Source of the DNA: Neisseria yangbaofengii
Lineage (GTDB): Bacteria > Pseudomonadota > Gammaproteobacteria > Burkholderiales > Neisseriaceae
Assembly: GCF_014898075.1 (NCBI RefSeq)
Contig: NZ_CP062976.1
Location: 2,418,001-2,482,000, forward strand
DNA: 64,000 nt
Reading direction: 5' to 3'
The position numbers were made by a program, and so were the translations under genes. Below are positions 1 to 64,000 of this stretch, piece by piece. The notes below the pieces were generated by a model, which made no database searches, was not told the DNA's origin, and saw only the letters and a program-made list of their open reading frames with translations. How positions within the stretch are numbered: position 1 is the stretch's first letter; each line of letters begins with the position of its first letter.

Positions 1-271
1 GTGCGGCATAGGCTGCCCATGCTTCATTGTCGTGGCGCAAGCCCAAAATCTGCATGCCGTAGCGGGCAAACAGTGAAATCACAGCGGCCAAATCCAATGA
101 TTCCGGATGCTCGAAATCCTGTACATCCAAAACAAACGGCACAATTTCCAAGCCTTGATATTGGCCGGTACGCTGGCGCAGAAATTCTTCCAATTCAGTT
201 AAATCTGCGGTGTGCAGATGAATAGCCAACACATCCAATCGTGCCGACTTAACGTCAAACGCGGGTTTCAT
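1..271 (-). CDS. minC: MinC septum-site determining protein, N-terminal part
   Basis: The minus-strand frame opens at ATG 271-269 and runs off the left edge of the window, giving about 90 residues that begin MKPAFDVKSARLDVLAIHLH. This resembles the N-terminal domain of neisserial MinC, which inhibits FtsZ assembly together with MinD and so places the division septum at mid-cell. Only the N-terminal FtsZ-interacting domain is visible; the C-terminal MinD-binding beta-helix and the expected minD and minE lie outside. The assignment rests on remembered similarity of the N-terminus, so it is good but not certain. The gene is divergent from the DUF2520 protein. Confidence 0.7.
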   Translation of the reverse strand, partial: MKPAFDVKSARLDVLAIHLHTADLTELEEFLRQRTGQYQGLEIVPFVLDVQDFEHPESLDLAAVISLFARYGMQILGLRHDNEAWAAYAA

Positions 272-340
272 AGTGAGTAAACAATAAAAAAATTTAATGA
301 CGTAAGTTTACCGTGTTAATCTAAGCTATTCAATCCGTTT

Positions 341-352
341 AGGCCGTCTGAA
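341..352 (+). repeat. DNA uptake sequence abutting a start codon
   Basis: A full AG-type uptake sequence (AGGCCGTCTGAA) ends exactly one base before the ATG at 353, so it occupies the position where a ribosome binding site would be. A single uptake sequence without an inverted partner here cannot form a terminator. Confidence 0.85.
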
Positions 353-1210
353 ATGAAAAAAATATTCCATATCGTAGGCGCAGGTCGCGTTGGACAAACT
401 TTTGCCGCTTTATTGAGCCGTCATCCCGATTGGCAGCTTTCCCACATCGTCAGCAGCAGCCTGCCGCCGAATGCTTTTGGGGCAACGGTTTTAGCGGATA
501 TGGCTGATTTGCCGCCGGCGGATGTGGTGGTGATTGCCACGCCGGACAATGCCATCGAAGCCACTGCCGAGCGCCTTGCCCATAAGGTCGAATTGAGCCC
601 GCAAACCGTGGTACTGCACTTGAGCGGCGCCAAAACCATACAGGTTTTACAAGCGGTTACGGAACGCGGCGCGTTGGCGGGCAGCCTGCATCCGGTGTTT
701 GCTTTTGCCGATGCCGAACGCTCGGTGGCGCATCTGGCCGGAAATTTGTGCGCCATCGAAGCGGAGCAGCCTCAGGCTGTCGAGATTTTGCAACAATTGG
801 CCGGCGCTTTGGGTTTAACCGCGTTTGCGATGCCGTCTGAATATAAAGCACGTTACCATGCGGCTTTGTCGGCGGCTTCCAATTTCAGCGTAACTTTGGC
901 TGCGTTTGCCCAAAATCTGCTCGCGCCTTTGGTCTTGCCAGAAGCCTTATCGCGCCGTTTGGTCGGCAGTTTGATGCAGCAGAGTATCGATAATTTGAGC
1001 AAACTACCGCCATTGCAAGCCCTGACCGGACCGATTGTGCGCGGCGACGACGGCACAGTGGCGGCACACTTGGCAGCGATGACGGCAGAAGAGCGGGCGG
1101 CATACCGTGTGTGGGCGCAGGCTACCTTGAATTTGGCCGCAGCAAGATTGGATAGACAATCGGTGGAAAAAGTTCAGGCGGCCTTGGATTCGGGAACGGA
1201 ATCTGTTTGA
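353..1210 (+). CDS. Rossmann-like and DUF2520 domain protein
   Basis: The 285-residue protein starts with a beta strand and a dinucleotide-binding loop GAGRVGQ at residues 9-15. This is followed by a second Rossmann signature (VVVIATPDNAI near residue 60) and a helical C-terminal half typical of DUF2520 proteins. Members resemble F420- or NADP-dependent oxidoreductases and the ketopantoate/prephenate reductase fold, but the substrate is not established. It stands alone between divergent minC and a broken Spy-like gene, so context adds nothing about substrate. The ATG directly follows an uptake sequence and no strong Shine-Dalgarno is seen. Confidence 0.8.
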   Translation: MKKIFHIVGAGRVGQTFAALLSRHPDWQLSHIVSSSLPPNAFGATVLADMADLPPADVVVIATPDNAIEATAERLAHKVELSPQTVVLHLSGAKTIQVLQAVTERGALAGSLHPVFAFADAERSVAHLAGNLCAIEAEQPQAVEILQQLAGALGLTAFAMPSEYKARYHAALSAASNFSVTLAAFAQNLLAPLVLPEALSRRLVGSLMQQSIDNLSKLPPLQALTGPIVRGDDGTVAAHLAAMTAEERAAYRVWAQATLNLAAARLDRQSVEKVQAALDSGTESV

Positions 1211-1269
1211 GGCCGTCTGAAACATATCGCTGCATGGTGGATTGATGCGCCGGTCAATTTAAACCAAAC

Positions 1270-1303
1270 CCAGGCTGTTTGAAACCATGTTTCAGACGGC
1301 CTT
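1270..1303. terminator. Imperfect uptake-sequence hairpin
   Basis: CAGGCTGTTTGAAA and TTTCAGACGGCCTTG form an imperfect inverted pair after the DUF2520 gene. One arm has drifted from the uptake consensus, so it probably serves as a terminator rather than as an uptake signal. Confidence 0.5.
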
Positions 1304-1327
1304 GGTTCATTGATTAACACATCAAAT

Positions 1328-1344
1328 TATAGTGGATTCACTAT
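1328..1344. repeat. End-only Correia-like fragment
   Basis: TATAGTGGATTCACTAT reads as the two terminal inverted repeats of a Correia-like element joined with no interior. It lies downstream of the broken Spy-like gene; a full element lies on that gene's other side. Confidence 0.55.
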
Positions 1345-1399
1345 GGTTTTGCGGCATTGGCGGCATATCAGAGTGTGGTTCGCCTTGCATATTCGGCTG

Positions 1400-1940
1400 T
1401 CACGGTTGGCCGTGTTGGGCTTTGCGGTGGGTACGTTCTTGTTGGCGTTTTTGCCGGTTTTCCAGCAATTGTTTTTGCTGCTTGGCCGTCAACACTTGGA
1501 AAATGCCGTGACGCTCTTTCAAGCGTTTCACTTCCATGTCGGCCATGTGCTGTTTGCGCTCGGCAGCGTGTTGTTCAAATTCGGCCTGACGTTCGTTGAT
1601 CAAGCGGCGGGCAGCGGCTTCATTGAAGTTTTTGCCGGTAATCAAGGCTTGTTCGGAGGCGCGGCATTGCTGTATTTTTTGTTGGCATTCGGCGCGGTTG
1701 GCGGCATAAAGTGCCTGACGTGAGTCGGTTTGTTGCGGACGGTTGGCTTCCATGATTTTTTGGATTTGTGCTTTTTGTTTGCTGCCCAGATTCAATGCTT
1801 GCAAACCGCAAGGCAATTTGCCTTTTTGATGCATTTTCTGGCCGTGTTTGTGCATGTGGCTCTGTTTGACCGGACAGCTGTTTTGCGATACGGCTCAGCG
1901 ACCGGTCAAACCGATTAAAGAAGCAGCGGTAACGGCAATA
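1400..1940 (-). pseudogene. Spy/CpxP-family periplasmic protein, broken at its N-terminus
   Basis: The minus-strand frame encodes a basic, Gln-rich helical protein with a periplasmic-chaperone look of the Spy/CpxP (LTxxQ) kind; the run LTAKQQKQLLENRQKRQQE near the C-terminus matches the LTxxQ motif. The longest open stretch from an ATG begins at 1855 (151 residues). The same frame continues upstream through 13 more codons to a TGA at 1897-1895 and then reads AVTAASLIGLTG, a typical signal-peptide core. That core runs directly into the end of a Correia-like element at 1941. Start codon and signal peptide are therefore lost or cut off, and any product from 1855 could not be exported. Related proteins bind misfolded periplasmic proteins or metals; here the gene is probably dead. 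Confidence 0.7.
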
Positions 1941-2044
1941 TATAGTGAATCTACTTTAAAATAGTACGGCGTTGGCTCGCAGCTGTATATCTATACTGTC
2001 TTCGGCTCGCCGCCTTGCCCTATTTTTAAAGTGAATCCACTATA
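1941..2044. mobile_element. Correia-like repeat element (short form)
   Basis: This 104-bp element begins TATAGTGAATCTACTTTAAA and ends with the inverse, TTTAAAGTGAATCCACTATA. Its interior holds the typical GTACGGCGTTGGCTCG and CTGTCTTCGGCTCGCCGCC segments of neisserial Correia elements. Such elements are non-autonomous, insert at TA and can carry promoters or RNase III and IHF sites. Its left end abuts the signal-peptide remnant of the Spy-like gene. A second terminal repeat (2041-2060) overlaps the right end, suggesting a nested or repeated insertion. Confidence 0.8.
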
Positions 2045-2124
2045 GTGAATTCACTTTAAAAGTATTACAACGTAAACGGCCAGTTCCCAATTTTCAGACG
2101 GCATCAATGTGAGTTAAAGAACCC

Positions 2125-2202
2125 GTGCGTGCTTTGGCACGCACCCTACCGTTGTCGGGAAGGGATTAGCTGTCGTAGGGTGGGCAACTTGTTGCCCACC
2201 AA
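2125..2202. repeat. Pair of GC-rich hairpins
   Basis: Two consecutive perfect hairpins are visible: GTGCGTGC-TTTG-GCACGCAC and GGTGGGCAAC-TT-GTTGCCCACC, separated by a short linker containing CTACCGTTGTCGGG. I remember similar GTGGGCAAC hairpins scattered in neisserial intergenic DNA, so this is likely a dispersed repeat. There is no coding potential of note. Confidence 0.5.
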
Positions 2203-2350
2203 AACCATATTTCAACTATCATTGATTCACTGGTTTGTACAGAAAATTTGGTTGATTCATTATATAATTCATGCAAATCTGGGTTTTGCTAAGCTTTCGG
2301 GCCGTCTGAAAAATCATCAATAGGTTAATTTTTTGGCATTCAAGTTAAAC

Positions 2351-2383
2351 AAAAACAGCGCATCGATGAGCGATGCGCTGTCG
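2351..2383 (-). terminator. mqo terminator
   Basis: On the minus strand the hairpin AGCGCATCG/CGATGCGCT is followed by a T-rich tract (TGTTTTTGTTT), about 20 bases past the mqo stop codon. This is a standard intrinsic terminator without an uptake sequence. Confidence 0.85.
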
Positions 2384-2403
2384 GGATAATATCTAAATGC
2401 CTA

Positions 2404-3876
2404 TCAATGATGGATGCCCAACACTTTGGCAGTATGGCTGATGATTTCTTCGGCAAATTCAGGATTGTCGTTCAGTTTCACGCCATAGCTCGGAATAAGC
2501 TCTTTTATACGGCCTTGCCATGCGTCTTTGTGTTGCGGGAAGCATTGGTTGACTAAGCGAATCATCAGCGGTACGGCAGTTGACGCGCCCGGTGATGCGC
2601 CCAAAAGGGCAGCCAAAGAGCCGTCTTCATGCATCACCAATTCGGTACCGAATTGCAATACGCCGCCTTTTTTGTTGTCTTTCTTAATCACTTGCACGCG
2701 TTGGCCGGCAGTAATCAGTTCCCACTCGTCAGGATTGGCGTTCGGGTAGTATTCCATCAACGAGGCAATGCGCTCTTCTTTTGTTTTGCGCAATTCGCCC
2801 AGCAGGTATTTGGTCAGCGGCAGGTTGTCCCAACCGGCGCGCAAAATCGGCAGCAGGTTGTCGCGGTGAATCGACATCGGCAGGTCCATCATCGAGCCTT
2901 GCTTCAGGAAGTTGGGTTTGAAGCCGGCATACGGGCCGAACATTAAATGGCGTTTGCCGTCAACGTGGCGGGTATCCAAGTGCGGTACCGACATCGGCGG
3001 CGCACCGACCGAAGCTTGGCCGTATACTTTGGCGTTGTGGCGCTCGGATGTCGCTTCGTTGTTGTTGCGCAAGAACAAGCCGGATACAGGGAAGCCGCCA
3101 TAGCCACGGCCTTCCGGAATGCCGGATTTTTGCAGCAGCGACAGGGCACCGCCGCCCGCGCCCAAGAAGACGAAACGGGTGCGCAGGGTGAGTTTTTGCG
3201 TATTGTCGCGGGTGTCGCAGGTTTTGATGGCCCATGCGCCGTCGGCTTCGCGGTTGATTTCTTCCGCATGGCGGTTGCACAACAATTTCACGCCGCGGCT
3301 GGTCAGGTTTTCAATCATTTGGCGGGTGATGTTGCCGAAATCGACGTCGGTGCCTTCTGCCGAGTAGTTGGCGGCAACCGGTTGGTTTTCGTTACGGCCT
3401 TCGATGACCAATGGCGCCCATTCGTGGATTTTGTTGCGGTCGGTCGAGAATTCCATTTTCTCGAACAATTTTTGTTTTTTAAATGCGTCAAAACGTTTCG
3501 GCAGGTAGGCGCAATGGTCGTCGGTCATCACAAACGACATATGCGGCACGCTATTGATAAACGAGTTGTCGGCCATTTTGCCTTCGCTGACCAAAGCCGC
3601 CCAGAATTGGCGGCTGATCATGAATTGTTCGGCAATATTCAACGAACGTTCGGGGTCGACGGTGCCGTCGCTGCCCAACGGGGCATAGTTTAATTCGCAC
3701 AAAGCCGAGTGGCCGGTGCCGGCATTGTTCCAAGGGTTGGATGATTCTTGTGCAATATCGTCAAGGCGTTCGACAATGGTGATTTCCCAAGAGGGTTCGA
3801 GTTCTTTGAGCAGAATACCCAAAGTGGCACTCATGATTCCTCCACCAACCAATACAACGTCAGTTGCTTCAGCCAT
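2404..3876 (-). CDS. mqo: Malate:quinone oxidoreductase
   Basis: The 490-residue FAD enzyme oxidises malate to oxaloacetate at the inner face of the cytoplasmic membrane and passes electrons to quinone, replacing or supplementing NAD malate dehydrogenase in the TCA cycle. The N-terminus has an FAD-binding loop VGGGIMSATLG (residues 10-20), followed by the family hallmark SSNPWNNAGTGHSALCELNY. The length equals the usual Mqo length. The start at 3876 is supported by AGGAG seven bases upstream. It is monocistronic, with its own terminator at 2351-2383. Confidence 0.97.
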   Translation of the reverse strand: MAEATDVVLVGGGIMSATLGILLKELEPSWEITIVERLDDIAQESSNPWNNAGTGHSALCELNYAPLGSDGTVDPERSLNIAEQFMISRQFWAALVSEGKMADNSFINSVPHMSFVMTDDHCAYLPKRFDAFKKQKLFEKMEFSTDRNKIHEWAPLVIEGRNENQPVAANYSAEGTDVDFGNITRQMIENLTSRGVKLLCNRHAEEINREADGAWAIKTCDTRDNTQKLTLRTRFVFLGAGGGALSLLQKSGIPEGRGYGGFPVSGLFLRNNNEATSERHNAKVYGQASVGAPPMSVPHLDTRHVDGKRHLMFGPYAGFKPNFLKQGSMMDLPMSIHRDNLLPILRAGWDNLPLTKYLLGELRKTKEERIASLMEYYPNANPDEWELITAGQRVQVIKKDNKKGGVLQFGTELVMHEDGSLAALLGASPGASTAVPLMIRLVNQCFPQHKDAWQGRIKELIPSYGVKLNDNPEFAEEIISHTAKVLGIHH

Positions 3877-4040
3877 GGTTATACTCCTAAAGGATGGGCA
3901 ATGATTTGCCTTTATGATTATTCCGTATTGGTGTCATCTGTGCATATACAGATTGTTAACAACGTATATTCTTAGAATTTAGTAGATTTCGCGCAGAAAT
4001 GCAAAGATTTTATGAAAGGAATCAGTAGATTCGATGATAT

Positions 4041-4070
4041 AAAGGCCGTCTGAAACATTCAGACGGCCTT
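4041..4070 (-). terminator. Uptake-sequence hairpin terminator
   Basis: GGCCGTCTGAA-ACA-TTCAGACGGCC is an inverted uptake-sequence pair downstream of the TM2 gene and upstream of mqo. Confidence 0.8.
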
Positions 4071-4175
4071 GTAGGGTAAGGGATTGATTGTTTATGTATG
4101 AAAAATCATTAACATCAAAAAATTTTTAGATTTTCAAAAAAAGTCAAAATAAGTAAGCGTGTTTGCGCTCAAAAA

Positions 4176-4415
4176 TTACACGATAATCGCGCCGAGCGAG
4201 TCGGTGGGTTTGAATGCCGCCAATACGCCCTCGATGATGCCGACGATGGCCGGAATGCCGGTCCAGCAGAATACGGCGTAAAACAACCCCATCCATACGC
4301 GACCGGCGCAGAATTTATGTACGCCGAACGAGCCAAACAATAAGGCCATGGCGACATAAAGCGCTTTATTGCAAGTGTGGGGATAAGACGCGGCATAAGA
4401 AAAAGACGGTTGCAT
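4176..4415 (-). CDS. TM2 domain membrane protein
   Basis: This is a 79-residue protein with two transmembrane helices (about residues 20-40 and 43-66) joined by a short basic turn. The sequence FGSFGVHKFCAGRVWMGLFY matches the TM2 domain pattern, in which a G-x-H-x-F-Y/C-x-G motif links the helices. TM2 proteins are small inner-membrane proteins of unknown biochemical role. AAAGG lies just upstream of the ATG at 4415. An uptake-sequence terminator follows, so the gene is probably transcribed alone. Confidence 0.85.
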   Translation of the reverse strand: MQPSFSYAASYPHTCNKALYVAMALLFGSFGVHKFCAGRVWMGLFYAVFCWTGIPAIVGIIEGVLAAFKPTDSLGAIIV

Positions 4416-4649
4416 AATACCTTTCTTAATCGATTGTTCTTGTTCTCAACAATGAGTATATAGGGTAGAACGCGGCAGACTCAAGGCCGTCTGAAACAGG
4501 TTTACTTGAATTTGCGTGTTTACGAAAAGATTTGAATTAAACTGAATTGAGAAACAAGTTTTCCTTGATAACCAAAATTATTTAGCCGCGCATAAAAATT
4601 CTTTTGTGCTGCAGCCAATAAACGGTTACATTGTGCGATTATTTTGTTT

Positions 4650-5337
4650 TTCAACGGTATAAGCATGAGCGGCAATCGCGATTTTTCCCCGCGAAATTTT
4701 GCAAGACAAGATTATCAAAAGCCAAAACAAATCCGTGGCCAGTGTGAAAAAGCCGAGTATTCTCAGCTTTTGGGGCGGCAATGCCGGTTTCGGCTATTTG
4801 GCTTATTTGTAAAGTGGTCGGCGGCATTCCGGCTGAACGGGCGGGGTTGGCGGCTTTGTTGGGCGCGGCGGTGTTCCCGATTTGTCTGGTTTGTATTTTG
4901 ATTGGCGGCGGTGAATTGGTCACCGGCAATATGATGTCGCTCGGTTCCTTAACCAAAACAGTATCGGTCAAACTGTTGGCGCGTAACCGGCTGATTGTCA
5001 GTCTCGGTAACTTGGACGGTGCGATGGCGGTTGAGCAAGCTAAGTCGGTATGGATTTCGGTTGTGTCTTTATTTCTGCCGTCGCGTGTAATTGGATGGGG
5101 TGTACGGGTATTTGGTTTTGCTTCGGCTTGAAATTCACCTACGGCCGTATTTGGGCGATATGGTTTCCGGTGATGATTTTCGTGTTAATCGGTTTCCAAC
5201 GGTTTGTTGTCAATATGTTTATTATTCCCGCCGGCATTTGGGCGGGTGCAGATGTGGCGCGGGGATATTTTTCCCGAACATGATTCCCGTGTTTTGGGGG
5301 AATGTGGCCGGCGGTCCGTTGTTTGTCGGCGCATCCT
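4650..5337 (+). pseudogene. Formate/nitrite transporter (FocA/NirC family), frameshifted
   Basis: Family segments appear in order but in different frames. First, DNA from about 4690 to 4810 reads EILQDKIIKSQNKSVASV and then FWGGNAGFGYLAYL. The 4781-5131 frame then gives ERAGLAALLGAAVFPICLV and GGGELVTGNMM. The frame near 5135-5283 gives YGRIWAIWFPVMIFVLIGFQ and NMFIIPAGIWAGADV. A third frame ends with NMIPVFWGNVAGGPLFVGAS. These match the pore helices and the terminal NLIP-x-x-x-GN-x-x-GG motif of the FNT pentameric channel family. At least three frame changes, plus missing segments in the middle, make a working channel impossible. It stands alone with no formate or nitrite enzyme next to it. 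Confidence 0.8.
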
Positions 5338-5461
5338 AAACCTGTATGCGCCTGCAAGCATTTGCCGAAAGAAGGTTTTTCGATTTAAACGATTTGTTAA
5401 AAAACGGCGTCTACCCTGGCATCGGGTAAACTCCGTCTTGATTTCGAGGCCGTCTGAAGGC

Positions 5462-6043
5462 TTAAAACTTCAATTCGCCCTGTTCCGAAACAAAACTGTC
5501 TAAAGCAATATCGTGCGGCTCGATGGGCAATTCACCGACCAATTGGCAGCCGAAGCCCACGCCTATGGTGCGGGGGTGTAAACGGTATTTCATCTGCGCC
5601 AAAGACACATCATAAAAGCCGCCGGCCTGCCCCAAGCGGTAGCCGCGTTTATCAATGCCGACAATCGGCACCAACAATACATCCAAGCGATGCACGCGGC
5701 GTTTTTCGCCGGCAAACTGCGGAATAAACAATTTAGCTTGTCCGCGTTTGCGCTCGGGTTGCTGTGTTTTGTCGGCCAAATAGCGTGTAAACCACAAGCG
5801 TCGGCTGTGCGGCTCAATATAAGGCAGATAAAGTTTTGCCCCGCGCGTCAAGGCCGTCTGAATAAAATCGTCCAAACGCAATTCCTTGCCAAGCGGCCAA
5901 TATACACCGATGTGGCGGCCTTTTTTGATGTGTCGCTTCAGTAGGCGGTTGATGGTTTGCGTGGCGGCAGCGCGTTCGGCAGGAGGCATTTGCGCCCGCG
6001 CCCGGCGCAACTTGCGGCGTAATTCGGTTTTATCAAGATTCAT
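5462..6043 (-). CDS. 5-formyltetrahydrofolate cyclo-ligase
   Basis: The 193-residue protein converts 5-formyl-THF to 5,10-methenyl-THF using ATP, returning stored folate to the one-carbon pool. Visible family features are the basic N-terminus MNLDKTELRRKLRRAR, the ATP/folate-site region GVYWPLGKELRLD and the signature LVPIVGIDKRGYRLGQAGGFYD, a variant of the usual GxGxGxYD. I chose ATG 6043 because it starts at the expected place. An in-frame extension to 6124 would add 27 residues that overlap the upstream region of the divergent small membrane protein. An uptake sequence lies just past the stop. Confidence 0.9.
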   Translation of the reverse strand: MNLDKTELRRKLRRARAQMPPAERAAATQTINRLLKRHIKKGRHIGVYWPLGKELRLDDFIQTALTRGAKLYLPYIEPHSRRLWFTRYLADKTQQPERKRGQAKLFIPQFAGEKRRVHRLDVLLVPIVGIDKRGYRLGQAGGFYDVSLAQMKYRLHPRTIGVGFGCQLVGELPIEPHDIALDSFVSEQGELKF

Positions 6044-6115
6044 TAGCTTCTCCGTTCGGGCGGATGGGGCGGATTTGAGGTAAAATCCGTTTCTCTTGTC
6101 ATGAGGAACACGATT

Positions 6116-6361
6116 ATGCGGCATATCGTCATTATCGGCTATTTATTTGTGGCGGTGATGTTTTCCGCCGCACAGCCCGGCATTGCACGCGCCTTGATTT
6201 ATCTGCTGTTTTGGGCGGTGTTGCCGATGATTTTTTTATCATGGGTGGTGGCCGCACGCAGCCGCAACCGCTTGATGAAACGGGCCGACCGTGCCGAAAG
6301 CGAGGCCTTAAGGCAGAAAAAACAAACGGCGGAGCAGGCGCAAAATTCCGATTCGGAATGA
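6116..6361 (+). CDS. Small membrane protein of unknown function
   Basis: The 81-residue protein has two hydrophobic segments (about residues 2-20 and 24-46), followed by a charged, Gln/Lys-rich cytoplasmic tail (SRNRLMKRADRAESEALRQK). I do not recognise a named family. ATG 6116 is preferred over 6101 because GAGGA lies eight bases upstream. It is divergent from the cyclo-ligase gene and upstream of the rpsB promoter region. Confidence 0.6.
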   Translation: MRHIVIIGYLFVAVMFSAAQPGIARALIYLLFWAVLPMIFLSWVVAARSRNRLMKRADRAESEALRQKKQTAEQAQNSDSE

Positions 6362-6431
6362 TTCGGCTGCGGCGATCATTCAGGCCGCCTGAAAAATCCG
6401 ACAATACGCGCAGCAAAGCACGACATTTCCC

Positions 6432-6594
6432 TTTTCAGACGGCCTGTTATCCTATATAATTCTCGGGCTTTTGATTTTAAAAGCAAATTTCCATTTTCTA
6501 AACTATGCCCACTTTCGCCGAAGGGTGCTTGGTTCAAGCCAAGTTCTATGCGATTGAATGTGTGCTCTTAACCCTTTCAAATTTAAGGAATATT
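6432..6594 (+). promoter_or_regulatory. rpsB promoter and structured leader
   Basis: A -10 box TATAAT at 6455-6460 lies 17 bases downstream of a weak -35 (TTTTCA, 6432-6437) that overlaps an uptake sequence. The transcript leader of over 100 nt includes a clear hairpin CTTGG-TTCAAG-CCAAG (6529-6544). S2 leaders bind S2 to autoregulate in enterobacteria; the same role here is inference. Confidence 0.5.
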
Positions 6595-7320
6595 ATGTCT
6601 CAAATTACCATGCGTCAGATGATTGAAGCCGGTGTTCACTTTGGTCACCAAACCCGTTTCTGGAACCCGAAAATGGAACAATACATTTTCGGCGCGCGCA
6701 ACAAAATCCATATCGTAAACTTGGAAAAAACCTTGCCGATGTTCCAAGACGCGCAAGAAGCGGTTCGTCGTCTGGTTGCCAACAAAGGCACCGTATTGTT
6801 TGTCGGTACCAAACGCCAGGCACGCGAAATCATCCGTGAAGAAGCGACCCGTGCGGACATGCCTTTCGTTGACCACCGTTGGTTGGGCGGCATGTTGACC
6901 AACTACAAAACCGTGAAACAGTCTATCAAGCGTTTGGAAGAAAAAACTGCTGCTCTGGAAAATGCTGCCGAAGCCGGTTACAGCAAAAAAGAAATTCTGG
7001 AAATGCAACGCGACGTTGAGAAACTGGAACGCTCTTTGGGCGGTATCAAAAACATGAAAGGCCTGCCTGACGCCATTTTCGTGATTGACACCGGTTACCA
7101 AAAAGGTACTTTGGTCGAAGCTGAAAAATTGGGTATCCCTGTGATCGCCGTTGTCGATACCAACAACAGCCCTGATGGCGTGAAATACGTGATTCCGGGT
7201 AACGATGACTCTGCAAAAGCCATCCGTTTGTACTGCCGCGGTATCGCCGATGCCGTTTTGGAAGGCAAAAACCAAGCCTTGCAGGAAACCGTTGCCGCTG
7301 CCCAAGCTGCTGCTGAATAA
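6595..7320 (+). CDS. rpsB: Ribosomal protein S2
   Basis: The 241-residue protein is a component of the 30S subunit and is required for S1 binding. The N-terminus [20 protein letters not shown] and the run [12 protein letters not shown] are diagnostic. The start at 6595 follows AAGGA and matches the family N-terminus; a longer in-frame extension to 6505 is leader RNA. It is followed by tsf after an attenuator-like hairpin, the order seen in most bacteria. Confidence 0.98.
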
Positions 7321-7334
7321 TACAGCGACGAAAG

Positions 7335-7358
7335 AGGGGGCTTTTAGCCCCTTTTTTC
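7335..7358 (+). terminator. rpsB-tsf intergenic hairpin
   Basis: GGGGCTTTTAGCCCC followed by TTTTTT. It would give partial termination between rpsB and tsf, lowering tsf transcription relative to rpsB. Confidence 0.8.
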
Positions 7359-7446
7359 AGATAACCAAGCGCGGCTTAACGCCGCACTTACCGATTCCGA
7401 ATAAAGCCGATTGGCTTTATTTTCCTAAAAATTCAAGGAGTTTAAC

Positions 7447-8301
7447 ATGGCAGATATTACTGCAAAAATGGTTGCCGACCTGCGCGCCGCTACCGGTCTG
7501 GGTATGATGGAATGCAAAAAAGCGTTGGTTGAAGCCGAAGGCAACATGGAAAAAGCCGAAGAAATCCTGCGCATCAAATCAGGCGCGAAAGCCGGCAAAT
7601 TGGCTGGCCGTACTGCTGCCGAAGGCGTATTGGCTTATGCCATCGAAGGCAACTTGGGTGCTTTGGTTGAAGTAAACTGCGAAACCGACTTCGTAGCAAA
7701 AGATGCCGGCTTTGTGGCTTTTGCCAACTCTGTGGCCAAAACTGCCGTTGCGCAAAAACCTGCTTCAGTAGAAGCCTTGAGCGAAGCCGTTGAAGCCGAG
7801 CGTAAAGAAATCATCGCCAAATTGGGCGAAAACATGTCCGTACGCCGTTTCGAATTGATCGACACCCAAAACCAGCTGACTGCCTACATCCACGGTGCTT
7901 TGGCGACTGAAGGTGTATTGGTTGAATTCAAAGGTTCTGAAGATGTTGCCCGTAAAATCGGTATGCATATCGTAGCCGCTAAACCGGTTTGCGTTTCAGA
8001 AGCCGAAGTGGATGCTGAAACCGTTGAAAAAGAACGCCGCATCTACACCCAGCAAGCCATCGAGTCTGGCAAACCTGCCGACATCGCTGAAAAAATGGTA
8101 GAAGGCCGCATCCGTAAATTCTTGGCAGAAATTACTTTGAACGGCCAACCGTTCGTGATGAACCCGGATCAAACCGTGGCCCAATTCGCCAAAGAAAACG
8201 GCACTGAAATCATCAGCTTTGTACGTTACAAAGTAGGTGACGGTATTGAGAAAAAAGAAGTTGACTACGCTGCCGAAGTAGCCGCTGCCGCTAAAGTGTA
8301 A
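7447..8301 (+). CDS. tsf: Elongation factor Ts
   Basis: The 284-residue protein is the guanine nucleotide exchange factor for EF-Tu. The N-terminal UBA-like domain is visible ([20 protein letters not shown]), followed by the core motif [12 protein letters not shown] near residue 78 that contacts EF-Tu. The length matches the family. AAGGAG lies seven bases before the ATG. It is cotranscribed with rpsB through a leaky hairpin and ends at a strong terminator. Confidence 0.98.
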
Positions 8302-8314
8302 TCAGCCATGAATA

Positions 8315-8361
8315 AGAAAGCACCTGGATTCATTCATATTGAATCAGGGTGCTTTTTTTTG
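8315..8361 (+). terminator. tsf terminator
   Basis: The stem AAGCACCTGGATTCA / TTGAATCAGGGTGCTT, with one mismatch, is followed by TTTTTTTT: a strong intrinsic terminator. Confidence 0.92.
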
Positions 8362-8370
8362 AGAATTTTA

Positions 8371-8413
8371 TTCAGACGGCCTGTTGATTTGTATGAAATA
8401 CAGGCCGTCTGAA
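8371..8413. repeat. Inverted uptake-sequence pair
   Basis: TTCAGACGGCCTG and CAGGCCGTCTGAA are separated by about 17 bases after tsf. It may act as a second terminator. Confidence 0.75.
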
Positions 8414-8467
8414 AACCGAATGAGTTGAATTCACGTTAAACACATGTTTTGATTTATCTACGGAAAA

Positions 8468-8573
8468 TATAGTGGATTCACTTTAAAATAGGACAAGGCG
8501 GTGAGCCGAAGACAGTATAGATAATACGGCCAGGCGAGCCAACGCCGTACTATTTTAAAGTGGATTTACTATA
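8468..8573. mobile_element. Correia-like repeat element (short form)
   Basis: This 106-bp element begins TATAGTGGATTCACTTTAAA and ends TTTAAAGTGGATTTACTATA. The interior GGACAAGGCGGTGAGCCGAA, ACAGTATAGATAATACGG and GGCGAGCCAACGCCGTAC follow the Correia plan. It sits between tsf and pyrH, 150 bases upstream of the pyrH start, where it could add a promoter or an RNA-processing site. Confidence 0.85.
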
Positions 8574-8659
8574 CTAAAATTGAATAAAATTCAAGGCGTT
8601 TATTCTTGTTAAGCCACTCATTGCACATACCAGCGTATCTCTATTTTTATATTGTTGAA

Positions 8660-8695
8660 TGCCGTCTGAAAACCTAACATAATGTTCAGACGGCC
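8660..8695. repeat. Inverted uptake-sequence pair before pyrH
   Basis: ATGCCGTCTGAAAA and TTCAGACGGCC are separated by a short loop. One arm carries the AT (meningococcal-type) dialect. Confidence 0.75.
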
Positions 8696-8725
8696 TCTGT
8701 AAACCCGTAAAGAAAAGGTATTCCC

Positions 8726-9445
8726 ATGACCCAGCAAGTAAAATACAAACGCGTATTATTGAAACTCTCAGGCGAAGCTCTGATGGGCAAAGATGCGTTC
8801 GGCATTAACCGCGACACCATCATGCAAATTGTCGGCCAAGTCAAAGAAATCGTTGATTTGGGCGTGCAAGTTGGTGTGGTGGTCGGCGGCGGTAATATTT
8901 TCCGCGGCGTATCCGCGCAAGCCGGCAGCATGGATCGTGCCACTGCCGACTACATGGGCATGATGGCCACCGTCATGAACGCCTTGGCTTTGAAAGACGC
9001 ATTCGAATCACTGGGCTTGAAAGCCCGTGTGCAATCTGCCTTGAGCATGCAGCAAATCGCCGAAACCTATGCCCGTCCGAAAGCTATCCAGTATTTGGAA
9101 GAGGGTAAAGTATTGATTTTTGCCGCCGGTACCGGTAACCCGTTCTTCACCACCGATACCGCCGCGGCTTTGCGTGGTGCGGAAATGAACTGCGACGTGA
9201 TGTTGAAAGCCACCAACGTGGACGGCGTGTACACTGCCGACCCGAAAAAAGATCCGTCGGCCACCCGCTACGAAACCATCACATTTGACGAAGCGTTGAA
9301 CAAAAATCTGAAAGTGATGGACGCCACCGCATTTGCCTTGTGCCGTGAACGCAAACTCAATATCGTCGTGTTCGGCATCGCTAAAGAAGGCGCGCTGAAA
9401 AACGTGATTTTAGGCGAAGACGAAGGCACATTGGTGCATTGTTAA
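8726..9445 (+). CDS. pyrH: UMP kinase
   Basis: The 239-residue enzyme phosphorylates UMP to UDP and forms a hexamer in the cytoplasm. The N-terminal nucleotide loop KLSGEALMG (residues 12-20), the glycine run VGGGNIFRG and the C-terminal [12 protein letters not shown] are family features. It belongs to the rpsB-tsf-pyrH-frr block, but here the usual next gene frr is displaced by an IS and a lipoprotein gene. Its terminator is the uptake-sequence hairpin into which the IS has inserted. Confidence 0.97.
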
Positions 9446-9498
9446 GCCGTTGTTGCATAGCTGAATGCTTCATGAAGAGAGGCCGTCTGAAAAAAATG

Positions 9499-9547
9499 AA
9501 CTGCACCCCAAAAGTTGGACACCCCTCCAACTTTAAAAGGTGCAGTT
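9499..9547 (+). promoter_or_regulatory. IS left-end hairpin over the orfA ribosome binding site
   Basis: AACTGCACC (9499-9507) pairs with GGTGCAGTT (9539-9547), and AAAGTTGGA pairs with TCCAACTTT inside it. The orfA AAAAGG sequence (9535-9540) lies at the 3' arm, six bases before the orfA ATG region. A transcript entering from outside would fold here and hide the site. The same structure is present in all three copies. Confidence 0.55.
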
Positions 9548-9552
9548 TTCTT

Positions 9553-9900
9553 ATGTCCAAATATAACCTACACTTCAAATACCGAGCCGTACTCCATTAT
9601 CACCAAGTGCACAGCCAACAGCGCACCGCAGAGCACTTCAACGTCTCGCGCACCCACCTGCGCCGTTGGATAGCCGCCTATCGCCAAGGCGGTATCGCCG
9701 CACTTCAACACCCGCAGGCTGCGTTTATGAAGACCAAACGCAAAAACCCGTTTATCGCCGACAAACCCGACCACGAAAAAACCCGGGCGGAACTGATTGA
9801 AGAGTTACGTTACATGAGGGCGGAGAACGACTACCTAAAGCACATGAAAGCCCTCAACGAAAAGAACGCCGCCAAAGCTGCGAAACCGTTCAAACGTTGA
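9553..9900 (+). CDS. IS3-family transposase OrfA, copy 1
   Basis: The 115-residue protein has an N-terminal helix-turn-helix (YHQVHSQQRTAEHFNVSRTH, about residues 15-34) that binds the IS ends. A C-terminal leucine/coiled region follows (ELIEELRYMRAENDYLKHMK), used for multimerisation. The start at 9553 lies just after the left-end hairpin. The stop overlaps the OrfB start (TTGA), so OrfB could arise by reinitiation or by a -1 frameshift; an AAAAG run at 9860-9864 is one possible slip site. Confidence 0.88.
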   Translation: MSKYNLHFKYRAVLHYHQVHSQQRTAEHFNVSRTHLRRWIAAYRQGGIAALQHPQAAFMKTKRKNPFIADKPDHEKTRAELIEELRYMRAENDYLKHMKALNEKNAAKAAKPFKR

Positions 9901-10697
9901 GAGCGAAGCACCCGCTGAAATATCTGCTGCACAGTGCCGGCATTCCCAAAAGCAGCTTTCATTACCATATCGGCAAAGCCGATCCCGATGCGGCGGCCAA
10001 AACCGCAGTAAGTGAAGTCTATCGCCGACACAAAGGCCGCTACGGTCATCGGCGGATTGCCGCCGTATTGTCATGGAACAAAAAGAAAGTGCAGCGCATT
10101 ATGGGTTTGTTGGGACTGAAAGCCAAAGTCCGCAGCAAAAAAGCCTACCGTCCGCAGGTAATAGGAGAGGCTTCGGATAATATTCTTAATCGTGAATTTA
10201 CTGCCGGCAAACCGGCAGACAAATGGCTGACCGATGTGACGGAGTTCAAATGCACAGACGGGAAGCTGTACTTATCGCCGATATCGGATGTGTTTAATCG
10301 GGAGATTGCGGCCTATTCTTTAAGCCGCAAAGCAAACAGTAAAATGGTGGCGCAAATGTTGGATAAAGCATTTGGCCGTCTGAAAGGCCAAACGCCGCTG
10401 CTGCATTCCGACCAGGGTGTGCTTTACCGCACCGGGGCTTATCGGGCGAAACTGGCTGGGAAAGGAATGGTGCAAAGCATGTCGCGCAAAGGAAATTGCC
10501 GGGACAATGCGCCGATGGAGCGTTTCTTCGGTACATTAAAAGAAGAGAGCTTCTATCAGGAAGGTGCGTTGTCGGTGGCAGAGCTGACAGAGGTAATAGA
10601 TGATTACATACATTACTACAATCATGAGCGGATTAGTTTAAACTTAAAAAAGCTGAGTCCTGTCGGCTACAGAACCCAGCTTGAAAAGGCTGTTTGA
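9897..10697 (+). CDS. IS3-family transposase OrfB (DDE integrase), copy 1
   Basis: The 266-residue frame opens at TTG 9897, overlapping OrfA by four bases. An HTH_21-like segment (RRHKGRYGHRRIAAVL) is followed by the rve integrase core. Catalytic acidic residues are visible in KWLTDVTEF, LLHSDQGVLY and MERFFGTLKEE (D, D, E). In IS3 elements the active protein is usually an OrfAB fusion. The frame is intact, so this copy may be active. Confidence 0.88.
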   Translation: MRAKHPLKYLLHSAGIPKSSFHYHIGKADPDAAAKTAVSEVYRRHKGRYGHRRIAAVLSWNKKKVQRIMGLLGLKAKVRSKKAYRPQVIGEASDNILNREFTAGKPADKWLTDVTEFKCTDGKLYLSPISDVFNREIAAYSLSRKANSKMVAQMLDKAFGRLKGQTPLLHSDQGVLYRTGAYRAKLAGKGMVQSMSRKGNCRDNAPMERFFGTLKEESFYQEGALSVAELTEVIDDYIHYYNHERISLNLKKLSPVGYRTQLEKAV

Positions 10698-10772
10698 GAA
10701 AGATTCTTAACTTGTCCAAGTATTGGGGGGCAGTTCAAAATTCAGACGGCCTTTTTGAATCATTTCGTTTTA

Positions 10773-11252
10773 TTATTTTGGTAGGACTTTATCACAGTTA
10801 CCAGGTGTCGCCATATTTAGACGAGAGATTGCGGCTTTCCCTGTTGCTTCATCTACTTGTTCCAAATTTGCACCGCCAACAAAGGCTCCCATTTTGATAT
10901 ATTGGCGAACGAAATAATTTTTACCGGCATCGGTATTAATTGTTAAGTGATTTTCTGAAAACTCTGATTCAGTAGATAATTTATGAGGTTGATTACCAGT
11001 AACCTCTCTATAAAAGAAGACTTTATCTGCAGATTGACCCAAGCATTCGCCATCTACCCAGATATCTTTTTTCAATGCTTTTCCAACAAAACTGTCTCGA
11101 TAAACATATAAACCTGCATTTCCTTCTGACGGTTTGTTAAATTCTTTGGCTTTATTAGAAGCAGTTGCATCTGCCATGCTTACAGATGCGCAGCCGCTTA
11201 GGATAGATAAAGTGAGACTTACTGCAATCATACTATTCAGTAAAATTTTCAT
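10773..11252 (-). CDS. DUF2846-type lipoprotein
   Basis: The 159-residue protein has a lipoprotein signal peptide ending at the lipobox LSGC (Cys about residue 21). The remainder has the beta-rich pattern GLYVYRDSFVGKALKKDIWV and a later GKNYFVRQYI of DUF2846 proteins. Their role is unknown; membrane anchoring by acylation is predicted. It lies on the opposite strand between pyrH and frr, which are normally neighbours, and its codon usage is more AT-rich than the flanking genes. It may be a later insertion into this block. Confidence 0.75.
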   Translation of the reverse strand: MKILLNSMIAVSLTLSILSGCASVSMADATASNKAKEFNKPSEGNAGLYVYRDSFVGKALKKDIWVDGECLGQSADKVFFYREVTGNQPHKLSTESEFSENHLTINTDAGKNYFVRQYIKMGAFVGGANLEQVDEATGKAAISRLNMATPGNCDKVLPK

Positions 11253-11584
11253 ACTATTTCCTTTATTAGGTGAAGATTTTTTAGGTTATTCTACATGTTG
11301 AGTAGTAAATCGATAATATATGTAAAAAATATTTTCCAAAATAAACATTATAGAAGGTTTAAATAGTGTACAGAAGACATTCAGATGAATAGACAAAGAT
11401 GCACATCAAAACTTAATTGTTAAATATCGGTTAAAAAACAAGGCCGTCTGAACGGTTTGGCTTGTCGGAATGCTTGATTAACGGTACTATTCAACGTTAT
11501 TAAGCCGATTTGTGCGCCCAAAAAGCGTGTTTCAGACGGCCTGAGTCCTTATCTGTTTGATTTTAATAATAAGTGAGCTAAGAA
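11253..11584. other. Intergenic region before frr
   Basis: This AT-rich stretch holds the promoter region of the minus-strand lipoprotein gene (an A/T-rich stretch at 11300-11350). Two uptake sequences in opposite orientation near 11441 and 11533 are about 80 bases apart. I see no further gene. Confidence 0.6.
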
Positions 11585-12142
11585 ATGATTAGTGATATTC
11601 AAAAAACCGCTGAAAGCAAAATGCAGCGGTCGTTGGAAGTGTTGAAGGAAAACCTGTCTAAAGTCCGCACCGGCCGTGCGCATACCGGCTTATTGGATCA
11701 AGTGGAAGTGGAATATTGGGGCAGCATGGTACCGGTGAGCCAAGTGGCCAACGTGACTTTGATCGATTCGCGTACCATCGGTGTGAAACCGTTTGAAAGC
11801 AATATGGCAGCCAAAGTGGAAAAAGCGATTCGCGATTCTAATTTGGGTCTGAACCCTGCGGCGGTAGGCGATTTGATTCGCGTGCCTATGCCGATGTTGA
11901 CCGAAGAGCGCCGTAAAGATTTGATTAAAGTCGTGCGCAGCGAAGCCGAAGAAGGCCGCGTGTCTATCCGCAATGTGCGCCGCGATGCCAATGACCACAT
12001 CAAAAAATTATTGAAAGACAAAGGAGTACCGGAAGATGATGCGCGCCGTGGTGAAGAAGCGGTGCAGAAACTGACCGACAAATACATCGCCGAAGTAGAC
12101 AAAACCCTGGCTGCCAAAGAAGAAGATTTGATGGCTATCTAA
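11585..12142 (+). CDS. frr: Ribosome recycling factor
   Basis: The 185-residue protein dismantles the post-termination ribosome with EF-G. It has the usual length and the family sequences [15 protein letters not shown] and [20 protein letters not shown]. It forms a three-helix bundle with a beta/alpha/beta insertion. It starts the run frr-uppS-cdsA with short spacings. Confidence 0.98.
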
Positions 12143-12216
12143 ATCCTGATTTCAGGATTTGAAACAGGCGGGGCGGTTGGCTCTGTCTTTGCGGTCTTTC
12201 TTCCAATGAGGCAAAC

Positions 12217-12963
12217 ATGAACAGCAGTACGCAAACAATTTTGGCGCATACCGACGTGCCACGTCACATTGCCGTGATTATGGACGGTAACGGACGCTGG
12301 GCAAAAAAACGCTTTCTGCCCCGTGTAATGGGGCATAAACGCGGTCTTGATGCGCTTGAAACCATGGTGAAGCATTGTGCCGAAAGGGGCGTGCAATACC
12401 TGACCGTGTTTGCCTTTTCAACGGAAAACTGGCGCCGCCCCGAAGATGAAGTTTCTTTTCTGATGGGGCTGTTTTTGCAGGCTTTGCAAAAGCAGGTGAA
12501 GCGGTTGCACGAAAACAATATGCGCTTGAAAATTATCGGCAGCCGCGAACGGTTTCATGCCGATATCGTGGCGGGCATTGAAGCGGCCGAAGCGCTGACG
12601 GCCGGCAATACCGGCCTGACCTTAAGCATCGCTGCCGATTACGGCGGCCGCTGGGATATTTTGCAGGCGGCCAACAAAGTGATGGCCGAAGGCCATAGCG
12701 AAATCACCGAAGCGCTCATCAGCCGCCATTTGATGCTGGGCGATGCGCCCGAGCCGGATTTGTTTATCCGCACCGGCGGCGAAACCCGCATCAGCAATTT
12801 CCTATTGTGGCAGATGGCTTATGCCGAGCTGTATTTTACCGATGTGTTGTGGCCGGATTTCGACGAAAAAGCCTTAAGCGCGGCCATCGCATCTTTCCAA
12901 AAACGCGAACGCCGTTTCGGACGCACTTCCGAGCAATTGCCGGTAGAGCAGCAAAGGGGTTGA
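12217..12963 (+). CDS. uppS: Undecaprenyl diphosphate synthase
   Basis: The 248-residue cis-prenyltransferase makes the C55 lipid carrier for peptidoglycan and lipopolysaccharide. Signature residues are visible: HIAVIMDGNGRWAKKR (catalytic Asp in MDGNGRW) near the N-terminus, and the C-terminal PDLFIRTGGETRISNFLLWQ. It stops four bases before cdsA, indicating translational coupling. Confidence 0.97.
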   Translation: MNSSTQTILAHTDVPRHIAVIMDGNGRWAKKRFLPRVMGHKRGLDALETMVKHCAERGVQYLTVFAFSTENWRRPEDEVSFLMGLFLQALQKQVKRLHENNMRLKIIGSRERFHADIVAGIEAAEALTAGNTGLTLSIAADYGGRWDILQAANKVMAEGHSEITEALISRHLMLGDAPEPDLFIRTGGETRISNFLLWQMAYAELYFTDVLWPDFDEKALSAAIASFQKRERRFGRTSEQLPVEQQRG

Positions 12964-12967
12964 AACG

Positions 12968-13765
12968 ATGTTGAAACAACGAATCCTTACCGCACTGGTG
13001 TTGCTGCCTGTGATGTTGGTCATGCTGTTTTATGCACCTGACGGCCTGTGGGCGGCATTCAGCGGTCTGATTGCACTGGTAGCTCTGTGGGAATATGCCC
13101 GCATGAGCGGTTTGAGCAAAATCCAAATCAACCATTTCATCGTCGCCGGCCTGATTTTCGGCATCGTTGCCTATTTGGGCGATTGGAAACTGCCAAACGT
13201 GGTGTGGTATGCCGTGTTGGCGTTTTGGCTGCTGATTATGCCGCTGTGGCTGAAGAATAAATGGAAGCTCAAAGGAGGCTGGCAAGCGTATGCCGCCGGC
13301 TGGATGTTGATGCTACCGTTTTGGTATGCCTTGGTCGATTTGCGCCCAAGCCCTGAAAGCGCCGTGCCGCTGCTGGCGGTGATGGGTTTGGTGTGGGTGG
13401 CCGATATTTTCGCCTATTTCACCGGCAAGGCATTCGGTAAAAACAAAATCGCGCCAACCATCAGCCCGGGGAAAAGCTGGGAAGGTGCTATCGGCGGCGC
13501 AGTGTGCGTGACTTTGTACATGACTTGGGTATGGTATGCGGATTGGCTGGCGTTTGAAACCGGTTGGCCGAATGTGCTGTTAATCGGTTTTGTGTTGACC
13601 GTGGTCGGCGTGTGCGGCGATTTGCTGGAAAGCTGGCTCAAGCGCGCGGCCGGCATGAAAGACAGCAGCAACCTTTTGCCCGGCCACGGCGGTGTGTTCG
13701 ACCGTGTGGACAGTCTGATTGCCGTCTTGAGCGTGTATGCCGCCATGATGGCGATTTTGAATTAA
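12968..13765 (+). CDS. cdsA: Phosphatidate cytidylyltransferase
   Basis: The 265-residue integral membrane enzyme makes CDP-diacylglycerol from phosphatidate and CTP. About eight hydrophobic segments are apparent. The family signature is seen near the C-terminus in KDSSNLLPGHGGVFDRVDS, with the Asp residues expected to bind metal. It follows uppS directly and ends at an uptake-sequence terminator. Confidence 0.96.
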   Translation: MLKQRILTALVLLPVMLVMLFYAPDGLWAAFSGLIALVALWEYARMSGLSKIQINHFIVAGLIFGIVAYLGDWKLPNVVWYAVLAFWLLIMPLWLKNKWKLKGGWQAYAAGWMLMLPFWYALVDLRPSPESAVPLLAVMGLVWVADIFAYFTGKAFGKNKIAPTISPGKSWEGAIGGAVCVTLYMTWVWYADWLAFETGWPNVLLIGFVLTVVGVCGDLLESWLKRAAGMKDSSNLLPGHGGVFDRVDSLIAVLSVYAAMMAILN

Positions 13766-13810
13766 AGGCCGTCTGAACTGAAAACATACAGATAATTTTC
13801 AGACGGCCTT
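13764..13810 (+). terminator. cdsA uptake-sequence terminator
   Basis: AAAGGCCGTCTGAA and TTCAGACGGCCTT are inverted, with a loop of about 20 bases overlapping the end of cdsA. A second, tighter pair follows at 13849-13875. Confidence 0.8.
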
Positions 13811-13848
13811 CATTTTAAAAATATTTAAAGCAGCGAACATTTTATTCT

Positions 13849-13875
13849 ATGCCGTCTGAACGTTTCAGACGGCCT
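13849..13875. repeat. Tight inverted uptake-sequence pair before dxr
   Basis: ATGCCGTCTGAA-CG-TTCAGACGGCC with a two-to-four base loop, 17 bases before the dxr start. Confidence 0.8.
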
Positions 13876-13891
13876 AAGCAGAAATCAAACC

Positions 13892-15076
13892 ATGACCACA
13901 CAAATTCTCACCATTTTAGGCAGCACCGGCAGCATCGGTGCCAGCACCTTAGACGTGGTTGCGCGCCACCCTGACAAATTCCGCGTTTTCGCGCTGGCAG
14001 GGCATAAACAGGTTGAGAAATTGGCGGCGCAATGTGTGCAATTTGCACCTGAATATGCGGTGGCGGCCGATGGCGGGTATGCTGCGAAGCTGCAAAATTT
14101 GCTGCAAGCCAAGGGTTGTAAAACCCAAGTGTTGCACGGTGCGCAAGCCTTAATTGATGTAGCGAGTGATGAGCAGGTCAGCGGCGTGATGTGCGCAATT
14201 GTTGGTGCGGCCGGCCTGCCTTCCGCTTTGGCGGCGGCGCAAAAAGGCAAAACCATTTATCTGGCCAACAAAGAAACCTTGGTCGTATCCGGTGCGTTGT
14301 TTATGGAAACCGCCAAGGCCAATGGCGCGACCGTGTTGCCAATCGACAGCGAACACAATGCCATTTTCCAAGTATTGCCGCGTGATTATCAAGGCCGTCT
14401 GAACGAGCACGGCATCCAATCGATTATTCTCACCGCTTCCGGCGGCCCGTTTCTTGAAACTGATTTGGCCGCGTTTGACAGCATCACGCCGGCGCAAGCG
14501 GTGAAGCATCCGAATTGGAGCATGGGGCAGAAAATTTCGGTGGACTCCGCCTCGATGATGAACAAAGGCTTGGAGCTGATCGAGGCGCATTGGCTGTTTA
14601 ATTGTCCGCCGGATAAGCTCGAAGTGGTGATTCACCCGCAGTCCGTTATTCACAGTATGGTGCGTTATCTCGACGGATCGGTGTTGGCGCAAATGGGCAA
14701 TCCCGATATGCGTACGCCGATTGCCTATTGCTTGGGCTTGCCCGAGCGCATTGAATCCGGCGTGAGCGCGTTGGATTTCGGCAGCTTGTCGGCCTTAACC
14801 TTTAAAGAGCCTGATTTCAACCGTTTTCCGTGTTTGAAGCTGGCCTACGATGCCATGCGTGCCGGCGGTGCGGCGCCTTGCGTGTTGAACGCTGCCAACG
14901 AAATCGCCGTGGCTGCGTTTTTAGACGGCAAAATCCGTTTTACCGATATTGCCAAAGTGGTGGCCGATTGTTTGGCGCATAATGTTTCAGACGGCCTCTG
15001 CGATATTGAAAGCCTGTTGGCACAAGATGCATACACACGCATTCAAGCGCAAGAATGCATTGACCGTTTAAAATAA
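13892..15076 (+). CDS. dxr: 1-deoxy-D-xylulose 5-phosphate reductoisomerase
   Basis: The 394-residue enzyme converts DXP to MEP with NADPH, the committed step of non-mevalonate isoprenoid synthesis. The NADPH loop [11 protein letters not shown] is at residues 8-18. Metal and substrate residues are in [12 protein letters not shown] and [18 protein letters not shown]. Two uptake sequences lie inside the reading frame (near 14393 and 14987). It feeds uppS function encoded just upstream. Confidence 0.98.
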
Positions 15077-15077
15077 T

Positions 15078-15113
15078 GTTCAGACGGCATCCTTTGATTA
15101 AGGCCGTCTGAAC
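15078..15113 (+). terminator. dxr uptake-sequence terminator
   Basis: GTTCAGACGGCAT and AGGCCGTCTGAAC form an inverted pair just after the dxr stop. One arm is of the AT dialect. Confidence 0.75.
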
Positions 15114-15143
15114 ACACAACATCAAAACATCAGGGGGATTTTT

Positions 15144-16484
15144 TTGCAAACCTTATTAGCATTTGTCGTTGCGATTCTGATTCTGGTCAGCCTGCACGAA
15201 TTCGGCCATTACATTGTGGCGCGTTGGTGCGGCGTGAAAGTATTGCGCTTTTCTGTCGGTTTCGGTAAGCCGTTTCTGACCAAAAAACGCGGCGACACCG
15301 AATGGTGTTTGGCTCCGATTCCGTTGGGCGGCTATGTCAAAATGGTCGATACGCGCGAAGGTAATGTGCCGGAACAAGACTTGCCTTATGCCTTCGATAA
15401 ACAGCATCCGGCAAAGAAAATCGCCATTGTCGCTGCCGGCCCGCTAACCAATTTGGCCTTGGCGGTATTGCTGTATGGCTTGAGTTTCTCTTTCGGCGTC
15501 ACCGAAATCCGTCCGTATGTCGGCATGGTTGAACCGGCCAGTATCGCTGCCAAAGCAGGATTCCGGCCGGGCGATAAAATCCAATCGGTCAACGGCACTG
15601 TTGTCGGGGAGTGGGGTGATGCCCAAACCGAAATCATTTTGAACGTGGAGGCAGGTAAGGTGGACGTGGCCGTTCAGACAGCTTCCGGTCAAGAAGCGAC
15701 ACGTGTGATTGACGCTGCCGGTACACAGGAAGCGGGTAAAATTGCGAAAAATAACGGCAACATCGGTCTGTGGCCTTTTAAAATCACCAACTATGTCGGA
15801 TTTGTGCAAGAAGGCAGCCCGGCCGAGCAAGCCGGTTTGAAGGAGGGTGATAAGCTGATCAGTGCCGATGGCCGTGAAATCGGCGAATGGGCGGTTTGGG
15901 CGGAATTGTTCCGCGACAGTCCGGGCAAGAAGCTGGGCGTGGTGTATGAGCGCAACGGCCAAACCTTTCAGACAGCCTTACGCCCGAATACAGTAGAATT
16001 GAAAGACGGTACCTTGGTCGGTCGCGTTGGCATAGCCGCTCAGCACGATGAAGTGTGGGACAAGCAGGTTCGCTTCCAATATACGCCGTCGGTTGGTAAA
16101 GCCTTTCAAATGGGTTGGGATAAAATGGTCGGCTATTCGGCCACCACCTTGAAATTTTTCGGTAAGCTGATTACCGGCAACGCTTCGGCCAGCCATGTTT
16201 CCGGGCCGTTGACGATTGCAGACGTCGCCGGTCGTTCGGCTTCTTTGGGCTTGCAGAGTTATTTGGAATTTTTGGCCTTGGTCAGCATCAGTTTGGGTAT
16301 TCTCAACTTGCTGCCGGTGCCTGTTTTAGACGGCGGGCACTTGGTGTATTATACCGCCGAATGGATACGCGGAAGGCCGTTGAGCGAGCGCATTCAGTCC
16401 ATCGGTTTACGATTCGGTCTGGCTGCCATGCTGATGTTGATGGCAGTGGCGTTCTTTAATGATATTAATCGTTTGTTTGGATAA
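15144..16484 (+). CDS. rseP: Site-2 protease RseP
   Basis: The 446-residue intramembrane zinc protease cleaves membrane-bound regulators such as anti-sigma factors and remnant signal peptides. The zinc motif HEFGH is at residues 19-23 in the first transmembrane segment. The partner motif [13 protein letters not shown] is near residue 400. Two PDZ domains lie between ([17 protein letters not shown] and [16 protein letters not shown]). The start is TTG at 15144 after AGGGGG, since no in-frame ATG fits the N-terminus. It lies four bases upstream of bamA. Confidence 0.96.
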
Positions 16485-16488
16485 TTGT

Positions 16489-18882
16489 ATGAAATTAAAA
16501 CAGATTGCTTCTGCTTTGATGATGTTGGGTTTGGCACCTTTGGCATTGGCCGATTTCACCATTCAGGATATTCGTGTCGAAGGTTTGCAGCGCACTGAGC
16601 CGAGCACCGTGTTCAACTACCTGCCGGTCAAAGTAGGTGACAACTTCAGCGATGAGCGCAGTGAAGAAATCATTCGCAACCTGTATGCCACCGGTTTCTT
16701 TGACGATGTGCGTGTTGAAACCTTAGGCAATCAAGTGCTGCTGACCGTGGTCGAGCGTCCGACCATCGCCACCTTGAACATCACCGGTGCAAAAATGCTG
16801 CAAAACGATGCCATCAAGAAAAACTTGGAAGCATTCGGTTTGGCCCAATCGCAATATTTCAACCAAGCAACTTTGAATCAAGCCATTGCCGGTCTGAAGC
16901 AGGAATATATAAGCCGCGGCAAGCAGTCGGTGGAAATCAAGCCGGCTGTGACCAAACTGGCGCGCAACCGCGTTTCCATCGATATCACAGTGGAAGAAGG
17001 CAAATCAACTAAAATTACCAACATCGAATTCGAAGGCAACGAGAAATATTCCGACCGCAAACTGATGAAACAAATGTCGTTGAGCGAAGGCGGTATGTGG
17101 ACTTGGTTGACCAAGAGCAACCAATTCAACGAACAAAAATTCGCGCAAGACATGCAGCGCGTGAATGATTTCTATCAAAACAACGGCTATTTCAGCTTCC
17201 GCATTTTAGACACCGACATTCAAACCAACGAAGACAAAACCCGGCAAACCATCAAAGTGGTGGTGGATGAAGGCGAACGCTTCCGTTGGGGCAAAGTACG
17301 CATTGAAGGCGACACCCGCGAAGTACCGAAAGAAGATTTGTACAAACTGCTGAAAATGAAAGAAGGCAAGTGGTACGAGCGCCAGCAAATGGTGACTGCG
17401 CTGGAAGGCATTCAGAACCGCATGGGTACGGCCGGTTATGCCTTTAGCGAAGTGAATGTGCAGCCGCAACCGAATCCCGAAACCAAAGTGGTGGATTTTG
17501 TGTTGCACATCGAACCGGGCCGCAAAGTCTATGTCAACGAAATCAACATCACCGGCAACAATAAAACCCGTGATGAGGTGATTCGCCGCGAATTACGCCA
17601 AATGGAAGCCGCGCCTTACGACACATCTAAGCTGCAACGCTCTAAAGAGCGCGTGGAATTGTTGGGCTACTTTGACAACGTGCAATTCGATGCCAAGCCG
17701 GTTACCGGCACGCCTGACCAAGTCGATTTGAACATGAGCCTGACCGAACGTTCGACCGGCTCGTTGGATTTGAGCGCAGGTTGGGTGCAGGATACCGGTA
17801 TGGTGGTTTCTGCCGGTGTGGCGCAGGATAATTTGTTTGGTACCGGTAAATCGGCTTCTGCCCGTTTGTCGCGCAGTAAAACTACGCTCAACGGCTCGTT
17901 GTCGTTTACCGATCCATACTTCACTCCGGATGGTGTGAGCTTGGGTTACGACATTTACGGCCGTAAATATGATCCGCGTAAAGCCTCTTCCAGTGCGAAA
18001 CAGTATCAAACCACTACCGTCGGCGGCGGTTTGCGCATGGGCGTACCGATTACCGAATACGACCGTGTGAATTTCGGTTTGGCGGCCGAGCATTTGAAGG
18101 TAAACACCTATACCGGCGCCCCCAAACGTTATCGTGAGTTTATGGGCGAACACACCGGTAGTGAAATCGGCAGCTACAAAGGTTGGCTGTATAAAGGCAC
18201 TATCGGTTGGGGGCGCAATAAAACCGACAATGCCTTGTGGCCGACCCGTGGCTATCTGACCGGCATCAATGGTGAAGTGGCCTTGCCGGGTAGTGATTTG
18301 AAATACTACACCCTGACCCACAATCAGACTTGGTTCTTCCCATTGAGCAAAGATTTAACCTTGATGTTGGGTGGCGAGGTCGGCTACGGCAACAGTTACG
18401 GTAACACCAAAACCATGCCGTTCTTTGAAAACTTCTACGGTGGCGGTTTAGGCTCGGTGCGCGGCTTTGAAGGCAGCACCTTAGGCCCGAAAGTGTATGA
18501 CGAATACGGCGATAAAATCAGCTATGGCGGTAACCGCAAAGCCAACGTATCGGCTGAATTGCTGTTCCCAATGCCGGGTATTAAAGATGCGCGCACCGTG
18601 CGTTTGAGTCTGTTTGCCGATGCCGGCAGTGTGTGGGACGGCAAAACCTATACTGATTCCGATAACGACACTTACTACAGCAATGGTGCGACACAAAACG
18701 TGTATGGTAAAGGTACCAGCCACAAATCAACCTTTAAAGAAGAGTTGCGTTACTCTGCCGGTGCAGCAGTGACTTGGCTCTCGCCTTTAGGTCCGATGAA
18801 ATTCAGTTATGCTTATCCGATTAAGAAAAAAGAAGGCGATGAAATCCAACGCTTCCAATTCCAATTGGGTACTACATTCTGA
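16489..18882 (+). CDS. bamA: Outer-membrane protein assembly factor BamA
   Basis: The 797-residue Omp85 protein inserts beta-barrels into the outer membrane. A signal peptide ends at LALA (residue 20). Five POTRA domains follow to about residue 430 (the first starts FTIQDIRVEGLQRTEP), then a 16-strand barrel with the VRGFEGSTLGP loop and a C-terminal Phe. The start is ATG 16489. It lies downstream of rseP and upstream of skp, whose product delivers barrel proteins to it. Confidence 0.98.
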   Translation: MKLKQIASALMMLGLAPLALADFTIQDIRVEGLQRTEPSTVFNYLPVKVGDNFSDERSEEIIRNLYATGFFDDVRVETLGNQVLLTVVERPTIATLNITGAKMLQNDAIKKNLEAFGLAQSQYFNQATLNQAIAGLKQEYISRGKQSVEIKPAVTKLARNRVSIDITVEEGKSTKITNIEFEGNEKYSDRKLMKQMSLSEGGMWTWLTKSNQFNEQKFAQDMQRVNDFYQNNGYFSFRILDTDIQTNEDKTRQTIKVVVDEGERFRWGKVRIEGDTREVPKEDLYKLLKMKEGKWYERQQMVTALEGIQNRMGTAGYAFSEVNVQPQPNPETKVVDFVLHIEPGRKVYVNEINITGNNKTRDEVIRRELRQMEAAPYDTSKLQRSKERVELLGYFDNVQFDAKPVTGTPDQVDLNMSLTERSTGSLDLSAGWVQDTGMVVSAGVAQDNLFGTGKSASARLSRSKTTLNGSLSFTDPYFTPDGVSLGYDIYGRKYDPRKASSSAKQYQTTTVGGGLRMGVPITEYDRVNFGLAAEHLKVNTYTGAPKRYREFMGEHTGSEIGSYKGWLYKGTIGWGRNKTDNALWPTRGYLTGINGEVALPGSDLKYYTLTHNQTWFFPLSKDLTLMLGGEVGYGNSYGNTKTMPFFENFYGGGLGSVRGFEGSTLGPKVYDEYGDKISYGGNRKANVSAELLFPMPGIKDARTVRLSLFADAGSVWDGKTYTDSDNDTYYSNGATQNVYGKGTSHKSTFKEELRYSAGAAVTWLSPLGPMKFSYAYPIKKKEGDEIQRFQFQLGTTF

Positions 18883-18889
18883 TTCAGGC

Positions 18890-18917
18890 AGGCCGTCCGA
18901 ACCTGTTCAGGCGGCCT
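18890..18917 (+). terminator. Diverged uptake-sequence hairpin after bamA
   Basis: AGGCCGTCCGAACC and GTTCAGGCGGCCT: both arms differ from the consensus but compensate each other, so the stem is kept while the uptake signal is weakened. Confidence 0.65.
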
Positions 18918-18952
18918 AGGTTTCTTGCCACAAGAATGTAAAGGAATTGATG

Positions 18953-19465
18953 ATGAAAAAATTATCGACAATCATCCGCTTGGGCGGTGCTGCGCTATTG
19001 GGCTTCGGCCTGATGGCGCAAACGGCGGCAGCCGAAGCTGTACAGAAACTGGGCTTTATCAATACCGAGCGCGTGTATCTCGAATCCAAACAAGCGCAAG
19101 GCATTCAGGCTAAGCTGGAAAAAGAATTCAGCAATCGCCAAAAAAACCTTCAAAAGCTGCAAAAAGAAGGTGCGGACTTGGAGCAAAGGCTGGCCGACAA
19201 CCGCCTGCAAGGCCAAGCACGTGACAAGCTTGCCAAGCAATGGGGCGAAATGGTACAGCGTTTCCGCCGCGAGCGGGCCGAATTGGCGGAAGACTACAAT
19301 CTGCGCCGCAATGAAGAATTCGCCGCCTTGCAGCAAAACGCCAACCGCGTGATTCTCGAATTGGCCAAGCAAGAAGGCTATGACGTGATTTTGCAGGACG
19401 TGATTTACGTCAACAGCAAATACGACATCACCGACAGCGTGATTAAAGCGCTGAATGCACGATAA
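18953..19465 (+). CDS. skp: Periplasmic chaperone Skp/OmpH
   Basis: The roughly 170-residue protein has a signal peptide ending at TAAAEA and a long charged helical region (about residues 45-130), expected to form the tentacles of the trimeric jellyfish fold. It holds unfolded outer-membrane proteins on their way to BamA. The N-terminal strand [19 protein letters not shown] is typical. Start codons at 18950 and 18953 are both possible; AAGGA lies best for 18953. Confidence 0.93.
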
Positions 19466-19467
19466 GG

Positions 19468-19507
19468 TTTCAGACGGCCTTGGAAAATGTAATAGGCCGT
19501 CTGAAAA
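19468..19507 (+). terminator. skp uptake-sequence hairpin
   Basis: TTTCAGACGGCCT and AGGCCGTCTGAAA are inverted after the skp stop, with a 13-base loop. Confidence 0.75.
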
Positions 19508-19632
19508 CATTACACAGCCGTTACCTTATTGTTCTGCCGATTTAGACGGCCTGTTGCGGTCGGCTGCACATCATTTATTCTTTGCCGCTAACGCAATCAT
19601 TTCCAGCGTTCAGACGGCCTGAAAGTCCCACC

Positions 19633-20691
19633 ATGACTTCACAAACTTATACTCTTTCCCGAATCGTGGCCGAACTCGGCGGCGAATGGCGTGGCGACGA
19701 TATTGCCATCCAAGCCGTGCGCCCATTGACTGAAGCGCAGGCCGAACACATCAGCTTTTTGGCCAACCCGAAATACAAAGCCGATGTGCACGACAGCCAC
19801 GCCGGTGCGATTATTGTGTCAGCCAAGTCTGCCGATGAATTCAGCGGTCGCAACCTGATTGTTGCCGCCGATCCTTATCTTTATTTCGCCAAAGTGGCGC
19901 GCCTGTTTTCACCCGTCGTGAAAGCCACCGGCGGCGTGCATCCGACTGCTGTGATCGAGCCGAGCGCGATTGTGCCGACCAGCTGCGAAATCGGTGCCAA
20001 CGTCTATATCGGCGCGAATACCGTTTTGGGCGAAAACTGCCGTATCCTGGCCAATGCCGTCGTCGAACATGACTGCACCTTGGGCGAAGAAACTGTCATT
20101 CACCCTAACGCCGTGATTTACTACGGCTGTACCTTGGGCAAGCGCGTGGAAATCCATTCCGGTGCGGTCATCGGCGCCGACGGCTTCGGCCTGGCCTTTG
20201 CCGGTGATTCGTGGTTTAAAATTCCGCAAACCGGCGGTGTGACCTTGGGCGATGATGTCGAAATCGGCTCCAATACCAACATCGACCGAGGTGCCATGAG
20301 CGACACCACCGTCGGCACCGGCACCAAAATTGACAACCAAATCCAAATCGGCCACAACTGCAAAATCGGTTCGCATACTGTGATTGCCGCCAAAACAGGT
20401 ATTTCCGGCAGCGTGACCGTCGGCAATTACTGCATCATCGGCGGCGGTGTCGGCACCGTTGGCCATATTGAAATCGCCGACAAAACCAACATCGGTGGCG
20501 GCACCAGCCTGACCCACAGCATTACCGAACAGGGGCAGCACATTGCCGGCATCTTCCCCGATATGCCGTATAAAGAATGGGTGCGCAACGGCGTACACAT
20601 CCGTCATCTGAATGACATGCACAAGCGTCTCAAACAGCTGGAAAAAACGCTCGGCACCGATAACCCAATCCAAACCGATTCTGAAAAATAA
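19633..20691 (+). CDS. lpxD: UDP-3-O-acylglucosamine N-acyltransferase
   Basis: The 352-residue trimeric acyltransferase adds the second hydroxyacyl chain in lipid A synthesis. An N-terminal uridine-binding domain is followed by a left-handed beta-helix of hexapeptide repeats (from about residue 110). The region [15 protein letters not shown] includes the expected catalytic His. ATG 19633 fits the family N-terminus [17 protein letters not shown]. The next gene, fabZ, starts ten bases after the stop. Confidence 0.97.
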
Positions 20692-20701
20692 AAGGAAAAT
20701 C

Positions 20702-21151
20702 ATGGACTTCATGTTACCGATTGAAGCAAAAGACATTCAAAAACTGATTCCGCACCGCTACCCGTTTTTACAGCTTGACCGCATTACTGCCTATGAGCCG
20801 ATGAAATGCCTGACCGCGATTAAAAACGTCACCATGAACGAGCCGCAGTTCCAAGGCCATTTCCCTGATTTGCCGGTGATGCCGGGCGTGCTGATTATCG
20901 AAGCTATGGCGCAAGCCTGTGGTACGTTGGCCATTTTGAGCGAAGGCGGTCGCAAAGACAACGAATTTTTCTTCTTCGCCGGCATCGACAACGCCCGTTT
21001 CAAACGCCAAGTCATTCCGGGCGACCAACTGGTGTTTGAAGTCGAACTCATCACCAGCAAACGCGGCATCGGCAAATTCAACGCTGTGGCCAAAGTTGAC
21101 GGCCAAGTGGCGGTGGAAGCCGAAATCATGTGTGCCAAGCGCGTGGTATAA
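20702..21151 (+). CDS. fabZ: 3-hydroxyacyl-ACP dehydratase FabZ
   Basis: The 149-residue hot-dog fold enzyme dehydrates 3-hydroxyacyl-ACP in fatty acid elongation and competes with LpxA for hydroxyacyl-ACP. Catalytic His is in [13 protein letters not shown] and catalytic Glu in [13 protein letters not shown]. The start at 20702 follows AAAGGAAAA. It sits in the lpxD-fabZ-lpxA operon. Confidence 0.97.
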
Positions 21152-21183
21152 ACTTTTAGCGTTGCCACTTATGCAGCAGATAA

Positions 21184-21212
21184 CAGGCCGTCTGAACCTT
21201 TTCAGACGGCCT
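21184..21212 (+). terminator. Uptake-sequence hairpin between fabZ and lpxA
   Basis: AGGCCGTCTGAA-CCTT-TTCAGACGGCCT. Its place inside an operon suggests partial termination or attenuation before lpxA. Confidence 0.7.
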
Positions 21213-21233
21213 CATTGAAATAAGGAGCATAAT

Positions 21234-22010
21234 ATGTCTCTCATCCACCCGACCGCCATCATCGACCCCAAAGCCCGGCTCGATTCCAGCGTGAAAGTAG
21301 GGCCTTACACCGTTATCGGCCCGAACGTGCAAATCGGCGCGAACACCGAAATCGGTTCGCACGTCGTGATTAACGGTCACACCACCATCGGCGAAAACAA
21401 CCGCATTTTCCAATTTGCCAGCTTGGGCGAAATCCCGCAGGACAAAAAATACCGCGACGAGCCGACCCGCCTGATTATCGGCAACGGCAACACCATCCGC
21501 GAATTCACCACCTTCAACCTCGGTACCGTGACCGGCATCGGCGAAACCCGTATCGGCGACGACAACTGGATTATGGCCTACTGCCACTTGGCGCACGACT
21601 GCGTTGTCGGCAACCACACCATTTTCGCCAACAACGCGAGTTTGGCCGGACACGTCACCATCGGCGATTATGTGATACTCGGCGGCTACACGCTGGTGTT
21701 CCAATTCTGTCGCATCGGCGACTATGCCATGACCGCGTTTGCTGCCGGCGTGCATAAAGACGTACCGCCATACTTCATGGCCGCAGGCTACCGCGCCGAA
21801 CCTGCGGGCTTGAACAGCGAAGGCATGCGTCGCAACGGCTTCACCGCCGAACAAATTGCCAGCGTGAAAGACGTATACAAAACCATTTACCATCGTGGTA
21901 TTCCGTTTGAAGAGGCTAAAGCCGACATCTTGAAACGCGCCGAAACCCAATCCGAATTGGCCGTGTTTAAAGACTTTTTCGCCGAATCCACGCGCGGCAT
22001 TATCCGTTGA
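21234..22010 (+). CDS. lpxA: UDP-GlcNAc O-acyltransferase
   Basis: The 258-residue trimeric enzyme performs the first step of lipid A synthesis. Hexapeptide repeats run from residue 3 to about 180, with the catalytic His in [17 protein letters not shown] helical C-terminal domain follows ([20 protein letters not shown]). In many relatives lpxB follows directly; here about 4 kb of IS and accessory DNA separate them. Confidence 0.98.
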
Positions 22011-22105
22011 TTAGGTTATAAAAAAATAGCAAAGGCCGTCTGAAACATGTGAACTGCACCCCAAAAGTTGGACACCCCTCCAACTTTAAAAGGTGCAGTT
22101 TTCTT

Positions 22106-22453
22106 ATGTCCAAATATAACCTACACTTCAAATACCGAGCCGTACTCCATTATCACCAAGTGCACAGCCAACAGCGCACCGCAGAGCACTTCAACGTCTC
22201 GCGCACCCACCTGCGCCGTTGGATAGCCGCCTATCGCCAAGGCGGTATCGCCGCACTTCAACACCCGCAGGCTGCGTTTATGAAGACCAAACGCAAAAAC
22301 CCGTTTATCGCCGACAAACCCGACCACGAAAAAACCCGGGCGGAACTGATTGAAGAGTTACGTTACATGAGGGCGGAGAACGACTACCTAAAGCACATGA
22401 AAGCCCTCAACGAAAAGAACGCCGCCAAAGCTGCGAAACCGTTCAAACGTTGA
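22106..22453 (+). CDS. IS3-family transposase OrfA, copy 2
   Basis: The 115-residue protein is identical in sequence to the OrfA of copy 1, with the same helix-turn-helix and coiled C-terminus. The stop codon overlaps the OrfB start by four bases. Confidence 0.88.
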   Translation: MSKYNLHFKYRAVLHYHQVHSQQRTAEHFNVSRTHLRRWIAAYRQGGIAALQHPQAAFMKTKRKNPFIADKPDHEKTRAELIEELRYMRAENDYLKHMKALNEKNAAKAAKPFKR

Positions 22454-23250
22454 GAGCGAAGCACCCGCTGAAATATCTGCTGCACAGTGCCGGCATTCCC
22501 AAAAGCAGCTTTCATTACCATATCGGCAAAGCCGATCCCGATGCGGCGGCCAAAACCGCAGTAAGTGAAGTCTATCGCCGACACAAAGGCCGCTACGGTC
22601 ATCGGCGGATTGCCGCCGTATTGTCATGGAACAAAAAGAAAGTGCAGCGCATTATGGGTTTGTTGGGACTGAAAGCCAAAGTCCGCAGCAAAAAAGCCTA
22701 CCGTCCGCAGGTAATAGGAGAGGCTTCGGATAATATTCTTAATCGTGAATTTACTGCCGGCAAACCGGCAGACAAATGGCTGACCGATGTGACGGAGTTC
22801 AAATGCACAGACGGGAAGCTGTACTTATCGCCGATATCGGATGTGTTTAATCGGGAGATTGCGGCCTATTCTTTAAGCCGCAAAGCAAACAGTAAAATGG
22901 TGGCGCAAATGTTGGATAAAGCATTTGGCCGTCTGAAAGGCCAAACGCCGCTGCTGCATTCCGACCAGGGTGTGCTTTACCGCACCGGGGCTTATCGGGC
23001 GAAACTGGCTGGGAAAGGAATGGTGCAAAGCATGTCGCGCAAAGGAAATTGCCGGGACAATGCGCCGATGGAGCGTTTCTTCGGTACATTAAAAGAAGAG
23101 AGCTTCTATCAGGAAGGTGCGTTGTCGGTGGCAGAGCTGACAGAGGTAATAGATGATTACATACGTTACTACAATCATGAGCGGATTAGTTTAAACTTAA
23201 AAAAGCCGAGTCCTGTCGGCTACAGAACCCGGCTTGAAAAGGCTGTTTGA
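22450..23250 (+). CDS. IS3-family transposase OrfB, copy 2
   Basis: The 266-residue DDE integrase starts at TTG. Compared with copy 1 it has YIRYYN in place of YIHYYN and KPSPVGYRTRLE in place of KLSPVGYRTQLE near the C-terminus; the catalytic segments are unchanged. It is presumably active together with OrfA. Confidence 0.88.
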   Translation: MRAKHPLKYLLHSAGIPKSSFHYHIGKADPDAAAKTAVSEVYRRHKGRYGHRRIAAVLSWNKKKVQRIMGLLGLKAKVRSKKAYRPQVIGEASDNILNREFTAGKPADKWLTDVTEFKCTDGKLYLSPISDVFNREIAAYSLSRKANSKMVAQMLDKAFGRLKGQTPLLHSDQGVLYRTGAYRAKLAGKGMVQSMSRKGNCRDNAPMERFFGTLKEESFYQEGALSVAELTEVIDDYIRYYNHERISLNLKKPSPVGYRTRLEKAV

Positions 23251-23335
23251 GAAAGATTCTTAACTTGTCCAAGTATTGGGGGGCAGTTCAATGTTTTTCA
23301 GACGGCCTTTTGTCCGGTTTGCCTGTACCTACATC

Positions 23336-23581
23336 TTATCGTATTTGCCGGATATATAGATGATCACTATCCATAAAAAAACAAAGATACATGATGACCG
23401 ATGAGGCAGTAAACAGCAGGTTTTCCAGCGCAGTCATCGGCGGCATAGGACACCGTACTCCGCATTCATTGGTTACGCCGGAAATATAATAAATGACTTC
23501 GTTGATAACCAAAATGATAACGGGTTTTTGTATTTTCGGAAAATATTGCGGATAAAATCCCAAAATGGTGTCTAATATCAT
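23336..23581 (-). CDS. Small hypothetical membrane protein of the island
   Basis: The 81-residue frame has two hydrophobic stretches (about residues 19-35 and 52-69) separated by a Cys-containing loop TNECGVRCPMPPM. I do not recognise a family. It is the last minus-strand frame of the AT-rich island, immediately beside IS copy 2. GGA lies seven bases before the ATG. It could be a real gene or chance coding in AT-rich DNA. Confidence 0.4.
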   Translation of the reverse strand: MILDTILGFYPQYFPKIQKPVIILVINEVIYYISGVTNECGVRCPMPPMTALENLLFTASSVIMYLCFFMDSDHLYIRQIR

Positions 23582-23660
23582 GCCTTATTCCGTATTGTTA
23601 AATACCCAAGAAAGCCATTTCCAATCGTGAGCGGTTTATTGAGTTCTCTTAATTGATGGT

Positions 23661-23816
23661 TTAGAGAAAAATCAAAAACGTAATACAGGCAAAAAATAAT
23701 GCGATCAAAATTATTTTGAATACCACCCATTTTTCTTTATATCGCCATGGTTTGTATTCTATGATATTGAGAATAAAGCCAAGTATTGCCGACCATAATG
23801 CGCCTAAAAAATCCAT
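23661..23816 (-). CDS. 51-residue membrane protein, paralogue A
   Basis: The frame begins MDFLGALWSAILGFILNIIE, continues with a charged middle (YKPWRYKEKWVVF) and ends in a C-terminal transmembrane helix. A closely similar protein of the same length is encoded at 24213-24368, also on the minus strand, with the same ribosome-binding region (GAGGGCAAA before the ATG). Conservation of the frame between the two copies supports real coding. Small paralogous membrane proteins beside a toxin-like cassette recall immunity proteins, but this is inference. Confidence 0.6.
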   Translation of the reverse strand: MDFLGALWSAILGFILNIIEYKPWRYKEKWVVFKIILIALFFACITFLIFL

Positions 23817-23994
23817 TTTGCCCTCTGATATGAAAAATCCCTTATATAGATGATAAAAATCAATAAATAGAAAGAATAAGGTCGAAATTTTCTCAAGAAA
23901 TTTATTTTTAAAACTAAATTTGATATTTTCAATAGCATTAAGAAATGCAAGTCGGATGGTGCCATTATATTAGATGGTTTTATCGGAGTCTGAA

Positions 23995-24159
23995 ATGCTA
24001 AATACATTTTTTATGGAAGCATTTTATTGGTTTGTCGGTTTATTTTCACTTTCTTTGATTCCTTCTGTTTTCTATGATGATGGTTATACTTTTTTAGAAA
24101 AAATAGGGTGGTCTGCATTTTTTGCATTGATAGCGGCGTTGATTACCCATGTCATGTAG
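23995..24159 (+). CDS. 54-residue hydrophobic protein
   Basis: This plus-strand frame lies between the two 51-residue paralogues and is predicted to have two membrane helices: EAFYWFVGLFSLSLIPSVF, then WSAFFALIAALITHVM. CGGAG lies about six bases before the ATG at 23995; an earlier ATG at 23974 is also in frame. Its orientation is opposite to the rest of the island. No family is recognised. Confidence 0.45.
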   Translation: MLNTFFMEAFYWFVGLFSLSLIPSVFYDDGYTFLEKIGWSAFFALIAALITHVM

Positions 24160-24212
24160 GGATCATTAGTAACTGTCATGTATGTCTCTGTATTAAAGAT
24201 TTAATAACGCGA

Positions 24213-24368
24213 TTAAAGAAAAATAAAAAACGTAATACCGGCAAAAAATAATGTGATCAAAATGATTTTGAATACCACCCATTTTTCTTTATACCGCCAT
24301 GGTTTGTCTTCTGTAATATTTAGAATGAAATCAAGTATTGCCAACCATAATGCGCCTAGAAAATCCAT
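24213..24368 (-). CDS. 51-residue membrane protein, paralogue B
   Basis: The protein begins MDFLGALWLAILDFILNITE and is about 80 per cent identical by eye to paralogue A, with the same length and the same charged middle KPWRYKEKWVVFKIILI. A strong GGAGGG lies four bases before the ATG. It lies 52 bases past the end of the 120-residue gene and may be cotranscribed with it. The function is unknown; an immunity role is one possibility. Confidence 0.65.
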   Translation of the reverse strand: MDFLGALWLAILDFILNITEDKPWRYKEKWVVFKIILITLFFAGITFFIFL

Positions 24369-24420
24369 TTTGCCCTCCGATATGAAAAATGCCCTGTACA
24401 GATGGTACAGGGGAGAATAT

Positions 24421-24782
24421 TTACAACCCCATCAATGCAAGGGTAACGGGGGAGCGCCATTTGGCAGCGGCTGTTACGGTGCATGCACGGGTGGCAAAAT
24501 TTTTAGAAAGTTGCTTAAACCAATTTTCCAAAAGAGCGCCTAGGACTTCTTTTCCAACTTTCCCGATGAGAATTTGAATTGGGTATCCCATGTATAGAAT
24601 TTGCTGGGTTGTAGTTAACGTATTTTCAATACGTTTTGAACAAACGGCAATTTCATTGATGATTTTTGTAGCCATATCAGCGACTTCATCGGTAATCTGA
24701 TTAGGTGTTGCAGGAACTGCACCCTTAAAAATCACTTTGATTGCGTCTGCAATATCTTGTTTTTCTTCGTAGGTTAAGTCAT
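24421..24782 (-). CDS. Unrecognised 120-residue protein with apparently frameshifted start
   Basis: From GTG 24735 the frame gives 104 residues. The frame stays open upstream for 15 more sensible codons (DLTYEEKQDIADAIK) to position 24780, where it overlaps by one base an ATG at 24782 that has a good GGAGAAA site before it. As written, that ATG reads ATG ACT TAA. One missing G would give MDLTYEEKQ and a 120-residue protein. It is helical and amphipathic, with a hydrophobic centre (YMGYPIQILIGKVGKEVLGALL) and a C-terminal TRACTVTAAAKWRSPVTLAL. No family is recognised. It follows a small lipoprotein and precedes a small membrane protein. Confidence 0.5.
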
Positions 24783-24812
24783 TTTAATTTCTCCTTTATA
24801 GACTTGGCATGA

Positions 24813-24962
24813 TTACTTTGTAACGGTGGCGTTCAGCTGCGGGTTATCGGCCTGTAGATTGACATCGCCTTGGTTTTTGAAAGATGAGCAGGCGGCAATC
24901 AGGGTTGCGGTCAGCAAGCAGATTGCGGCTGCGGTCAGTTTAAATTTATTTTTAAAATTCAT
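24813..24962 (-). CDS. 49-residue lipoprotein
   Basis: This is a very short lipoprotein: signal peptide MNFKNKFKLTAAAICLLTA, then the lipobox LIAAC (Cys 25) and only about 25 residues after the acylated Cys. Size and layout resemble colicin lysis (bacteriocin release) proteins and entericidins, which are also minimal lipoproteins. CAGGAG lies upstream. The gene is 30 bases upstream of the 120-residue gene and likely heads that operon, downstream of AT-rich palindromes that may be repressor sites. Confidence 0.7.
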   Translation of the reverse strand: MNFKNKFKLTAAAICLLTATLIAACSSFKNQGDVNLQADNPQLNATVTK

Positions 24963-25029
24963 TTTATTTCTCCTGTTAGTTTTGTTTGAATGAGGTCTGA
25001 AAACTCAAGGGTTATCCGGACTTTTTTGT

Positions 25030-25046
25030 GTCAGTTCCTGACTGAC
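25030..25046 (-). promoter_or_regulatory. Perfect inverted repeat in the lipoprotein leader
   Basis: GTCAGT-TCCTG-ACTGAC lies between the putative promoter and the lipoprotein start on the minus strand. It could be a hairpin in the leader or an operator. Confidence 0.35.
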
Positions 25047-25052
25047 GGAATA

Positions 25053-25112
25053 AATTTTAAAATTATATTTTATGTTTGGCAAGCAATGTTTTAAATTTTA
25101 TTTTTAAAATTT
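25053..25112. promoter_or_regulatory. Putative operator/promoter with AATTTTAAAATT palindromes
   Basis: A perfect 12-bp palindrome AATTTTAAAATT (25053-25064) and a dyad AAATTTTA-TTTT-TAAAATTT (25093-25112) flank a minus-strand TATAAT (about 25060-25070). Similar AATTTTAAAAATT sequence lies upstream of the S24 repressor gene. These are candidate sites for that repressor; base composition alone could also produce them. Confidence 0.4.
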
Positions 25113-25140
25113 AATTAATTGTTGATTTTTAAAATAAAAA

Positions 25141-25164
25141 ACCGCAGAGCCATGCTCTGCGGAA
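25141..25164 (-). terminator. Terminator after the S24 repressor gene
   Basis: CCGCAGAGC-CAT-GCTCTGCGG. On the minus strand it is followed by TTTTTTAT, about 25 bases past the repressor stop. Confidence 0.85.
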
Positions 25165-25188
25165 AGGTCATTTTAAAAATTTATTTGA

Positions 25189-25869
25189 CTATCCGCCGCG
25201 CCAGACCATTCTTCCGAGCAGTTGGAATTTATCGGCATTGTCAAAACCGACGGCCATCGGTTCGTAATCCGGATTGCTGCTGATAAGCAGCAGGCCGTCT
25301 TCGGTTTGGCGGATGCGTTTGATGTAAAACTTTTCTTTAAATACAAATGCGTAAATTTCTCCGTCGGCAATATCCAAGTCGGAAATATCGATTAACACGG
25401 TATCCCAGTCTTTGAGTTCGGGCTCCATGCTGTCGCCGCGCACATACATGCCGCGCAGATTTTCAGGGCTCAACCGTTTGGCTGCAAACCAGCGTTGTCG
25501 GAACAGCAGCGGATCTTCTTTGTGGTTGCTTATCCAGACGAAATTTCCGCTGCCTGCCGATAATTTGTAGTCGTAGAAACCTATTTCGTGATGGGTGTCG
25601 GAACCCTGGCTGTATTCTTGTACGGCTACGGGCGAATGTTCGGGTAAAAGGGTATCCTTGCCGAATTGCAGCCACACGGGACTGACATCTAATACTTCGG
25701 CAATTTTTTCCAATCTTTTGGCACGGGGAATAACCTTGCTGTTTTCATCTTCCCAATGTTTGACAGCTTGTGCGGTTACACCGACCGCATCGCCGAGCTG
25801 CTGTAATGTCCAACCTTTTTGCTGTCTCATTTGGCGGATTCGGGTATGTATGGTTTCCATAATGTCCAT
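25189..25869 (-). CDS. XRE-family repressor with S24 (LexA-like) peptidase domain
   Basis: The roughly 226-residue protein has an N-terminal helix-turn-helix (GWTLQQLGDAVGVTAQAVKH, about residues 17-36) and a C-terminal S24 domain. An Ala-Gly bond (KLSAGSGNF) is placed as the self-cleavage site. The catalytic Ser lies in YVRGDSMEPEL and the catalytic Lys in KFYIKRIRQT. Proteins of this type are phage or island repressors that cleave themselves when RecA is activated by DNA damage. Possible starts are 25893 (TTG), 25869 and 25860; none has a convincing ribosome site. It probably controls the adjacent lipoprotein operon and itself. Confidence 0.88.
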   Translation of the reverse strand: MDIMETIHTRIRQMRQQKGWTLQQLGDAVGVTAQAVKHWEDENSKVIPRAKRLEKIAEVLDVSPVWLQFGKDTLLPEHSPVAVQEYSQGSDTHHEIGFYDYKLSAGSGNFVWISNHKEDPLLFRQRWFAAKRLSPENLRGMYVRGDSMEPELKDWDTVLIDISDLDIADGEIYAFVFKEKFYIKRIRQTEDGLLLISSNPDYEPMAVGFDNADKFQLLGRMVWRGG

Positions 25870-25921
25870 CGCGCAGTGGTTTAAAATTTGCAATATTAAA
25901 ATATCCTGACTTGAATATCAA

Positions 25922-25940
25922 ATTTAATTTTAAAAATTAG
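25922..25940. promoter_or_regulatory. AT palindrome upstream of the S24 repressor
   Basis: TTTAATTTTAAAAATTA resembles the palindromes at 25053-25112 upstream of the lipoprotein operon. Shared sites at both promoters would fit an autoregulated repressor. Confidence 0.35.
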
Positions 25941-25966
25941 GCCGTCTGAAACTTTCAGACGGCCTT
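25938..25966. terminator. Uptake-sequence hairpin before lpxB
   Basis: AGGCCGTCTGAA-AC-TTTCAGACGGCCT lies between the repressor gene and lpxB. Confidence 0.75.
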
Positions 25967-26015
25967 TCCGTATCAATCTGTTAAAATAACCGCAACTTAT
26001 CTTTCCATCTGAATC

Positions 26016-27167
26016 ATGAAAACAAACCTTACCATTGCCATCTGCGTCGGCGAGGCTTCGGGCGATTTGCTTGGGGCGCATTTAATCCGTGCTTTGAAAC
26101 TGCGTTGTCCTGACGCGGAATTTATCGGTATCGGCGGCGAACGCATGAAGGCGGAGGGCTTTGAGAGCCTGTATGACCAAGAAAAGCTGGCGGTGCGCGG
26201 TTTTGTCGAAGTGGTGAAACGCTTGCCGGAAATTTTGAAAATCCGCAACGGCATTGTGAACGATTTAATCCGCATCAAGCCTGATGTGTTCGTGGGTATT
26301 GATGCGCCGGATTTTAATTTGGGCGTGGCGGAGAAGCTTAAGGCAGCAGGGATTCCGACCGTGCATTATGTCAGCCCGTCGGTGTGGGCGTGGCGGCGCG
26401 GGCGGGTGAATAAAATTGTGCATCAGGTGAACAAGGTATTGTGTCTGTTCCCGATGGAGCCGCAGCTTTATCTGGAAGCGGGCGGACAGGCAGCGTTTGT
26501 CGGGCATCCGATGGCGCAAACCATGCCGCTGGAAGCCGACCGGCAAGCGGCGCGGGTGCAATTGGGTTTGCCGTCTGAAATTCCTGTGTTTGCCTTAATG
26601 CCGGGCAGCCGCGTGAGCGAAATCGATTATATGGCGCCGATATTTTTTCAGACGGCCTTATTGCTGCTGGAAAAATATCCGCAGGCGCAGTTTGTATTGC
26701 CCGTTGCTACCGCTGCCACGCGCAGCCGTTTGGCGGAAATGTTGGCGCAAGCCGAGTTTGCCCATCTGCCTTTGACCTTGGTGGACAAGCAATCCGATGT
26801 GGTGTGTACCGCTGCCGATGTGGTGTTGGTGACGAGCGGCACGGCCACGCTGGAAGTCGCCTTGTGCAAGCGGCCGATGGTGATCAGCTACAAGATTTCT
26901 CCGCTGACTTATGCATACGTGAAGCGTAAGGTCAACGTACCCCATGTCGGGCTGCCGAATATTTTGCTGAACAAAGAAGCCGTACCGGAATTGCTGCAAC
27001 ACGATGCCACGCCGGGGAAACTGGCTGCGGCGGTGGCGCATTGGTACGAACATCCGGCAGCGGTGGCGCAATTAAAACAGGATTTCCGTGCCTTGCATGA
27101 GTTGTTGAAAAAAGATACTGCCGCTCTGGCAGCAGAAGCAGTGTTGTCTGAAGTGAAGGCCGTCTGA
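26016..27167 (+). CDS. lpxB: Lipid-A-disaccharide synthase
   Basis: The 383-residue GT19 glycosyltransferase joins UDP-diacylglucosamine and lipid X at the inner membrane. The N-terminal CVGEASGDLLGAHLI, the glycine-rich SPSVWAWRRGR and the LVTSGTATLEVALCKRPMV segment (donor binding) are diagnostic. Uptake sequences lie inside the frame near 26570 and 26650. Its separation from lpxA by an island implies its own promoter. Confidence 0.98.
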   Translation: MKTNLTIAICVGEASGDLLGAHLIRALKLRCPDAEFIGIGGERMKAEGFESLYDQEKLAVRGFVEVVKRLPEILKIRNGIVNDLIRIKPDVFVGIDAPDFNLGVAEKLKAAGIPTVHYVSPSVWAWRRGRVNKIVHQVNKVLCLFPMEPQLYLEAGGQAAFVGHPMAQTMPLEADRQAARVQLGLPSEIPVFALMPGSRVSEIDYMAPIFFQTALLLLEKYPQAQFVLPVATAATRSRLAEMLAQAEFAHLPLTLVDKQSDVVCTAADVVLVTSGTATLEVALCKRPMVISYKISPLTYAYVKRKVNVPHVGLPNILLNKEAVPELLQHDATPGKLAAAVAHWYEHPAAVAQLKQDFRALHELLKKDTAALAAEAVLSEVKAV

Positions 27168-27173
27168 AACGAA

Positions 27174-27200
27174 AACCCCGTTGATTGCCCAACGGGGTAT
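27174..27200. terminator. Hairpin after lpxB
   Basis: CCCCGTTG-ATTGC-CCAACGGGG lies just after the lpxB stop. There is no T tract on the plus strand, but TTTTCG follows on the minus strand, so efficiency is uncertain. Confidence 0.55.
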
Positions 27201-27420
27201 AAACCCGCGTTCGGGAGGGTATAACACTGTCGCCAGTCCATCGATCCAACCAAACTAACGGGTTGGTTTTATAAGTTTTTGGAGTGTAGGGTCAAGTTAT
27301 TTGAGATAGTTGTCAATTTTCTGAGCTTTTAATATTTTTTAATTACAAAAAGTTATAAAAAAATAAGCACAAATATTAAAACTAATTCGTATTTCTATTT
27401 TCCAAAAAGAAGGACAGCTA

Positions 27421-27555
27421 CAGCAATTAGGTAAATGTTCTAAATTTATTTAATCATTTATTAATGTCTCTGGCGGCCGGGTCGCTAACGCAGCAGGTGC
27501 CGTGGTAGGTGGTTATGCAGGAGGTTATGGTTATTTGTTGTTCAGTTGGTTGTAA
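27421..27555 (+). pseudogene. Possible remnant of a double-glycine class II bacteriocin
   Basis: The frame reads NVSGGRVANAAGAVVGGYAG, then GYGYLLFSWL and stop (27553-27555). VSGG is placed as a double-glycine leader cleavage site, and the following GAVVGGYAGGYGY is rich in GxxxG-like spacing, as in two-peptide bacteriocins. Upstream in the same frame a TAA (27451-27453) interrupts a leader-like QLQQLGKCSKFI. No start codon or transporter gene is nearby. The call rests on pattern only. Confidence 0.35.
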
Positions 27556-27618
27556 CAATAGCTGCCAGTTACCTGTTTTTTCAGATAATGCAAATGAAAA
27601 ATTGAATATTCGGTATTT

Positions 27619-27768
27619 TATAGTGAATCCGTTTTAAAAGCGTACGGCATCGGTTTGCCCGACTCAAAGAAACCGGATTAAGCAACAATACCGGACAAAA
27701 CCTATCCGGTATTATCCATACTGTCTTTAGATCGCTGCCCTGTCCTGTTTTTTAAAGTGAATTCACTA
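27619..27768. mobile_element. Correia-like repeat element (long form)
   Basis: This element of about 150 bp begins TATAGTGAATCCGTTTTAAA and ends TTTTAAAGTGAATTCACTA. It includes GTACGGCATCGG near the left end and ACTGTCTTTAGATCGCTGCC near the right. The size matches the longer class of neisserial Correia elements, which carry an internal segment of about 50 bp. Confidence 0.75.
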
Positions 27769-27981
27769 GGATCTGCGACAGGTCGGAAGGCCGTCTGAAA
27801 GAAAAAAATTTCGTTCGGTATTTAAAAGCCACCATTTCATACATTATTTGAATTTTTGTTTATATACAGCCATAAAATATTTAAAAATTCAAAGAGTCAG
27901 AGGAAAAATCCAACTAAATATGGCAGGCCGTCTGAAACATTGAAAAAACACCGGACAATGTCGGCACTTTTTTGAATGGAT

Positions 27982-28494
27982 TTATCCGTCTTGCTGATGA
28001 TCGCTTAAGATTTTTTGATACACATCTTCCGGCAGATAGCGGCGAATCATCTCGCGCCAGCCTTCGGGGCCGACTAAGCCTTTGACCATGGTGGACGATA
28101 CTTCGGCGATTTCGCGCGGGGGCATCAGGAATACGGTGGAAATTTCCGGTGCCAAATCGCTGTTGATATAGCGCATCGAGCGTTCGTATTCGTAGTCGCC
28201 GGCAGTACGGATACCGCGTACAATAAAGTGTGCATGGACTTCACGGGCGTAATGCACCAGAAAACGGTTTTCAAACACGGTGATTTTGACGTTGGGAAAT
28301 TCAGCGGTCACTGCTTCCAGCATCGCCTGCCGCTCTCCGATGGTATAGGTGTTCTGTTTTTCCGGATTGACACCGATGGCGACAATCAGCTCGTCAAACA
28401 AGGCTTGCGCTTCGCGGATCATCCAAACATGACCGAGCGTAGGCGGGTCGAAACTGCCGGCATATACGGCGCGACGGATGGAGGGGGTGTTCAT
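27982..28494 (-). CDS. coaD: Phosphopantetheine adenylyltransferase
   Basis: The 170-residue hexameric enzyme transfers AMP from ATP to 4'-phosphopantetheine, the fourth step of coenzyme A synthesis. The nucleotidyltransferase motif [16 protein letters not shown] includes the expected TxGH-type ATP loop (here TLGH). The C-terminal [19 protein letters not shown] matches the ISST/S-x-x-VK motif. The length is typical. Confidence 0.97.
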
Positions 28495-28576
28495 AACGGG
28501 AAAAGGAAAGGATTAAGAAGGCGACAGAATAATGCTTGAAAGGCGGGGTGTCAAAGAAAATCCATGATGAGAAAGA

Positions 28577-28640
28577 ACAGGCCGTCTGAAACCGTAGAAG
28601 CTCCAAAAAATGGAACATATACCGTTTCAGACGGCCTGTT
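28577..28640. terminator. Long uptake-sequence stem with spaced arms
   Basis: AACAGGCCGTCTGAAACCG and CGTTTCAGACGGCCTGTT pair over 18 bases, with a loop of about 27 bases, between the BI-1 gene end and the start of coaD. Confidence 0.75.
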
Positions 28641-28661
28641 ATGCATTAGCAGCTAAACCGA

Positions 28662-29351
28662 TTAATCATCACTGCCCAATGCCGACAACAAATGCAGCAG
28701 GCTGCTGAAAATGTTGTAAAGAGAAATGAAGATGGTCAAAGCCGCGCTGATGTGGCTGTCTTCGCCGCCGTCAATCACTTGGCGTACTTTGAACATAATC
28801 AGCAGCGAGCTGAACAGTACAAAACCGGCAGAAATGGTCAGGCTCAGAGACGGAACCTGCATAAACAGGTTGGCCACCACTGCAATCATCAAAATTACTG
28901 CACCGACGGTCAAAAAGCGGCCGAGCGAACTCATGTTGATGTTAGAACGACGAGCCGTGGCCGACATGGTGAAGAATACGGCGGCGGTCATTGCAGCGGC
29001 GATTCCGACGATTTGAGCACCGTTAGACATGCCCAAAACGTATTGCAGCAGCGGGCTGATCAATACGCCCATGCCGAAAGTGAGCACCATCAGCAGGGTC
29101 ACGCCGGTGTTGCTGTAGCGGTTTTTCTCAATCATGAAAACCATGGCATAGAAAAACGCAAAAAAGGCGATGGTTGCCATCCAGCCGCTACCAAGGAGGC
29201 TGTAGATGCTGAAACCCGTTTTGCTGCTGACGAAGGCACCGGCCATGGCCGGAATAAAAGACAAGCCCAGCAGGCGGTAGGTTTTTTGCAGCACGGTATT
29301 TTTCTGCACCGCGCTGCCGGTAGAGGTGTAGTCGTAAACGTCGTTTTGCAT
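28662..29351 (-). CDS. Bax inhibitor-1/YccA family membrane protein
   Basis: The 229-residue protein has about seven transmembrane helices and a cytoplasmic N-terminus. The family pattern is seen in FGMGVLISPLLQYVLGMSNG and in the C-terminal SALTIFISLYNIFSSLLHLL, where an Asp/Asn-type conserved position lies in the helix. Bacterial members include YccA, which modulates FtsH, and YetJ, a calcium leak channel; the role here is not known. Confidence 0.88.
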   Translation of the reverse strand: MQNDVYDYTSTGSAVQKNTVLQKTYRLLGLSFIPAMAGAFVSSKTGFSIYSLLGSGWMATIAFFAFFYAMVFMIEKNRYSNTGVTLLMVLTFGMGVLISPLLQYVLGMSNGAQIVGIAAAMTAAVFFTMSATARRSNINMSSLGRFLTVGAVILMIAVVANLFMQVPSLSLTISAGFVLFSSLLIMFKVRQVIDGGEDSHISAALTIFISLYNIFSSLLHLLSALGSDD

Positions 29352-29397
29352 GGCGTTTGCTCCTGAAGAAGTGTATGAAAATGAATGAAATCGGATT

Positions 29398-30292
29398 TTA
29401 ACAGTAATTGGCTGACTTTGTAATAAATTCGCTCGGCATGCAAACAGAGAATGCCAAACCCGTCATGCCCCATTGCGGCAGCAGTTTGCCCGGCTTGAGA
29501 GAAGATGGTGTATTGTCCAATAAATTCAAGTGAACAAACGTTGCCGTGAGCATAAAGACTTGTAAAACCGGCCACGAAAAGCCGTGGAAATACTGAGCCA
29601 GCCACACGCTCCGGCAAATTGCTGCGATGAAGGCCAATGCCCTATGGCAATGTTTGGCGCGGGGCAAACCCAAACGCACGGCCAATGTACGTTTGCCGAC
29701 AGCCCAATCATATTCGATGCCGCGCATATTATTCAGATTCAGCACTATGGTGTGCCACAAACCCATTGCACTGGTGGACAGCCACGAATCGGCGTTCAGA
29801 CGGCCTGTGTGCAGATATTCGCCACCCCAAACGGCCGGCCGAAAAATAAGAACGCCGCCATATCGCCGGAACCAATGTAGCCGTAGGCCTCCGCCAAAGC
29901 AGTGGCGCCGAGCAGCAGCCAAGCCGGCCAATCCGCGCCGCTGCTTTGTGCTAAAGCCGGCAAAGCAGTTACCGGTAGGGAAATGGCAAGCAGGCAATAC
30001 AATCCGGCACTGAGGCACAAACCTTTTTTCATCGCGCGGCGGTGAATACGGCCGGAAGCCTCCATACGCGGTGGCCCTTGCCGTCCGGCGGAACCGGCAC
30101 CATTTTGCGTATCTCCGTAATCGTTAACCAGATTGCCGGATATTTGCAAAGCTACCGCTGTGGCGGCGGTTAATATCGCGGTCGGCCAATCGATGATTGC
30201 GGCAACGCCGCCGGCAGGCAGCCGCATAGGGTAGCGGCGGCCAAGGGCAGGGTGCGCAAACGGGCGGCGTGTATCCGAGCATTGAGCGACAT
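29398..30292 (-). pseudogene. menA: 1,4-dihydroxy-2-naphthoate prenyltransferase (MenA, UbiA family), frameshifted
   Basis: Reading the minus strand from ATG 30292 gives MSLNARIHAARLRTLPLAAA, a typical MenA N-terminus. The frame then shifts to the one giving VALQISGNLVNDYGDTQNGA (substrate-binding NDxxD-like motif), ending at 29796. It shifts again to the frame giving TIVLNLNNMRGIEYDWAVGK and RTLAVRLG, the second conserved motif, ending at 29398. At least two frameshifts split one UbiA-family prenyltransferase. No other menaquinone gene is nearby, and neisseriae use ubiquinone, so loss would be tolerated. Confidence 0.82.
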
Positions 30293-30337
30293 ATCGGAAT
30301 AAAAGAAGGCTGAAAAATAAAGAGGGAAATCAGTTAA

Positions 30338-30366
30338 AAGGCCGTCTGAACGTTTCAGACGGCCTG
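30338..30366. terminator. Uptake-sequence hairpin after yggX
   Basis: AAGGCCGTCTGAA-CG-TTTCAGACGGCCT, between the yggX stop (30374) and the menA remnant. Confidence 0.8.
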
Positions 30367-30373
30367 TAAATCG

Positions 30374-30649
30374 TTAAGCCGGTTCTTGCGGCACATAACC
30401 TTGTACTTGGTCGGCACCGTCGCCGAAGAAGTATTGTTCCATCTGCTGTGCCAGATATTCGCGCGCGCGCGGGTCGGCCAAGCTCAAGCGGTTTTCGTTG
30501 ATGAGCATGGTTTGGTGGCGCGTCCAAGCCTGCCATGCTTCTTGTGATACGTTTTCAAAAATGCGCTTGCCCAATTCGTTCGGCAGCGGCGGAAATTTCA
30601 TGCCTTCGGCTTCGCGGCCGAGTTTGACGCAATGTACCATGCGGGTCAT
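30374..30649 (-). CDS. yggX: Fe(II) trafficking / oxidative protection protein YggX
   Basis: The 91-residue protein belongs to the Iron_traffic family, which protects Fe-S clusters from oxidative damage. The N-terminus [17 protein letters not shown] carries the conserved Cys 7. The C-terminal [20 protein letters not shown] is diagnostic. The length is normal. Confidence 0.96.
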
Positions 30650-30785
30650 GGCGGTTCCTTTAGTGGGTTTCAGACGGCCTTCATTTTAACGGATTGTTGC
30701 CGATTGCGAAAGGCGCATGCTTTTGGGCACGGACACAAAAATGCCGTCCGAAACGGATTTCAGACGGCCTATATCGGATTTCAGA

Positions 30786-31028
30786 TTAACGGCTGCCTTC
30801 GCGGGCAAGGCTCCGGTAGCTGTTGTCTTGATAAGTACCGGTGCTTGGTGCGGTGTATTCAATGCGGTCTTTTTTCTTGAAACGCTGGCCTTGTGGTTGT
30901 TCGACTTGTTGCAAGCCCGCAATCGGACCCGAATCGTTGGCGTGGTTCCATTCTGGTTGTTTTGCACCTTTGGCAGCGGCTAAAGTGGCGGCGGTGGCGA
31001 TTAAAGTAGTGAACAAAATTGTTTTCAT
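30786..31028 (-). CDS. Small exported protein of unknown function
   Basis: The 80-residue protein has a clear signal peptide (MKTILFTTLIATAATLAAA). The mature part is short and polar (KQPEWNHANDSGPIAGLQQV, then basic QRFKKKDRIEYTAP). No domain is recognised; it should be periplasmic. GGAAT lies before the start. It is flanked by uptake sequences and yggX. Confidence 0.6.
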   Translation of the reverse strand: MKTILFTTLIATAATLAAAKGAKQPEWNHANDSGPIAGLQQVEQPQGQRFKKKDRIEYTAPSTGTYQDNSYRSLAREGSR

Positions 31029-31168
31029 GATAAATTCCTTAATGTTGTGAATGCGTTATGGTGTAAAGGTTGCTGTGTTCAACCGATGTGTACATTTTAT
31101 TCTTGTTCTATCAGTTGATAAATAGGCATTTTGTTGATGTAGTATTTCCTAGTGGGAAATGTTTGGTG

Positions 31169-31186
31169 TATAGTGGATTCACTATA
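31169..31186. repeat. End-only Correia-like fragment
   Basis: TATAGTGGATTCACTATA is 18 bases long and nearly palindromic: two Correia-type terminal repeats with no interior. It may be a deletion or excision product. Confidence 0.6.
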
Positions 31187-31220
31187 AATGATTTTCAGAC
31201 GGCCTAAGTAACAGTTTAGA

Positions 31221-31264
31221 AAAAACAAAAAAGAGCAGAATATGGATTCTGCTCTTTTTTGTTT
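31221..31264. terminator. Strong bidirectional terminator after argA
   Basis: AAAAAAGAGCAGAAT-ATGG-ATTCTGCTCTTTTTT is a perfect stem with T tracts in both directions, just past the argA stop. Confidence 0.92.
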
Positions 31265-31275
31265 AACGCTTTGGC

Positions 31276-32580
31276 TTACAAATTGTAAACAAAAACTTTG
31301 GAATTGCGGCCGCTGTCGATTAAATCCTGACGGCGTTCGGACGGTAAATCTTGTGCCGATGCCGTCTGAAAACCGCGTTCGATGAACCATTCGCCGGCGT
31401 GGGTGGATAGGGCGAATAATTTGCGGATACCGGCTTGACGTGCTTTGCGGAACAAGTGTGCCAGCATCAGTTCGCCGTAGCCGCCGTCTTGTGAATCGGG
31501 CGAGACCACCAAGCAGGCCAGCTCGCCCAAATGCGGTTCGGCAAAGGTTTTCAAGGCCACGCAGCCATAGATGTGTTGGTCGTGTTCCAACACGGAAAAG
31601 GTGTGGATTTGGTCTTCGAGATATTCGCGGCTGCGGCGCAGTAAAATGCCTTTTTCTTCCAGCGGGCGGATAAGCGCCATGATGTTGGGAATGTCGTTGC
31701 TGTGCGCGGCGCGGATGTTGACGAAGGAATCGCGGGCGATGGAGGTACCGGCACCGTGGCGGGTAAACAATTCGCGAATCAGGCTGCCGTCGTCGCGGCC
31801 GCTGAGAATTTGCGTGCGCGAGACTCCGTGTTCGACTGTGTTGAGGGCGGATTGGATCAGGCGTTGTTGCGGCGGTTGCTGTGCCATTAATTGACGCGCT
31901 TCTTGGGCGGAGAGGTTGGTAATCAACAGACCGTCCGAATTTAAAATGCCTGCTTCTTCAATCAGGTAAATCAGTTTTTCCGCTTTGAGCGCAATGGCGG
32001 CGGCTTCGGCGATGTCGCTCATGCTGAGGTTGAAGGTTTTGCCGCTTAAAGAATGGCCGAGCGGGCTGATGAGCACCAATGCGCCGCTGTCGAGGCGGTT
32101 GACGATGGATTCGGTGTCGATTTTGCGTACCAAACCGGTATAGCCCATGTCGGTGCCGTCGATGATGCCCATCGGACGGGCGGAAAGGAAGTTGCCGCAA
32201 GCGATGCTTAAGGGTTTGTTGCGCTGCGGCGATTGCGGAATGCTGCTGCACAGGGCGGCTTCGATATCGCTGCGTAATACGCCGTTGGCCTGTTTGGCCA
32301 GTTGCAGCGTGGCTTCGTCGGTGATGCGGCGCCCATTGCGGTAGGTTGGAATTCGATTTTGCGCGGTAAGGGCGGCGGTGATTTGCATGCGTGAACCGTG
32401 TACCAACACCAAACGCACGCCCAAGCTGGCGAGCAGGTTTAAATCGGCAGCCAAGCGTTTGAGCGGTTCACCTTCCAACAGGCTGCTGGCCACACCGATG
32501 ACCAGTGTTTTGCCGCGCAGGTAGTTGATGTAGGGCGCGGCTTCACGAAAGTCGCCGACAAAACCGACAGAAGTATTCAT
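31276..32580 (-). CDS. argA: N-acetylglutamate synthase
   Basis: The 434-residue enzyme catalyses the first step of arginine synthesis. An N-terminal amino-acid-kinase-like domain (GKTLVIGVASSLL onward, to about residue 285) binds arginine as inhibitor. The C-terminal GNAT domain contains the acetyl-CoA segment LACLVVSPDSQDGGYGELML. It forms a fused kinase-GNAT hexamer as in gonococcal NAGS. It lies seven bases after the zinc-ribbon gene, so the two are probably one transcript. Confidence 0.96.
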   Translation of the reverse strand: MNTSVGFVGDFREAAPYINYLRGKTLVIGVASSLLEGEPLKRLAADLNLLASLGVRLVLVHGSRMQITAALTAQNRIPTYRNGRRITDEATLQLAKQANGVLRSDIEAALCSSIPQSPQRNKPLSIACGNFLSARPMGIIDGTDMGYTGLVRKIDTESIVNRLDSGALVLISPLGHSLSGKTFNLSMSDIAEAAAIALKAEKLIYLIEEAGILNSDGLLITNLSAQEARQLMAQQPPQQRLIQSALNTVEHGVSRTQILSGRDDGSLIRELFTRHGAGTSIARDSFVNIRAAHSNDIPNIMALIRPLEEKGILLRRSREYLEDQIHTFSVLEHDQHIYGCVALKTFAEPHLGELACLVVSPDSQDGGYGELMLAHLFRKARQAGIRKLFALSTHAGEWFIERGFQTASAQDLPSERRQDLIDSGRNSKVFVYNL

Positions 32581-32587
32581 GTGGGAA

Positions 32588-32992
32588 TTAAGCCAATAAA
32601 ATCAGATAGAAAAGCTGCATGATTAACACAGTCAGCGCGATAAGTGAAGCCAGTGTCCAGTTGAAACCGTCTTTTTTCTTTTCTACAGCCGTAGCCGCCT
32701 TTGTGTCGGGCTTGGGTGCGAGCGTCACGCCGTCGAGCAAATCAGCGATTTCATTGCGCGAAAGCTGCTTGTGCTGACGGACTTGTGCACCGATGTTGTG
32801 TACCAGACGCACATCGGTCACGGCATTGGGCAGGGCTTCCGGCTGGAACTGCTCTTTCAGGTTGGCCGGATGGTCTTTGGCTTTGAATAAGCCCTCGCAT
32901 TTTTGGCAAACCACAAAACCTTGCGCCACATTCAATTGAGCGTCTTTTACCCAAAGATGGGTGCGGCAGTGGGGACAGGTGCAAGCTGGCAT
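32588..32992 (-). CDS. Zinc-ribbon membrane protein (MJ0042/DUF3426-like)
   Basis: The 134-residue protein has an N-terminal zinc ribbon with Cys 6, 9, 29 and 32 (CPHC and CQKC). A linker follows, and the protein ends in a C-terminal transmembrane helix (SLIALTVLIMQLFYLILLA). This resembles the N-terminal part of DUF3426 proteins with the MJ0042 zinc finger, but it stops after the membrane helix. The function is unknown. It is just upstream of argA in the same direction. Confidence 0.75.
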   Translation of the reverse strand: MPACTCPHCRTHLWVKDAQLNVAQGFVVCQKCEGLFKAKDHPANLKEQFQPEALPNAVTDVRLVHNIGAQVRQHKQLSRNEIADLLDGVTLAPKPDTKAATAVEKKKDGFNWTLASLIALTVLIMQLFYLILLA

Positions 32993-33034
32993 GGGTAGAC
33001 CCGTTTCGTAATGTAGGGATTTGGTTGTTATGTA

Positions 33035-33064
33035 CAGGCCGTCTGAATTTTTTCAGACGGCCTG
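33035..33064. terminator. Uptake-sequence hairpin after pyrE
   Basis: CAGGCCGTCTGAA-TTT-TTTCAGACGGCCTG with a short loop, eight bases past the pyrE stop. Confidence 0.82.
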
Positions 33065-33071
33065 AATTCTA

Positions 33072-33713
33072 TCAGGCCACGCCGTAACGTTCGCGGTAAG
33101 CCTTCACCGGCTCGAAAAAGCCGCCGAATTCGGTATTGTTTTGCAACAACGTGAACAAATCGTTCAAATTCGCAATCGACACCACCGGCAAACCGTATTG
33201 CTGCCCGACTTCCTGCACCGCCGACAATTCGCCCGTGCCTTTTTCCATGCGGTCAAGCGCGATGGCCACAGCGGCCGGAGTGGCACCTTCGGCTTCAATC
33301 AGTTTCACCGATTCGCGCACCGAAGTGCCGGCAGAAATCACATCATCGATAATCAGCACGCGGCCTTTGAGCGGCGCACCAACCAACACGCCGCCTTCGC
33401 CGTGGTCTTTTGCTTCCTTGCGGTTGTAGGCAAACGGCACGTTCACGCCTTTTTCTGCCAACATCATCGCCGTGGCCGCTGCCAAAATAATGCCTTTGTA
33501 GGCGGGACCGAACAGCATGTCGAATTCCACTTTGCTGGCAGTAATCGCTTCGGCGTAAAACTTCGCCAGTTGCAGGGTAGAAGCTCCATCGTTAAAGAGG
33601 CCGGCATTGAAAAAATACGGCGACCGGCGGCCGGCTTTGGTGGTGAATTCGCCGAATTTCAATACGTTTTGAGACAAGGCAAATTTCAGGAAATCTTGGC
33701 GGAAATCAGACAT
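33072..33713 (-). CDS. pyrE: Orotate phosphoribosyltransferase
   Basis: The 213-residue enzyme joins orotate and PRPP to give OMP in pyrimidine synthesis. The PRPP motif RVLIIDDVISAGTSVRES is visible, as is the substrate loop region AYNRKEAKDHGEGG. The start at 33713 (MSDFRQDFLKFAL) matches the family; the extra five codons upstream are unlikely to be used. Confidence 0.97.
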   Translation of the reverse strand: MSDFRQDFLKFALSQNVLKFGEFTTKAGRRSPYFFNAGLFNDGASTLQLAKFYAEAITASKVEFDMLFGPAYKGIILAAATAMMLAEKGVNVPFAYNRKEAKDHGEGGVLVGAPLKGRVLIIDDVISAGTSVRESVKLIEAEGATPAAVAIALDRMEKGTGELSAVQEVGQQYGLPVVSIANLNDLFTLLQNNTEFGGFFEPVKAYRERYGVA

Positions 33714-34052
33714 AACACAGGCTTTCAAAAGGCGTTGATTTAAAATGGGGATTGTAGGATTATAAAGGATTGCGCGGCAAAACCCAAAGGCCGTCTGAAA
33801 AAAATGTTGTGTTCGGACGGCCTTAAGCTGGAAATGCCGGAAATAGGGTAGGCGATTAGGAGGGCGAAAGCATATCTAGACAAAATATTTTTGCACGCCA
33901 TTGCACGCAAATACGCGAAAAGCTCCGTTAATCTCATGATTCAACCGAATAGCATTATTTATTTAGAATATCAAACATTCCCTTAATAATTACTATGGGC
34001 ATATTGATATGCCTTAACGATTTATTTTGAAATAAGCGAAAAGGAAAAGAGC
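33714..34052. other. Intergenic region between pyrE and the TbpB-like lipoprotein
   Basis: An uptake sequence (AGGCCGTCTGAA) near 33788 and an opposite, altered copy (TTCGGACGGCCTT) near 33811 form a weak hairpin. The rest, up to 34050, is AT-rich and probably carries the lipoprotein promoter. I see no gene. Confidence 0.6.
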
Positions 34053-34802
34053 ATGAAACAATATTTGGCCTTATTGTGTGTGGCGGCATTGGCCGCTTGT
34101 GGTGGCGGTGGCGGCGGCACCCCGACAACGCAATCAACCCCGACCAATACACCCAATCAAACTTCGTCAACTGAGGCAAGCCCGCAGAATATTTCAGGTA
34201 AACAGTTTTACAGTTCGCAGAACAGCAAAGCCGATGCCGTTACTTTTGACAACAGTAACATCAAAAAAATTAAAATCAATGGCGTCGATATCGACTTAGC
34301 GACCATTGGCGGCGGTAATTTTAACAATGATTGGCGCGGTAATTTCGGCGGTATTCGTTCCGGTAATGCCAATGCACCTGCCGGTGTCAGCGATTGGCTG
34401 GTTTACAATCAATCCGACAATTTAGTTGCCGGCGTGATTACGCAAGAGGGTAACAACTATGCTTTTTACAACGGTAAATTTACGGATGCCGAACAAATTC
34501 CGGCAGCAGGCCAATCAGTTTACAAAGCCGGCGTGACATACTTTAGCGGCGACAGACAAGTATTAAGCCGCACGGATGTGACGGCTGATTTCGGTGCTAA
34601 AAAAGTGACTGCCGAAATTAAGCGTGATGCAGAGTTTGGCGGTAACATCGCCTTGAATGCCGACATCAAAGGCAATAAATTTGCTTCTGTCACAGGAGCA
34701 GCCACACAGGTTGAAGGCGGTTTCTTCGGTGCAAATGCGGCGGAAATCGGTGGTATCTTTAAAGCCGGTGAAACCGTTGGTGCGTTTGCCGGTAAAAAGT
34801 AA
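34053..34802 (+). CDS. Surface lipoprotein with TbpB-like beta-barrel
   Basis: The 249-residue protein has a lipoprotein signal (lipobox LAAC, Cys 16) and a Gly-run and Thr/Pro-rich flexible linker (residues 17-45). The C-terminal domain ends GGFFGANAAEIGGIFKAGET, with VGAFAGKK last. This ending (FxGxxAxExGGxF, then F-x-G-K) is the mark of the TbpB beta-barrel fold shared by TbpB, NHBA and factor H-binding protein. Such lipoproteins are usually moved to the cell surface by Slam; no Slam gene is visible in the window. The ligand is unknown. AAGGA lies before the start. Confidence 0.82.
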   Translation: MKQYLALLCVAALAACGGGGGGTPTTQSTPTNTPNQTSSTEASPQNISGKQFYSSQNSKADAVTFDNSNIKKIKINGVDIDLATIGGGNFNNDWRGNFGGIRSGNANAPAGVSDWLVYNQSDNLVAGVITQEGNNYAFYNGKFTDAEQIPAAGQSVYKAGVTYFSGDRQVLSRTDVTADFGAKKVTAEIKRDAEFGGNIALNADIKGNKFASVTGAATQVEGGFFGANAAEIGGIFKAGETVGAFAGKK

Positions 34803-34831
34803 CGCTTTGAATTAATGATATAAAGCAATAT

Positions 34832-34868
34832 AAAAGGCCGTCTGAAAACTGTTTTTCAGACGGCCTTT
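34832..34868 (+). terminator. Uptake-sequence terminator
   Basis: AAAAGGCCGTCTGAAAA and TTTTTCAGACGGCCTTT pair after the lipoprotein gene. Confidence 0.85.
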
Positions 34869-34937
34869 CCCAATAAAAAGCTAAGCCCGGCAAGTTCTGT
34901 TACAATCTTTTTTATTTCATTTTTAAACACACTCATT

Positions 34938-35714
34938 ATGCTGAAAATCATCTCTGCCAACGTCAACGGCATCCGTTCTGCTTACAAAAAAGGTTTTTAC
35001 GAATACATCGCCGCTTCCGGTGCGGACATTGTCTGCGTGCAGGAATTAAAGGCGCAGGAAGCGGATTTGTCGGAGGAAATGAAGCAGCCGCACGGTATGC
35101 ACGGGCATTGGCATTGTGCGCAAAAACGCGGTTACAGCGGCGTGGCAGTTTACAGCAAGCAAAAGCCGGATGCGGTGCAATACGGTATGGGTATTGAAGA
35201 ATTCGACGGCGAAGGGCGGTTTGTGCGTTGTGATTTCGGCAATCTGACCGTAATTTCGCTGTATTTGCCCAGCGGCACCAGCGCGCCGGAGCGTCAGGAA
35301 TTGAAGTACCGTTTTTTGGATGCGTTTTATCCGATGTTGGCGGCGATGAAGGCGGAAGGGCGCGATATTGTGGTGTGCGGCGACTGGAACATTGCCCATC
35401 AGAATATTGATTTGAAAAATTGGAAAGGCAACCAGAAAAATTCCGGTTTCCTGCCTCAAGAGCGCGAGTGGATTGGCAAAGTGATTGCGACCTTGGGTTG
35501 GACGGACATGTGGCGCACGCTTTATCCTGAAGTGCCGGGCTATACATGGTGGAGCAACCGCGGCCAAGCCTATGCGAAAGATGTGGGTTGGCGGATTGAC
35601 TATCAAATGGTGACGCCGGAATTGGCGGCCAAGGCGGTGTCGGCGCATGTGTATAAAGACGAAAAATTCTCCGACCACGCGCCTTTGGTGGTGGAATATG
35701 ATTATGCGCTGTGA
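34938..35714 (+). CDS. xthA: Exodeoxyribonuclease III family AP endonuclease
   Basis: The 258-residue Mg-dependent enzyme cuts at abasic sites in base-excision repair. It shows the family steps ISANVNGIRSA, CVQELKAQ (metal Glu), VCGDWNIAHQ (catalytic Asp-Trp-Asn) and KFSDHAPLVVEYD (terminal Asp-His). Neisseria carry two such enzymes, NApe and NExo; overall sequence suggests the NApe type, from memory. Confidence 0.95.
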   Translation: MLKIISANVNGIRSAYKKGFYEYIAASGADIVCVQELKAQEADLSEEMKQPHGMHGHWHCAQKRGYSGVAVYSKQKPDAVQYGMGIEEFDGEGRFVRCDFGNLTVISLYLPSGTSAPERQELKYRFLDAFYPMLAAMKAEGRDIVVCGDWNIAHQNIDLKNWKGNQKNSGFLPQEREWIGKVIATLGWTDMWRTLYPEVPGYTWWSNRGQAYAKDVGWRIDYQMVTPELAAKAVSAHVYKDEKFSDHAPLVVEYDYAL

Positions 35715-35736
35715 GGCCGTCTGAAACGGAAATGTT

Positions 35737-36270
35737 ATGTTGAGCGCGTATGACCTTGAAGATTTGACGCTGTTGCTGGTGCACGATACCGAAGTGCCGC
35801 CCTTATGGATGGAACGTTGGGCGGTGAGTTATCCGATTATGCTGCAGGCCGAAGTATCGCGTTCGCAAAGCGTTCGGGAATGGCAGCAGGCGGTTCAGAC
35901 GGCCTTTGCCGCACACCAAAGCCGTCATGTTGCGGTGGTGGCGCACGGCGCGGGTGTATCGGCGGTGTTGGCGTGGCTGTATCAGGCCGATGTGAATGTG
36001 CAGAAAACCGTATGCAACATTATTTTAGTGTCGCCGCTGCCGGAAGCGTTTCCCGATGATGCCGGACACACTTTGCAACGTGTCCGCTGCCATTGTCGCG
36101 CGGCCCTGGTGATTGGGCAAAGCGGCGATTGCCCGCTTGATTGGGCGCAGGAAAAAGCGCTGCGCTGGAATGCGCGTTTGCTGGTATCGCCGCACGAAGG
36201 CCGTCTGAACGGCGCTTTGAGCGGTTGGCAATGGGGTATGAAGCTTATGCAGGAAATGTTATTGACGTGA
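35737..36270 (+). CDS. RBBP9/YdeN-like alpha/beta hydrolase lacking the nucleophile
   Basis: The 177-residue protein has the short serine-hydrolase fold of the RBBP9 family: TLLLVHDTEVPPLWMERWAV at the start, then VAVVAHGAGVSAVLAWL where relatives have a GHSxG nucleophile elbow. The Ser is replaced by Gly (HGAG), so normal hydrolase activity is not expected. A possible terminal His is in LLVSPHEGRLNG. It lies 22 bases after xthA and is probably cotranscribed with it. A frame-internal uptake sequence occurs at 36199. Confidence 0.72.
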   Translation: MLSAYDLEDLTLLLVHDTEVPPLWMERWAVSYPIMLQAEVSRSQSVREWQQAVQTAFAAHQSRHVAVVAHGAGVSAVLAWLYQADVNVQKTVCNIILVSPLPEAFPDDAGHTLQRVRCHCRAALVIGQSGDCPLDWAQEKALRWNARLLVSPHEGRLNGALSGWQWGMKLMQEMLLT

Positions 36271-36450
36271 ATAAATTAGAATAATTTCACTAAAAAAGGC
36301 CGTCTGAACAGCGTATAAAAGGAATGTTTTAATTTCTATAAGGCTTTTGGGAAGGCGGCCTTTCACAGATGGTTAAGTCGGATATTGATGGCATAACATT
36401 TTTTAGATTTCGTATGAATAAACGACACAAATTTTTTCAAATATGTAGTT

Positions 36451-36478
36451 GATTGTTTACAATTAGAGTTGTAGTATA
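36451..36478 (+). promoter_or_regulatory. Likely promoter of the ACP gene
   Basis: TTGTTT (36451-36456) and TATAAC (36473-36478) are spaced by 16 bases, about 60 bases before the ACP start. Confidence 0.45.
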
Positions 36479-36537
36479 ACGTTTCGTTCGGACGCTAAGT
36501 CCGGATGAATCGTGTGAAATAAACAAGGACAATCAAC

Positions 36538-36921
36538 ATGAAAAAATGGTGTGTAATGGCTATGGTTGCTGTAATGGCCGCCGCCGGCGCAGCGCAAGCT
36601 GCCAACAATAACCCAACGGTCAGCAAAAAAACGGTATCTTACCGTTGCGACCAAGGTCATGCGTTGAACGTAACGTATGGATTCAACAAACAAGGCTTGC
36701 CGACCTATGCTTCGGCTTTTCTCAATGGCAAAAGACGTGTGTTGCCGATTAATCTCGACCATTCCGGCGCTGCAGGTACGATGTTCGGCAAAGAAGACAG
36801 CTACATGATGAACGCCGATTACATGGATACCAAAAATTACCACAAATCGGCGCTGATGGTGACTGAGCCGGACAACAGTATTCTGTATAAAAACTGTGAG
36901 CCGCGCCGTAGCCGCCGTTGA
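36538..36921 (+). CDS. Adhesin complex protein (ACP), MliC-like lysozyme inhibitor
   Basis: The 127-residue protein has a signal peptide ending at AQA (about residue 21). Its mature part, NNPTVSKKTVSYRCDQGHAL then VTYGFNKQGLPTYASAFLNG, closely follows the neisserial ACP pattern. Two Cys (in YRCDQG and KNCEP) should form the disulfide. Neisserial ACP is an outer-membrane adhesin that inhibits human C-type lysozyme. It is preceded by its own promoter and followed by an uptake-sequence terminator. Confidence 0.88.
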   Translation: MKKWCVMAMVAVMAAAGAAQAANNNPTVSKKTVSYRCDQGHALNVTYGFNKQGLPTYASAFLNGKRRVLPINLDHSGAAGTMFGKEDSYMMNADYMDTKNYHKSALMVTEPDNSILYKNCEPRRSRR

Positions 36922-36941
36922 TATGTTTTTTTAATTCAAAC

Positions 36942-36980
36942 AAAGGCCGTCTGAAAGCATATTCTTTCAGACGGCCTTTG
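36942..36980. terminator. Bidirectional uptake-sequence terminator
   Basis: CAAAGGCCGTCTGAAAG and CTTTCAGACGGCCTTTG pair between the convergent ACP and endonuclease/exonuclease/phosphatase genes. Confidence 0.87.
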
Positions 36981-36998
36981 TTTGATAGCCGACCACTG

Positions 36999-38078
36999 TT
37001 AATTCTGCAATTCCATCGCGGCATCGATTTTATCCGCTGCTTCCTGTTCGTCGCCGTGGTCGGATTCCGGCGTTTCGTGGACATGTTCTGCCGGCGGGTG
37101 ATATTGGAATTTGCCGTAAATCGGAAAATGATCGGAGCCGATGTGCGGCAATACTTTCAAATCCGCGACCAAGAAATCGTTGCTGTGAAAAATATGGTCG
37201 AGCGGCCAGCGCAGCAGTTTCCAATCGGCATGAAAGGTGTTGTACAAACCGCGGCCGATACGTGGGTCGAGCAGGCCGCTGATGCGTTGGAATAGGCGCG
37301 AGGTATCTGACCAAGCGACGTCGTTCAAGTCGCCAAACACCATACAGCTTTCATCGGAAGCGGCGATTTCTTTGCCAACCAACAAAAGTTCGCCGTCCCG
37401 TTCGGTTGAGGTTTCGCTTTCAGTCGGGCTGGGCGGCATCGGGTGCAGGCAGTAAATGCGGATAAGTTCGCCACCGGGCAGCCCGACTTTGGCGGTAATC
37501 GACGGAATATCGTCGCGCACGCGGTATTTGATTTCTGCATCATGCAGCGGCAGGCGGCTGTATAGATGCATGCCGTAAAGATTGTCGAGTGGCACTTTGA
37601 CTGTGTAAGGATAGTCGGTTTCCAATTCCGCCAGTGCATTTTCCCACCATTGGTCGCTTTCCAAGGTGAGCACTACATCAGGACGGTATTGGCGCACGAG
37701 CGACAACAATTTACCGGCCTGGCGGTTGGGCGTGAGCACATTGCTGGCCAGAATGCTGACGGTGCGGTTGTTGTCTTCGCCCTGATAACCCATCACCTGC
37801 TTTTTTCTCAAGCGGGTGTAGGCGCTGATTTGCCAAAACTGCCACACGGCGCAGGCAAAGTTCACCACTTCCATCAAATCGAAAATGGCATTACTGCTTT
37901 GTTCCAGCCAATAATTGAGCAGCATGCACAACACGCTCAAGGCGGCAATTTGCAGGCGCGGGAAATCGAATATCCGCATCACCCAGTGGTCGGATTTCAG
38001 CAGCGACAGCAGGGTAGCCGCTACAGGCACACACAACAGCGCCAACAGCAGCCAATCGCCTAAGGGTAAATCGGACAT
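36999..38078 (-). CDS. Membrane-anchored endonuclease/exonuclease/phosphatase family protein
   Basis: The 359-residue protein has N-terminal hydrophobic segments (LLLALLCVPVAATLLSLL, LQIAALSVLCMLLNYWL and FACAVWQFW). The catalytic domain carries SILASNVLTPNRQ, VVLTLESDQWW (metal Glu), MVFGDLNDVAWS (Asp-x-Asn) and the ending IGSDHFPIYGKF (Asp-His). The domain should face the periplasm. Relatives cleave DNA, phospholipids or inositol phosphates; the substrate is unknown. The C-terminal tail is acidic and His/Glu-rich. Confidence 0.82.
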   Translation of the reverse strand: MSDLPLGDWLLLALLCVPVAATLLSLLKSDHWVMRIFDFPRLQIAALSVLCMLLNYWLEQSSNAIFDLMEVVNFACAVWQFWQISAYTRLRKKQVMGYQGEDNNRTVSILASNVLTPNRQAGKLLSLVRQYRPDVVLTLESDQWWENALAELETDYPYTVKVPLDNLYGMHLYSRLPLHDAEIKYRVRDDIPSITAKVGLPGGELIRIYCLHPMPPSPTESETSTERDGELLLVGKEIAASDESCMVFGDLNDVAWSDTSRLFQRISGLLDPRIGRGLYNTFHADWKLLRWPLDHIFHSNDFLVADLKVLPHIGSDHFPIYGKFQYHPPAEHVHETPESDHGDEQEAADKIDAAMELQN

Positions 38079-38390
38079 AATCGTTTCCTGATGAAATCTT
38101 GGTCGTTGCCAAACACGTTTTCGCCACTGCCATCATTCGTCACGGTGAAGCTAATCGGTATGGCGGACAACAGAGCCTAGGCCGATGTTAAAAGATGAAG
38201 CCGCTTAGGGCAATTTGAAGTTTGATTGGCGAATGTTTCATTATCCATTTTAATGAATGCTTTGTAAACGTGGAAGGATAATGCGGCAAAAGCCTGTGTT
38301 GATTGGCGGATACCGCCAGTCAATAAGCAAAGGCCTCAAAACAAGTTTGCTGTAAGCCGTCGAGAAATGATCAAGGCCGTCTGAAAAAAT
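38079..38390. other. Intergenic region before IS copy 3
   Basis: About 310 bases with no gene. A hairpin GTTGATTGGCGG-ATA-CCGCCAGTCAAT is visible at 38298-38323, and the left arm of a surA uptake-sequence terminator ends at 38390. Confidence 0.6.
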
Positions 38391-38446
38391 TGAACTGCAC
38401 CCCAAAAGTTGGACACCCCTCCAACTTTAAAAGGTGCAGTTTTCTT

Positions 38447-38794
38447 ATGTCCAAATATAACCTACACTTCAAATACCGAGCCGTACTCCATTATCACCAA
38501 GTGCACAGCCAACAGCGCACCGCAGAGCACTTCAACGTCTCGCGCACCCACCTGCGCCGTTGGATAGCCGCCTATCGCCAAGGCGGTATCGCCGCACTTC
38601 AACACCCGCAGGCTACGTTTATGAAGACCAAACGCAAAAACCCGTTTATCGCCGACAAACCCGACCACGAAAAAACCCAGGCGGAACTGATTGAAGAGTT
38701 ACGTTACATGAGGGCGGAGAACGACTACCTAAAGCACATGAAAGCCCTCAACGAAAAGAATGCCGCCAAAGCTGCGAAACCGTTCAAACGTTGA
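38447..38794 (+). CDS. IS3-family transposase OrfA, copy 3
   Basis: The 115-residue protein differs from copies 1 and 2 by Ala to Thr (HPQATF) and Arg to Gln (EKTQAEL). The helix-turn-helix is unchanged and the frame intact. Confidence 0.88.
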   Translation: MSKYNLHFKYRAVLHYHQVHSQQRTAEHFNVSRTHLRRWIAAYRQGGIAALQHPQATFMKTKRKNPFIADKPDHEKTQAELIEELRYMRAENDYLKHMKALNEKNAAKAAKPFKR

Positions 38795-39591
38795 GAGCGA
38801 AGCACCCGCTGAAATATCTGCTGCACAGTGCCGGCATTCCCAAAAGCAGCTTTCATTACCATATCGGCAAAGCCGATCCCGATGCGGCGGCCAAAACCGC
38901 AGTAAGTGAAGTCTATCGCCGACACAAAGGCCGCTACGGTCATCGGCGGATTGCCGCCGTATTGTCGTGGAACAAAAAGAAAGTGCAGCGCATTATGGGT
39001 TTGTTGGGACTGAAAACCAAATTCCGCAGCAAAAAAGCCTACCGCCCGCAGGTAATAGGAGAGGCTTCGGATAATATTCTTAATCGTGAATTTACTGCTG
39101 GCAAACCGGCAGACAAATGGCTGACCGATGTGACGGAGTTCAAATGCACAGACGGGAAGCTGTACTTATCGCCGATATCGGATGTGTTTAATCGGGAGAT
39201 TGCGGCCTATTCTTTAGGCCGCAGAGCAAACAGTAAACTGGTGGCGCAAATGTTGGATAAAGCATTTGGCCGTCTGAAAGGCCAAACGCCGCTGCTGCAT
39301 TCCGACCGGGGTGTGCTTTACCGCACCGGGGCTTATCGGGCGAAACTGGCTGGGAAAGGAATAGTGCAAAGCATGTCGCGCAAAGGAAATTGCCGGGACA
39401 ATGCGCCGATGGAGCGTTTCTTCGGTACATTAAAAGAAGAGAGCTTCTATCAGGAAGGTGCGTTGTCGGTGGCAGAGCTGACAGAGGTAATAGATGATTA
39501 CATACGTTACTACAATCATGAGCGGATTAGTTTAAACTTAAAAAAGCTGAGTCCTGTCGGCTACAGAACCCAGCTTGAAAAGGCTGTTTGA
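38791..39591 (+). CDS. IS3-family transposase OrfB, copy 3
   Basis: The 266-residue DDE integrase differs from the other copies at about eight positions. Examples are KTKFRSKK, LGRRANSKLV and HSDRGVLY, where copies 1 and 2 have HSDQGVLY beside the second catalytic Asp. All three catalytic acids are kept, so it may be functional. Confidence 0.88.
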   Translation: MRAKHPLKYLLHSAGIPKSSFHYHIGKADPDAAAKTAVSEVYRRHKGRYGHRRIAAVLSWNKKKVQRIMGLLGLKTKFRSKKAYRPQVIGEASDNILNREFTAGKPADKWLTDVTEFKCTDGKLYLSPISDVFNREIAAYSLGRRANSKLVAQMLDKAFGRLKGQTPLLHSDRGVLYRTGAYRAKLAGKGIVQSMSRKGNCRDNAPMERFFGTLKEESFYQEGALSVAELTEVIDDYIRYYNHERISLNLKKLSPVGYRTQLEKAV

Positions 39592-39674
39592 GAAAGATTC
39601 TTAACTTGTCCAAGTATTGGGGGGCAGTTCAAATAGTTCAGACGGCCTTGATTGTTTATGCGCAATTGAAGCGC

Positions 39675-40589
39675 TTAGCGGATATCTATAAAGGCGCTTG
39701 AGTGTAATTCACGCAGCAAATTGGTGGTGGCCTGCTGGGCTTTTTGTTGCGAAATGTATTGGCGCACGGCATTACGTTGGCGCTCTTCCGGCGAGCCTGA
39801 TTCGCGAATGTCGTTGAGCTTGATAATGTGCCAGCCGAATTGGGTGCGTACCGGTGCGCTGACTTGGCCGGGTTTGAGTTTGTGTACGGCATCTTCAAAC
39901 GGAGTCACCATCATGCCGTCTGAAAACCAGCCTAAATCGCCGCCGTTGGCCGCGCTGCCGTCTTGCGAGTATTGGCGCGCCAAACCGGCAAAATCTGCGC
40001 CGCTGCGGGCTTGGGTGTAGATTTTGCGGATGCTGCTTTCGGCTGCTGCCGCTGCGTTGTCGGAATCGGCTTTAATCAGAATGTGTTGGGCATTGTATTG
40101 GCGCAATGGTTCGCCTTGCGGTAGGCCGACACCTTGCTGTTGCGCACGGTTGATGAAGCTGGTGACTTCGCTGTCGCTGACTCGGCTGTTTTCCATAATG
40201 GCTTGCTGGCGCACTTTTTCGACAATGATGCTGTCGCCGATTTCACGGCGCACGCGTTTATTGGCATTTTTCAATGCCGGATTTTGCGCAATCACGGCAT
40301 CGATTTCGGCTTCGCCGGCTTGAATATTGCGGCGTTTGCCAGCCTGCACGATTAAAGATTGGTTGACCATTTGCGCCACGACTTGTTGGCGCAGTTCGGT
40401 ATCGTTTACTTGCGTGCCTTTAGGCAGGTTGCGGCGTGCATCGGCCAGCGCTTCGCTGACTTGGCGCTGGGTGATGATGTCGTTGTCTACCACGGCGGCG
40501 ATGCTGTCGGATGCTTTGACATCGGCGGCATGCGCGGCATTCAGGCTCAGGCCGAGTGCCACGGCCAGCATTAAAGGTTTCACATTCAT
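39675..40589 (-). CDS. surA: Periplasmic chaperone and peptidyl-prolyl isomerase SurA
   Basis: The 304-residue protein has a signal peptide ending at AHAA and an N-terminal SurA_N chaperone region (SIAAVVDNDIITQRQVSEAL). One parvulin domain follows (NAQHILIKADSDN to GWHIIKLNDIRES), then a short C-terminal helix. E. coli SurA has two parvulin domains; a single domain is usual in Neisseria. It assists outer-membrane protein folding. Its ATG overlaps the lptD stop by four bases (ATGA), so the two are translationally coupled. Confidence 0.93.
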   Translation of the reverse strand: MNVKPLMLAVALGLSLNAAHAADVKASDSIAAVVDNDIITQRQVSEALADARRNLPKGTQVNDTELRQQVVAQMVNQSLIVQAGKRRNIQAGEAEIDAVIAQNPALKNANKRVRREIGDSIIVEKVRQQAIMENSRVSDSEVTSFINRAQQQGVGLPQGEPLRQYNAQHILIKADSDNAAAAAESSIRKIYTQARSGADFAGLARQYSQDGSAANGGDLGWFSDGMMVTPFEDAVHKLKPGQVSAPVRTQFGWHIIKLNDIRESGSPEERQRNAVRQYISQQKAQQATTNLLRELHSSAFIDIR

Positions 40590-43063
40590 GGGTTCACTAC
40601 CTCGTTGGTTTTGCTGTAGCCCGGAATGGCTAAGCGGAGTTGTTCAAACGGATTTTGGCCGACGTTGCTCAAATCTTTCAGCTGTAAATTGAAGAAAACG
40701 GCGTTTTTCTTGCTGTTTTCGCCGGTGACGTAGCGTTGCGCTACCACGCTGGCGCTCCAGCAGCCGCAATCGCTTTTGTATTCGACACCGGCCAGCATTT
40801 CCAACGGTTTTTTCACGGTGATTTCATAGTTATAGCGGGCAACGGCATACAGGTTTTTGCGCAGTGGCCATTGAGCAGCCAAATCGACTTGGCTTAATTT
40901 GTCGTACAGGTATTCGCCATCGTCTTGCAGGTAGATGCGGGCGTTGCGGTTGTATTTGTAACGAGCGCTCAATACCTTGCCCGGCTCCGGATTGTAGCGG
41001 ATCCCTGCAGCATAGCTCTCGGCGCGGTTTTGGTTTTGATTGTAATGGATGTCGAAATCAAAGTGTACGCTGTCGGTAACGTTGCCGCGGGCAAACGCCA
41101 CCCAGTCGGAACGGTTGCGCTCGTATTGGCTCACACTGCCGTCGAGCAAAACGGTGTCGGTTTTGAAATAGAATTTCTGACCTATGCCGGCGCGGAACAG
41201 TTCGGCACCGGTTTTCGGATTCAGGATACGGCTCTGCACGGCGGTCGACAAGCTGTTGGACGCATTAATGCGGTCGTTGCCTGAAAACAGGTTTTCACGG
41301 AACAATTGTTCGTAGGTGAAGCTGTTTTCCGAGGTGTCTAAGTTCGGCCAGTCGGTTTGCGGTTTGGTCGCAATGTAGTTGTAAAACAGGCGCGGCTCCA
41401 GCGTTTGCAGGTATTCGCCGCCCAAAAATTGCGCGTGGCGTTCAAAGGTCATGCCGCTGTCGACATTGAGCATCGGCAGGAAGCGGCTGAAATGGCGTCG
41501 GTTACTGCCGTTGAAGCTGTCTAAATCATAATAAGTGGCGTGTACGCCGACTTTGGGATGCACATAACCCCAATTGTTGTGGAAATCCCATTTTACGCTC
41601 GGGTTTAGCACGAAACGGTTGCCGCTTTGCTTGCCGTCATGCTCGAAGCGGGTGAATTGGCCGAAGATATTGGCCTGCATATTATCGAAGCTGCGCTGCC
41701 AGCGACCCGACAAGCGCGGCATGATGGCGTAAGGTTCGTCTTTGTAGCCGTATTCGTTGGCCAAGGTTTGGTATTTTTGCGCCATCAACGAGCCATCGAA
41801 ATTGCCGCCCCAATAGGTGTCGTGGTAGTTTAACCAAGCTTGGCGGTTGAGGTTGACGTTGTCGGCGATGTCGTTGCGGCCATAGAAGTCGCGGTAGTAG
41901 TCGTTATCCGATACGCTGTTGAAATCTACGCCGCCGCTGAATTTGGCGGTAAATTGATGGTTGTGGTTCCACTTGAATTGGTAGCGGTTGTTGTGTTCGC
42001 TTTTTTTGTCGTCGGGCATCCAAGTACCGTCGGCTTGGCCGTGGTATTTCGGCTCGAGATAACGCACCTGACCGCCCAAATGCACGCCGCGGCCGGAGAT
42101 GATGCCCGGTGTTACGGTGGCATCTAAATTCGGCGCTAAGTTTAAATAGTAAGGCAGCGACAGCTCAAGGCCGTCTGAACCGGTAGAAATATTCGGCACT
42201 AACAAGCCGCTTTTGCGGTTGCCGTTGAGTGGGAAATCTGCCCAAGGCGTGTATAAAACGGGCACGCCGCCGAACACCAGCGAGGCGCCTTTGGCTACGC
42301 CGATGCCGGTTTCTTGGTTGGCATCAATACTTTTGGCCTTGATGTACCAGCTGGCATCGCCGGGGGCACAGGTATTGAATTTGGTGTTGATGAGTTTGTA
42401 ACGCTCTTTGCTGTGCATTTCGGCTTTTTCGCTGACGCTTTGCAGGCGGCGGCCGTCGCGTTCGGTCGCCATGCGTACGTTTTCAGTCACGCCTGCGCCG
42501 GAATCCAAGTTGTAGTTGATTTGTCCGCCGCTGACGACCGAGCCGTTTTGATACAGTACAAACTGGTCGCCGGCGGTAACGGTATTGCTGGTTTGGTTGT
42601 AATGCGCCCAGTCGGCGTTTAACACTTCATCGTTGCGCTCGATAATCACATCGCCCTTGGCCTGCACCTGTACATTGGTTTGACCTTCGACGTAATCGGC
42701 GGTCACGCGGGTGTAATCAGTGGGCAAAGTCTCTTCGCCGCTGCGTTTGACAGCAGTTTTGCCTTGCAGGGCGTTGGCATGCTCGGCCAAGGTTTCTTTG
42801 GTGCAAAACAGACAGGTGCTGCCCAAAGACAATTCTTCCGCTTTTTCAGACGGCCTGTTGCCGGCAGCTTGGGTCTTTTCAGCAGCTCCGGCAACGGTTT
42901 GCTCTACCGCGGCAACTGGGTTGGCCGTGTCTTGGGCGGTTTCAATCGGCACGTAATCTGCCGCATCCGGCATAAATGCACCGCCGGTCTGTGCGGCGGC
43001 CGCTGTGCTGAAGCCGACGCTTAATGCGATGACCAAAGGTTTGAGTGAAAATAAACGAGCCAA
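40586..43063 (-). CDS. lptD: LPS assembly protein LptD
   Basis: The 825-residue outer-membrane beta-barrel inserts lipooligosaccharide into the outer leaflet with LptE. It has a signal peptide (to AAAAQ), an N-terminal linker with Cys in STCLFC, and a beta-jellyroll domain starting about residue 115 (TRVTADYVEGQTNVQVQAKG). A long barrel follows with a Cys pair near the end (CGCW). The gene is about 20 residues longer than I remember for meningococcal LptD. It is divergent from amgK, an arrangement conserved with Pseudomonas. Confidence 0.97.
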   Translation of the reverse strand: MARLFSLKPLVIALSVGFSTAAAAQTGGAFMPDAADYVPIETAQDTANPVAAVEQTVAGAAEKTQAAGNRPSEKAEELSLGSTCLFCTKETLAEHANALQGKTAVKRSGEETLPTDYTRVTADYVEGQTNVQVQAKGDVIIERNDEVLNADWAHYNQTSNTVTAGDQFVLYQNGSVVSGGQINYNLDSGAGVTENVRMATERDGRRLQSVSEKAEMHSKERYKLINTKFNTCAPGDASWYIKAKSIDANQETGIGVAKGASLVFGGVPVLYTPWADFPLNGNRKSGLLVPNISTGSDGLELSLPYYLNLAPNLDATVTPGIISGRGVHLGGQVRYLEPKYHGQADGTWMPDDKKSEHNNRYQFKWNHNHQFTAKFSGGVDFNSVSDNDYYRDFYGRNDIADNVNLNRQAWLNYHDTYWGGNFDGSLMAQKYQTLANEYGYKDEPYAIMPRLSGRWQRSFDNMQANIFGQFTRFEHDGKQSGNRFVLNPSVKWDFHNNWGYVHPKVGVHATYYDLDSFNGSNRRHFSRFLPMLNVDSGMTFERHAQFLGGEYLQTLEPRLFYNYIATKPQTDWPNLDTSENSFTYEQLFRENLFSGNDRINASNSLSTAVQSRILNPKTGAELFRAGIGQKFYFKTDTVLLDGSVSQYERNRSDWVAFARGNVTDSVHFDFDIHYNQNQNRAESYAAGIRYNPEPGKVLSARYKYNRNARIYLQDDGEYLYDKLSQVDLAAQWPLRKNLYAVARYNYEITVKKPLEMLAGVEYKSDCGCWSASVVAQRYVTGENSKKNAVFFNLQLKDLSNVGQNPFEQLRLAIPGYSKTNEVVNP

Positions 43064-43133
43064 AGTTGCACCTTAAATCGGTTTTGCCAGTTAGAATAGC
43101 GTTTATTTTAACCTGAAAATCCAAGAAACTGCT

Positions 43134-44138
43134 ATGCAACGACAAATTGAATTACAAAAATGGTTGGAAACCGTTTATCCGAATGAATCTTTCGAACTGA
43201 GCTTCGCCGCGGCCGATGCCGATTTCCGCCGCTATTTCCGCGCTACTTTTTCAGACGGCCGCACGGTGGTGTGTATGGATGCGCCGCCGGAAAAAATGAG
43301 CGTGGCACCGTATTTGAAGGTGCGGAAATTGTTCGATATGGTCAATGTGCCGCAGGTTTTGCATGTTGATGAATCGTTGGGTTTTATGGTGTTGAATGAC
43401 TTGGGCAATACCACGTTTTTGACCGCCATGACGCAGGAAACTTCCGAATCCGCCCACAAAGCCTTGCTGCTCGAAGCGATTGACGAATTGATTGTGCTGC
43501 AAAAAGCCAGCCAGCCTGACCGATTGCCGCCGTATGACCGCGAAGTATTGCTGCGCGAAATTAATTTGTTCCCGGAATGGTTTGTCGCCAAAGAATTGGG
43601 TAAAGAACTCAATTTCAAGCAGCGTCAATTGTGGCTGCAAGCGGTCGATACCTTACTGCCGCCGCTGTTGGCGCAACCTCAAGTGTATGTGCACCGCGAT
43701 TTCATCGTGCGCAATCTCATGCTGCAATCCGGCCGTCCGGGCGTATTGGATTTTCAAGACGCGCTGTATGGTCCGATTTCCTATGATTTGGTGTCGCTGC
43801 TGCGTGATGCGTTTATCGAATGGGAGGAAGAATTTGTGTTGGACTTGGTGATCCGCTACTGGGAAAAAGCCCGCACCGCCGGTTTGCCTGTGCCGGCCGA
43901 TTTTGACGAATTTTACCGCTGGTTCGAATGGATGGGCGTACAACGCCATCTGAAAGTCGCCGGCATTTTCGCCCGTCTGTACCACCGCGACGGCAAAGAC
44001 AAATACCGTCCCGAAATCCCGCGTTTCCTGAACTATCTGCGCCGCACCGGCCGCCGTTATGTAGATTTGGCGCCGCTGTATGCGCTGTTGGTTGAATTGG
44101 TGGGCGATGAAGAATTGGAGACGGGGTTTACGTTTTAA
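43134..44138 (+). CDS. amgK: Anomeric MurNAc/GlcNAc kinase AmgK
   Basis: The 334-residue aminoglycoside-phosphotransferase-fold kinase is expected to phosphorylate MurNAc at C1 in cell-wall recycling. The catalytic Brenner motif VHRDFIVRNLML and the metal-binding LDFQDALYGP are clear. Its position beside lptD-surA supports AmgK rather than a drug kinase. The usual partner murU is not next to it here. A frame-internal uptake sequence occurs near 43250. Confidence 0.88.
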   Translation: MQRQIELQKWLETVYPNESFELSFAAADADFRRYFRATFSDGRTVVCMDAPPEKMSVAPYLKVRKLFDMVNVPQVLHVDESLGFMVLNDLGNTTFLTAMTQETSESAHKALLLEAIDELIVLQKASQPDRLPPYDREVLLREINLFPEWFVAKELGKELNFKQRQLWLQAVDTLLPPLLAQPQVYVHRDFIVRNLMLQSGRPGVLDFQDALYGPISYDLVSLLRDAFIEWEEEFVLDLVIRYWEKARTAGLPVPADFDEFYRWFEWMGVQRHLKVAGIFARLYHRDGKDKYRPEIPRFLNYLRRTGRRYVDLAPLYALLVELVGDEELETGFTF

Positions 44139-44166
44139 AGGTGCGAATATCTTAACGGATGTATAT

Positions 44167-44204
44167 TTTCAGACGGCCTTTCCGTATAGATAGGCCGTCT
44201 GAAA
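44167..44204. terminator. amgK uptake-sequence terminator
   Basis: TTTCAGACGGCCTTTC and AGGCCGTCTGAAATT are inverted, with a loop of about 12 bases. Confidence 0.8.
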
Positions 44205-44345
44205 TTTTATGTGTTGGGCGTGGAGAAAATATTAATATATTAATGCGGAAAATACTGAATCTTTTGTCTGAATGATAGTCGAAAAAATTTCAGTGGCCGG
44301 ATGTTAATCGGCAGCTGTCGGAATAAGTGCAAAAGATTAGGTAAG

Positions 44346-45440
44346 ATGAAGAAAAAAGAGTACTACTATGGTTTAGATCAGCTACGCGCTATTTTAATGC
44401 TGGCCGGAGTCATGCTGCATACAGGTTCATTGGTGAACGATTATTATCAATGGAATTATGTGAGTAAGTATTACCAAAACGCGGCCATTCACGATTTTAT
44501 CTACATTACCCATTTCTTCCGCATGGAAACGTTTTTCATGATTGCCGGCTTTTTTTCGGCCATGGTGCTGGTTAAAAAAGGGCAGGCATACTTTATGGGC
44601 GGACGAGTTCGGCGTGTTTTAATTCCCTTGATTTCGTCTGTATTGTTGATTAACACGTTTGAAGTGTGGTTTTCTGTATCGCACGGTTTGAAAAGTTGGG
44701 CGGATATAAAAATCAGCGATTTTATCGCCCATTCATGGTTTTTGCTGACTTTGATGATGATATCGTTGATGTGCCTGCTGCCTGCGGATCGATTTCTGGA
44801 TTGGTTTGGCCGCCGCAAAATCCGGACACAGTCGGCAATGTTGCTGTTTTATATGTTTTTGCCTTATGGCATTCGCTTTGTCATGACCCGTTTTGTTGTA
44901 CCGGCAGATGACGCGCCGTTGCTGTATTCTATGCTGGGTTATTTTGTTGAGCGTACGCTGCACTATAGTATTTATTTCTTTCTGGGCTACCAGCTTTACC
45001 GCAGCGAACGCTTGAAAGACATCATGCGCAATCAGACTATTTTCCGCATCATTGCGCCGGTTGCCGCTGCCGGTTTGCTGTACCAATACAGTTTAATCGG
45101 TGAATTGGAAACGCAACAACGCTCCATTGCCAACTATGCCGGTATGTTGGTGGCGGCGCATCTTACGGCGTTGGCAACATCGTGGACACTGTTTGGTTTT
45201 TTCTTCAAAGCGCATTGCAGGCCGTCTGAAACCTCGGCGTTTTTGGTTCAATCGGCCATTATCATTTATTTATTCCACCATCCGCTGGTGATTGTGTTCG
45301 GTTATTATTTGGATATTCCGGGGCTGGGCTCGGCCGGCTATTTCCTGCCCGTCACCATATGTGTCTATTTATGGTCGTTTTTTATCTACTATATCATTAA
45401 CAGCAACTCAGTAACGCGTTGGTTGTTTGGTTTAAAATAA
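44346..45440 (+). CDS. Acyltransferase-3 family membrane protein (OpgC-like)
   Basis: The 364-residue protein has about ten transmembrane segments. The N-terminus YYYGLDQLRAILMLAGVMLH matches the acyltransferase-3 family start, with an Arg in the first helix and a His at its end. Members acetylate or succinylate surface glycans; OpgC succinylates periplasmic glucans. The substrate here is unknown. The start at 44346 follows TTAGG; a longer frame from 44301 is less likely. An uptake sequence lies inside the frame at 45219. Confidence 0.82.
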   Translation: MKKKEYYYGLDQLRAILMLAGVMLHTGSLVNDYYQWNYVSKYYQNAAIHDFIYITHFFRMETFFMIAGFFSAMVLVKKGQAYFMGGRVRRVLIPLISSVLLINTFEVWFSVSHGLKSWADIKISDFIAHSWFLLTLMMISLMCLLPADRFLDWFGRRKIRTQSAMLLFYMFLPYGIRFVMTRFVVPADDAPLLYSMLGYFVERTLHYSIYFFLGYQLYRSERLKDIMRNQTIFRIIAPVAAAGLLYQYSLIGELETQQRSIANYAGMLVAAHLTALATSWTLFGFFFKAHCRPSETSAFLVQSAIIIYLFHHPLVIVFGYYLDIPGLGSAGYFLPVTICVYLWSFFIYYIINSNSVTRWLFGLK

Positions 45441-45452
45441 CATTGTAGTTGC

Positions 45453-45492
45453 AAAGGCCGTCTGAAAGCATAACTGCTTTCAGACGGCCTTT
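45453..45492. terminator. Bidirectional uptake-sequence terminator
   Basis: AAAGGCCGTCTGAAAGCA and TGCTTTCAGACGGCCTTT pair between the convergent acyltransferase and dsbA genes. Confidence 0.88.
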
Positions 45493-45507
45493 CATCATCA
45501 AAAAACC

Positions 45508-46215
45508 TTATTGCGCAGGCGCGGCTTTTTGCTCTTCGCGTACTTTTTCCACCAGCAAGTCAACGGTGTTCATACCCGATTGCCAATCTTTAAACTGCAC
45601 TTGGTATTTGCCGCCGACAATCACCACCGGCGTGCTGCTGATTTGGAAGGTATTGGTTAATTCTTCCATTTTATCGGCACGGGCTTGGCTTTCGGGCGAT
45701 TCAAATGCCGCCAAGACTTTTTTGCCGTCGAACGCGGTTTGTTCCGGCAGCCATGTTTTCAATACATTCACATCGGCCAAGTTGGTTTTTTCGTTGACGA
45801 TGGCGTTGAAAATCGGCATATCGGCGGCTTTTTCACCGGCGATTTGCACGGCGGCGGCCAAGCGCGCCAACGGCTTCATTTCAGGGCCCCAAACCACGTG
45901 TTCTTTACGCAGGTAGGTATCGTCTCGGAACGATTTGGCATGCTCGCTCAATACCGGCTCCAAGTGGGCGCAATGCGGGCAGAAATAGCCGAAAAATTCG
46001 ACCACTTCGACTTTGCCGGCTTGCAATTGCGGAATCGGATTGGCCAATACGGTGTAGTTCCGGCCTTCTGCCAAACCGGCAGGGGCAACCGGTGCCGGTG
46101 CGGAAGCGGTGTTTTGCGCAGAGCCTTCGGCAGGCACACTGGTTTCGGCTTGGCCGCCGCAAGCTGCCAAGGCCAGAGCCGTGAATGTGGTAAGGATAGT
46201 TTTTTTCAGGTTCAT
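45508..46215 (-). CDS. dsbA: DsbA-type thiol:disulfide oxidoreductase lipoprotein
   Basis: The 235-residue protein has a lipobox LAAC at residues 16-19, so it is a membrane-anchored DsbA, as known for neisserial DsbA1 and DsbA2. The active site CPHC lies in EFFGYFCPHCAHLEPVL. The cis-Pro loop is ISSTPVVIVGGKY. It introduces disulfides into exported proteins such as pilus components. I chose ATG 46215 over the longer frame because it provides the lipoprotein signal. Confidence 0.93.
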   Translation of the reverse strand: MNLKKTILTTFTALALAACGGQAETSVPAEGSAQNTASAPAPVAPAGLAEGRNYTVLANPIPQLQAGKVEVVEFFGYFCPHCAHLEPVLSEHAKSFRDDTYLRKEHVVWGPEMKPLARLAAAVQIAGEKAADMPIFNAIVNEKTNLADVNVLKTWLPEQTAFDGKKVLAAFESPESQARADKMEELTNTFQISSTPVVIVGGKYQVQFKDWQSGMNTVDLLVEKVREEQKAAPAQ

Positions 46216-46496
46216 GATGGGACTTCCTATAAAGACAGGCGTAATTTTAAAGCATTTTTGGCGGCGCATGAATGGGTTGGCGTGAAAAAGACGGTTTCAT
46301 TGCGGGAAACAATCTTTCAGACGGCCTGACCATTGGTCGGAAAACATAGCCCAAACTGTCGGCGCTGTCGTACAATAAACGGTTTTTCTCAAGGCCGTCT
46401 GAAAATTTCAGCTTCGCGGAAACGATTCTTTAAAATGACGTTCGGATGCTGTTTCGGACGGCACTGTGTGTTAATTCTCAAACTGATGAAACGATT

Positions 46497-48035
46497 ATGA
46501 ATTTATTAGGTGCTTTGGCCAGAGTCGGCGGCCTGACCATGGTGTCGCGTATTCTCGGCTTTGTACGCGACACGATTATTGCCCGCGCGTTTGGTGCAGG
46601 GGTGGCGACGGACGCGTTTTTTGTGGCGTTCAAACTGCCGAATCTGTTGCGTCGGGTGTTTGCCGAGGGGGCGTTTGCGCAGGCATTTGTGCCGATTTTG
46701 GCCGAATACAGGCAAACGAAATCGGAAGAAGCCACGCGCGAATTTGTGCGCCATGTGGCCGGTATGCTGAGCTTTGTACTGGTGATAGTGACCGCTATCG
46801 GCATCTTGGCCGCGCCGTGGGTGATTTACGTTTCTGCGCCGGGTTTTGCTAAAAATCCGGATAAATTCCGGCTGTCGATTGATTTGCTGCGGATTACGTT
46901 TCCCTATATCTTATTGATTTCGCTGTCTTCTTTTGTCGGTTCGATTCTCAATTCCTACCACAAATTCAGCATTCCGGCCTTTACGCCGACGTTGCTGAAC
47001 ATTTCCTTTATCGTATTTGCGCTGTTTTTCGCCCCGTATTTCGACCCGCCGGTGACGGCTTTGGCATGGGCGGTGTTTGTCGGCGGTATTTTGCAGTTGG
47101 TGTTCCAACTGCCTTGGCTGGCGAAACTCGGCTTTTTGAAGCTGCCGAAACTCAGTTTTACCGACCCTGCCGTGACCCGCGTGATGAAACAGATGGCGCC
47201 GGCGATTCTCGGCGTGAGCGTGGCGCAGGTTTCTTTGGTGATTAACACCATTTTCGCATCGTTTTTGCAATCGGGCAGCGTGTCGTGGATGTATTACGCC
47301 GACCGCCTGATGGAATTGCCCACCGGTGTGCTCGGTGCGGCATTGGGCACGATTTTGCTGCCGACCTTATCCAAACACGCCGCCAGCCAAGACAGCCAAG
47401 CCTTTTCCGGTCTGCTCGACTGGGGCTTGCGCCTGTGTATGCTGCTGACCTTGCCGGCGGCGGCGGGCTTGGCGGTGTTGTCGTTCCCATTGGTGGCGAC
47501 GCTGTTTATGTACCGCGAATTTACCGTGTTTGACGCGCAAATGACGCAACACGCGCTGATTGCCTATTCCTTCGGTTTGATCGGTCTCATTATGATTAAG
47601 GTGCTGGCGCCCGGTTTCTATGCACGCCAAAACATCAAAACGCCGGTGAAAACCGCTATTTTCACGCTGGTGTGTACGCAGTTGATGAACTTGGCTTTTG
47701 TCGGCCCGCTCAAACACACCGGCCTTGCGCTCGCCATCGGCTTGGGGGCGTGCCTGAACGCCGGTTTGCTGTTTTACCTGTTGCGCAAACACGGCATTTA
47801 CCAACCCGGCGCCGGTTGGAGCGCGTTTGTCGGCAAAATGCTGGTTGCGCTGGCGGTGATGGGCGGCGGCTTGTGGGTGGCGCAAACGTATTTGCCGTTT
47901 GCTTGGGTCGGTGTCGGCGGCCTGCAAAAAGTGCTGCAATTGTGCGTGCTGCTGGCGATTGGCGGGGGACTGTATTTCCTGACCTTGGGGCTGCTCGGTT
48001 TCCGTCCGCATCATTTTAAGCGTTCGGAAAGTTAG
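46497..48035 (+). CDS. murJ: Lipid II flippase MurJ
   Basis: The 512-residue MOP-superfamily protein has about 14 transmembrane helices. It flips lipid II across the cytoplasmic membrane for peptidoglycan synthesis. The N-terminus [20 protein letters not shown], with its essential Arg residues, and the later [20 protein letters not shown] are diagnostic. The start at 46497 matches the family N-terminus. It converges on trpC. Confidence 0.97.
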
Positions 48036-48042
48036 AGGCTTA

Positions 48043-48097
48043 AATATAAAAGAGGCCGTCTGAAAGCAAGTGTTTTCAGACGGCCTCTTTTATATTT
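48043..48097. terminator. Large bidirectional uptake-sequence terminator
   Basis: An uptake-sequence pair is extended outwards by matching AATATAAAAGA and TCTTTTATATT, giving a stem of more than 20 bases between convergent murJ and trpC. Confidence 0.9.
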
Positions 48098-48099
48098 AA

Positions 48100-48882
48100 T
48101 CAAAACAACTTCTTCACTTCCGCTTCAATATCATCGGCACGCATAAAGGTTTCGCCGATGAGGAAAGTGTACACGCCGTGGCTGCGCATGAAATCGACAT
48201 CGTTTTTGTCGCGGATGCCGCTTTCGGTGATGACGGTTTTGCCGCTTAAAGCGGGCAATAAATCCAGCGTTTGCTGCAAATCGACGCGGAAGGTGCGCAG
48301 GTTGCGGTTGTTCACGCCCCACAGCGGGGTGGTCATGTTGCGGCATTTTTCCGTTTCGGACGCATCGTGCAGTTCCAGCAATACCGACATACCCAAATCA
48401 TGCGCCACTTGTTCGAAATGTTCCAATTGTTGCGCTTCCAAAGCGGCGGCAATCAGCAAAATGGCATCGGCACCCCATGCGCGGGCTTGGTAGATTTGGT
48501 ATTCGTCGATGATGAAATCTTTGCGCAACACCGGCAAACCCACCGCCGCGCGCGCCTGTTTCAAATATTCGGGCGAACCTTGGAAATACGGCTCGTCGGT
48601 CAACACCGACAAACATGCCGCGCCGGCCGCTTCGTAGGCTTTGGCGATTTCGACAGGGTCGAAATCGGCGCGGATTAGGCCTTTGCTCGGGCTGGCTTTT
48701 TTCACTTCGGCAATAATGCCCGGCAGGTTTTGCGCGTGTTTGGCGCGCAGCGCATCGGCAAAACCGCGTACCGGCCCGGCGGCTCGGGCTTGGGTTTTCA
48801 TCTCTTCTGAAGAAACGGCGGCTTTTTGAGCGGCGACTTCTTCGGCTTTGGTGGCCAGAATTTTATTCAAAATATCGGTCAT
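48100..48882 (-). CDS. trpC: Indole-3-glycerol phosphate synthase
   Basis: The 260-residue TIM-barrel enzyme closes the indole ring in tryptophan synthesis. [16 protein letters not shown] (catalytic Lys and substrate phosphate contacts), [20 protein letters not shown] and [15 protein letters not shown] are family signatures. It is monofunctional, not fused to TrpF. No other trp gene is adjacent, in keeping with scattered trp genes in Neisseria. Confidence 0.97.
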
Positions 48883-48949
48883 GGTCGGCTTTCGGAAAAG
48901 TTTGGGAAATCGGTTGATTGGGTTTGTCGGTTTAAAATTTCAGACGGCC

Positions 48950-49555
48950 TTACAGTTTCGGCAGTGTCAGGCGGGTTTTGTATGCCCGCATCCGCAACAC
49001 ATAGCCGCCAACCAGCAGGATATTGAGCGTCAGCGGGTTGACCCAGTTCCAGCGGTCGAGCAGGAACACGGCCAGCGCGACGATCACGGCGACGGTGCCG
49101 TAGAAATCCTGCCGCATAATCATCGGAATGTCGTTCACCAATACGTCACGCACCACGCCGCCGCCGACGGCGGTGATGAAGCCGAGCATGACCACGCCGA
49201 AGACGTTCAAATCGTACGTCAGCCCGACTTGTGCGCCGGTGATGGTGAAGGCCGCCAGCCCGAGCGAATCTGCCCGGACGAAGGCTTCGGCCAACACGCG
49301 GCCTTGATTGTTTTGCACTTTAAACAGCCACGCCGCCAGCACGGTCAGCGCGGTAATCGTCAGTGCGCCGTATTCGGTGAACACCAGTGGCATGCGTCCG
49401 ACCAAAGCGTCGCGAACCAAGCCGCCGCCGGTAGCGGTGAGCAGCGCGCAAATCCACACGCCGAGCATGTCCAGCCGTTTGCGCGCGCCCACCAGATAGC
49501 CGGAGAGGGCAAAGGCAATCGTGCCGATAATGTGGATGACTTCGGTAGCGTTCAT
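48950..49555 (-). CDS. TRIC-like cation channel / UPF0126 membrane protein
   Basis: The 201-residue protein contains two copies of a three-helix unit, each with a glycine-rich motif: TATGGGLVRDALVGRMPLVF and TAVGGGVVRDVLVNDIPMIM. This duplicated G-G-G-x-x-R-D pattern defines the YadS/UPF0126 family, whose members form trimeric monovalent cation channels. The role in Neisseria is not established. Confidence 0.9.
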   Translation of the reverse strand: MNATEVIHIIGTIAFALSGYLVGARKRLDMLGVWICALLTATGGGLVRDALVGRMPLVFTEYGALTITALTVLAAWLFKVQNNQGRVLAEAFVRADSLGLAAFTITGAQVGLTYDLNVFGVVMLGFITAVGGGVVRDVLVNDIPMIMRQDFYGTVAVIVALAVFLLDRWNWVNPLTLNILLVGGYVLRMRAYKTRLTLPKL

Positions 49556-49618
49556 GAGTGGGATTATGCGGAAAAACGGATGAAGCGAGATGATAGCATG
49601 AAGCGGTGGGAATGGGTC

Positions 49619-49654
49619 GGGCCGTCTGAAAGGTCGGGGTTTCAGACGGCCTTT
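49619..49654. terminator. Uptake-sequence hairpin after the YheT gene
   Basis: GGGCCGTCTGAAAGG and TTTCAGACGGCCTTT form an inverted pair touching the end of the YheT-type gene. Confidence 0.78.
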
Positions 49655-50610
49655 TATAATGCTTCAAATTGTGAAAAATACTGCAACAAGGTATGCGGCA
49701 GCCATTGGATATTCAGACGGCCTTCATCTTTACTCACAAAACCGACATGTCCGCCGTGGAGCGGTTGCAGCAGCGTCACGCTGTCGGACACATCGGCGGC
49801 GGCGGGCAAAACTTCCGGCGGCAGGAACGGATCGTTGACGGCATTGAGCATCAGCAGCGGCGTGCGCACCGATTTGAGATAAGGCTTGCACGAGCTTTGG
49901 CTGTAGTAATCGATGCGGTCGGTAAAACCGTGTAGCGGAGCGGTGAACAAATCGTCGAAATCGCCCAGCGTTTTGCAGTTTTTCAACGGTGAGGCCGTCT
50001 GAAACCGTGTAAACGCTTCGGCTTTAGGAATCAGCGAATTGAGAAAATAGCGCGTGTAAAGCAGGCGGGTCATGCCTTTGTCGAAGCGCGTCCCGGCGGC
50101 GGCCAAATCCAAGGGGGCAGACACGGCGGCCGCGGCTTTGGGGAGTGCATCAAGGCCTTGTTCGCCCAAATATTTTACTAGGGCATTGCCGCCCAGCGAC
50201 ACCCCGACGGCGTAAACCTTGGCATAACGTTGCGCCAAGGCGTTCAATACAAAACCGATTTCTGCCGAATCGCCCGAATGGTAAAACACCGGTGCGGTGT
50301 TGTCGATGCCGCCGCAGCCGCGAAAATGCGCCACCACACCATGCCAACCGCACGCCTGCACGGTTTTCATCAGTTCCACCGAATAATGGCTGCGGCTGCT
50401 GCCTTCCAAGCCGTGAAACAACACCAGTAAAGGCGCGTCGGGGTCGGCGGCATCGACAAAATCATAGGCAATCTGCGTTTGGCCGGTGCTGTCGGGCAGC
50501 AATTCGCGGCGGTAAAGCGGCGGTTTGCCTTGCAGGGTTTTGGCGAAAATGGTTTCGGCGTTGCCGTTGCGCAGCCAAAACGGGGTATTCGGGGGAGAGA
50601 AGGGTTTCAT
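49654..50610 (-). CDS. YheT-type alpha/beta hydrolase
   Basis: The 318-residue protein of the AB-hydrolase YheT family shows oxyanion-side LVLFHGLEGSSRSHYS, nucleophile elbow AVGVSLGGNALVKYLGE (Ser in GVSLGG), acid near LNAVNDPFLPPE and His in LLQPLHGGHVGFV. The substrate is unknown; carboxylesterase activity is likely. ATG 50610 overlaps the PAP2 stop by four bases, so the genes are coupled. Confidence 0.9.
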   Translation of the reverse strand: MKPFSPPNTPFWLRNGNAETIFAKTLQGKPPLYRRELLPDSTGQTQIAYDFVDAADPDAPLLVLFHGLEGSSRSHYSVELMKTVQACGWHGVVAHFRGCGGIDNTAPVFYHSGDSAEIGFVLNALAQRYAKVYAVGVSLGGNALVKYLGEQGLDALPKAAAAVSAPLDLAAAGTRFDKGMTRLLYTRYFLNSLIPKAEAFTRFQTASPLKNCKTLGDFDDLFTAPLHGFTDRIDYYSQSSCKPYLKSVRTPLLMLNAVNDPFLPPEVLPAAADVSDSVTLLQPLHGGHVGFVSKDEGRLNIQWLPHTLLQYFSQFEAL

Positions 50611-51248
50611 TGGGCAAAACGTTTTCGGAAAAACAAATAATACAGCGCCAGCGTGGTGACCACGCCGTTGGTCCAGCCGACCCACACGTCAGTCGGGTAA
50701 TGCACGCCCAGATACATGCGCGAATAGCCCATCAGCAGGGCAAAGCAAACGCCCGCCGACAAAATGATGCCGCGATGGCGCGAACGCATACAGAGCAAAA
50801 AGGCGATGGTCGCTAAGGCAGCGGAAAAGGTGCTGTGGCCACTGGGGAACGAGCTGTTAGTTTCCGCAATAATGCGCGGCCAAAATTCAGGGCGCGGGCG
50901 TGAAACGGAGAATTTGGCTGCCAGCATAATCAGCGTCGGCAGCAGGGTGCTCAAGCCGATAAACAGGCCGTAATCGCGCCTTCCGGTGAACAGCAGCCAC
51001 GCCACCGTCAGGGCAATCACCGGTACTGCCAGCGAAGTTTTGCCGACATAGTGCATCACGCCGGCAATCGGGGTAAACCATTCGCCGGTGTGGGTGTGAA
51101 TCCACATCATGAGCGGTTCTTCAAAAGCGAAACAATGGCCGGCAATGACATTGTTGGCGATGATGCCCGCGCTGACCAATAATGCGACACAGACAATCAG
51201 GATAAGGGTATGGCGGCCGGTGTGCGCGGATGCGGCGTAGGAATTCAT
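50607..51248 (-). CDS. PAP2-family membrane phosphatase
   Basis: The 213-residue protein has about six transmembrane helices and the three PAP2 motifs: KFSVSRPRPEF, SSFPSGHSTFS and SRMYLGVHYPTDVWVG (catalytic His residues in the last two). Substrates of relatives are phosphatidylglycerophosphate or undecaprenyl diphosphate, which gives a possible link to lipid carrier recycling. It is cotranscribed with the YheT-type gene. Confidence 0.92.
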   Translation of the reverse strand: MNSYAASAHTGRHTLILIVCVALLVSAGIIANNVIAGHCFAFEEPLMMWIHTHTGEWFTPIAGVMHYVGKTSLAVPVIALTVAWLLFTGRRDYGLFIGLSTLLPTLIMLAAKFSVSRPRPEFWPRIIAETNSSFPSGHSTFSAALATIAFLLCMRSRHRGIILSAGVCFALLMGYSRMYLGVHYPTDVWVGWTNGVVTTLALYYLFFRKRFAQ

Positions 51249-51549
51249 TGAAATACTTGAAATCTTGATAATTCAGTAGGTTAATAAAACAAAAACTATA
51301 AAAATTGCGATACTGATAGTCTATTGCATTAGTTTTTGATAATTATTGTTTTTTTCTCATTGGAAAAGCAGGTAAAGGCCGCAGCCTTGGCGTACAAAAC
51401 TTGCTATTCTGTCATCAAAAGGGTGCCGCATACAACATCGCTCCCGGCATACAAACCGTTGCCGTGCAGTTCGGACGGCATATAACAAGGCGTCAAGCGG
51501 TAAAGTAAAAAATCGCAAACGCCGTTTTACCCAACATACGGAGGTTATC
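51249..51549. other. Intergenic region upstream of the 30-residue protein
   Basis: The AT-rich half near 51260-51360 should carry the PAP2 promoter. The second half has a diverged uptake sequence (TTCGGACGGCAT near 51470) and leads to the small gene. I see no other gene. Confidence 0.55.
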
Positions 51550-51642
51550 ATGTCAGTCTTCTTTTTAAATGTGATTATGGTCATCGGTTTCGCATCGCTG
51601 GCAACGCTGGCGGCATTGTGGGTAAGCGAGCCGGATTTGTAA
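51550..51642 (+). CDS. 30-residue single-pass membrane protein
   Basis: A perfect GGAGG lies five bases before ATG 51550. The frame encodes MSVFFLNVIMVIGFASLATL, then AALWVSEPDL and stop. It is one hydrophobic helix with a short polar end. Small membrane proteins of this size often regulate a larger membrane complex; the partner is unknown. It is followed by an uptake-sequence terminator (51663-51700), which supports it as a separate transcription unit. Confidence 0.55.
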   Translation: MSVFFLNVIMVIGFASLATLAALWVSEPDL

Positions 51643-51662
51643 CTCAGTCTTTTATTTGGTTC

Positions 51663-51700
51663 AAAAGGCCGTCTGAAAAAAATATTTCAGACGGCCTTTT
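51663..51700. terminator. Bidirectional uptake-sequence terminator
   Basis: AAAAGGCCGTCTGAAA and TTTCAGACGGCCTTTT pair between the small membrane protein and the convergent CinA-type gene. Confidence 0.87.
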
Positions 51701-51715
51701 GCTGATCAATTATTT

Positions 51716-52513
51716 TCAAACCGTATCTTTCAGTTCGGCACCCAAATCGCATAAGTGCTGCAACACATCCGCCCACGCCGTATCCAGCAGCGCACAAGCC
51801 GCTCCTTCGGCCTTAATGCCGAAATCAATATGCGAATGTATGCGCCGGCCTTTGCCGTCGGTGCGCGCCACCGTCGGCAGGCTGTATGAGCGCACGCCGG
51901 GGTAAGTCCGCTCGATGTATTCCATCAGCGGTGCCAGGCGCGATTCGGGCTGGCCGAACACATACACGCTGCGAAAACCGCTTTCTACCTGATTGAAACG
52001 TTCGGCGTAATACGTATCCAACACCCATTCCGCCATCGGGTGTGCCATCACCGGAAAGCCGGGGAAGAAATAATGTTCGCGGATGGAAAAGGCGGCGATG
52101 CTGTTGAACGAATTTGGCACCAGTTCCGCGCCCTCGGGAAAATCGGCCATATTGAGCCGCTGCGCGTGTTCGGCCGAATCGAGCGGTTCACCGCGCTTGA
52201 GTGTCACGCCTTCGATGTTTTTCGCTGCTTCAGGGTGGCGTATTAACGGCACGCCCAATGCCGCTGCCGCGGCTTGACGCGTGTGGTCATCCGGCGTGGC
52301 ACCAATACCGCCGGTCACAAAGGTCGGCAGGCCGTCTGAAAAACTGCGCTGCAACTGCGTGACCAGCAAATCGAAATCATCGGGCAGATACTGCACCTGA
52401 TTGAGTTTCAGACCGCGCGATTCCAACAAAGATTTGAAAAACGCAAAATGCTTGTCTATCCGCGTGCCGTGCAGGATTTCGTCGCCGATGATGATGAGGT
52501 TGAATCGATTCAT
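51716..52513 (-). CDS. Molybdopterin-binding (CinA N-terminal, MoCF) family protein
   Basis: The 265-residue protein starts NLIIIGDEILHGTRIDKH and carries TFVTGGIGATPDDHTRQAAA, the two nucleotide-binding motifs of the MoCF_biosynth domain seen in MoeA, MogA and the N-terminal half of CinA. It lacks the C-terminal CinA deamidase domain. It may be a nucleotide pyrophosphatase-like protein. No molybdenum genes are adjacent. Confidence 0.85.
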   Translation of the reverse strand: MNRFNLIIIGDEILHGTRIDKHFAFFKSLLESRGLKLNQVQYLPDDFDLLVTQLQRSFSDGLPTFVTGGIGATPDDHTRQAAAAALGVPLIRHPEAAKNIEGVTLKRGEPLDSAEHAQRLNMADFPEGAELVPNSFNSIAAFSIREHYFFPGFPVMAHPMAEWVLDTYYAERFNQVESGFRSVYVFGQPESRLAPLMEYIERTYPGVRSYSLPTVARTDGKGRRIHSHIDFGIKAEGAACALLDTAWADVLQHLCDLGAELKDTV

Positions 52514-52621
52514 AATAAAAGCTTTCGTTTTTAGCAGGCCGTTTTAGCGGCGGAGGTGATATACGGGCACAAATTCCGTCTTTTCAGACGGCCTAAACTG
52601 GATTATCTGCCGTATTTATAA

Positions 52622-54034
<1,413 letters not shown>

Positions 54035-54062
54035 TTCGCTTGATTTGGACTGATTCAATCAT

Positions 54063-54101
54063 CAAGGCTGTCTGAAACAAAAGTTTTCAGACGGCCTTTT
54101 T
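54063..54101. terminator. Uptake-sequence hairpin with one changed arm
   Basis: AAGGCTGTCTGAAAC and GTTTTCAGACGGCCTT pair between convergent argG and rsmI. One arm is no longer a proper uptake sequence. Confidence 0.8.
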
Positions 54102-54128
54102 GTAAGGATTGGCAGATTTAACTCTGAT

Positions 54129-55007
54129 TTAACTCTGATTCTTCCATGCCAATGCCAAATCATACAACGCCTTTTTGCTCTCGCCGGTAATCTTTGCCGT
54201 CAAATCGGCAGCTTGTTTGGTCGGCAGCTCGGCGGCCAACACTTTCATTACGTTTTGCGCGTGTTCGGGCAAATCGCTGCTTTTTTCCTTAACGGCCGGA
54301 TGCAGAACCAACACCATTTCGCCGCGGGTTTGGTTGCTGTCTGCCTGTAAGGCCGTCTGAATTTCGCTGACCGTACCGCTTAAAAAGGTTTCAAAGGTTT
54401 TGGTGATTTCGCGCGCCAACACCAATTGGCGTTCGGGGAACAGGGCGGCCATGTCGGCCAGCGCGGCTTCGATGCGGTGCGGTGTTTCAAACATCACAAT
54501 CGGGTAATCGGCTTCTGCCCATTTGGCGAACAGTTTCTGCCGTTCGCCCGGTTTCGGCGGCAAAAAGCCGTTGAAATAAAAATTCGGCTCGCTCACGCCT
54601 GCGACGCTGAGTGCGCCCATCACCGCGCTGGCACCGACCACCGGCACCACTTTGTAGCCGGCTTGGCGCACGCGTTGGGTCAGTTTCGCACCGGGGTCGC
54701 ACACGGCAGGCGTGCCGGCATCCGATACTTGGGCCACCGTCAGGCCGTCTGAAAGATATCGGGTGATTTTGTCGGCCATGTGCTGCTCGTTGTGCTCGCG
54801 CACGCTGACGAGTTTGCCCTGTATGCCGTAGGCACTTAATAATTGGGCGGTCACGCGCGTGTCTTCGGCGCAGATGATGTCGGCGGTTTTTAGCACGGCC
54901 AAGGCGCGCAGGGTGATGTCGGCCAAATTGCCGATAGGGGTGGCGACCACGTATAATGTTTGCGCGCTCAGGCTGTCGTAGGCTTTTTGATGGTGTTTCT
55001 GAATCAT
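54129..55007 (-). CDS. rsmI: 16S rRNA 2'-O-ribose C1402 methyltransferase
   Basis: The 292-residue SAM-dependent enzyme of the tetrapyrrole-methylase fold shows YVVATPIGNLADITLRAL, CAEDTRVTAQLL, SDAGTPAVCDPGAKL and MFETPHRIEAAL, all RsmI landmarks. It methylates C1402 in 16S rRNA together with RsmH. A frame from 55289 adds 94 residues of poor quality, so ATG 55007 is chosen. It is divergent from yraN, a conserved arrangement. Confidence 0.96.
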   Translation of the reverse strand: MIQKHHQKAYDSLSAQTLYVVATPIGNLADITLRALAVLKTADIICAEDTRVTAQLLSAYGIQGKLVSVREHNEQHMADKITRYLSDGLTVAQVSDAGTPAVCDPGAKLTQRVRQAGYKVVPVVGASAVMGALSVAGVSEPNFYFNGFLPPKPGERQKLFAKWAEADYPIVMFETPHRIEAALADMAALFPERQLVLAREITKTFETFLSGTVSEIQTALQADSNQTRGEMVLVLHPAVKEKSSDLPEHAQNVMKVLAAELPTKQAADLTAKITGESKKALYDLALAWKNQS

Positions 55008-55074
55008 GATGTTATGCGGCTTTGAATGCCGTCTGAAAGAAAGTGCGCTCATTATATAATAAGGGGGACAAGAT

Positions 55075-55422
55075 ATGCGTTTAAACCACAAACAGGGCGC
55101 GGCAGGCGAAGATGCGGCGCTGGCTTTTTTGCAGCAGCAGGGCTGCCGGTTGGTGGCGCGCAACTGGCATTGTCCGTATGGGGAAATCGACCTGATTGTC
55201 AAAAACGGCAACATGATTCTGTTTGTTGAAGTAAAATACCGCAAAAACCAGCAATTCGGCGGGGCGGCATACAGTATTTCTTCGTCCAAATTATTGAAAT
55301 TGCAACGAAGTGTAGAGTATTATCTGCAACAATACGGCCTGAATCACGTACCATGCCGCTTGGATGCGGTGCTGATCCAGGGAAGCCAACCGCCCGAATG
55401 GGTGCAAAACATCACAGGTTGA
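55075..55422 (+). CDS. yraN: YraN/UPF0102 family endonuclease-like protein
   Basis: The 115-residue protein contains the restriction-endonuclease-like core: a Glu in the first helix (GAAGEDAALAFLQQQG), then CPYGEIDLIVKNGNMILFVE and VKYRK (D-ExK-type active site). Members are thought to be DNA/Holliday-junction-linked nucleases; activity is not proven here. AAGGGGGAC precedes the start. It ends seven bases before gmhA. Confidence 0.92.
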   Translation: MRLNHKQGAAGEDAALAFLQQQGCRLVARNWHCPYGEIDLIVKNGNMILFVEVKYRKNQQFGGAAYSISSSKLLKLQRSVEYYLQQYGLNHVPCRLDAVLIQGSQPPEWVQNITG

Positions 55423-55429
55423 TTTTTAG

Positions 55430-56023
55430 ATGACGACATTACAAGAGCGCGTGGCAGCGCATTTTAGCGAAAGTATCGAAGCCAAGCAGCAGGCGGCGCA
55501 AGTGTTGGCCGAACCGACCGCAGAAGCCGCCCGGTTGCTGCTGCAATGCCTGATGAATGACGGCAAAATTCTGGTGTGCGGCAACGGCGGTTCGGCTGCC
55601 GATGCGCAACACTTTGCCGCCGAGATGACTGGCCGTTTTGAAAAAGAACGCATGGAATTGGCCGCAATAGCACTCACCACCGATACTTCCGCACTCACCG
55701 CCATCGGCAACGATTACGGCTTCGACCATATTTTCAGCAAACAGGTGCGCGCCTTGGGCCGCGCCGGTGATGTGTTGCTCGGGATTTCCACTTCGGGCAA
55801 TTCCGGCAATGTCATCGAAGCCGTGAAAGCGGCACACGAGCGCGATATGCACGTTATCGCCATGACCGGCCGTGACGGCGGCAAAATGGCGGCCATGCTG
55901 AAAGACAGCGATGTGTTGCTGAACGTGCCGCATCCGCGCACCGCCCGCATTCAGGAAAACCATATTCTGCTGATTCACGCGATGTGTGACTGCATCGACA
56001 CCATGCTGCTAGAAGGCATGTGA
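55430..56023 (+). CDS. gmhA: SIS-domain phosphoheptose isomerase (GmhA/DiaA type)
   Basis: The 197-residue protein has the SIS sugar-isomerase fold, with VCGNGGSAADAQHFAAEMTG, LLGISTSGNSGNVIEA and IQENHILLIHAMCDCID. In Neisseria the gene at this place is usually named gmhA, which converts sedoheptulose 7-phosphate for LOS heptose. Its genomic context (yraN, BON lipoprotein) is that of E. coli diaA, a replication initiator partner, so the exact role is not settled by sequence. Confidence 0.88.
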   Translation: MTTLQERVAAHFSESIEAKQQAAQVLAEPTAEAARLLLQCLMNDGKILVCGNGGSAADAQHFAAEMTGRFEKERMELAAIALTTDTSALTAIGNDYGFDHIFSKQVRALGRAGDVLLGISTSGNSGNVIEAVKAAHERDMHVIAMTGRDGGKMAAMLKDSDVLLNVPHPRTARIQENHILLIHAMCDCIDTMLLEGM

Positions 56024-56026
56024 TTT

Positions 56027-56065
56027 CTTTTCAGACGGCCTCATTAGAATAAAGGCCGTCCGAAT
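56027..56065. terminator. Uptake-sequence hairpin after gmhA
   Basis: TTTCAGACGGCCT and AGGCCGTCCGAA form an inverted pair with a loop of about 13 bases. The second arm has C for T. Confidence 0.68.
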
Positions 56066-56094
56066 CCTGTTTGACATCATCCGAAAGGACGTTT

Positions 56095-56697
56095 ATGAAG
56101 AAAGCTCTCCAAACTCTGTTGGCGGCGGCTTTGCTGGCAGCAACCTTGAGCGGCTGCGTCAGCGCAGTAATCGGCGGCGCGGCTGTCGGTACCAAATCCG
56201 CGGTTGACCGCCGTACCGCCGGTGCACAAACCGACGACAACGTAATGGCCTTGCGCGTCGAGCAAACCGCTTTGTCTTACCTGCGCCAGAACAACCAAAC
56301 CGCTGATTACCAACCAAAAATCAATGTGGTCAGTTACAACCGCCGTTTGTTGTTGCTGGGTCAGGTAGCCACAGAAGGCGAAAAACGTTTTGTTGAACAA
56401 ATTGCCCGTTCCGAGCAGGCTGCGGAAGGTATCTACAACTACATTACCGTAGCCACGCCGAGCCGCAATTTCGGCAGCATCGGCGCCGATACTTGGGGCA
56501 CATCCAAAGTGCGCGCTACTTTGCTGGGCGTAAGTCCGGCTACCCAAGCGCGTACCAAAATCGTAACTTATGACAACGTGACTTATGTGATGGGCATTCT
56601 CACGCCTGAAGAGCAGGCTTTGATTACCCAAAAAGTCAGCACCACACTTGGCGTGCAAAAAGTCGTTACCCTGTATCAAAACTACGTTCCACAATAA
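56095..56697 (+). CDS. BON-domain outer-membrane lipoprotein (YraP/DolP-like)
   Basis: The 200-residue protein has lipobox LSGC (Cys about 22) followed by two BON domains (INVVSYNRRLLLLGQVATEG and TKIVTYDNVTYVMGILTPEE). It corresponds to the meningococcal antigen GNA2091, the homologue of E. coli DolP, which supports outer-membrane integrity and BAM function. Its place downstream of yraN and gmhA is conserved. Confidence 0.92.
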   Translation: MKKALQTLLAAALLAATLSGCVSAVIGGAAVGTKSAVDRRTAGAQTDDNVMALRVEQTALSYLRQNNQTADYQPKINVVSYNRRLLLLGQVATEGEKRFVEQIARSEQAAEGIYNYITVATPSRNFGSIGADTWGTSKVRATLLGVSPATQARTKIVTYDNVTYVMGILTPEEQALITQKVSTTLGVQKVVTLYQNYVPQ

Positions 56698-56700
56698 CAA

Positions 56701-56733
56701 ACAGGCCGTCCGAAACCTTTCAGACGGCCTTAC
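56701..56733. terminator. Uptake-sequence hairpin
   Basis: CAGGCCGTCCGAAA and TTTCAGACGGCCTT with a two-to-three base loop, right after the BON lipoprotein gene. Confidence 0.75.
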
Positions 56734-56773
56734 CGAACCCTTGATTCGCCACACCAACAGACAGTTTCTATTC

Positions 56774-57391
56774 ATGGCAAAACAGAAATTCCAACTCAGA
56801 CCCAAACACTTAATCACCGCCACCTTGGCCGTGTGTGTCTTGGCTATCATCGCACTGATTATCGGGGTAATCGGTACGTTTAAACCGCGTGACGAAGAGC
56901 GCCGTCAGGAAGGGCAAACGCAAAAACAGCAACGCGAAGCCAATCGCGTTGAAGTATGGAAGCCCAACGGCAGCAGTCAAGAAGCCGTTATACTGAATCC
57001 TGATGCCCTCAACACGCCGCGCCGCCCATCGGATGGACAAAACGCAGAGGATAGCGGCGGGCAGGCCGGACGTAATCCGTTTATCAATTCTTCGCCCTCA
57101 CGCAGCCGTGCCGAATCGCGTGAATCGCAAGAACAGCCACGCCCCGTCAGTCCGCGCAGCGACAGCGAAAGTAACCGTGCCCGTCCGGCAGAAACGAAAC
57201 CTGCCCGGCCATCACCGTCGCTGCAAAGCCCGACGGTTACGCCGCCACGTCCGGTAGAGCAAGCTGTGCCTGTTCAACCGCGCAGTGAGCCGAAACCGGA
57301 ACCTCGCCCGGAACCTAAGCCTGAGCCACGGCCTGTACCGGCTCCGCAACCTAAGCCGCAGCAAAAAGAAGTCATCGATAATTTATTCTGA
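56774..57391 (+). CDS. Membrane protein with long Pro-rich tail
   Basis: The 205-residue protein has a short basic N-terminus (MAKQKFQLRPK) and one transmembrane helix (residues 13-37). A disordered Ser/Arg/Pro-rich periplasmic region follows, with repeats of EPKPEPRPEPKPEPRP near the C-terminus. It ends EVIDNLF. The layout is TonB-like, but without the C-terminal TonB domain. No family is recognised. It may span the periplasm or bind the cell wall. Confidence 0.7.
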   Translation: MAKQKFQLRPKHLITATLAVCVLAIIALIIGVIGTFKPRDEERRQEGQTQKQQREANRVEVWKPNGSSQEAVILNPDALNTPRRPSDGQNAEDSGGQAGRNPFINSSPSRSRAESRESQEQPRPVSPRSDSESNRARPAETKPARPSPSLQSPTVTPPRPVEQAVPVQPRSEPKPEPRPEPKPEPRPVPAPQPKPQQKEVIDNLF

Positions 57392-57437
57392 GGCGCCGGC
57401 GGCCAACCACAGTTTTAAACCTTTCAGACGGCCTGAT

Positions 57438-57637
57438 GTAGGAAATCCCGGCGTTGTTTACACTTTTTCTTTTTTGCCTGAAGACCCGTTTTAGGATTTC
57501 CGAGTGTTGCCAAGAATGCCGAAAGGCACGGCAAAGCCGCATGGTTCTTGATAACGCCCGAAAATCCCAAAACAATTGCTCAGGCAAAAACAAAAGCTGT
57601 TTTGCATAAAAATTGTAAACAATCCGGCGGTTTCCTA
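57438..57637. repeat. About 200-bp imperfect palindrome
   Basis: Arms match inward from both ends: GTAGGAAATCCCGGCG and GTTGTTTACA at the left pair with TGTAAACAAT and CCGGCGGTTTCCTAC at the right. Further in, TTTTGCCTGA pairs with TCAGGCAAAA, GTTTTAGGATTTCCG with CGAAAATCCCAAAAC, and GCCAAGAATG with GGTTCTTGAT. The centre lies near 57533. It could fold into one long hairpin in RNA or a cruciform in DNA. No coding is likely. Confidence 0.65.
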
Positions 57638-57644
57638 CGCTTGG

Positions 57645-57782
57645 AACCTTTACAAAATCCCCGTCTTTAGTACATTCTTCGTTATCCACTGCTCGAAAGC
57701 CTGCCTATCTCCATGATATGCCTGCGCTTTCTGTGCTGCTAACTTCGAACTGTACTCAAATCCGGGTTTTTGCAAAGGTCTC
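57645..57782. mobile_element. Possible IS5-type (IS1106-like) remnant or MITE
   Basis: The left end GAACCTTTACAAAATCCCC and the inverse of the right end, GACCTTTGCAAAAACCCGG, are imperfect inverted repeats of about 19 bases. They resemble the GACCTTTGCAAAA ends I remember for IS1106 in Neisseria. The interior has only broken coding. Confidence 0.4.
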
Positions 57783-57852
57783 GGCCTAGAGGAATGCTTA
57801 ATATGGATTCCCCATGACTAGGCCGTCTGAAAACATGAAGGAATGTATCAAC

Positions 57853-58635
57853 ATGATGGATGAAGTATCAATTAAAACCCCCGAAGAAATCGAGAAAATG
57901 CGCGAACTCGGCCGCTTGGTGGCCGAGGCACTCGATTACATCACCCCGTTTGTAAAACCGGGCATCACCACCAATGAAATCGACAAGCTGGTGTACGACT
58001 ACCATGTCAACGTGCAAGGCGGTTATCCCGCACCCTTGAATTACGGCAATCCGCCGTATCCGAAATCCTGCTGCACGTCTGTCAATCACGTGATTTGCCA
58101 CGGCATTCCCGACGACAAACCGCTGAAAGAAGGCGACATCATCAATATCGACCTGACGATTAAAAAAGACGGTTTTCACGGTGATTCCAGCCGGATGTTT
58201 GCCGTCGGCAAAATCAGCCCGATTGCCCAGCGTCTGATTGACGTAACCCACGCTTCGATGATGGCGGGGATTGAAGCGGTGAAACCGGGAGCGACTTTGG
58301 GCGATGTCGGCTATGCCTGCCAGAGCGTTGCCGAAAACGCCGGCTATTCGGTGGTGCAGGAATTTTGCGGACACGGCATCGGCAGAGGCTTTCACGAAGC
58401 GCCGCAGGTGGTGCATTACGGCCGTAAAGGGCAAGGGCTGGTGTTGCAGCCGGGCATGATTTTTACCATTGAGCCGATGATTAATCAGGGTAAACGCCAT
58501 CTGCGTATCCTCAACGACGGCTGGACGGTGGTCACGAAAGACCGTTCTTTATCAGCCCAATGGGAGCACGAGGTTTTGGTAACCGAAACCGGCTATGAAA
58601 TCTTAACCATCAGTCCGGCAAGCGGCAAACCTTAA
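57853..58635 (+). CDS. map: Methionine aminopeptidase, type I
   Basis: The 260-residue enzyme removes the initiator Met. Metal ligands are visible in order: Asp in IINIDLTIKKDGFHGDSS (two Asp), His in CGHGIGRGFHEAP, Glu in IFTIEPMIN and Glu in AQWEHEVLVTE. The start at 57853 follows AAGGA ten bases upstream; starts at 57835 and 57856 are also possible. It is transcribed after the long palindrome, which could affect its leader. Confidence 0.96.
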   Translation: MMDEVSIKTPEEIEKMRELGRLVAEALDYITPFVKPGITTNEIDKLVYDYHVNVQGGYPAPLNYGNPPYPKSCCTSVNHVICHGIPDDKPLKEGDIINIDLTIKKDGFHGDSSRMFAVGKISPIAQRLIDVTHASMMAGIEAVKPGATLGDVGYACQSVAENAGYSVVQEFCGHGIGRGFHEAPQVVHYGRKGQGLVLQPGMIFTIEPMINQGKRHLRILNDGWTVVTKDRSLSAQWEHEVLVTETGYEILTISPASGKP

Positions 58636-58925
58636 TTGAATTGTTTGGTTGTGTAAAAGTCTTGTGAAGTTTGGGTCTGTCTGTGGATTCAAGATATTGA
58701 TTTTTATATGAATAATTTTTTAAAATATTTATATAAGAAATATTTATCCGGATTATGACAAGCGCGACAAAACTTCTTTCGAATAATCTGTCTAATATAT
58801 CTGTACGATGGGGTATCGATATAGATCTTATGCTTTAATTTGATGCGGGCAATGCGTTTGCCTGACTGGGCACAAGGCTCTTAGAGATACTGCTAGACTG
58901 AAATATACGATAAGAAGGAAATCTC
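58636..58925. other. AT-rich intergenic region before the XRE regulator
   Basis: About 290 bases. AT-rich segment at 58700-58750; no hairpin terminator, uptake sequence or gene was recognised. It likely contains the regulator's promoter. Confidence 0.5.
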
Positions 58926-59219
58926 ATGAAGTCGTTTGAGAAAATTGACAATATCCGCGACATCCGCAAAAAACTCGGTTTAAATCAAATGGACTTTTGG
59001 AGCCGCATCGGTGTGACCCAGTCCGGTGGTTCGCGTTACGAGTCCGGCCGCAACATGCCTAAGCCGGTACGTGAGCTGTTGCGTCTGGTGCATATCGAAC
59101 ATGTGGACTTGTCAAAAGTCAACCGCGATGATTTGGCCGTTGCTTCTTTGCTGAAAAACCGCGATCCAGATCTGTACGCTTCTTTGAAAAAAGAAGCCAA
59201 GGCCGACAAAAATAAATAA
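58926..59219 (+). CDS. Small XRE-family helix-turn-helix regulator
   Basis: The 97-residue protein carries a HTH segment LNQMDFWSRIGVTQSGGSRY (about residues 19-38), then a short helical region and a Lys-rich end (KKEAKADKNK). It is close to the single-domain HTH proteins conserved in Neisseria next to map or valS. The target is unknown. GAAGGAAATCTC precedes the ATG. It is followed by an uptake-sequence terminator, so it is monocistronic. Confidence 0.8.
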   Translation: MKSFEKIDNIRDIRKKLGLNQMDFWSRIGVTQSGGSRYESGRNMPKPVRELLRLVHIEHVDLSKVNRDDLAVASLLKNRDPDLYASLKKEAKADKNK

Positions 59220-59259
59220 GCTGTGTTGTTTATGGCTGTCGCCAAGCAGATGTAAACCC

Positions 59260-59303
59260 GAGGCCGTCTGAAACGCAAATCTCGTTTCAGACGGCCTTTT
59301 TGC
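59260..59303. terminator. Uptake-sequence terminator after the XRE gene
   Basis: GAGGCCGTCTGAAACG and CGTTTCAGACGGCCTTTTT form a stem with a T tract on the plus strand. Confidence 0.87.
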
Positions 59304-59411
59304 GTTATAATCAAGCCTATCCGATTTTCGACATCCGCTGCACCTTAAAATGCACATAATTTAAAGGGAAGGGCGGATGTTTTGTCATATTTTTATCAAA
59401 CAGAATCCATC

Positions 59412-62243
59412 ATGTTAGACAAATACAATCCCGCCGAAATCGAATCCAAACATTACCGCAACTGGGAAAGCCAAGGCTATTTCCAGCCGAATATGGATTT
59501 ATCCAAACCCGCATTTTCCATTCAGTTGCCGCCGCCGAATGTAACCGGCACGCTGCACATGGGTCATGCGTTCAACCAAACCATTATGGACGGATTAACC
59601 CGCTACTACCGCATGAAAGGCTGCAACACCGCTTGGATTCCGGGTACCGACCATGCCGGTATCGCCACGCAGATTGTGGTCGAACGCCAACTGGCGGCGC
59701 AAAACGTGTCCCGCCACGATTTGGGGCGTGAAAAATTCCTTGAAAAAGTGTGGGAATGGAAGGAGCAGTCGGGCGGCACGATTACCGGACAAATGCGCCG
59801 TGTCGGCTGTTCCGCCGATTGGACACGGGAATATTTCACGATGGACGATGTGCGCGCCGAAACCGTCAGCGAAGTGTTCGTGCGCCTGTATGAACAGGGT
59901 CTGATTTATCGGGGCAAACGCTTGGTGAACTGGGATCCCGTATTGGGAACGGCGGTTTCCGATTTGGAAGTGGAAAGCGTGGAAGAACAAGGCTCGATGT
60001 GGCATATCCGCTATCCGCTGGCGGACAATCCGAACGAAGCCGTGATTGTGGCGACCACCCGCCCCGAAACGCTGCTGGGCGACGTTGCCGTTGCCGTCAA
60101 TCCCGAAGACGAACGCTACACCCACTTAATCGGCAAACAATTAACCCTGCCGCTGACGGGCCGCACCATTCCCGTGATTGCCGACGAATATGTCGAAAAA
60201 GATTTCGGCACGGGCTGCGTGAAAATCACGCCGGCGCACGACTTCAACGACTACGAAGTCGGCAAACGCCATGATACCGCCCTGATTAATGTGTTTGACT
60301 TGGAAGCGAAAATCCTCGCCCAAGCCGAAGTGTTCAACTTCAAAGGCGAAGCGCAACAAGGCTTTGCCCTGCCCGAACAATACGCAGGCTTAGACCGCTT
60401 TGCCGCCCGCAAACAGATGGTGGCGGATTTGCAGGCGCAGGGCCTGTTGGCGGAAGTGAAACCGCATACCCTGATGACTCCGAAAGGCGACCGCACCGGC
60501 TCGGTGATTGAACCTATGCTCACCAGCCAATGGTTTGTTGCCATGTCCGCCGCACCGAATGGCGGCGAGCCGGAAAGCGAGTTCAAAGGCTTGAGCCTTG
60601 CCGACAAAGCCAAAAAAGCGGTGGACAGCGGCGCAGTACGCTTTATCCCCGAAAACTGGGTCAATACCTACAACCAATGGATGAACAACATCCAAGACTG
60701 GTGCATTTCCCGCCAATTATGGTGGGGACACCAAATTCCGGCATGGTATGACGAAGCCGGCAACGTGTATGTTGCCCGCAATCAGGAAGATGCCGAAAAA
60801 CTGGCGGGCAAAACCGGTCTGACCCGTGATGAAGACGTATTGGATACATGGTTCTCATCGGCTTTGGTGCCGTTTTCTACGCTCGGCTGGCCGTCTGAAA
60901 CCGACGAACTCGACGCCTTTTTGCCGAGCAATGTTTTAGTAACCGGTTACGAAATCATCTTCTTCTGGGTGGCGCGCATGATTATGATGACCACCCACTT
61001 CACCGGCAAAGTGCCGTTTAAAGACGTGTACATTCACGGCATTGTGCGCGATCACGAAGGCAAAAAAATGTCCAAATCCGAGGGCAACGTGATTGACCCT
61101 GTCGATTTGATTGACGGCATTGATTTGGAACAATTATTGGTCAAACGCACCACCGGTCTGCGCCGCCCCGAAAAAGCACCGCAAGTGGTCGAAGCCACCA
61201 AAAAACTGTTCCCCGAAGGCATTCCCGTATTCGGTGCCGACGCTCTGCGCTTCACGATGGCAAGCTATGCCAGTTTGGGGCGTTCGGTAAACTTCGACTT
61301 CAAACGTGCCGAAGGCTACCGCAATTTCTGCAACAAATTATGGAACGCCACCAACTTCGTGCTGATGAACACCGAAGGCAAAGACTGCGGTCAAGACGAA
61401 ACCCAGCCTTTGGCGTTTACCTTTGCCGACCAATGGATTATCGGCAGATTGCAGCAGACCGAAGCCGCCGTTGCCGAAGCCTTTGAAACCTACCGCTTCG
61501 ACCTCGCCGCCCAAACCCTGTATGAATTTGTGTGGAACGAATATTGCGACTGGTATATCGAGCTGGCGAAAGTACAAATCCAAACCGGCTGCCCGACCAC
61601 CCAACGCACCACCCGCCGCACGCTGGTTCGGGCATTGGAAGCCATTTTGCGCCTGCTGCACCCGATTATGCCGTACATCACCGAAGAGTTATGGCAGACC
61701 GTTGCCCCGCTCGCCAACGCCAAACACACCGACAGCATTATGCTTGCCGCCTACCCGCAGGCGGATAACGACAAAATCGTTCCCGCCGCATTCGACAAAA
61801 TCACCGCCCTGCAAGATTTGGCAGGCGCAGTGCGCAACCTGCGCGGCGAAATGGGCATTGCCCCGAACGTGAAAGCACCGCTGTTTGTCGAAGGCGGCAG
61901 CGATTTGGCAGACCTGCTCAAATACTTGCCGGCACTGACCCGACTGACCGAAGCCAAACTGGTCGAAACTTTGCCCGAAAGCGAAGACGCACCCGTCGCC
62001 GTCTGCAACGGCGCACGCCTGATGCTGAAAGTGGAAATCGACAAAGCCGCCGAAACCGCCCGTTTGAGCAAAGAAGCCGAGAAACTGCAAAAAGCCCTCG
62101 ACAAACTCAACGCCAAACTCTCCAAACCCGGCTACACCGAAAAAGCCCCCGCGCATTTGGTGGAAAAAGACAAAGCCGAACTGGCTGAGTTGGAAGACAA
62201 AATGGCGAAAGTGCAAAACCAGTTGGCGAAATTAAAAGATTGA
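59412..62243 (+). CDS. valS: Valyl-tRNA synthetase
   Basis: The 943-residue class I synthetase shows [15 protein letters not shown] (HIGH-type motif), an editing domain with [15 protein letters not shown], the KMSKS motif ([14 protein letters not shown]) and a C-terminal coiled-coil arm ([19 protein letters not shown]). ATG 59412 is the family start; ten upstream in-frame codons are not expected to be translated. A frame-internal uptake sequence occurs at 60890. Confidence 0.98.
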
Positions 62244-62283
62244 TGATTGAGTTGAATAACTTAATTTTAATCTTGAAATGATA

Positions 62284-62322
62284 ACAAGGCCGTCTGAAAG
62301 TTTACCCTTTCAGACGGCCTTG
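62284..62322. terminator. valS uptake-sequence terminator
   Basis: ACAAGGCCGTCTGAAAG and CTTTCAGACGGCCTTGT form a long stem with a seven-base loop. Confidence 0.88.
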
Positions 62323-62327
62323 TACTA

Positions 62328-62422
62328 TATAGTCGGAGAATTGAAAAATGCCTGGGGTCGTGCCTTTTCATACGATTATGTACGGTCTTAGGTTCGCAGA
62401 TTTGTTCACTTCTCCGACTATA
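62328..62422. mobile_element. 95-bp MITE-like element with TATAGTCGGAGAA ends
   Basis: Perfect 13-bp inverted repeats TATAGTCGGAGAA and TTCTCCGACTATA bound 69 bases with no coding. The TATAG start resembles Correia ends, but the rest differs. A TA target is implied. It lies between the valS terminator and the end of the surface lipoprotein gene. Confidence 0.65.
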
Positions 62423-62442
62423 AAATTAAACGCCAATCAAAA

Positions 62443-63618
62443 CTATTGCGCCACTGCACCAATCACACCTTGCCAAGCATTTTTACCGTCGTGGTTCGCT
62501 TTGCCGGTAAGTACGCTGCCGTTTGCACCATAAAAGCCACCGCTGAATGTACCGTTTAAGACAGGGCGGTTGCCGCTGTTGTCGTGAAAAAACAAATGAC
62601 CGCCGACATCGCCGCGTTCCCCTACCGAGACACGCAGCGGACTTTTGGGTGAACGGTCTTGATGTAATTCCCAAAGGCCGCCCTTATTGTCATGAATCAT
62701 CATCGACAAGGTTTTGCTGCCGCCGTAGTATTTTGCAGTCACATCAGCGTTCAGGAAATCAGTTGGGCTGTCGGTATAGTGATAATACATATTACCGCGA
62801 TAGCTGATTTCATTGTCGCTTACTGGGCGGCGCATTTGACTTTCATCTGCGCTTTGCAGGTAGTGGTAAACAATTTCCGCGCCTTCATATTCGCCGTAAT
62901 CATTCATTTTTGGGTAGTTGACGGCGGCGAAGCCGTAGTAGCCGGTAATTTTGCCGTTGCTGTCACGCAGCGTGCGGATGTCCTTTCGGATGAATTGGTC
63001 TTGTGGCTGAATCAGCTCGATTTCTACCGTTTTACCTTGGTCGTTAAACACCATTTTCAGCGTATTATCCAGCAGCAGACCGTGACGGTTTTCCAAATTT
63101 AACCGGCTGAAGACATCCTGGTCACTTTCAACGGCAGTTTGGGGAGCTTGCTCTTCGGGCCGATCGGGCTGTGGTGTATTTGTCTTAACTTCGGGCCGAT
63201 CGGGCTGTGGTGTATTTGTCTTAACTTCGGGCCGATCGGGCTGTGGTGTATTTGTCTTAACTTCGGACCGATCGGGCTGTGGTGCATTTGTCTCAACTTT
63301 GGGCTGATCGGGTTGAGATGGTTTGATGTCGGTTTTCGGTTCTTCCGGCTGCATTTTTACAGGTGGTTGAACTGGATGGTCCGGCTGAACGGCGTCGGTA
63401 TCAGGTGAAGCAGGAACACTTGGCTTATCGGCCGGTTCATGATTCGGTGTTTCAGATTTGGCCGCCTGCCCAATTTTCTCCGGAGATTGGGCGGACGGTG
63501 TAGGTGTCGGCGCAGCACTCGGCGATTTAGCGCCGCCACCGCCGCAGGCAGCCAATAGACAAATGCTCAATATAGTGAGCGGAAAGGTATTCAGAAGATT
63601 TTTTTCACGTTGCGTCAT
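62443..63618 (-). CDS. Surface lipoprotein with repeat linker and TbpB-like barrel
   Basis: The 391-residue protein has a lipoprotein signal with lipobox LAAC followed by GGGGAKS. A Pro-rich region (about residues 30-170) includes four tandem 12-residue units of the PDRPEVKTNTPQ kind. The folded C-terminal part ends NGTFSGGFYGANGSVLTGKA and NAWQGVIGAVAQ. That ending follows the TbpB/NHBA barrel pattern (GxFxGxFYGxxG). Surface exposure through Slam is expected but no Slam gene is visible. Repeat number could vary between strains. The start is ATG 63618 with AAGGG upstream. Confidence 0.8.
   Translation of the reverse strand: MTQREKNLLNTFPLTILSICLLAACGGGGAKSPSAAPTPTPSAQSPEKIGQAAKSETPNHEPADKPSVPASPDTDAVQPDHPVQPPVKMQPEEPKTDIKPSQPDQPKVETNAPQPDRSEVKTNTPQPDRPEVKTNTPQPDRPEVKTNTPQPDRPEEQAPQTAVESDQDVFSRLNLENRHGLLLDNTLKMVFNDQGKTVEIELIQPQDQFIRKDIRTLRDSNGKITGYYGFAAVNYPKMNDYGEYEGAEIVYHYLQSADESQMRRPVSDNEISYRGNMYYHYTDSPTDFLNADVTAKYYGGSKTLSMMIHDNKGGLWELHQDRSPKSPLRVSVGERGDVGGHLFFHDNSGNRPVLNGTFSGGFYGANGSVLTGKANHDGKNAWQGVIGAVAQ
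63157..63300 (-). repeat. Four tandem 36-bp repeats in the surface lipoprotein gene
   Basis: Units start at 63157, 63193, 63229 and 63265. The first three are identical; the fourth differs at a few bases, and a half unit follows at 63301. Each encodes 12 residues, so gain or loss keeps the reading frame. Confidence 0.9.
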
Positions 63619-63948
63619 GTCGTTGCCCTTAATAGTTAAAATCAAAATTATGCGGCTTGGTGGCCGCTATTGCTTTTATTTGTTCTTTGCTCGCTGATTA
63701 AGATAGGTTAAATAAGGCTTAGCCTATTTATGAGTTTTCAAGATTTAATCTATTATACGACTCGCATAATAGCCGAACCAAATGCTGTTATCGATTTTGA
63801 AAAGAAAACAAGAGGAAGTGTTTCTTTTTAGAGTAATAAAATTATTCCACTAAATTCCAGTAAAGTATTTATATGCCTAATTGATTTTTCAGACGGCACA
63901 TATAAATAACGTATAATCCAATCATAACGCTGATGAAAGGCAAAGATT
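63619..63948. other. Divergent promoter region between the lipoprotein gene and the last gene
   Basis: AT-rich, about 330 bases, with one AT-type uptake-like sequence (TTTTCAGACGGCAC near 63886). It should hold the two divergent promoters. I see no gene. Confidence 0.5.
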
Positions 63949-64000
63949 ATGCACCGCCCACCGAAAACCATCATCAAAACTGAACCGCTTCCAAAAAATG
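63949..64000 (+). CDS. Start of an unidentified gene, cut by the window end
   Basis: ATG 63949 is preceded by AAAGG nine bases upstream and opens a frame MHRPPKTIIKTEPLPKN that runs off the right edge. Too little is visible to name it. Confidence 0.45.
   Translation, partial: MHRPPKTIIKTEPLPKN

Follow-up and report, generated by a model that had tools for sequence, protein, structure and literature searches.

An IS3-family insertion sequence of Neisseria found mostly between inverted uptake sequences

Insertion sequences (IS) that insert into short palindromes have been described before. ISKpn1 and IS1397, both of the IS3 family, insert into palindromic units (REP) of Klebsiella and E. coli, and the available sections of Tobes and Pareja 2006 (PMC1525189) give experimental support for this. 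The same sections describe REP targeting by ISPsy8, another IS3-family member, and by ISPa11, ISPpu9/10, and ISRm22, which belong to other IS families. Like the element reported here, these combine a repeated palindromic target with a sharp insertion point, but none is described there as aiming at an uptake signal. For ISNm1106 (IS5) of N. meningitidis, those sections give a looser REP association.

Neisseria has terminators built from uptake sequences (DUS) (Ambur et al. 2007, cited in the accessible parts of PMC3898611 and PMC3049150), and these are the same structure as the target found here. In the accessible part of PMC2397512, uptake sequences are classically seen as guards that exclude foreign DNA such as transposable elements. 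The available sections of PMC3898611, PMC2397512, PMC3049150, and PMC3630211 make no mention of an IS targeting DUS terminators, and a literature search whose coverage left out most subscription papers turned up, in the titles, abstract openings, and passages seen, no report of an IS that aims at DUS or at the uptake signal USS. As far as that search reaches, the clade of palindrome-targeting IS was already known, and the uptake sequence as its target is new.

We analyzed a 64,000-nt stretch of DNA (the window) from a single-contig Neisseria genome of 2,645,607 bp. It contains three copies of a 1,241-bp IS3-family element with the ends TGAACTGCACCCC...GGGGGGCAGTTCA, all on the plus strand and each lying between two facing DUS arms. 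Copy 1 (9497..10737) follows pyrH, which encodes UMP kinase (8726..9445, plus strand); its left arm, GGCCGTCTGAA, is at 9481..9491, its right arm, TTCAGACGGCC, is at 10741..10751, and AAA is duplicated at 9494..9496 and 10738..10740. Copy 2 (22050..23290) follows lpxA (21234..22010, plus strand), with arms at 22034..22044 and 23297..23307 and ATG duplicated at 22047-22049 and 23291-23293. Copy 3 (38391..39631) has arms at 38375..38385 and 39637..39647 and AAT duplicated at 38388-38390 and 39632-39634. Beside it, upstream of the hairpin on the minus strand, is a surA-like gene (39675..40589); its matches are peptidylprolyl isomerases, all below the cut-offs of those models (PRK10770 SurA, 111.4 bits against a cut-off of 394). 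The positions, arms, and duplications of all three copies agree with an earlier note on this DNA, as do the neighbors pyrH and lpxA, and the third neighbor named there is SurA-like and lies on the other strand. That note had also proposed that removing the IS restores a DUS terminator. With the IS and one duplication removed, all three sites do fold as DUS hairpins (-25.6, -25.1, and -29.4 kcal/mol at sites 1, 2, and 3); the T-run is good at the first two sites and poor at the third (CCTTGATTG).

The element has the features of an IS3-family member. As read in copy 1, orfA (9553..9900, plus strand; 115 amino acids, helix-turn-helix) overlaps orfB (9897..10697, plus strand; 266 amino acids), which lies in a different frame and encodes the catalytic half (rve) of an IS3-family transposase (NF033516, 269.3 bits, cut-off 160). 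D113, D172, and E208, which we take to be the DDE residues, are invariant in an eight-row alignment. The element has terminal inverted repeats, and identical 3 or 4 bp flank 45 of 72 copies tested across the genus and 3 of 13 in the genome of the window. Upstream of orfA, the left end forms a stem-loop (AACTGCACC...GGTGCAGTT; 9498..9548, plus strand; fold z, -6.65) in which relatives from two genomes (G021 and G039) show compensated stem changes, as judged by eye. A structure search found no solved structure related by sequence. Inside orfB there is also an internal DUS, GGCCGTCTGAA (10374..10384, plus strand; IS nt 878). We considered it as a tracker of DUS dialect and did not find this supported; it is present in the copies from G000, G018, G011, G006, and G021 and absent from the other seven (12 copies).

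Among the plasmid matches listed for OrfB, the best are IS3-family members at about 51% identity, including ISKpn1, to which OrfB is 50.7% identical over its length. The two elements also resemble each other in their ends (TGGACTGCACCCC in ISKpn1 versus TGAACTGCACCCC here) and in their 3-bp duplications. Unlike ISKpn1, the element is about 200 bp shorter (1,241 versus 1,445 bp), its target is a DUS pair, and its cut mostly tracks one arm, also where the hairpin has a long loop. We rejected its assignment as a REP-specific IS, as the target is a DUS pair and not a REP or palindromic unit. We consider it likely, with a probability of roughly 0.78, that this element represents, in Neisseria, a proteobacterial clade of the IS3 family (ISKpn1 type) targeting short intergenic palindromes, that its targets are inverted DUS pairs, and that the transposase engages the arms.

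Copies in one genome and across the genus

The genome of the window contains 11 near-full copies of the IS, three broken or partial ones, and one relic of 82% identity, whose left end is also preceded by GCCGTCTGAAT. A DUS arm lies 2 to 13 bp from the left end in 13/13 copies (within 7 bp in 12 of them) and 2 to 6 bp from the right end in 14/14, one of these right arms (L007) having a single mismatch. This genome has 3,583 DUS cores and 686 inverted hairpins of the form GCCGTCTGAA-N0-30-TTCAGACGGC. The interiors of these hairpins make up about 0.29% of genome positions, estimated from the average interior of the first 100 hairpins in the list. The chance of finding 13 of 13 copies in such hairpins is then near 1e-33. 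Counting just the non-coding DNA, roughly 21% by a crude ORF mask of the window, brings it to about 1e-24. The three perfect duplications in this genome are exactly those in the window. In four of the 10 broken ones (L003, L005, L006, and L010), only the base touching the right end of the IS differs.

We surveyed 46 Neisseria genomes and found the IS, whole or in part, in 27. Copy numbers are lower bounds, as nine candidates were scored in each genome. For closer analysis, 60 copies were taken from ten genomes, mainly full or near-full ones, leaving out short fragments and the split copies in G043. Adding the 13 copies from the genome of the window (without L013, which has only a right end) and removing L063, whose right end is missing, gave 72 copies. 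With up to 2 mismatches per arm, 63 of the 72 have DUS arms on both sides within 45 bp, 6 have an arm on one side, and 3 have none; with up to 1 mismatch, the counts are 62, 7, and 3. A wider look also places L075 in a long-loop DUS pair. As controls, 20,000 random positions in the window gave 129 with both arms, and 1,440 positions in the flanks gave 4.

We also searched by pattern. GTCTGAA followed within 0 to 30 bp by the IS end occurs at 145 places in 18 of the 46 genomes, and the reversed-pattern control gave 0. Exact 22-bp left ends number 140, in 16 of the 46 genomes, and 122 of them have GTCTGAA within 30 bp (lists compared by eye). Seven further left ends have an exact right-hand arm (L081, L101, L103, L108, L341, L343, and L349, the IS being of unusual length in L341 and L349), so that at least 129 of the 140 have a DUS arm on some side. 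A clear arm is absent on the sides read in 11. Two of these, L062 and L080, sit in a non-DUS palindrome starting GGCCGTATGC, whose right half L061 shares; L348 and L339 have a degenerate arm only, and none was seen on the sides read at L340, L342, and L344-L347. The right end was not found in the stretch for L339, L342, and L344-L348. The preference for DUS hairpins that the earlier note had drawn from three copies is thus real; it holds across the genus and is sharp in position. Neither of the two outcomes that the note named as refuting it was seen, since most copies lie inside such hairpins and the arms are host sequence.

The arms come in two forms, which follow the host. In three genomes (G007, G019, and G024), copies lie mostly in GGTCGTCTGAA pairs, as does one copy (L171) in a contig named Neisseria sicca, and a further copy (L079) is in a mixed GGCC/GGTC pair. 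The available sections of Frye et al. 2013 (PMC3630211) describe the form with a C-to-T change at +2, AG-mucDUS, in N. sicca and N. mucosa.

Relatives outside Neisseria

In a transposase tree, the Neisseria, Pasteurellaceae, and ISKpn1-type rows stand apart from three Bacillota rows with 100/100 support, and their inner order is less sure. This places the element with the ISKpn1 type rather than with Bacillota members of the IS3 family. The tree was built without IS1397 itself, which probably belongs to the same clade. Insertion inside an intergenic palindrome, seen in most Neisseria copies, recurs among the seven relatives fetched. Those from Citrobacter (L373) and Halomonas (L377) occupy clear terminator-like hairpins and have duplications of 4 bp and 3 bp, respectively, and those at L372 (ISKpn1), L374 (Pantoea), and L375 (Acinetobacter) are, by eye, inside shorter or bulged hairpins, with 3-bp duplications. 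At L371 (ISKpn1), the script found short arms only, and the site looks like what we take to be a Klebsiella palindromic unit. No clear hairpin was seen at L376 (ISKpn8).

In Pasteurellaceae, an exact USS core (CCGCACTT or CCGCTTGT) lies within 3 bp of the IS end in 18 of 76 unique junctions, and in 26 of 76 if one mismatch is allowed; the control rate for the exact test was 0.001 per position. Of 140 genomes, 15 carry exact left ends, 42 in all and 41 of them unique. Of these 41, 12 have an exact USS, 7 have one with a single mismatch, 2 have one on the right side, and 3 have one facing within 8 bp; none was seen at the other 17, of which 11 are without a right end. At seven of the eight Hin-type sites with the right flank read, that flank starts CTT (by eye), and the duplication thus consists of the last three bases of the USS. 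The Haemophilus-type insertions lie outside the stem, and some of the USS look solitary. In Bisgaardia (L177), the IS is between inverted USS.

The transposase tree groups the Haemophilus rows with the ISKpn1 type and apart from Neisseria, and the use of uptake signals may therefore have evolved more than once. More tentatively, and with a chance that we put somewhat short of even, the clade may have repeatedly become an uptake-signal homing element that, in two families of naturally competent bacteria, reads whichever DUS (two forms, Neisseria) or USS (two forms, Pasteurellaceae) its host carries and inserts at the A-rich end. If so, the IS would travel with the very DNA that is taken up by competent cells. 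REP, terminators, the two DUS forms, and USS make a natural series for asking how a transposase target changes.

Position of insertion and recognition of the target

Left spacers at the 145 pattern places measure 3 to 6 bp in 92 and 14 to 17 bp in 42. Where both flanks of the far-spacer class were read, the near arm is mostly the right one, at 3 bp. In most cases, the 3- to 4-bp duplication is therefore directly next to an arm's GAA end or 1 to 2 bp away. In G007 and G019, the stem is often extended (AAAACC...GGTTTT), and many cuts are inside the stem and not in the loop. The arm rather than the loop center thus seems to set the place of insertion. In the mechanism that we propose, the transposase, probably through OrfA, would engage the DUS arms of an inverted pair, the structure of many Neisseria terminators, and a staggered cut of 3 to 4 bp, made at an arm's GAA end or 1 to 2 bp away, would leave the IS between the arms. 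We infer that recognition is by the transposase itself, that it reads the two arms together as a dyad, and that the element gains a harmless place to land and spreads by transformation.

The best-surviving alternative, which we nonetheless regard as unlikely, is that structure alone is recognized: any extruded cruciform or single-stranded hairpin would serve whatever its sequence, and DUS pairs would be hit as the commonest hairpins. The window has 16 empty DUS pairs (two inside crude ORF calls) and 3 filled ones against 35 solitary non-coding DUS, so that solitary DUS are about as many as paired arms, yet nearly all insertions are at pairs. Pairing or dyad symmetry therefore matters, and this, together with the unrelated hairpins used by relatives and the non-DUS palindrome at L062 and L080, favors a reading by structure. 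Further, 18 of the 24 strong non-coding hairpins in the window (stem of at least 9) are DUS, which makes DUS-specific and hairpin-general targeting hard to separate by counts. A reading by sequence is favored by the cut beside the arm, by the in-stem cuts in G007 and G019, and by the Haemophilus branch, which inserts outside the stem, at the end of a USS that can also be solitary. The same observations go against the earlier note's proposal of the loop of an extruded cruciform as the target, which is not supported in that form; a cruciform could still take part, given the strong preference for paired over solitary DUS. Specialization for DUS over hairpins in general is moderately supported.

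A second alternative, selection without targeting, we consider very improbable. Insertion would be near random, and only copies in terminators would survive, or DUS-adjacent copies would spread best by transformation. Hairpin loops are intergenic and likely harmless, which speaks for this, but many other intergenic sites would be acceptable too, whereas 67 of the 72 copies have an arm no more than 6 bp away, compared with 282 of 20,000 random window positions (1.4%). Uptake would also need a DUS anywhere on the fragment, not 3 bp away.

Comparison with relatives bears on the remaining alternatives. At trmB, one relative (G043) has the hairpin without the IS between the same neighbors. Near lpxA, an IS-free DUS pair lies within 120 bp of the stop in 22 of 29 genomes read; the right-hand neighbor matched in one genome only (L112, G016). 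There, an IS relic with an internal deletion and both ends kept, 83 to 84% identical and in the opposite orientation, lies between lpxA and the shared right flank, and it is a separate insertion at the same place. We think it even less probable that an IS-plus-DUS cassette hopped between hairpins by recombination in short identical arms. The mostly imperfect duplications in the genome of the window could come from such flank exchange, but loop sequences differ by site, identical flanking bases are kept in 45 of the 72 copies, the arms, at about 12 bp, offer little length for recombination, and both flanks of the trmB copy are adjacent in G043, the one such site seen. Flank shuffling between IS copies as a cause of the missing duplications is thus ruled out at trmB only, where the right duplication copy resembles ATG with one base changed. 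That the DUS arms belong to the mobile element, which their presence at nearly every copy might suggest, is refuted by the variable arm-IS spacing, the arm form (GGCC or GGTC) that follows the host, the duplications inside arms, and the IS-free hairpins.

For the preferred reading, in which the transposase engages inverted DUS pairs, the consequence would be a selfish element that lands on uptake sequences; its targets, several hundred in each genome, would probably be harmless, and its flanks would favor import. The earlier suggestion that this places the IS on DNA favored in transformation is plausible and indirectly supported: copies in a second species (G018) are 99% identical to the IS, although identity is down to 81% in the lpxA region and 80% in the trmB region. 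This fits recent transfer, for which transformation would be the presumed route.

The genome of the window also holds IS5-type relics at 13 places, some of which are not this relic and whose boundaries are approximate. None of their ends was found between two DUS arms. Four relic ends (L330, L333, L334, and L337) lie outside a DUS core at a distance of 2 bp, and three of the four adjoin a full pair. Terminators may therefore attract other IS as well.

A stem-loop at the left end and variation in orfB

The IS element carries a stem-loop at its left end, upstream of orfA (window positions 9498 to 9548 in the first of the three window copies, with the equivalent position occupied in copies 2 and 3). 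It is also seen at loci L065, L101, L064, and L178. The predicted fold was strong, with z values from -4.3 to -6.7 across five sequences. In the relatives G021 and G039, base changes in the stem appear, by eye, to be compensated. The stem-loop may act as a barrier to read-through into the transposase or as a substitute for the terminator that the IS interrupts.

Within orfB, one IS subgroup carries an internal DUS (window positions 10374 to 10384; IS nucleotide 878), which was missing from the other 7 of the 12 IS copies read. The OrfB protein of copy 1 reads NCRDNAPMERF (window positions 10494 to 10530), where most relatives have NCWDNAPMESF; this variant possibly marks less active IS copies.

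Target duplications and occupied sites

Perfect target duplications were found in only 3 of the 13 IS copies in the N. yangbaofengii genome. In four copies from this genome (L003, L005, L006, and L010), the duplication was identical at two of three bases, and the mismatch always fell at the base abutting the right end of the IS.

Downstream of lpxA, where copy 2 lies in the window, genome G016 holds an IS relic with an internal deletion, in the opposite orientation (L112, positions 1940 to 2420). In G011, two IS copies (L055 and L056) lie in opposite orientations. Each is bordered by a DUS on one side and by unrelated sequence on the other, and a repeat common to both loci is found close to the left flank of each; perhaps an inversion occurred between the two copies. 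Loci L258 and L251, from G046 and G047, have near-identical right flanks and differing USS-type left flanks, and they look like one Pasteurellaceae site.

IS5-type relics beside DUS cores

Four IS5-type relics in the N. yangbaofengii genome (L330, L333, L334, and L337) each lie 2 bp outside a DUS core, and three of them adjoin a full DUS pair. The relic ends resemble GAGACCTTTGCAAA.
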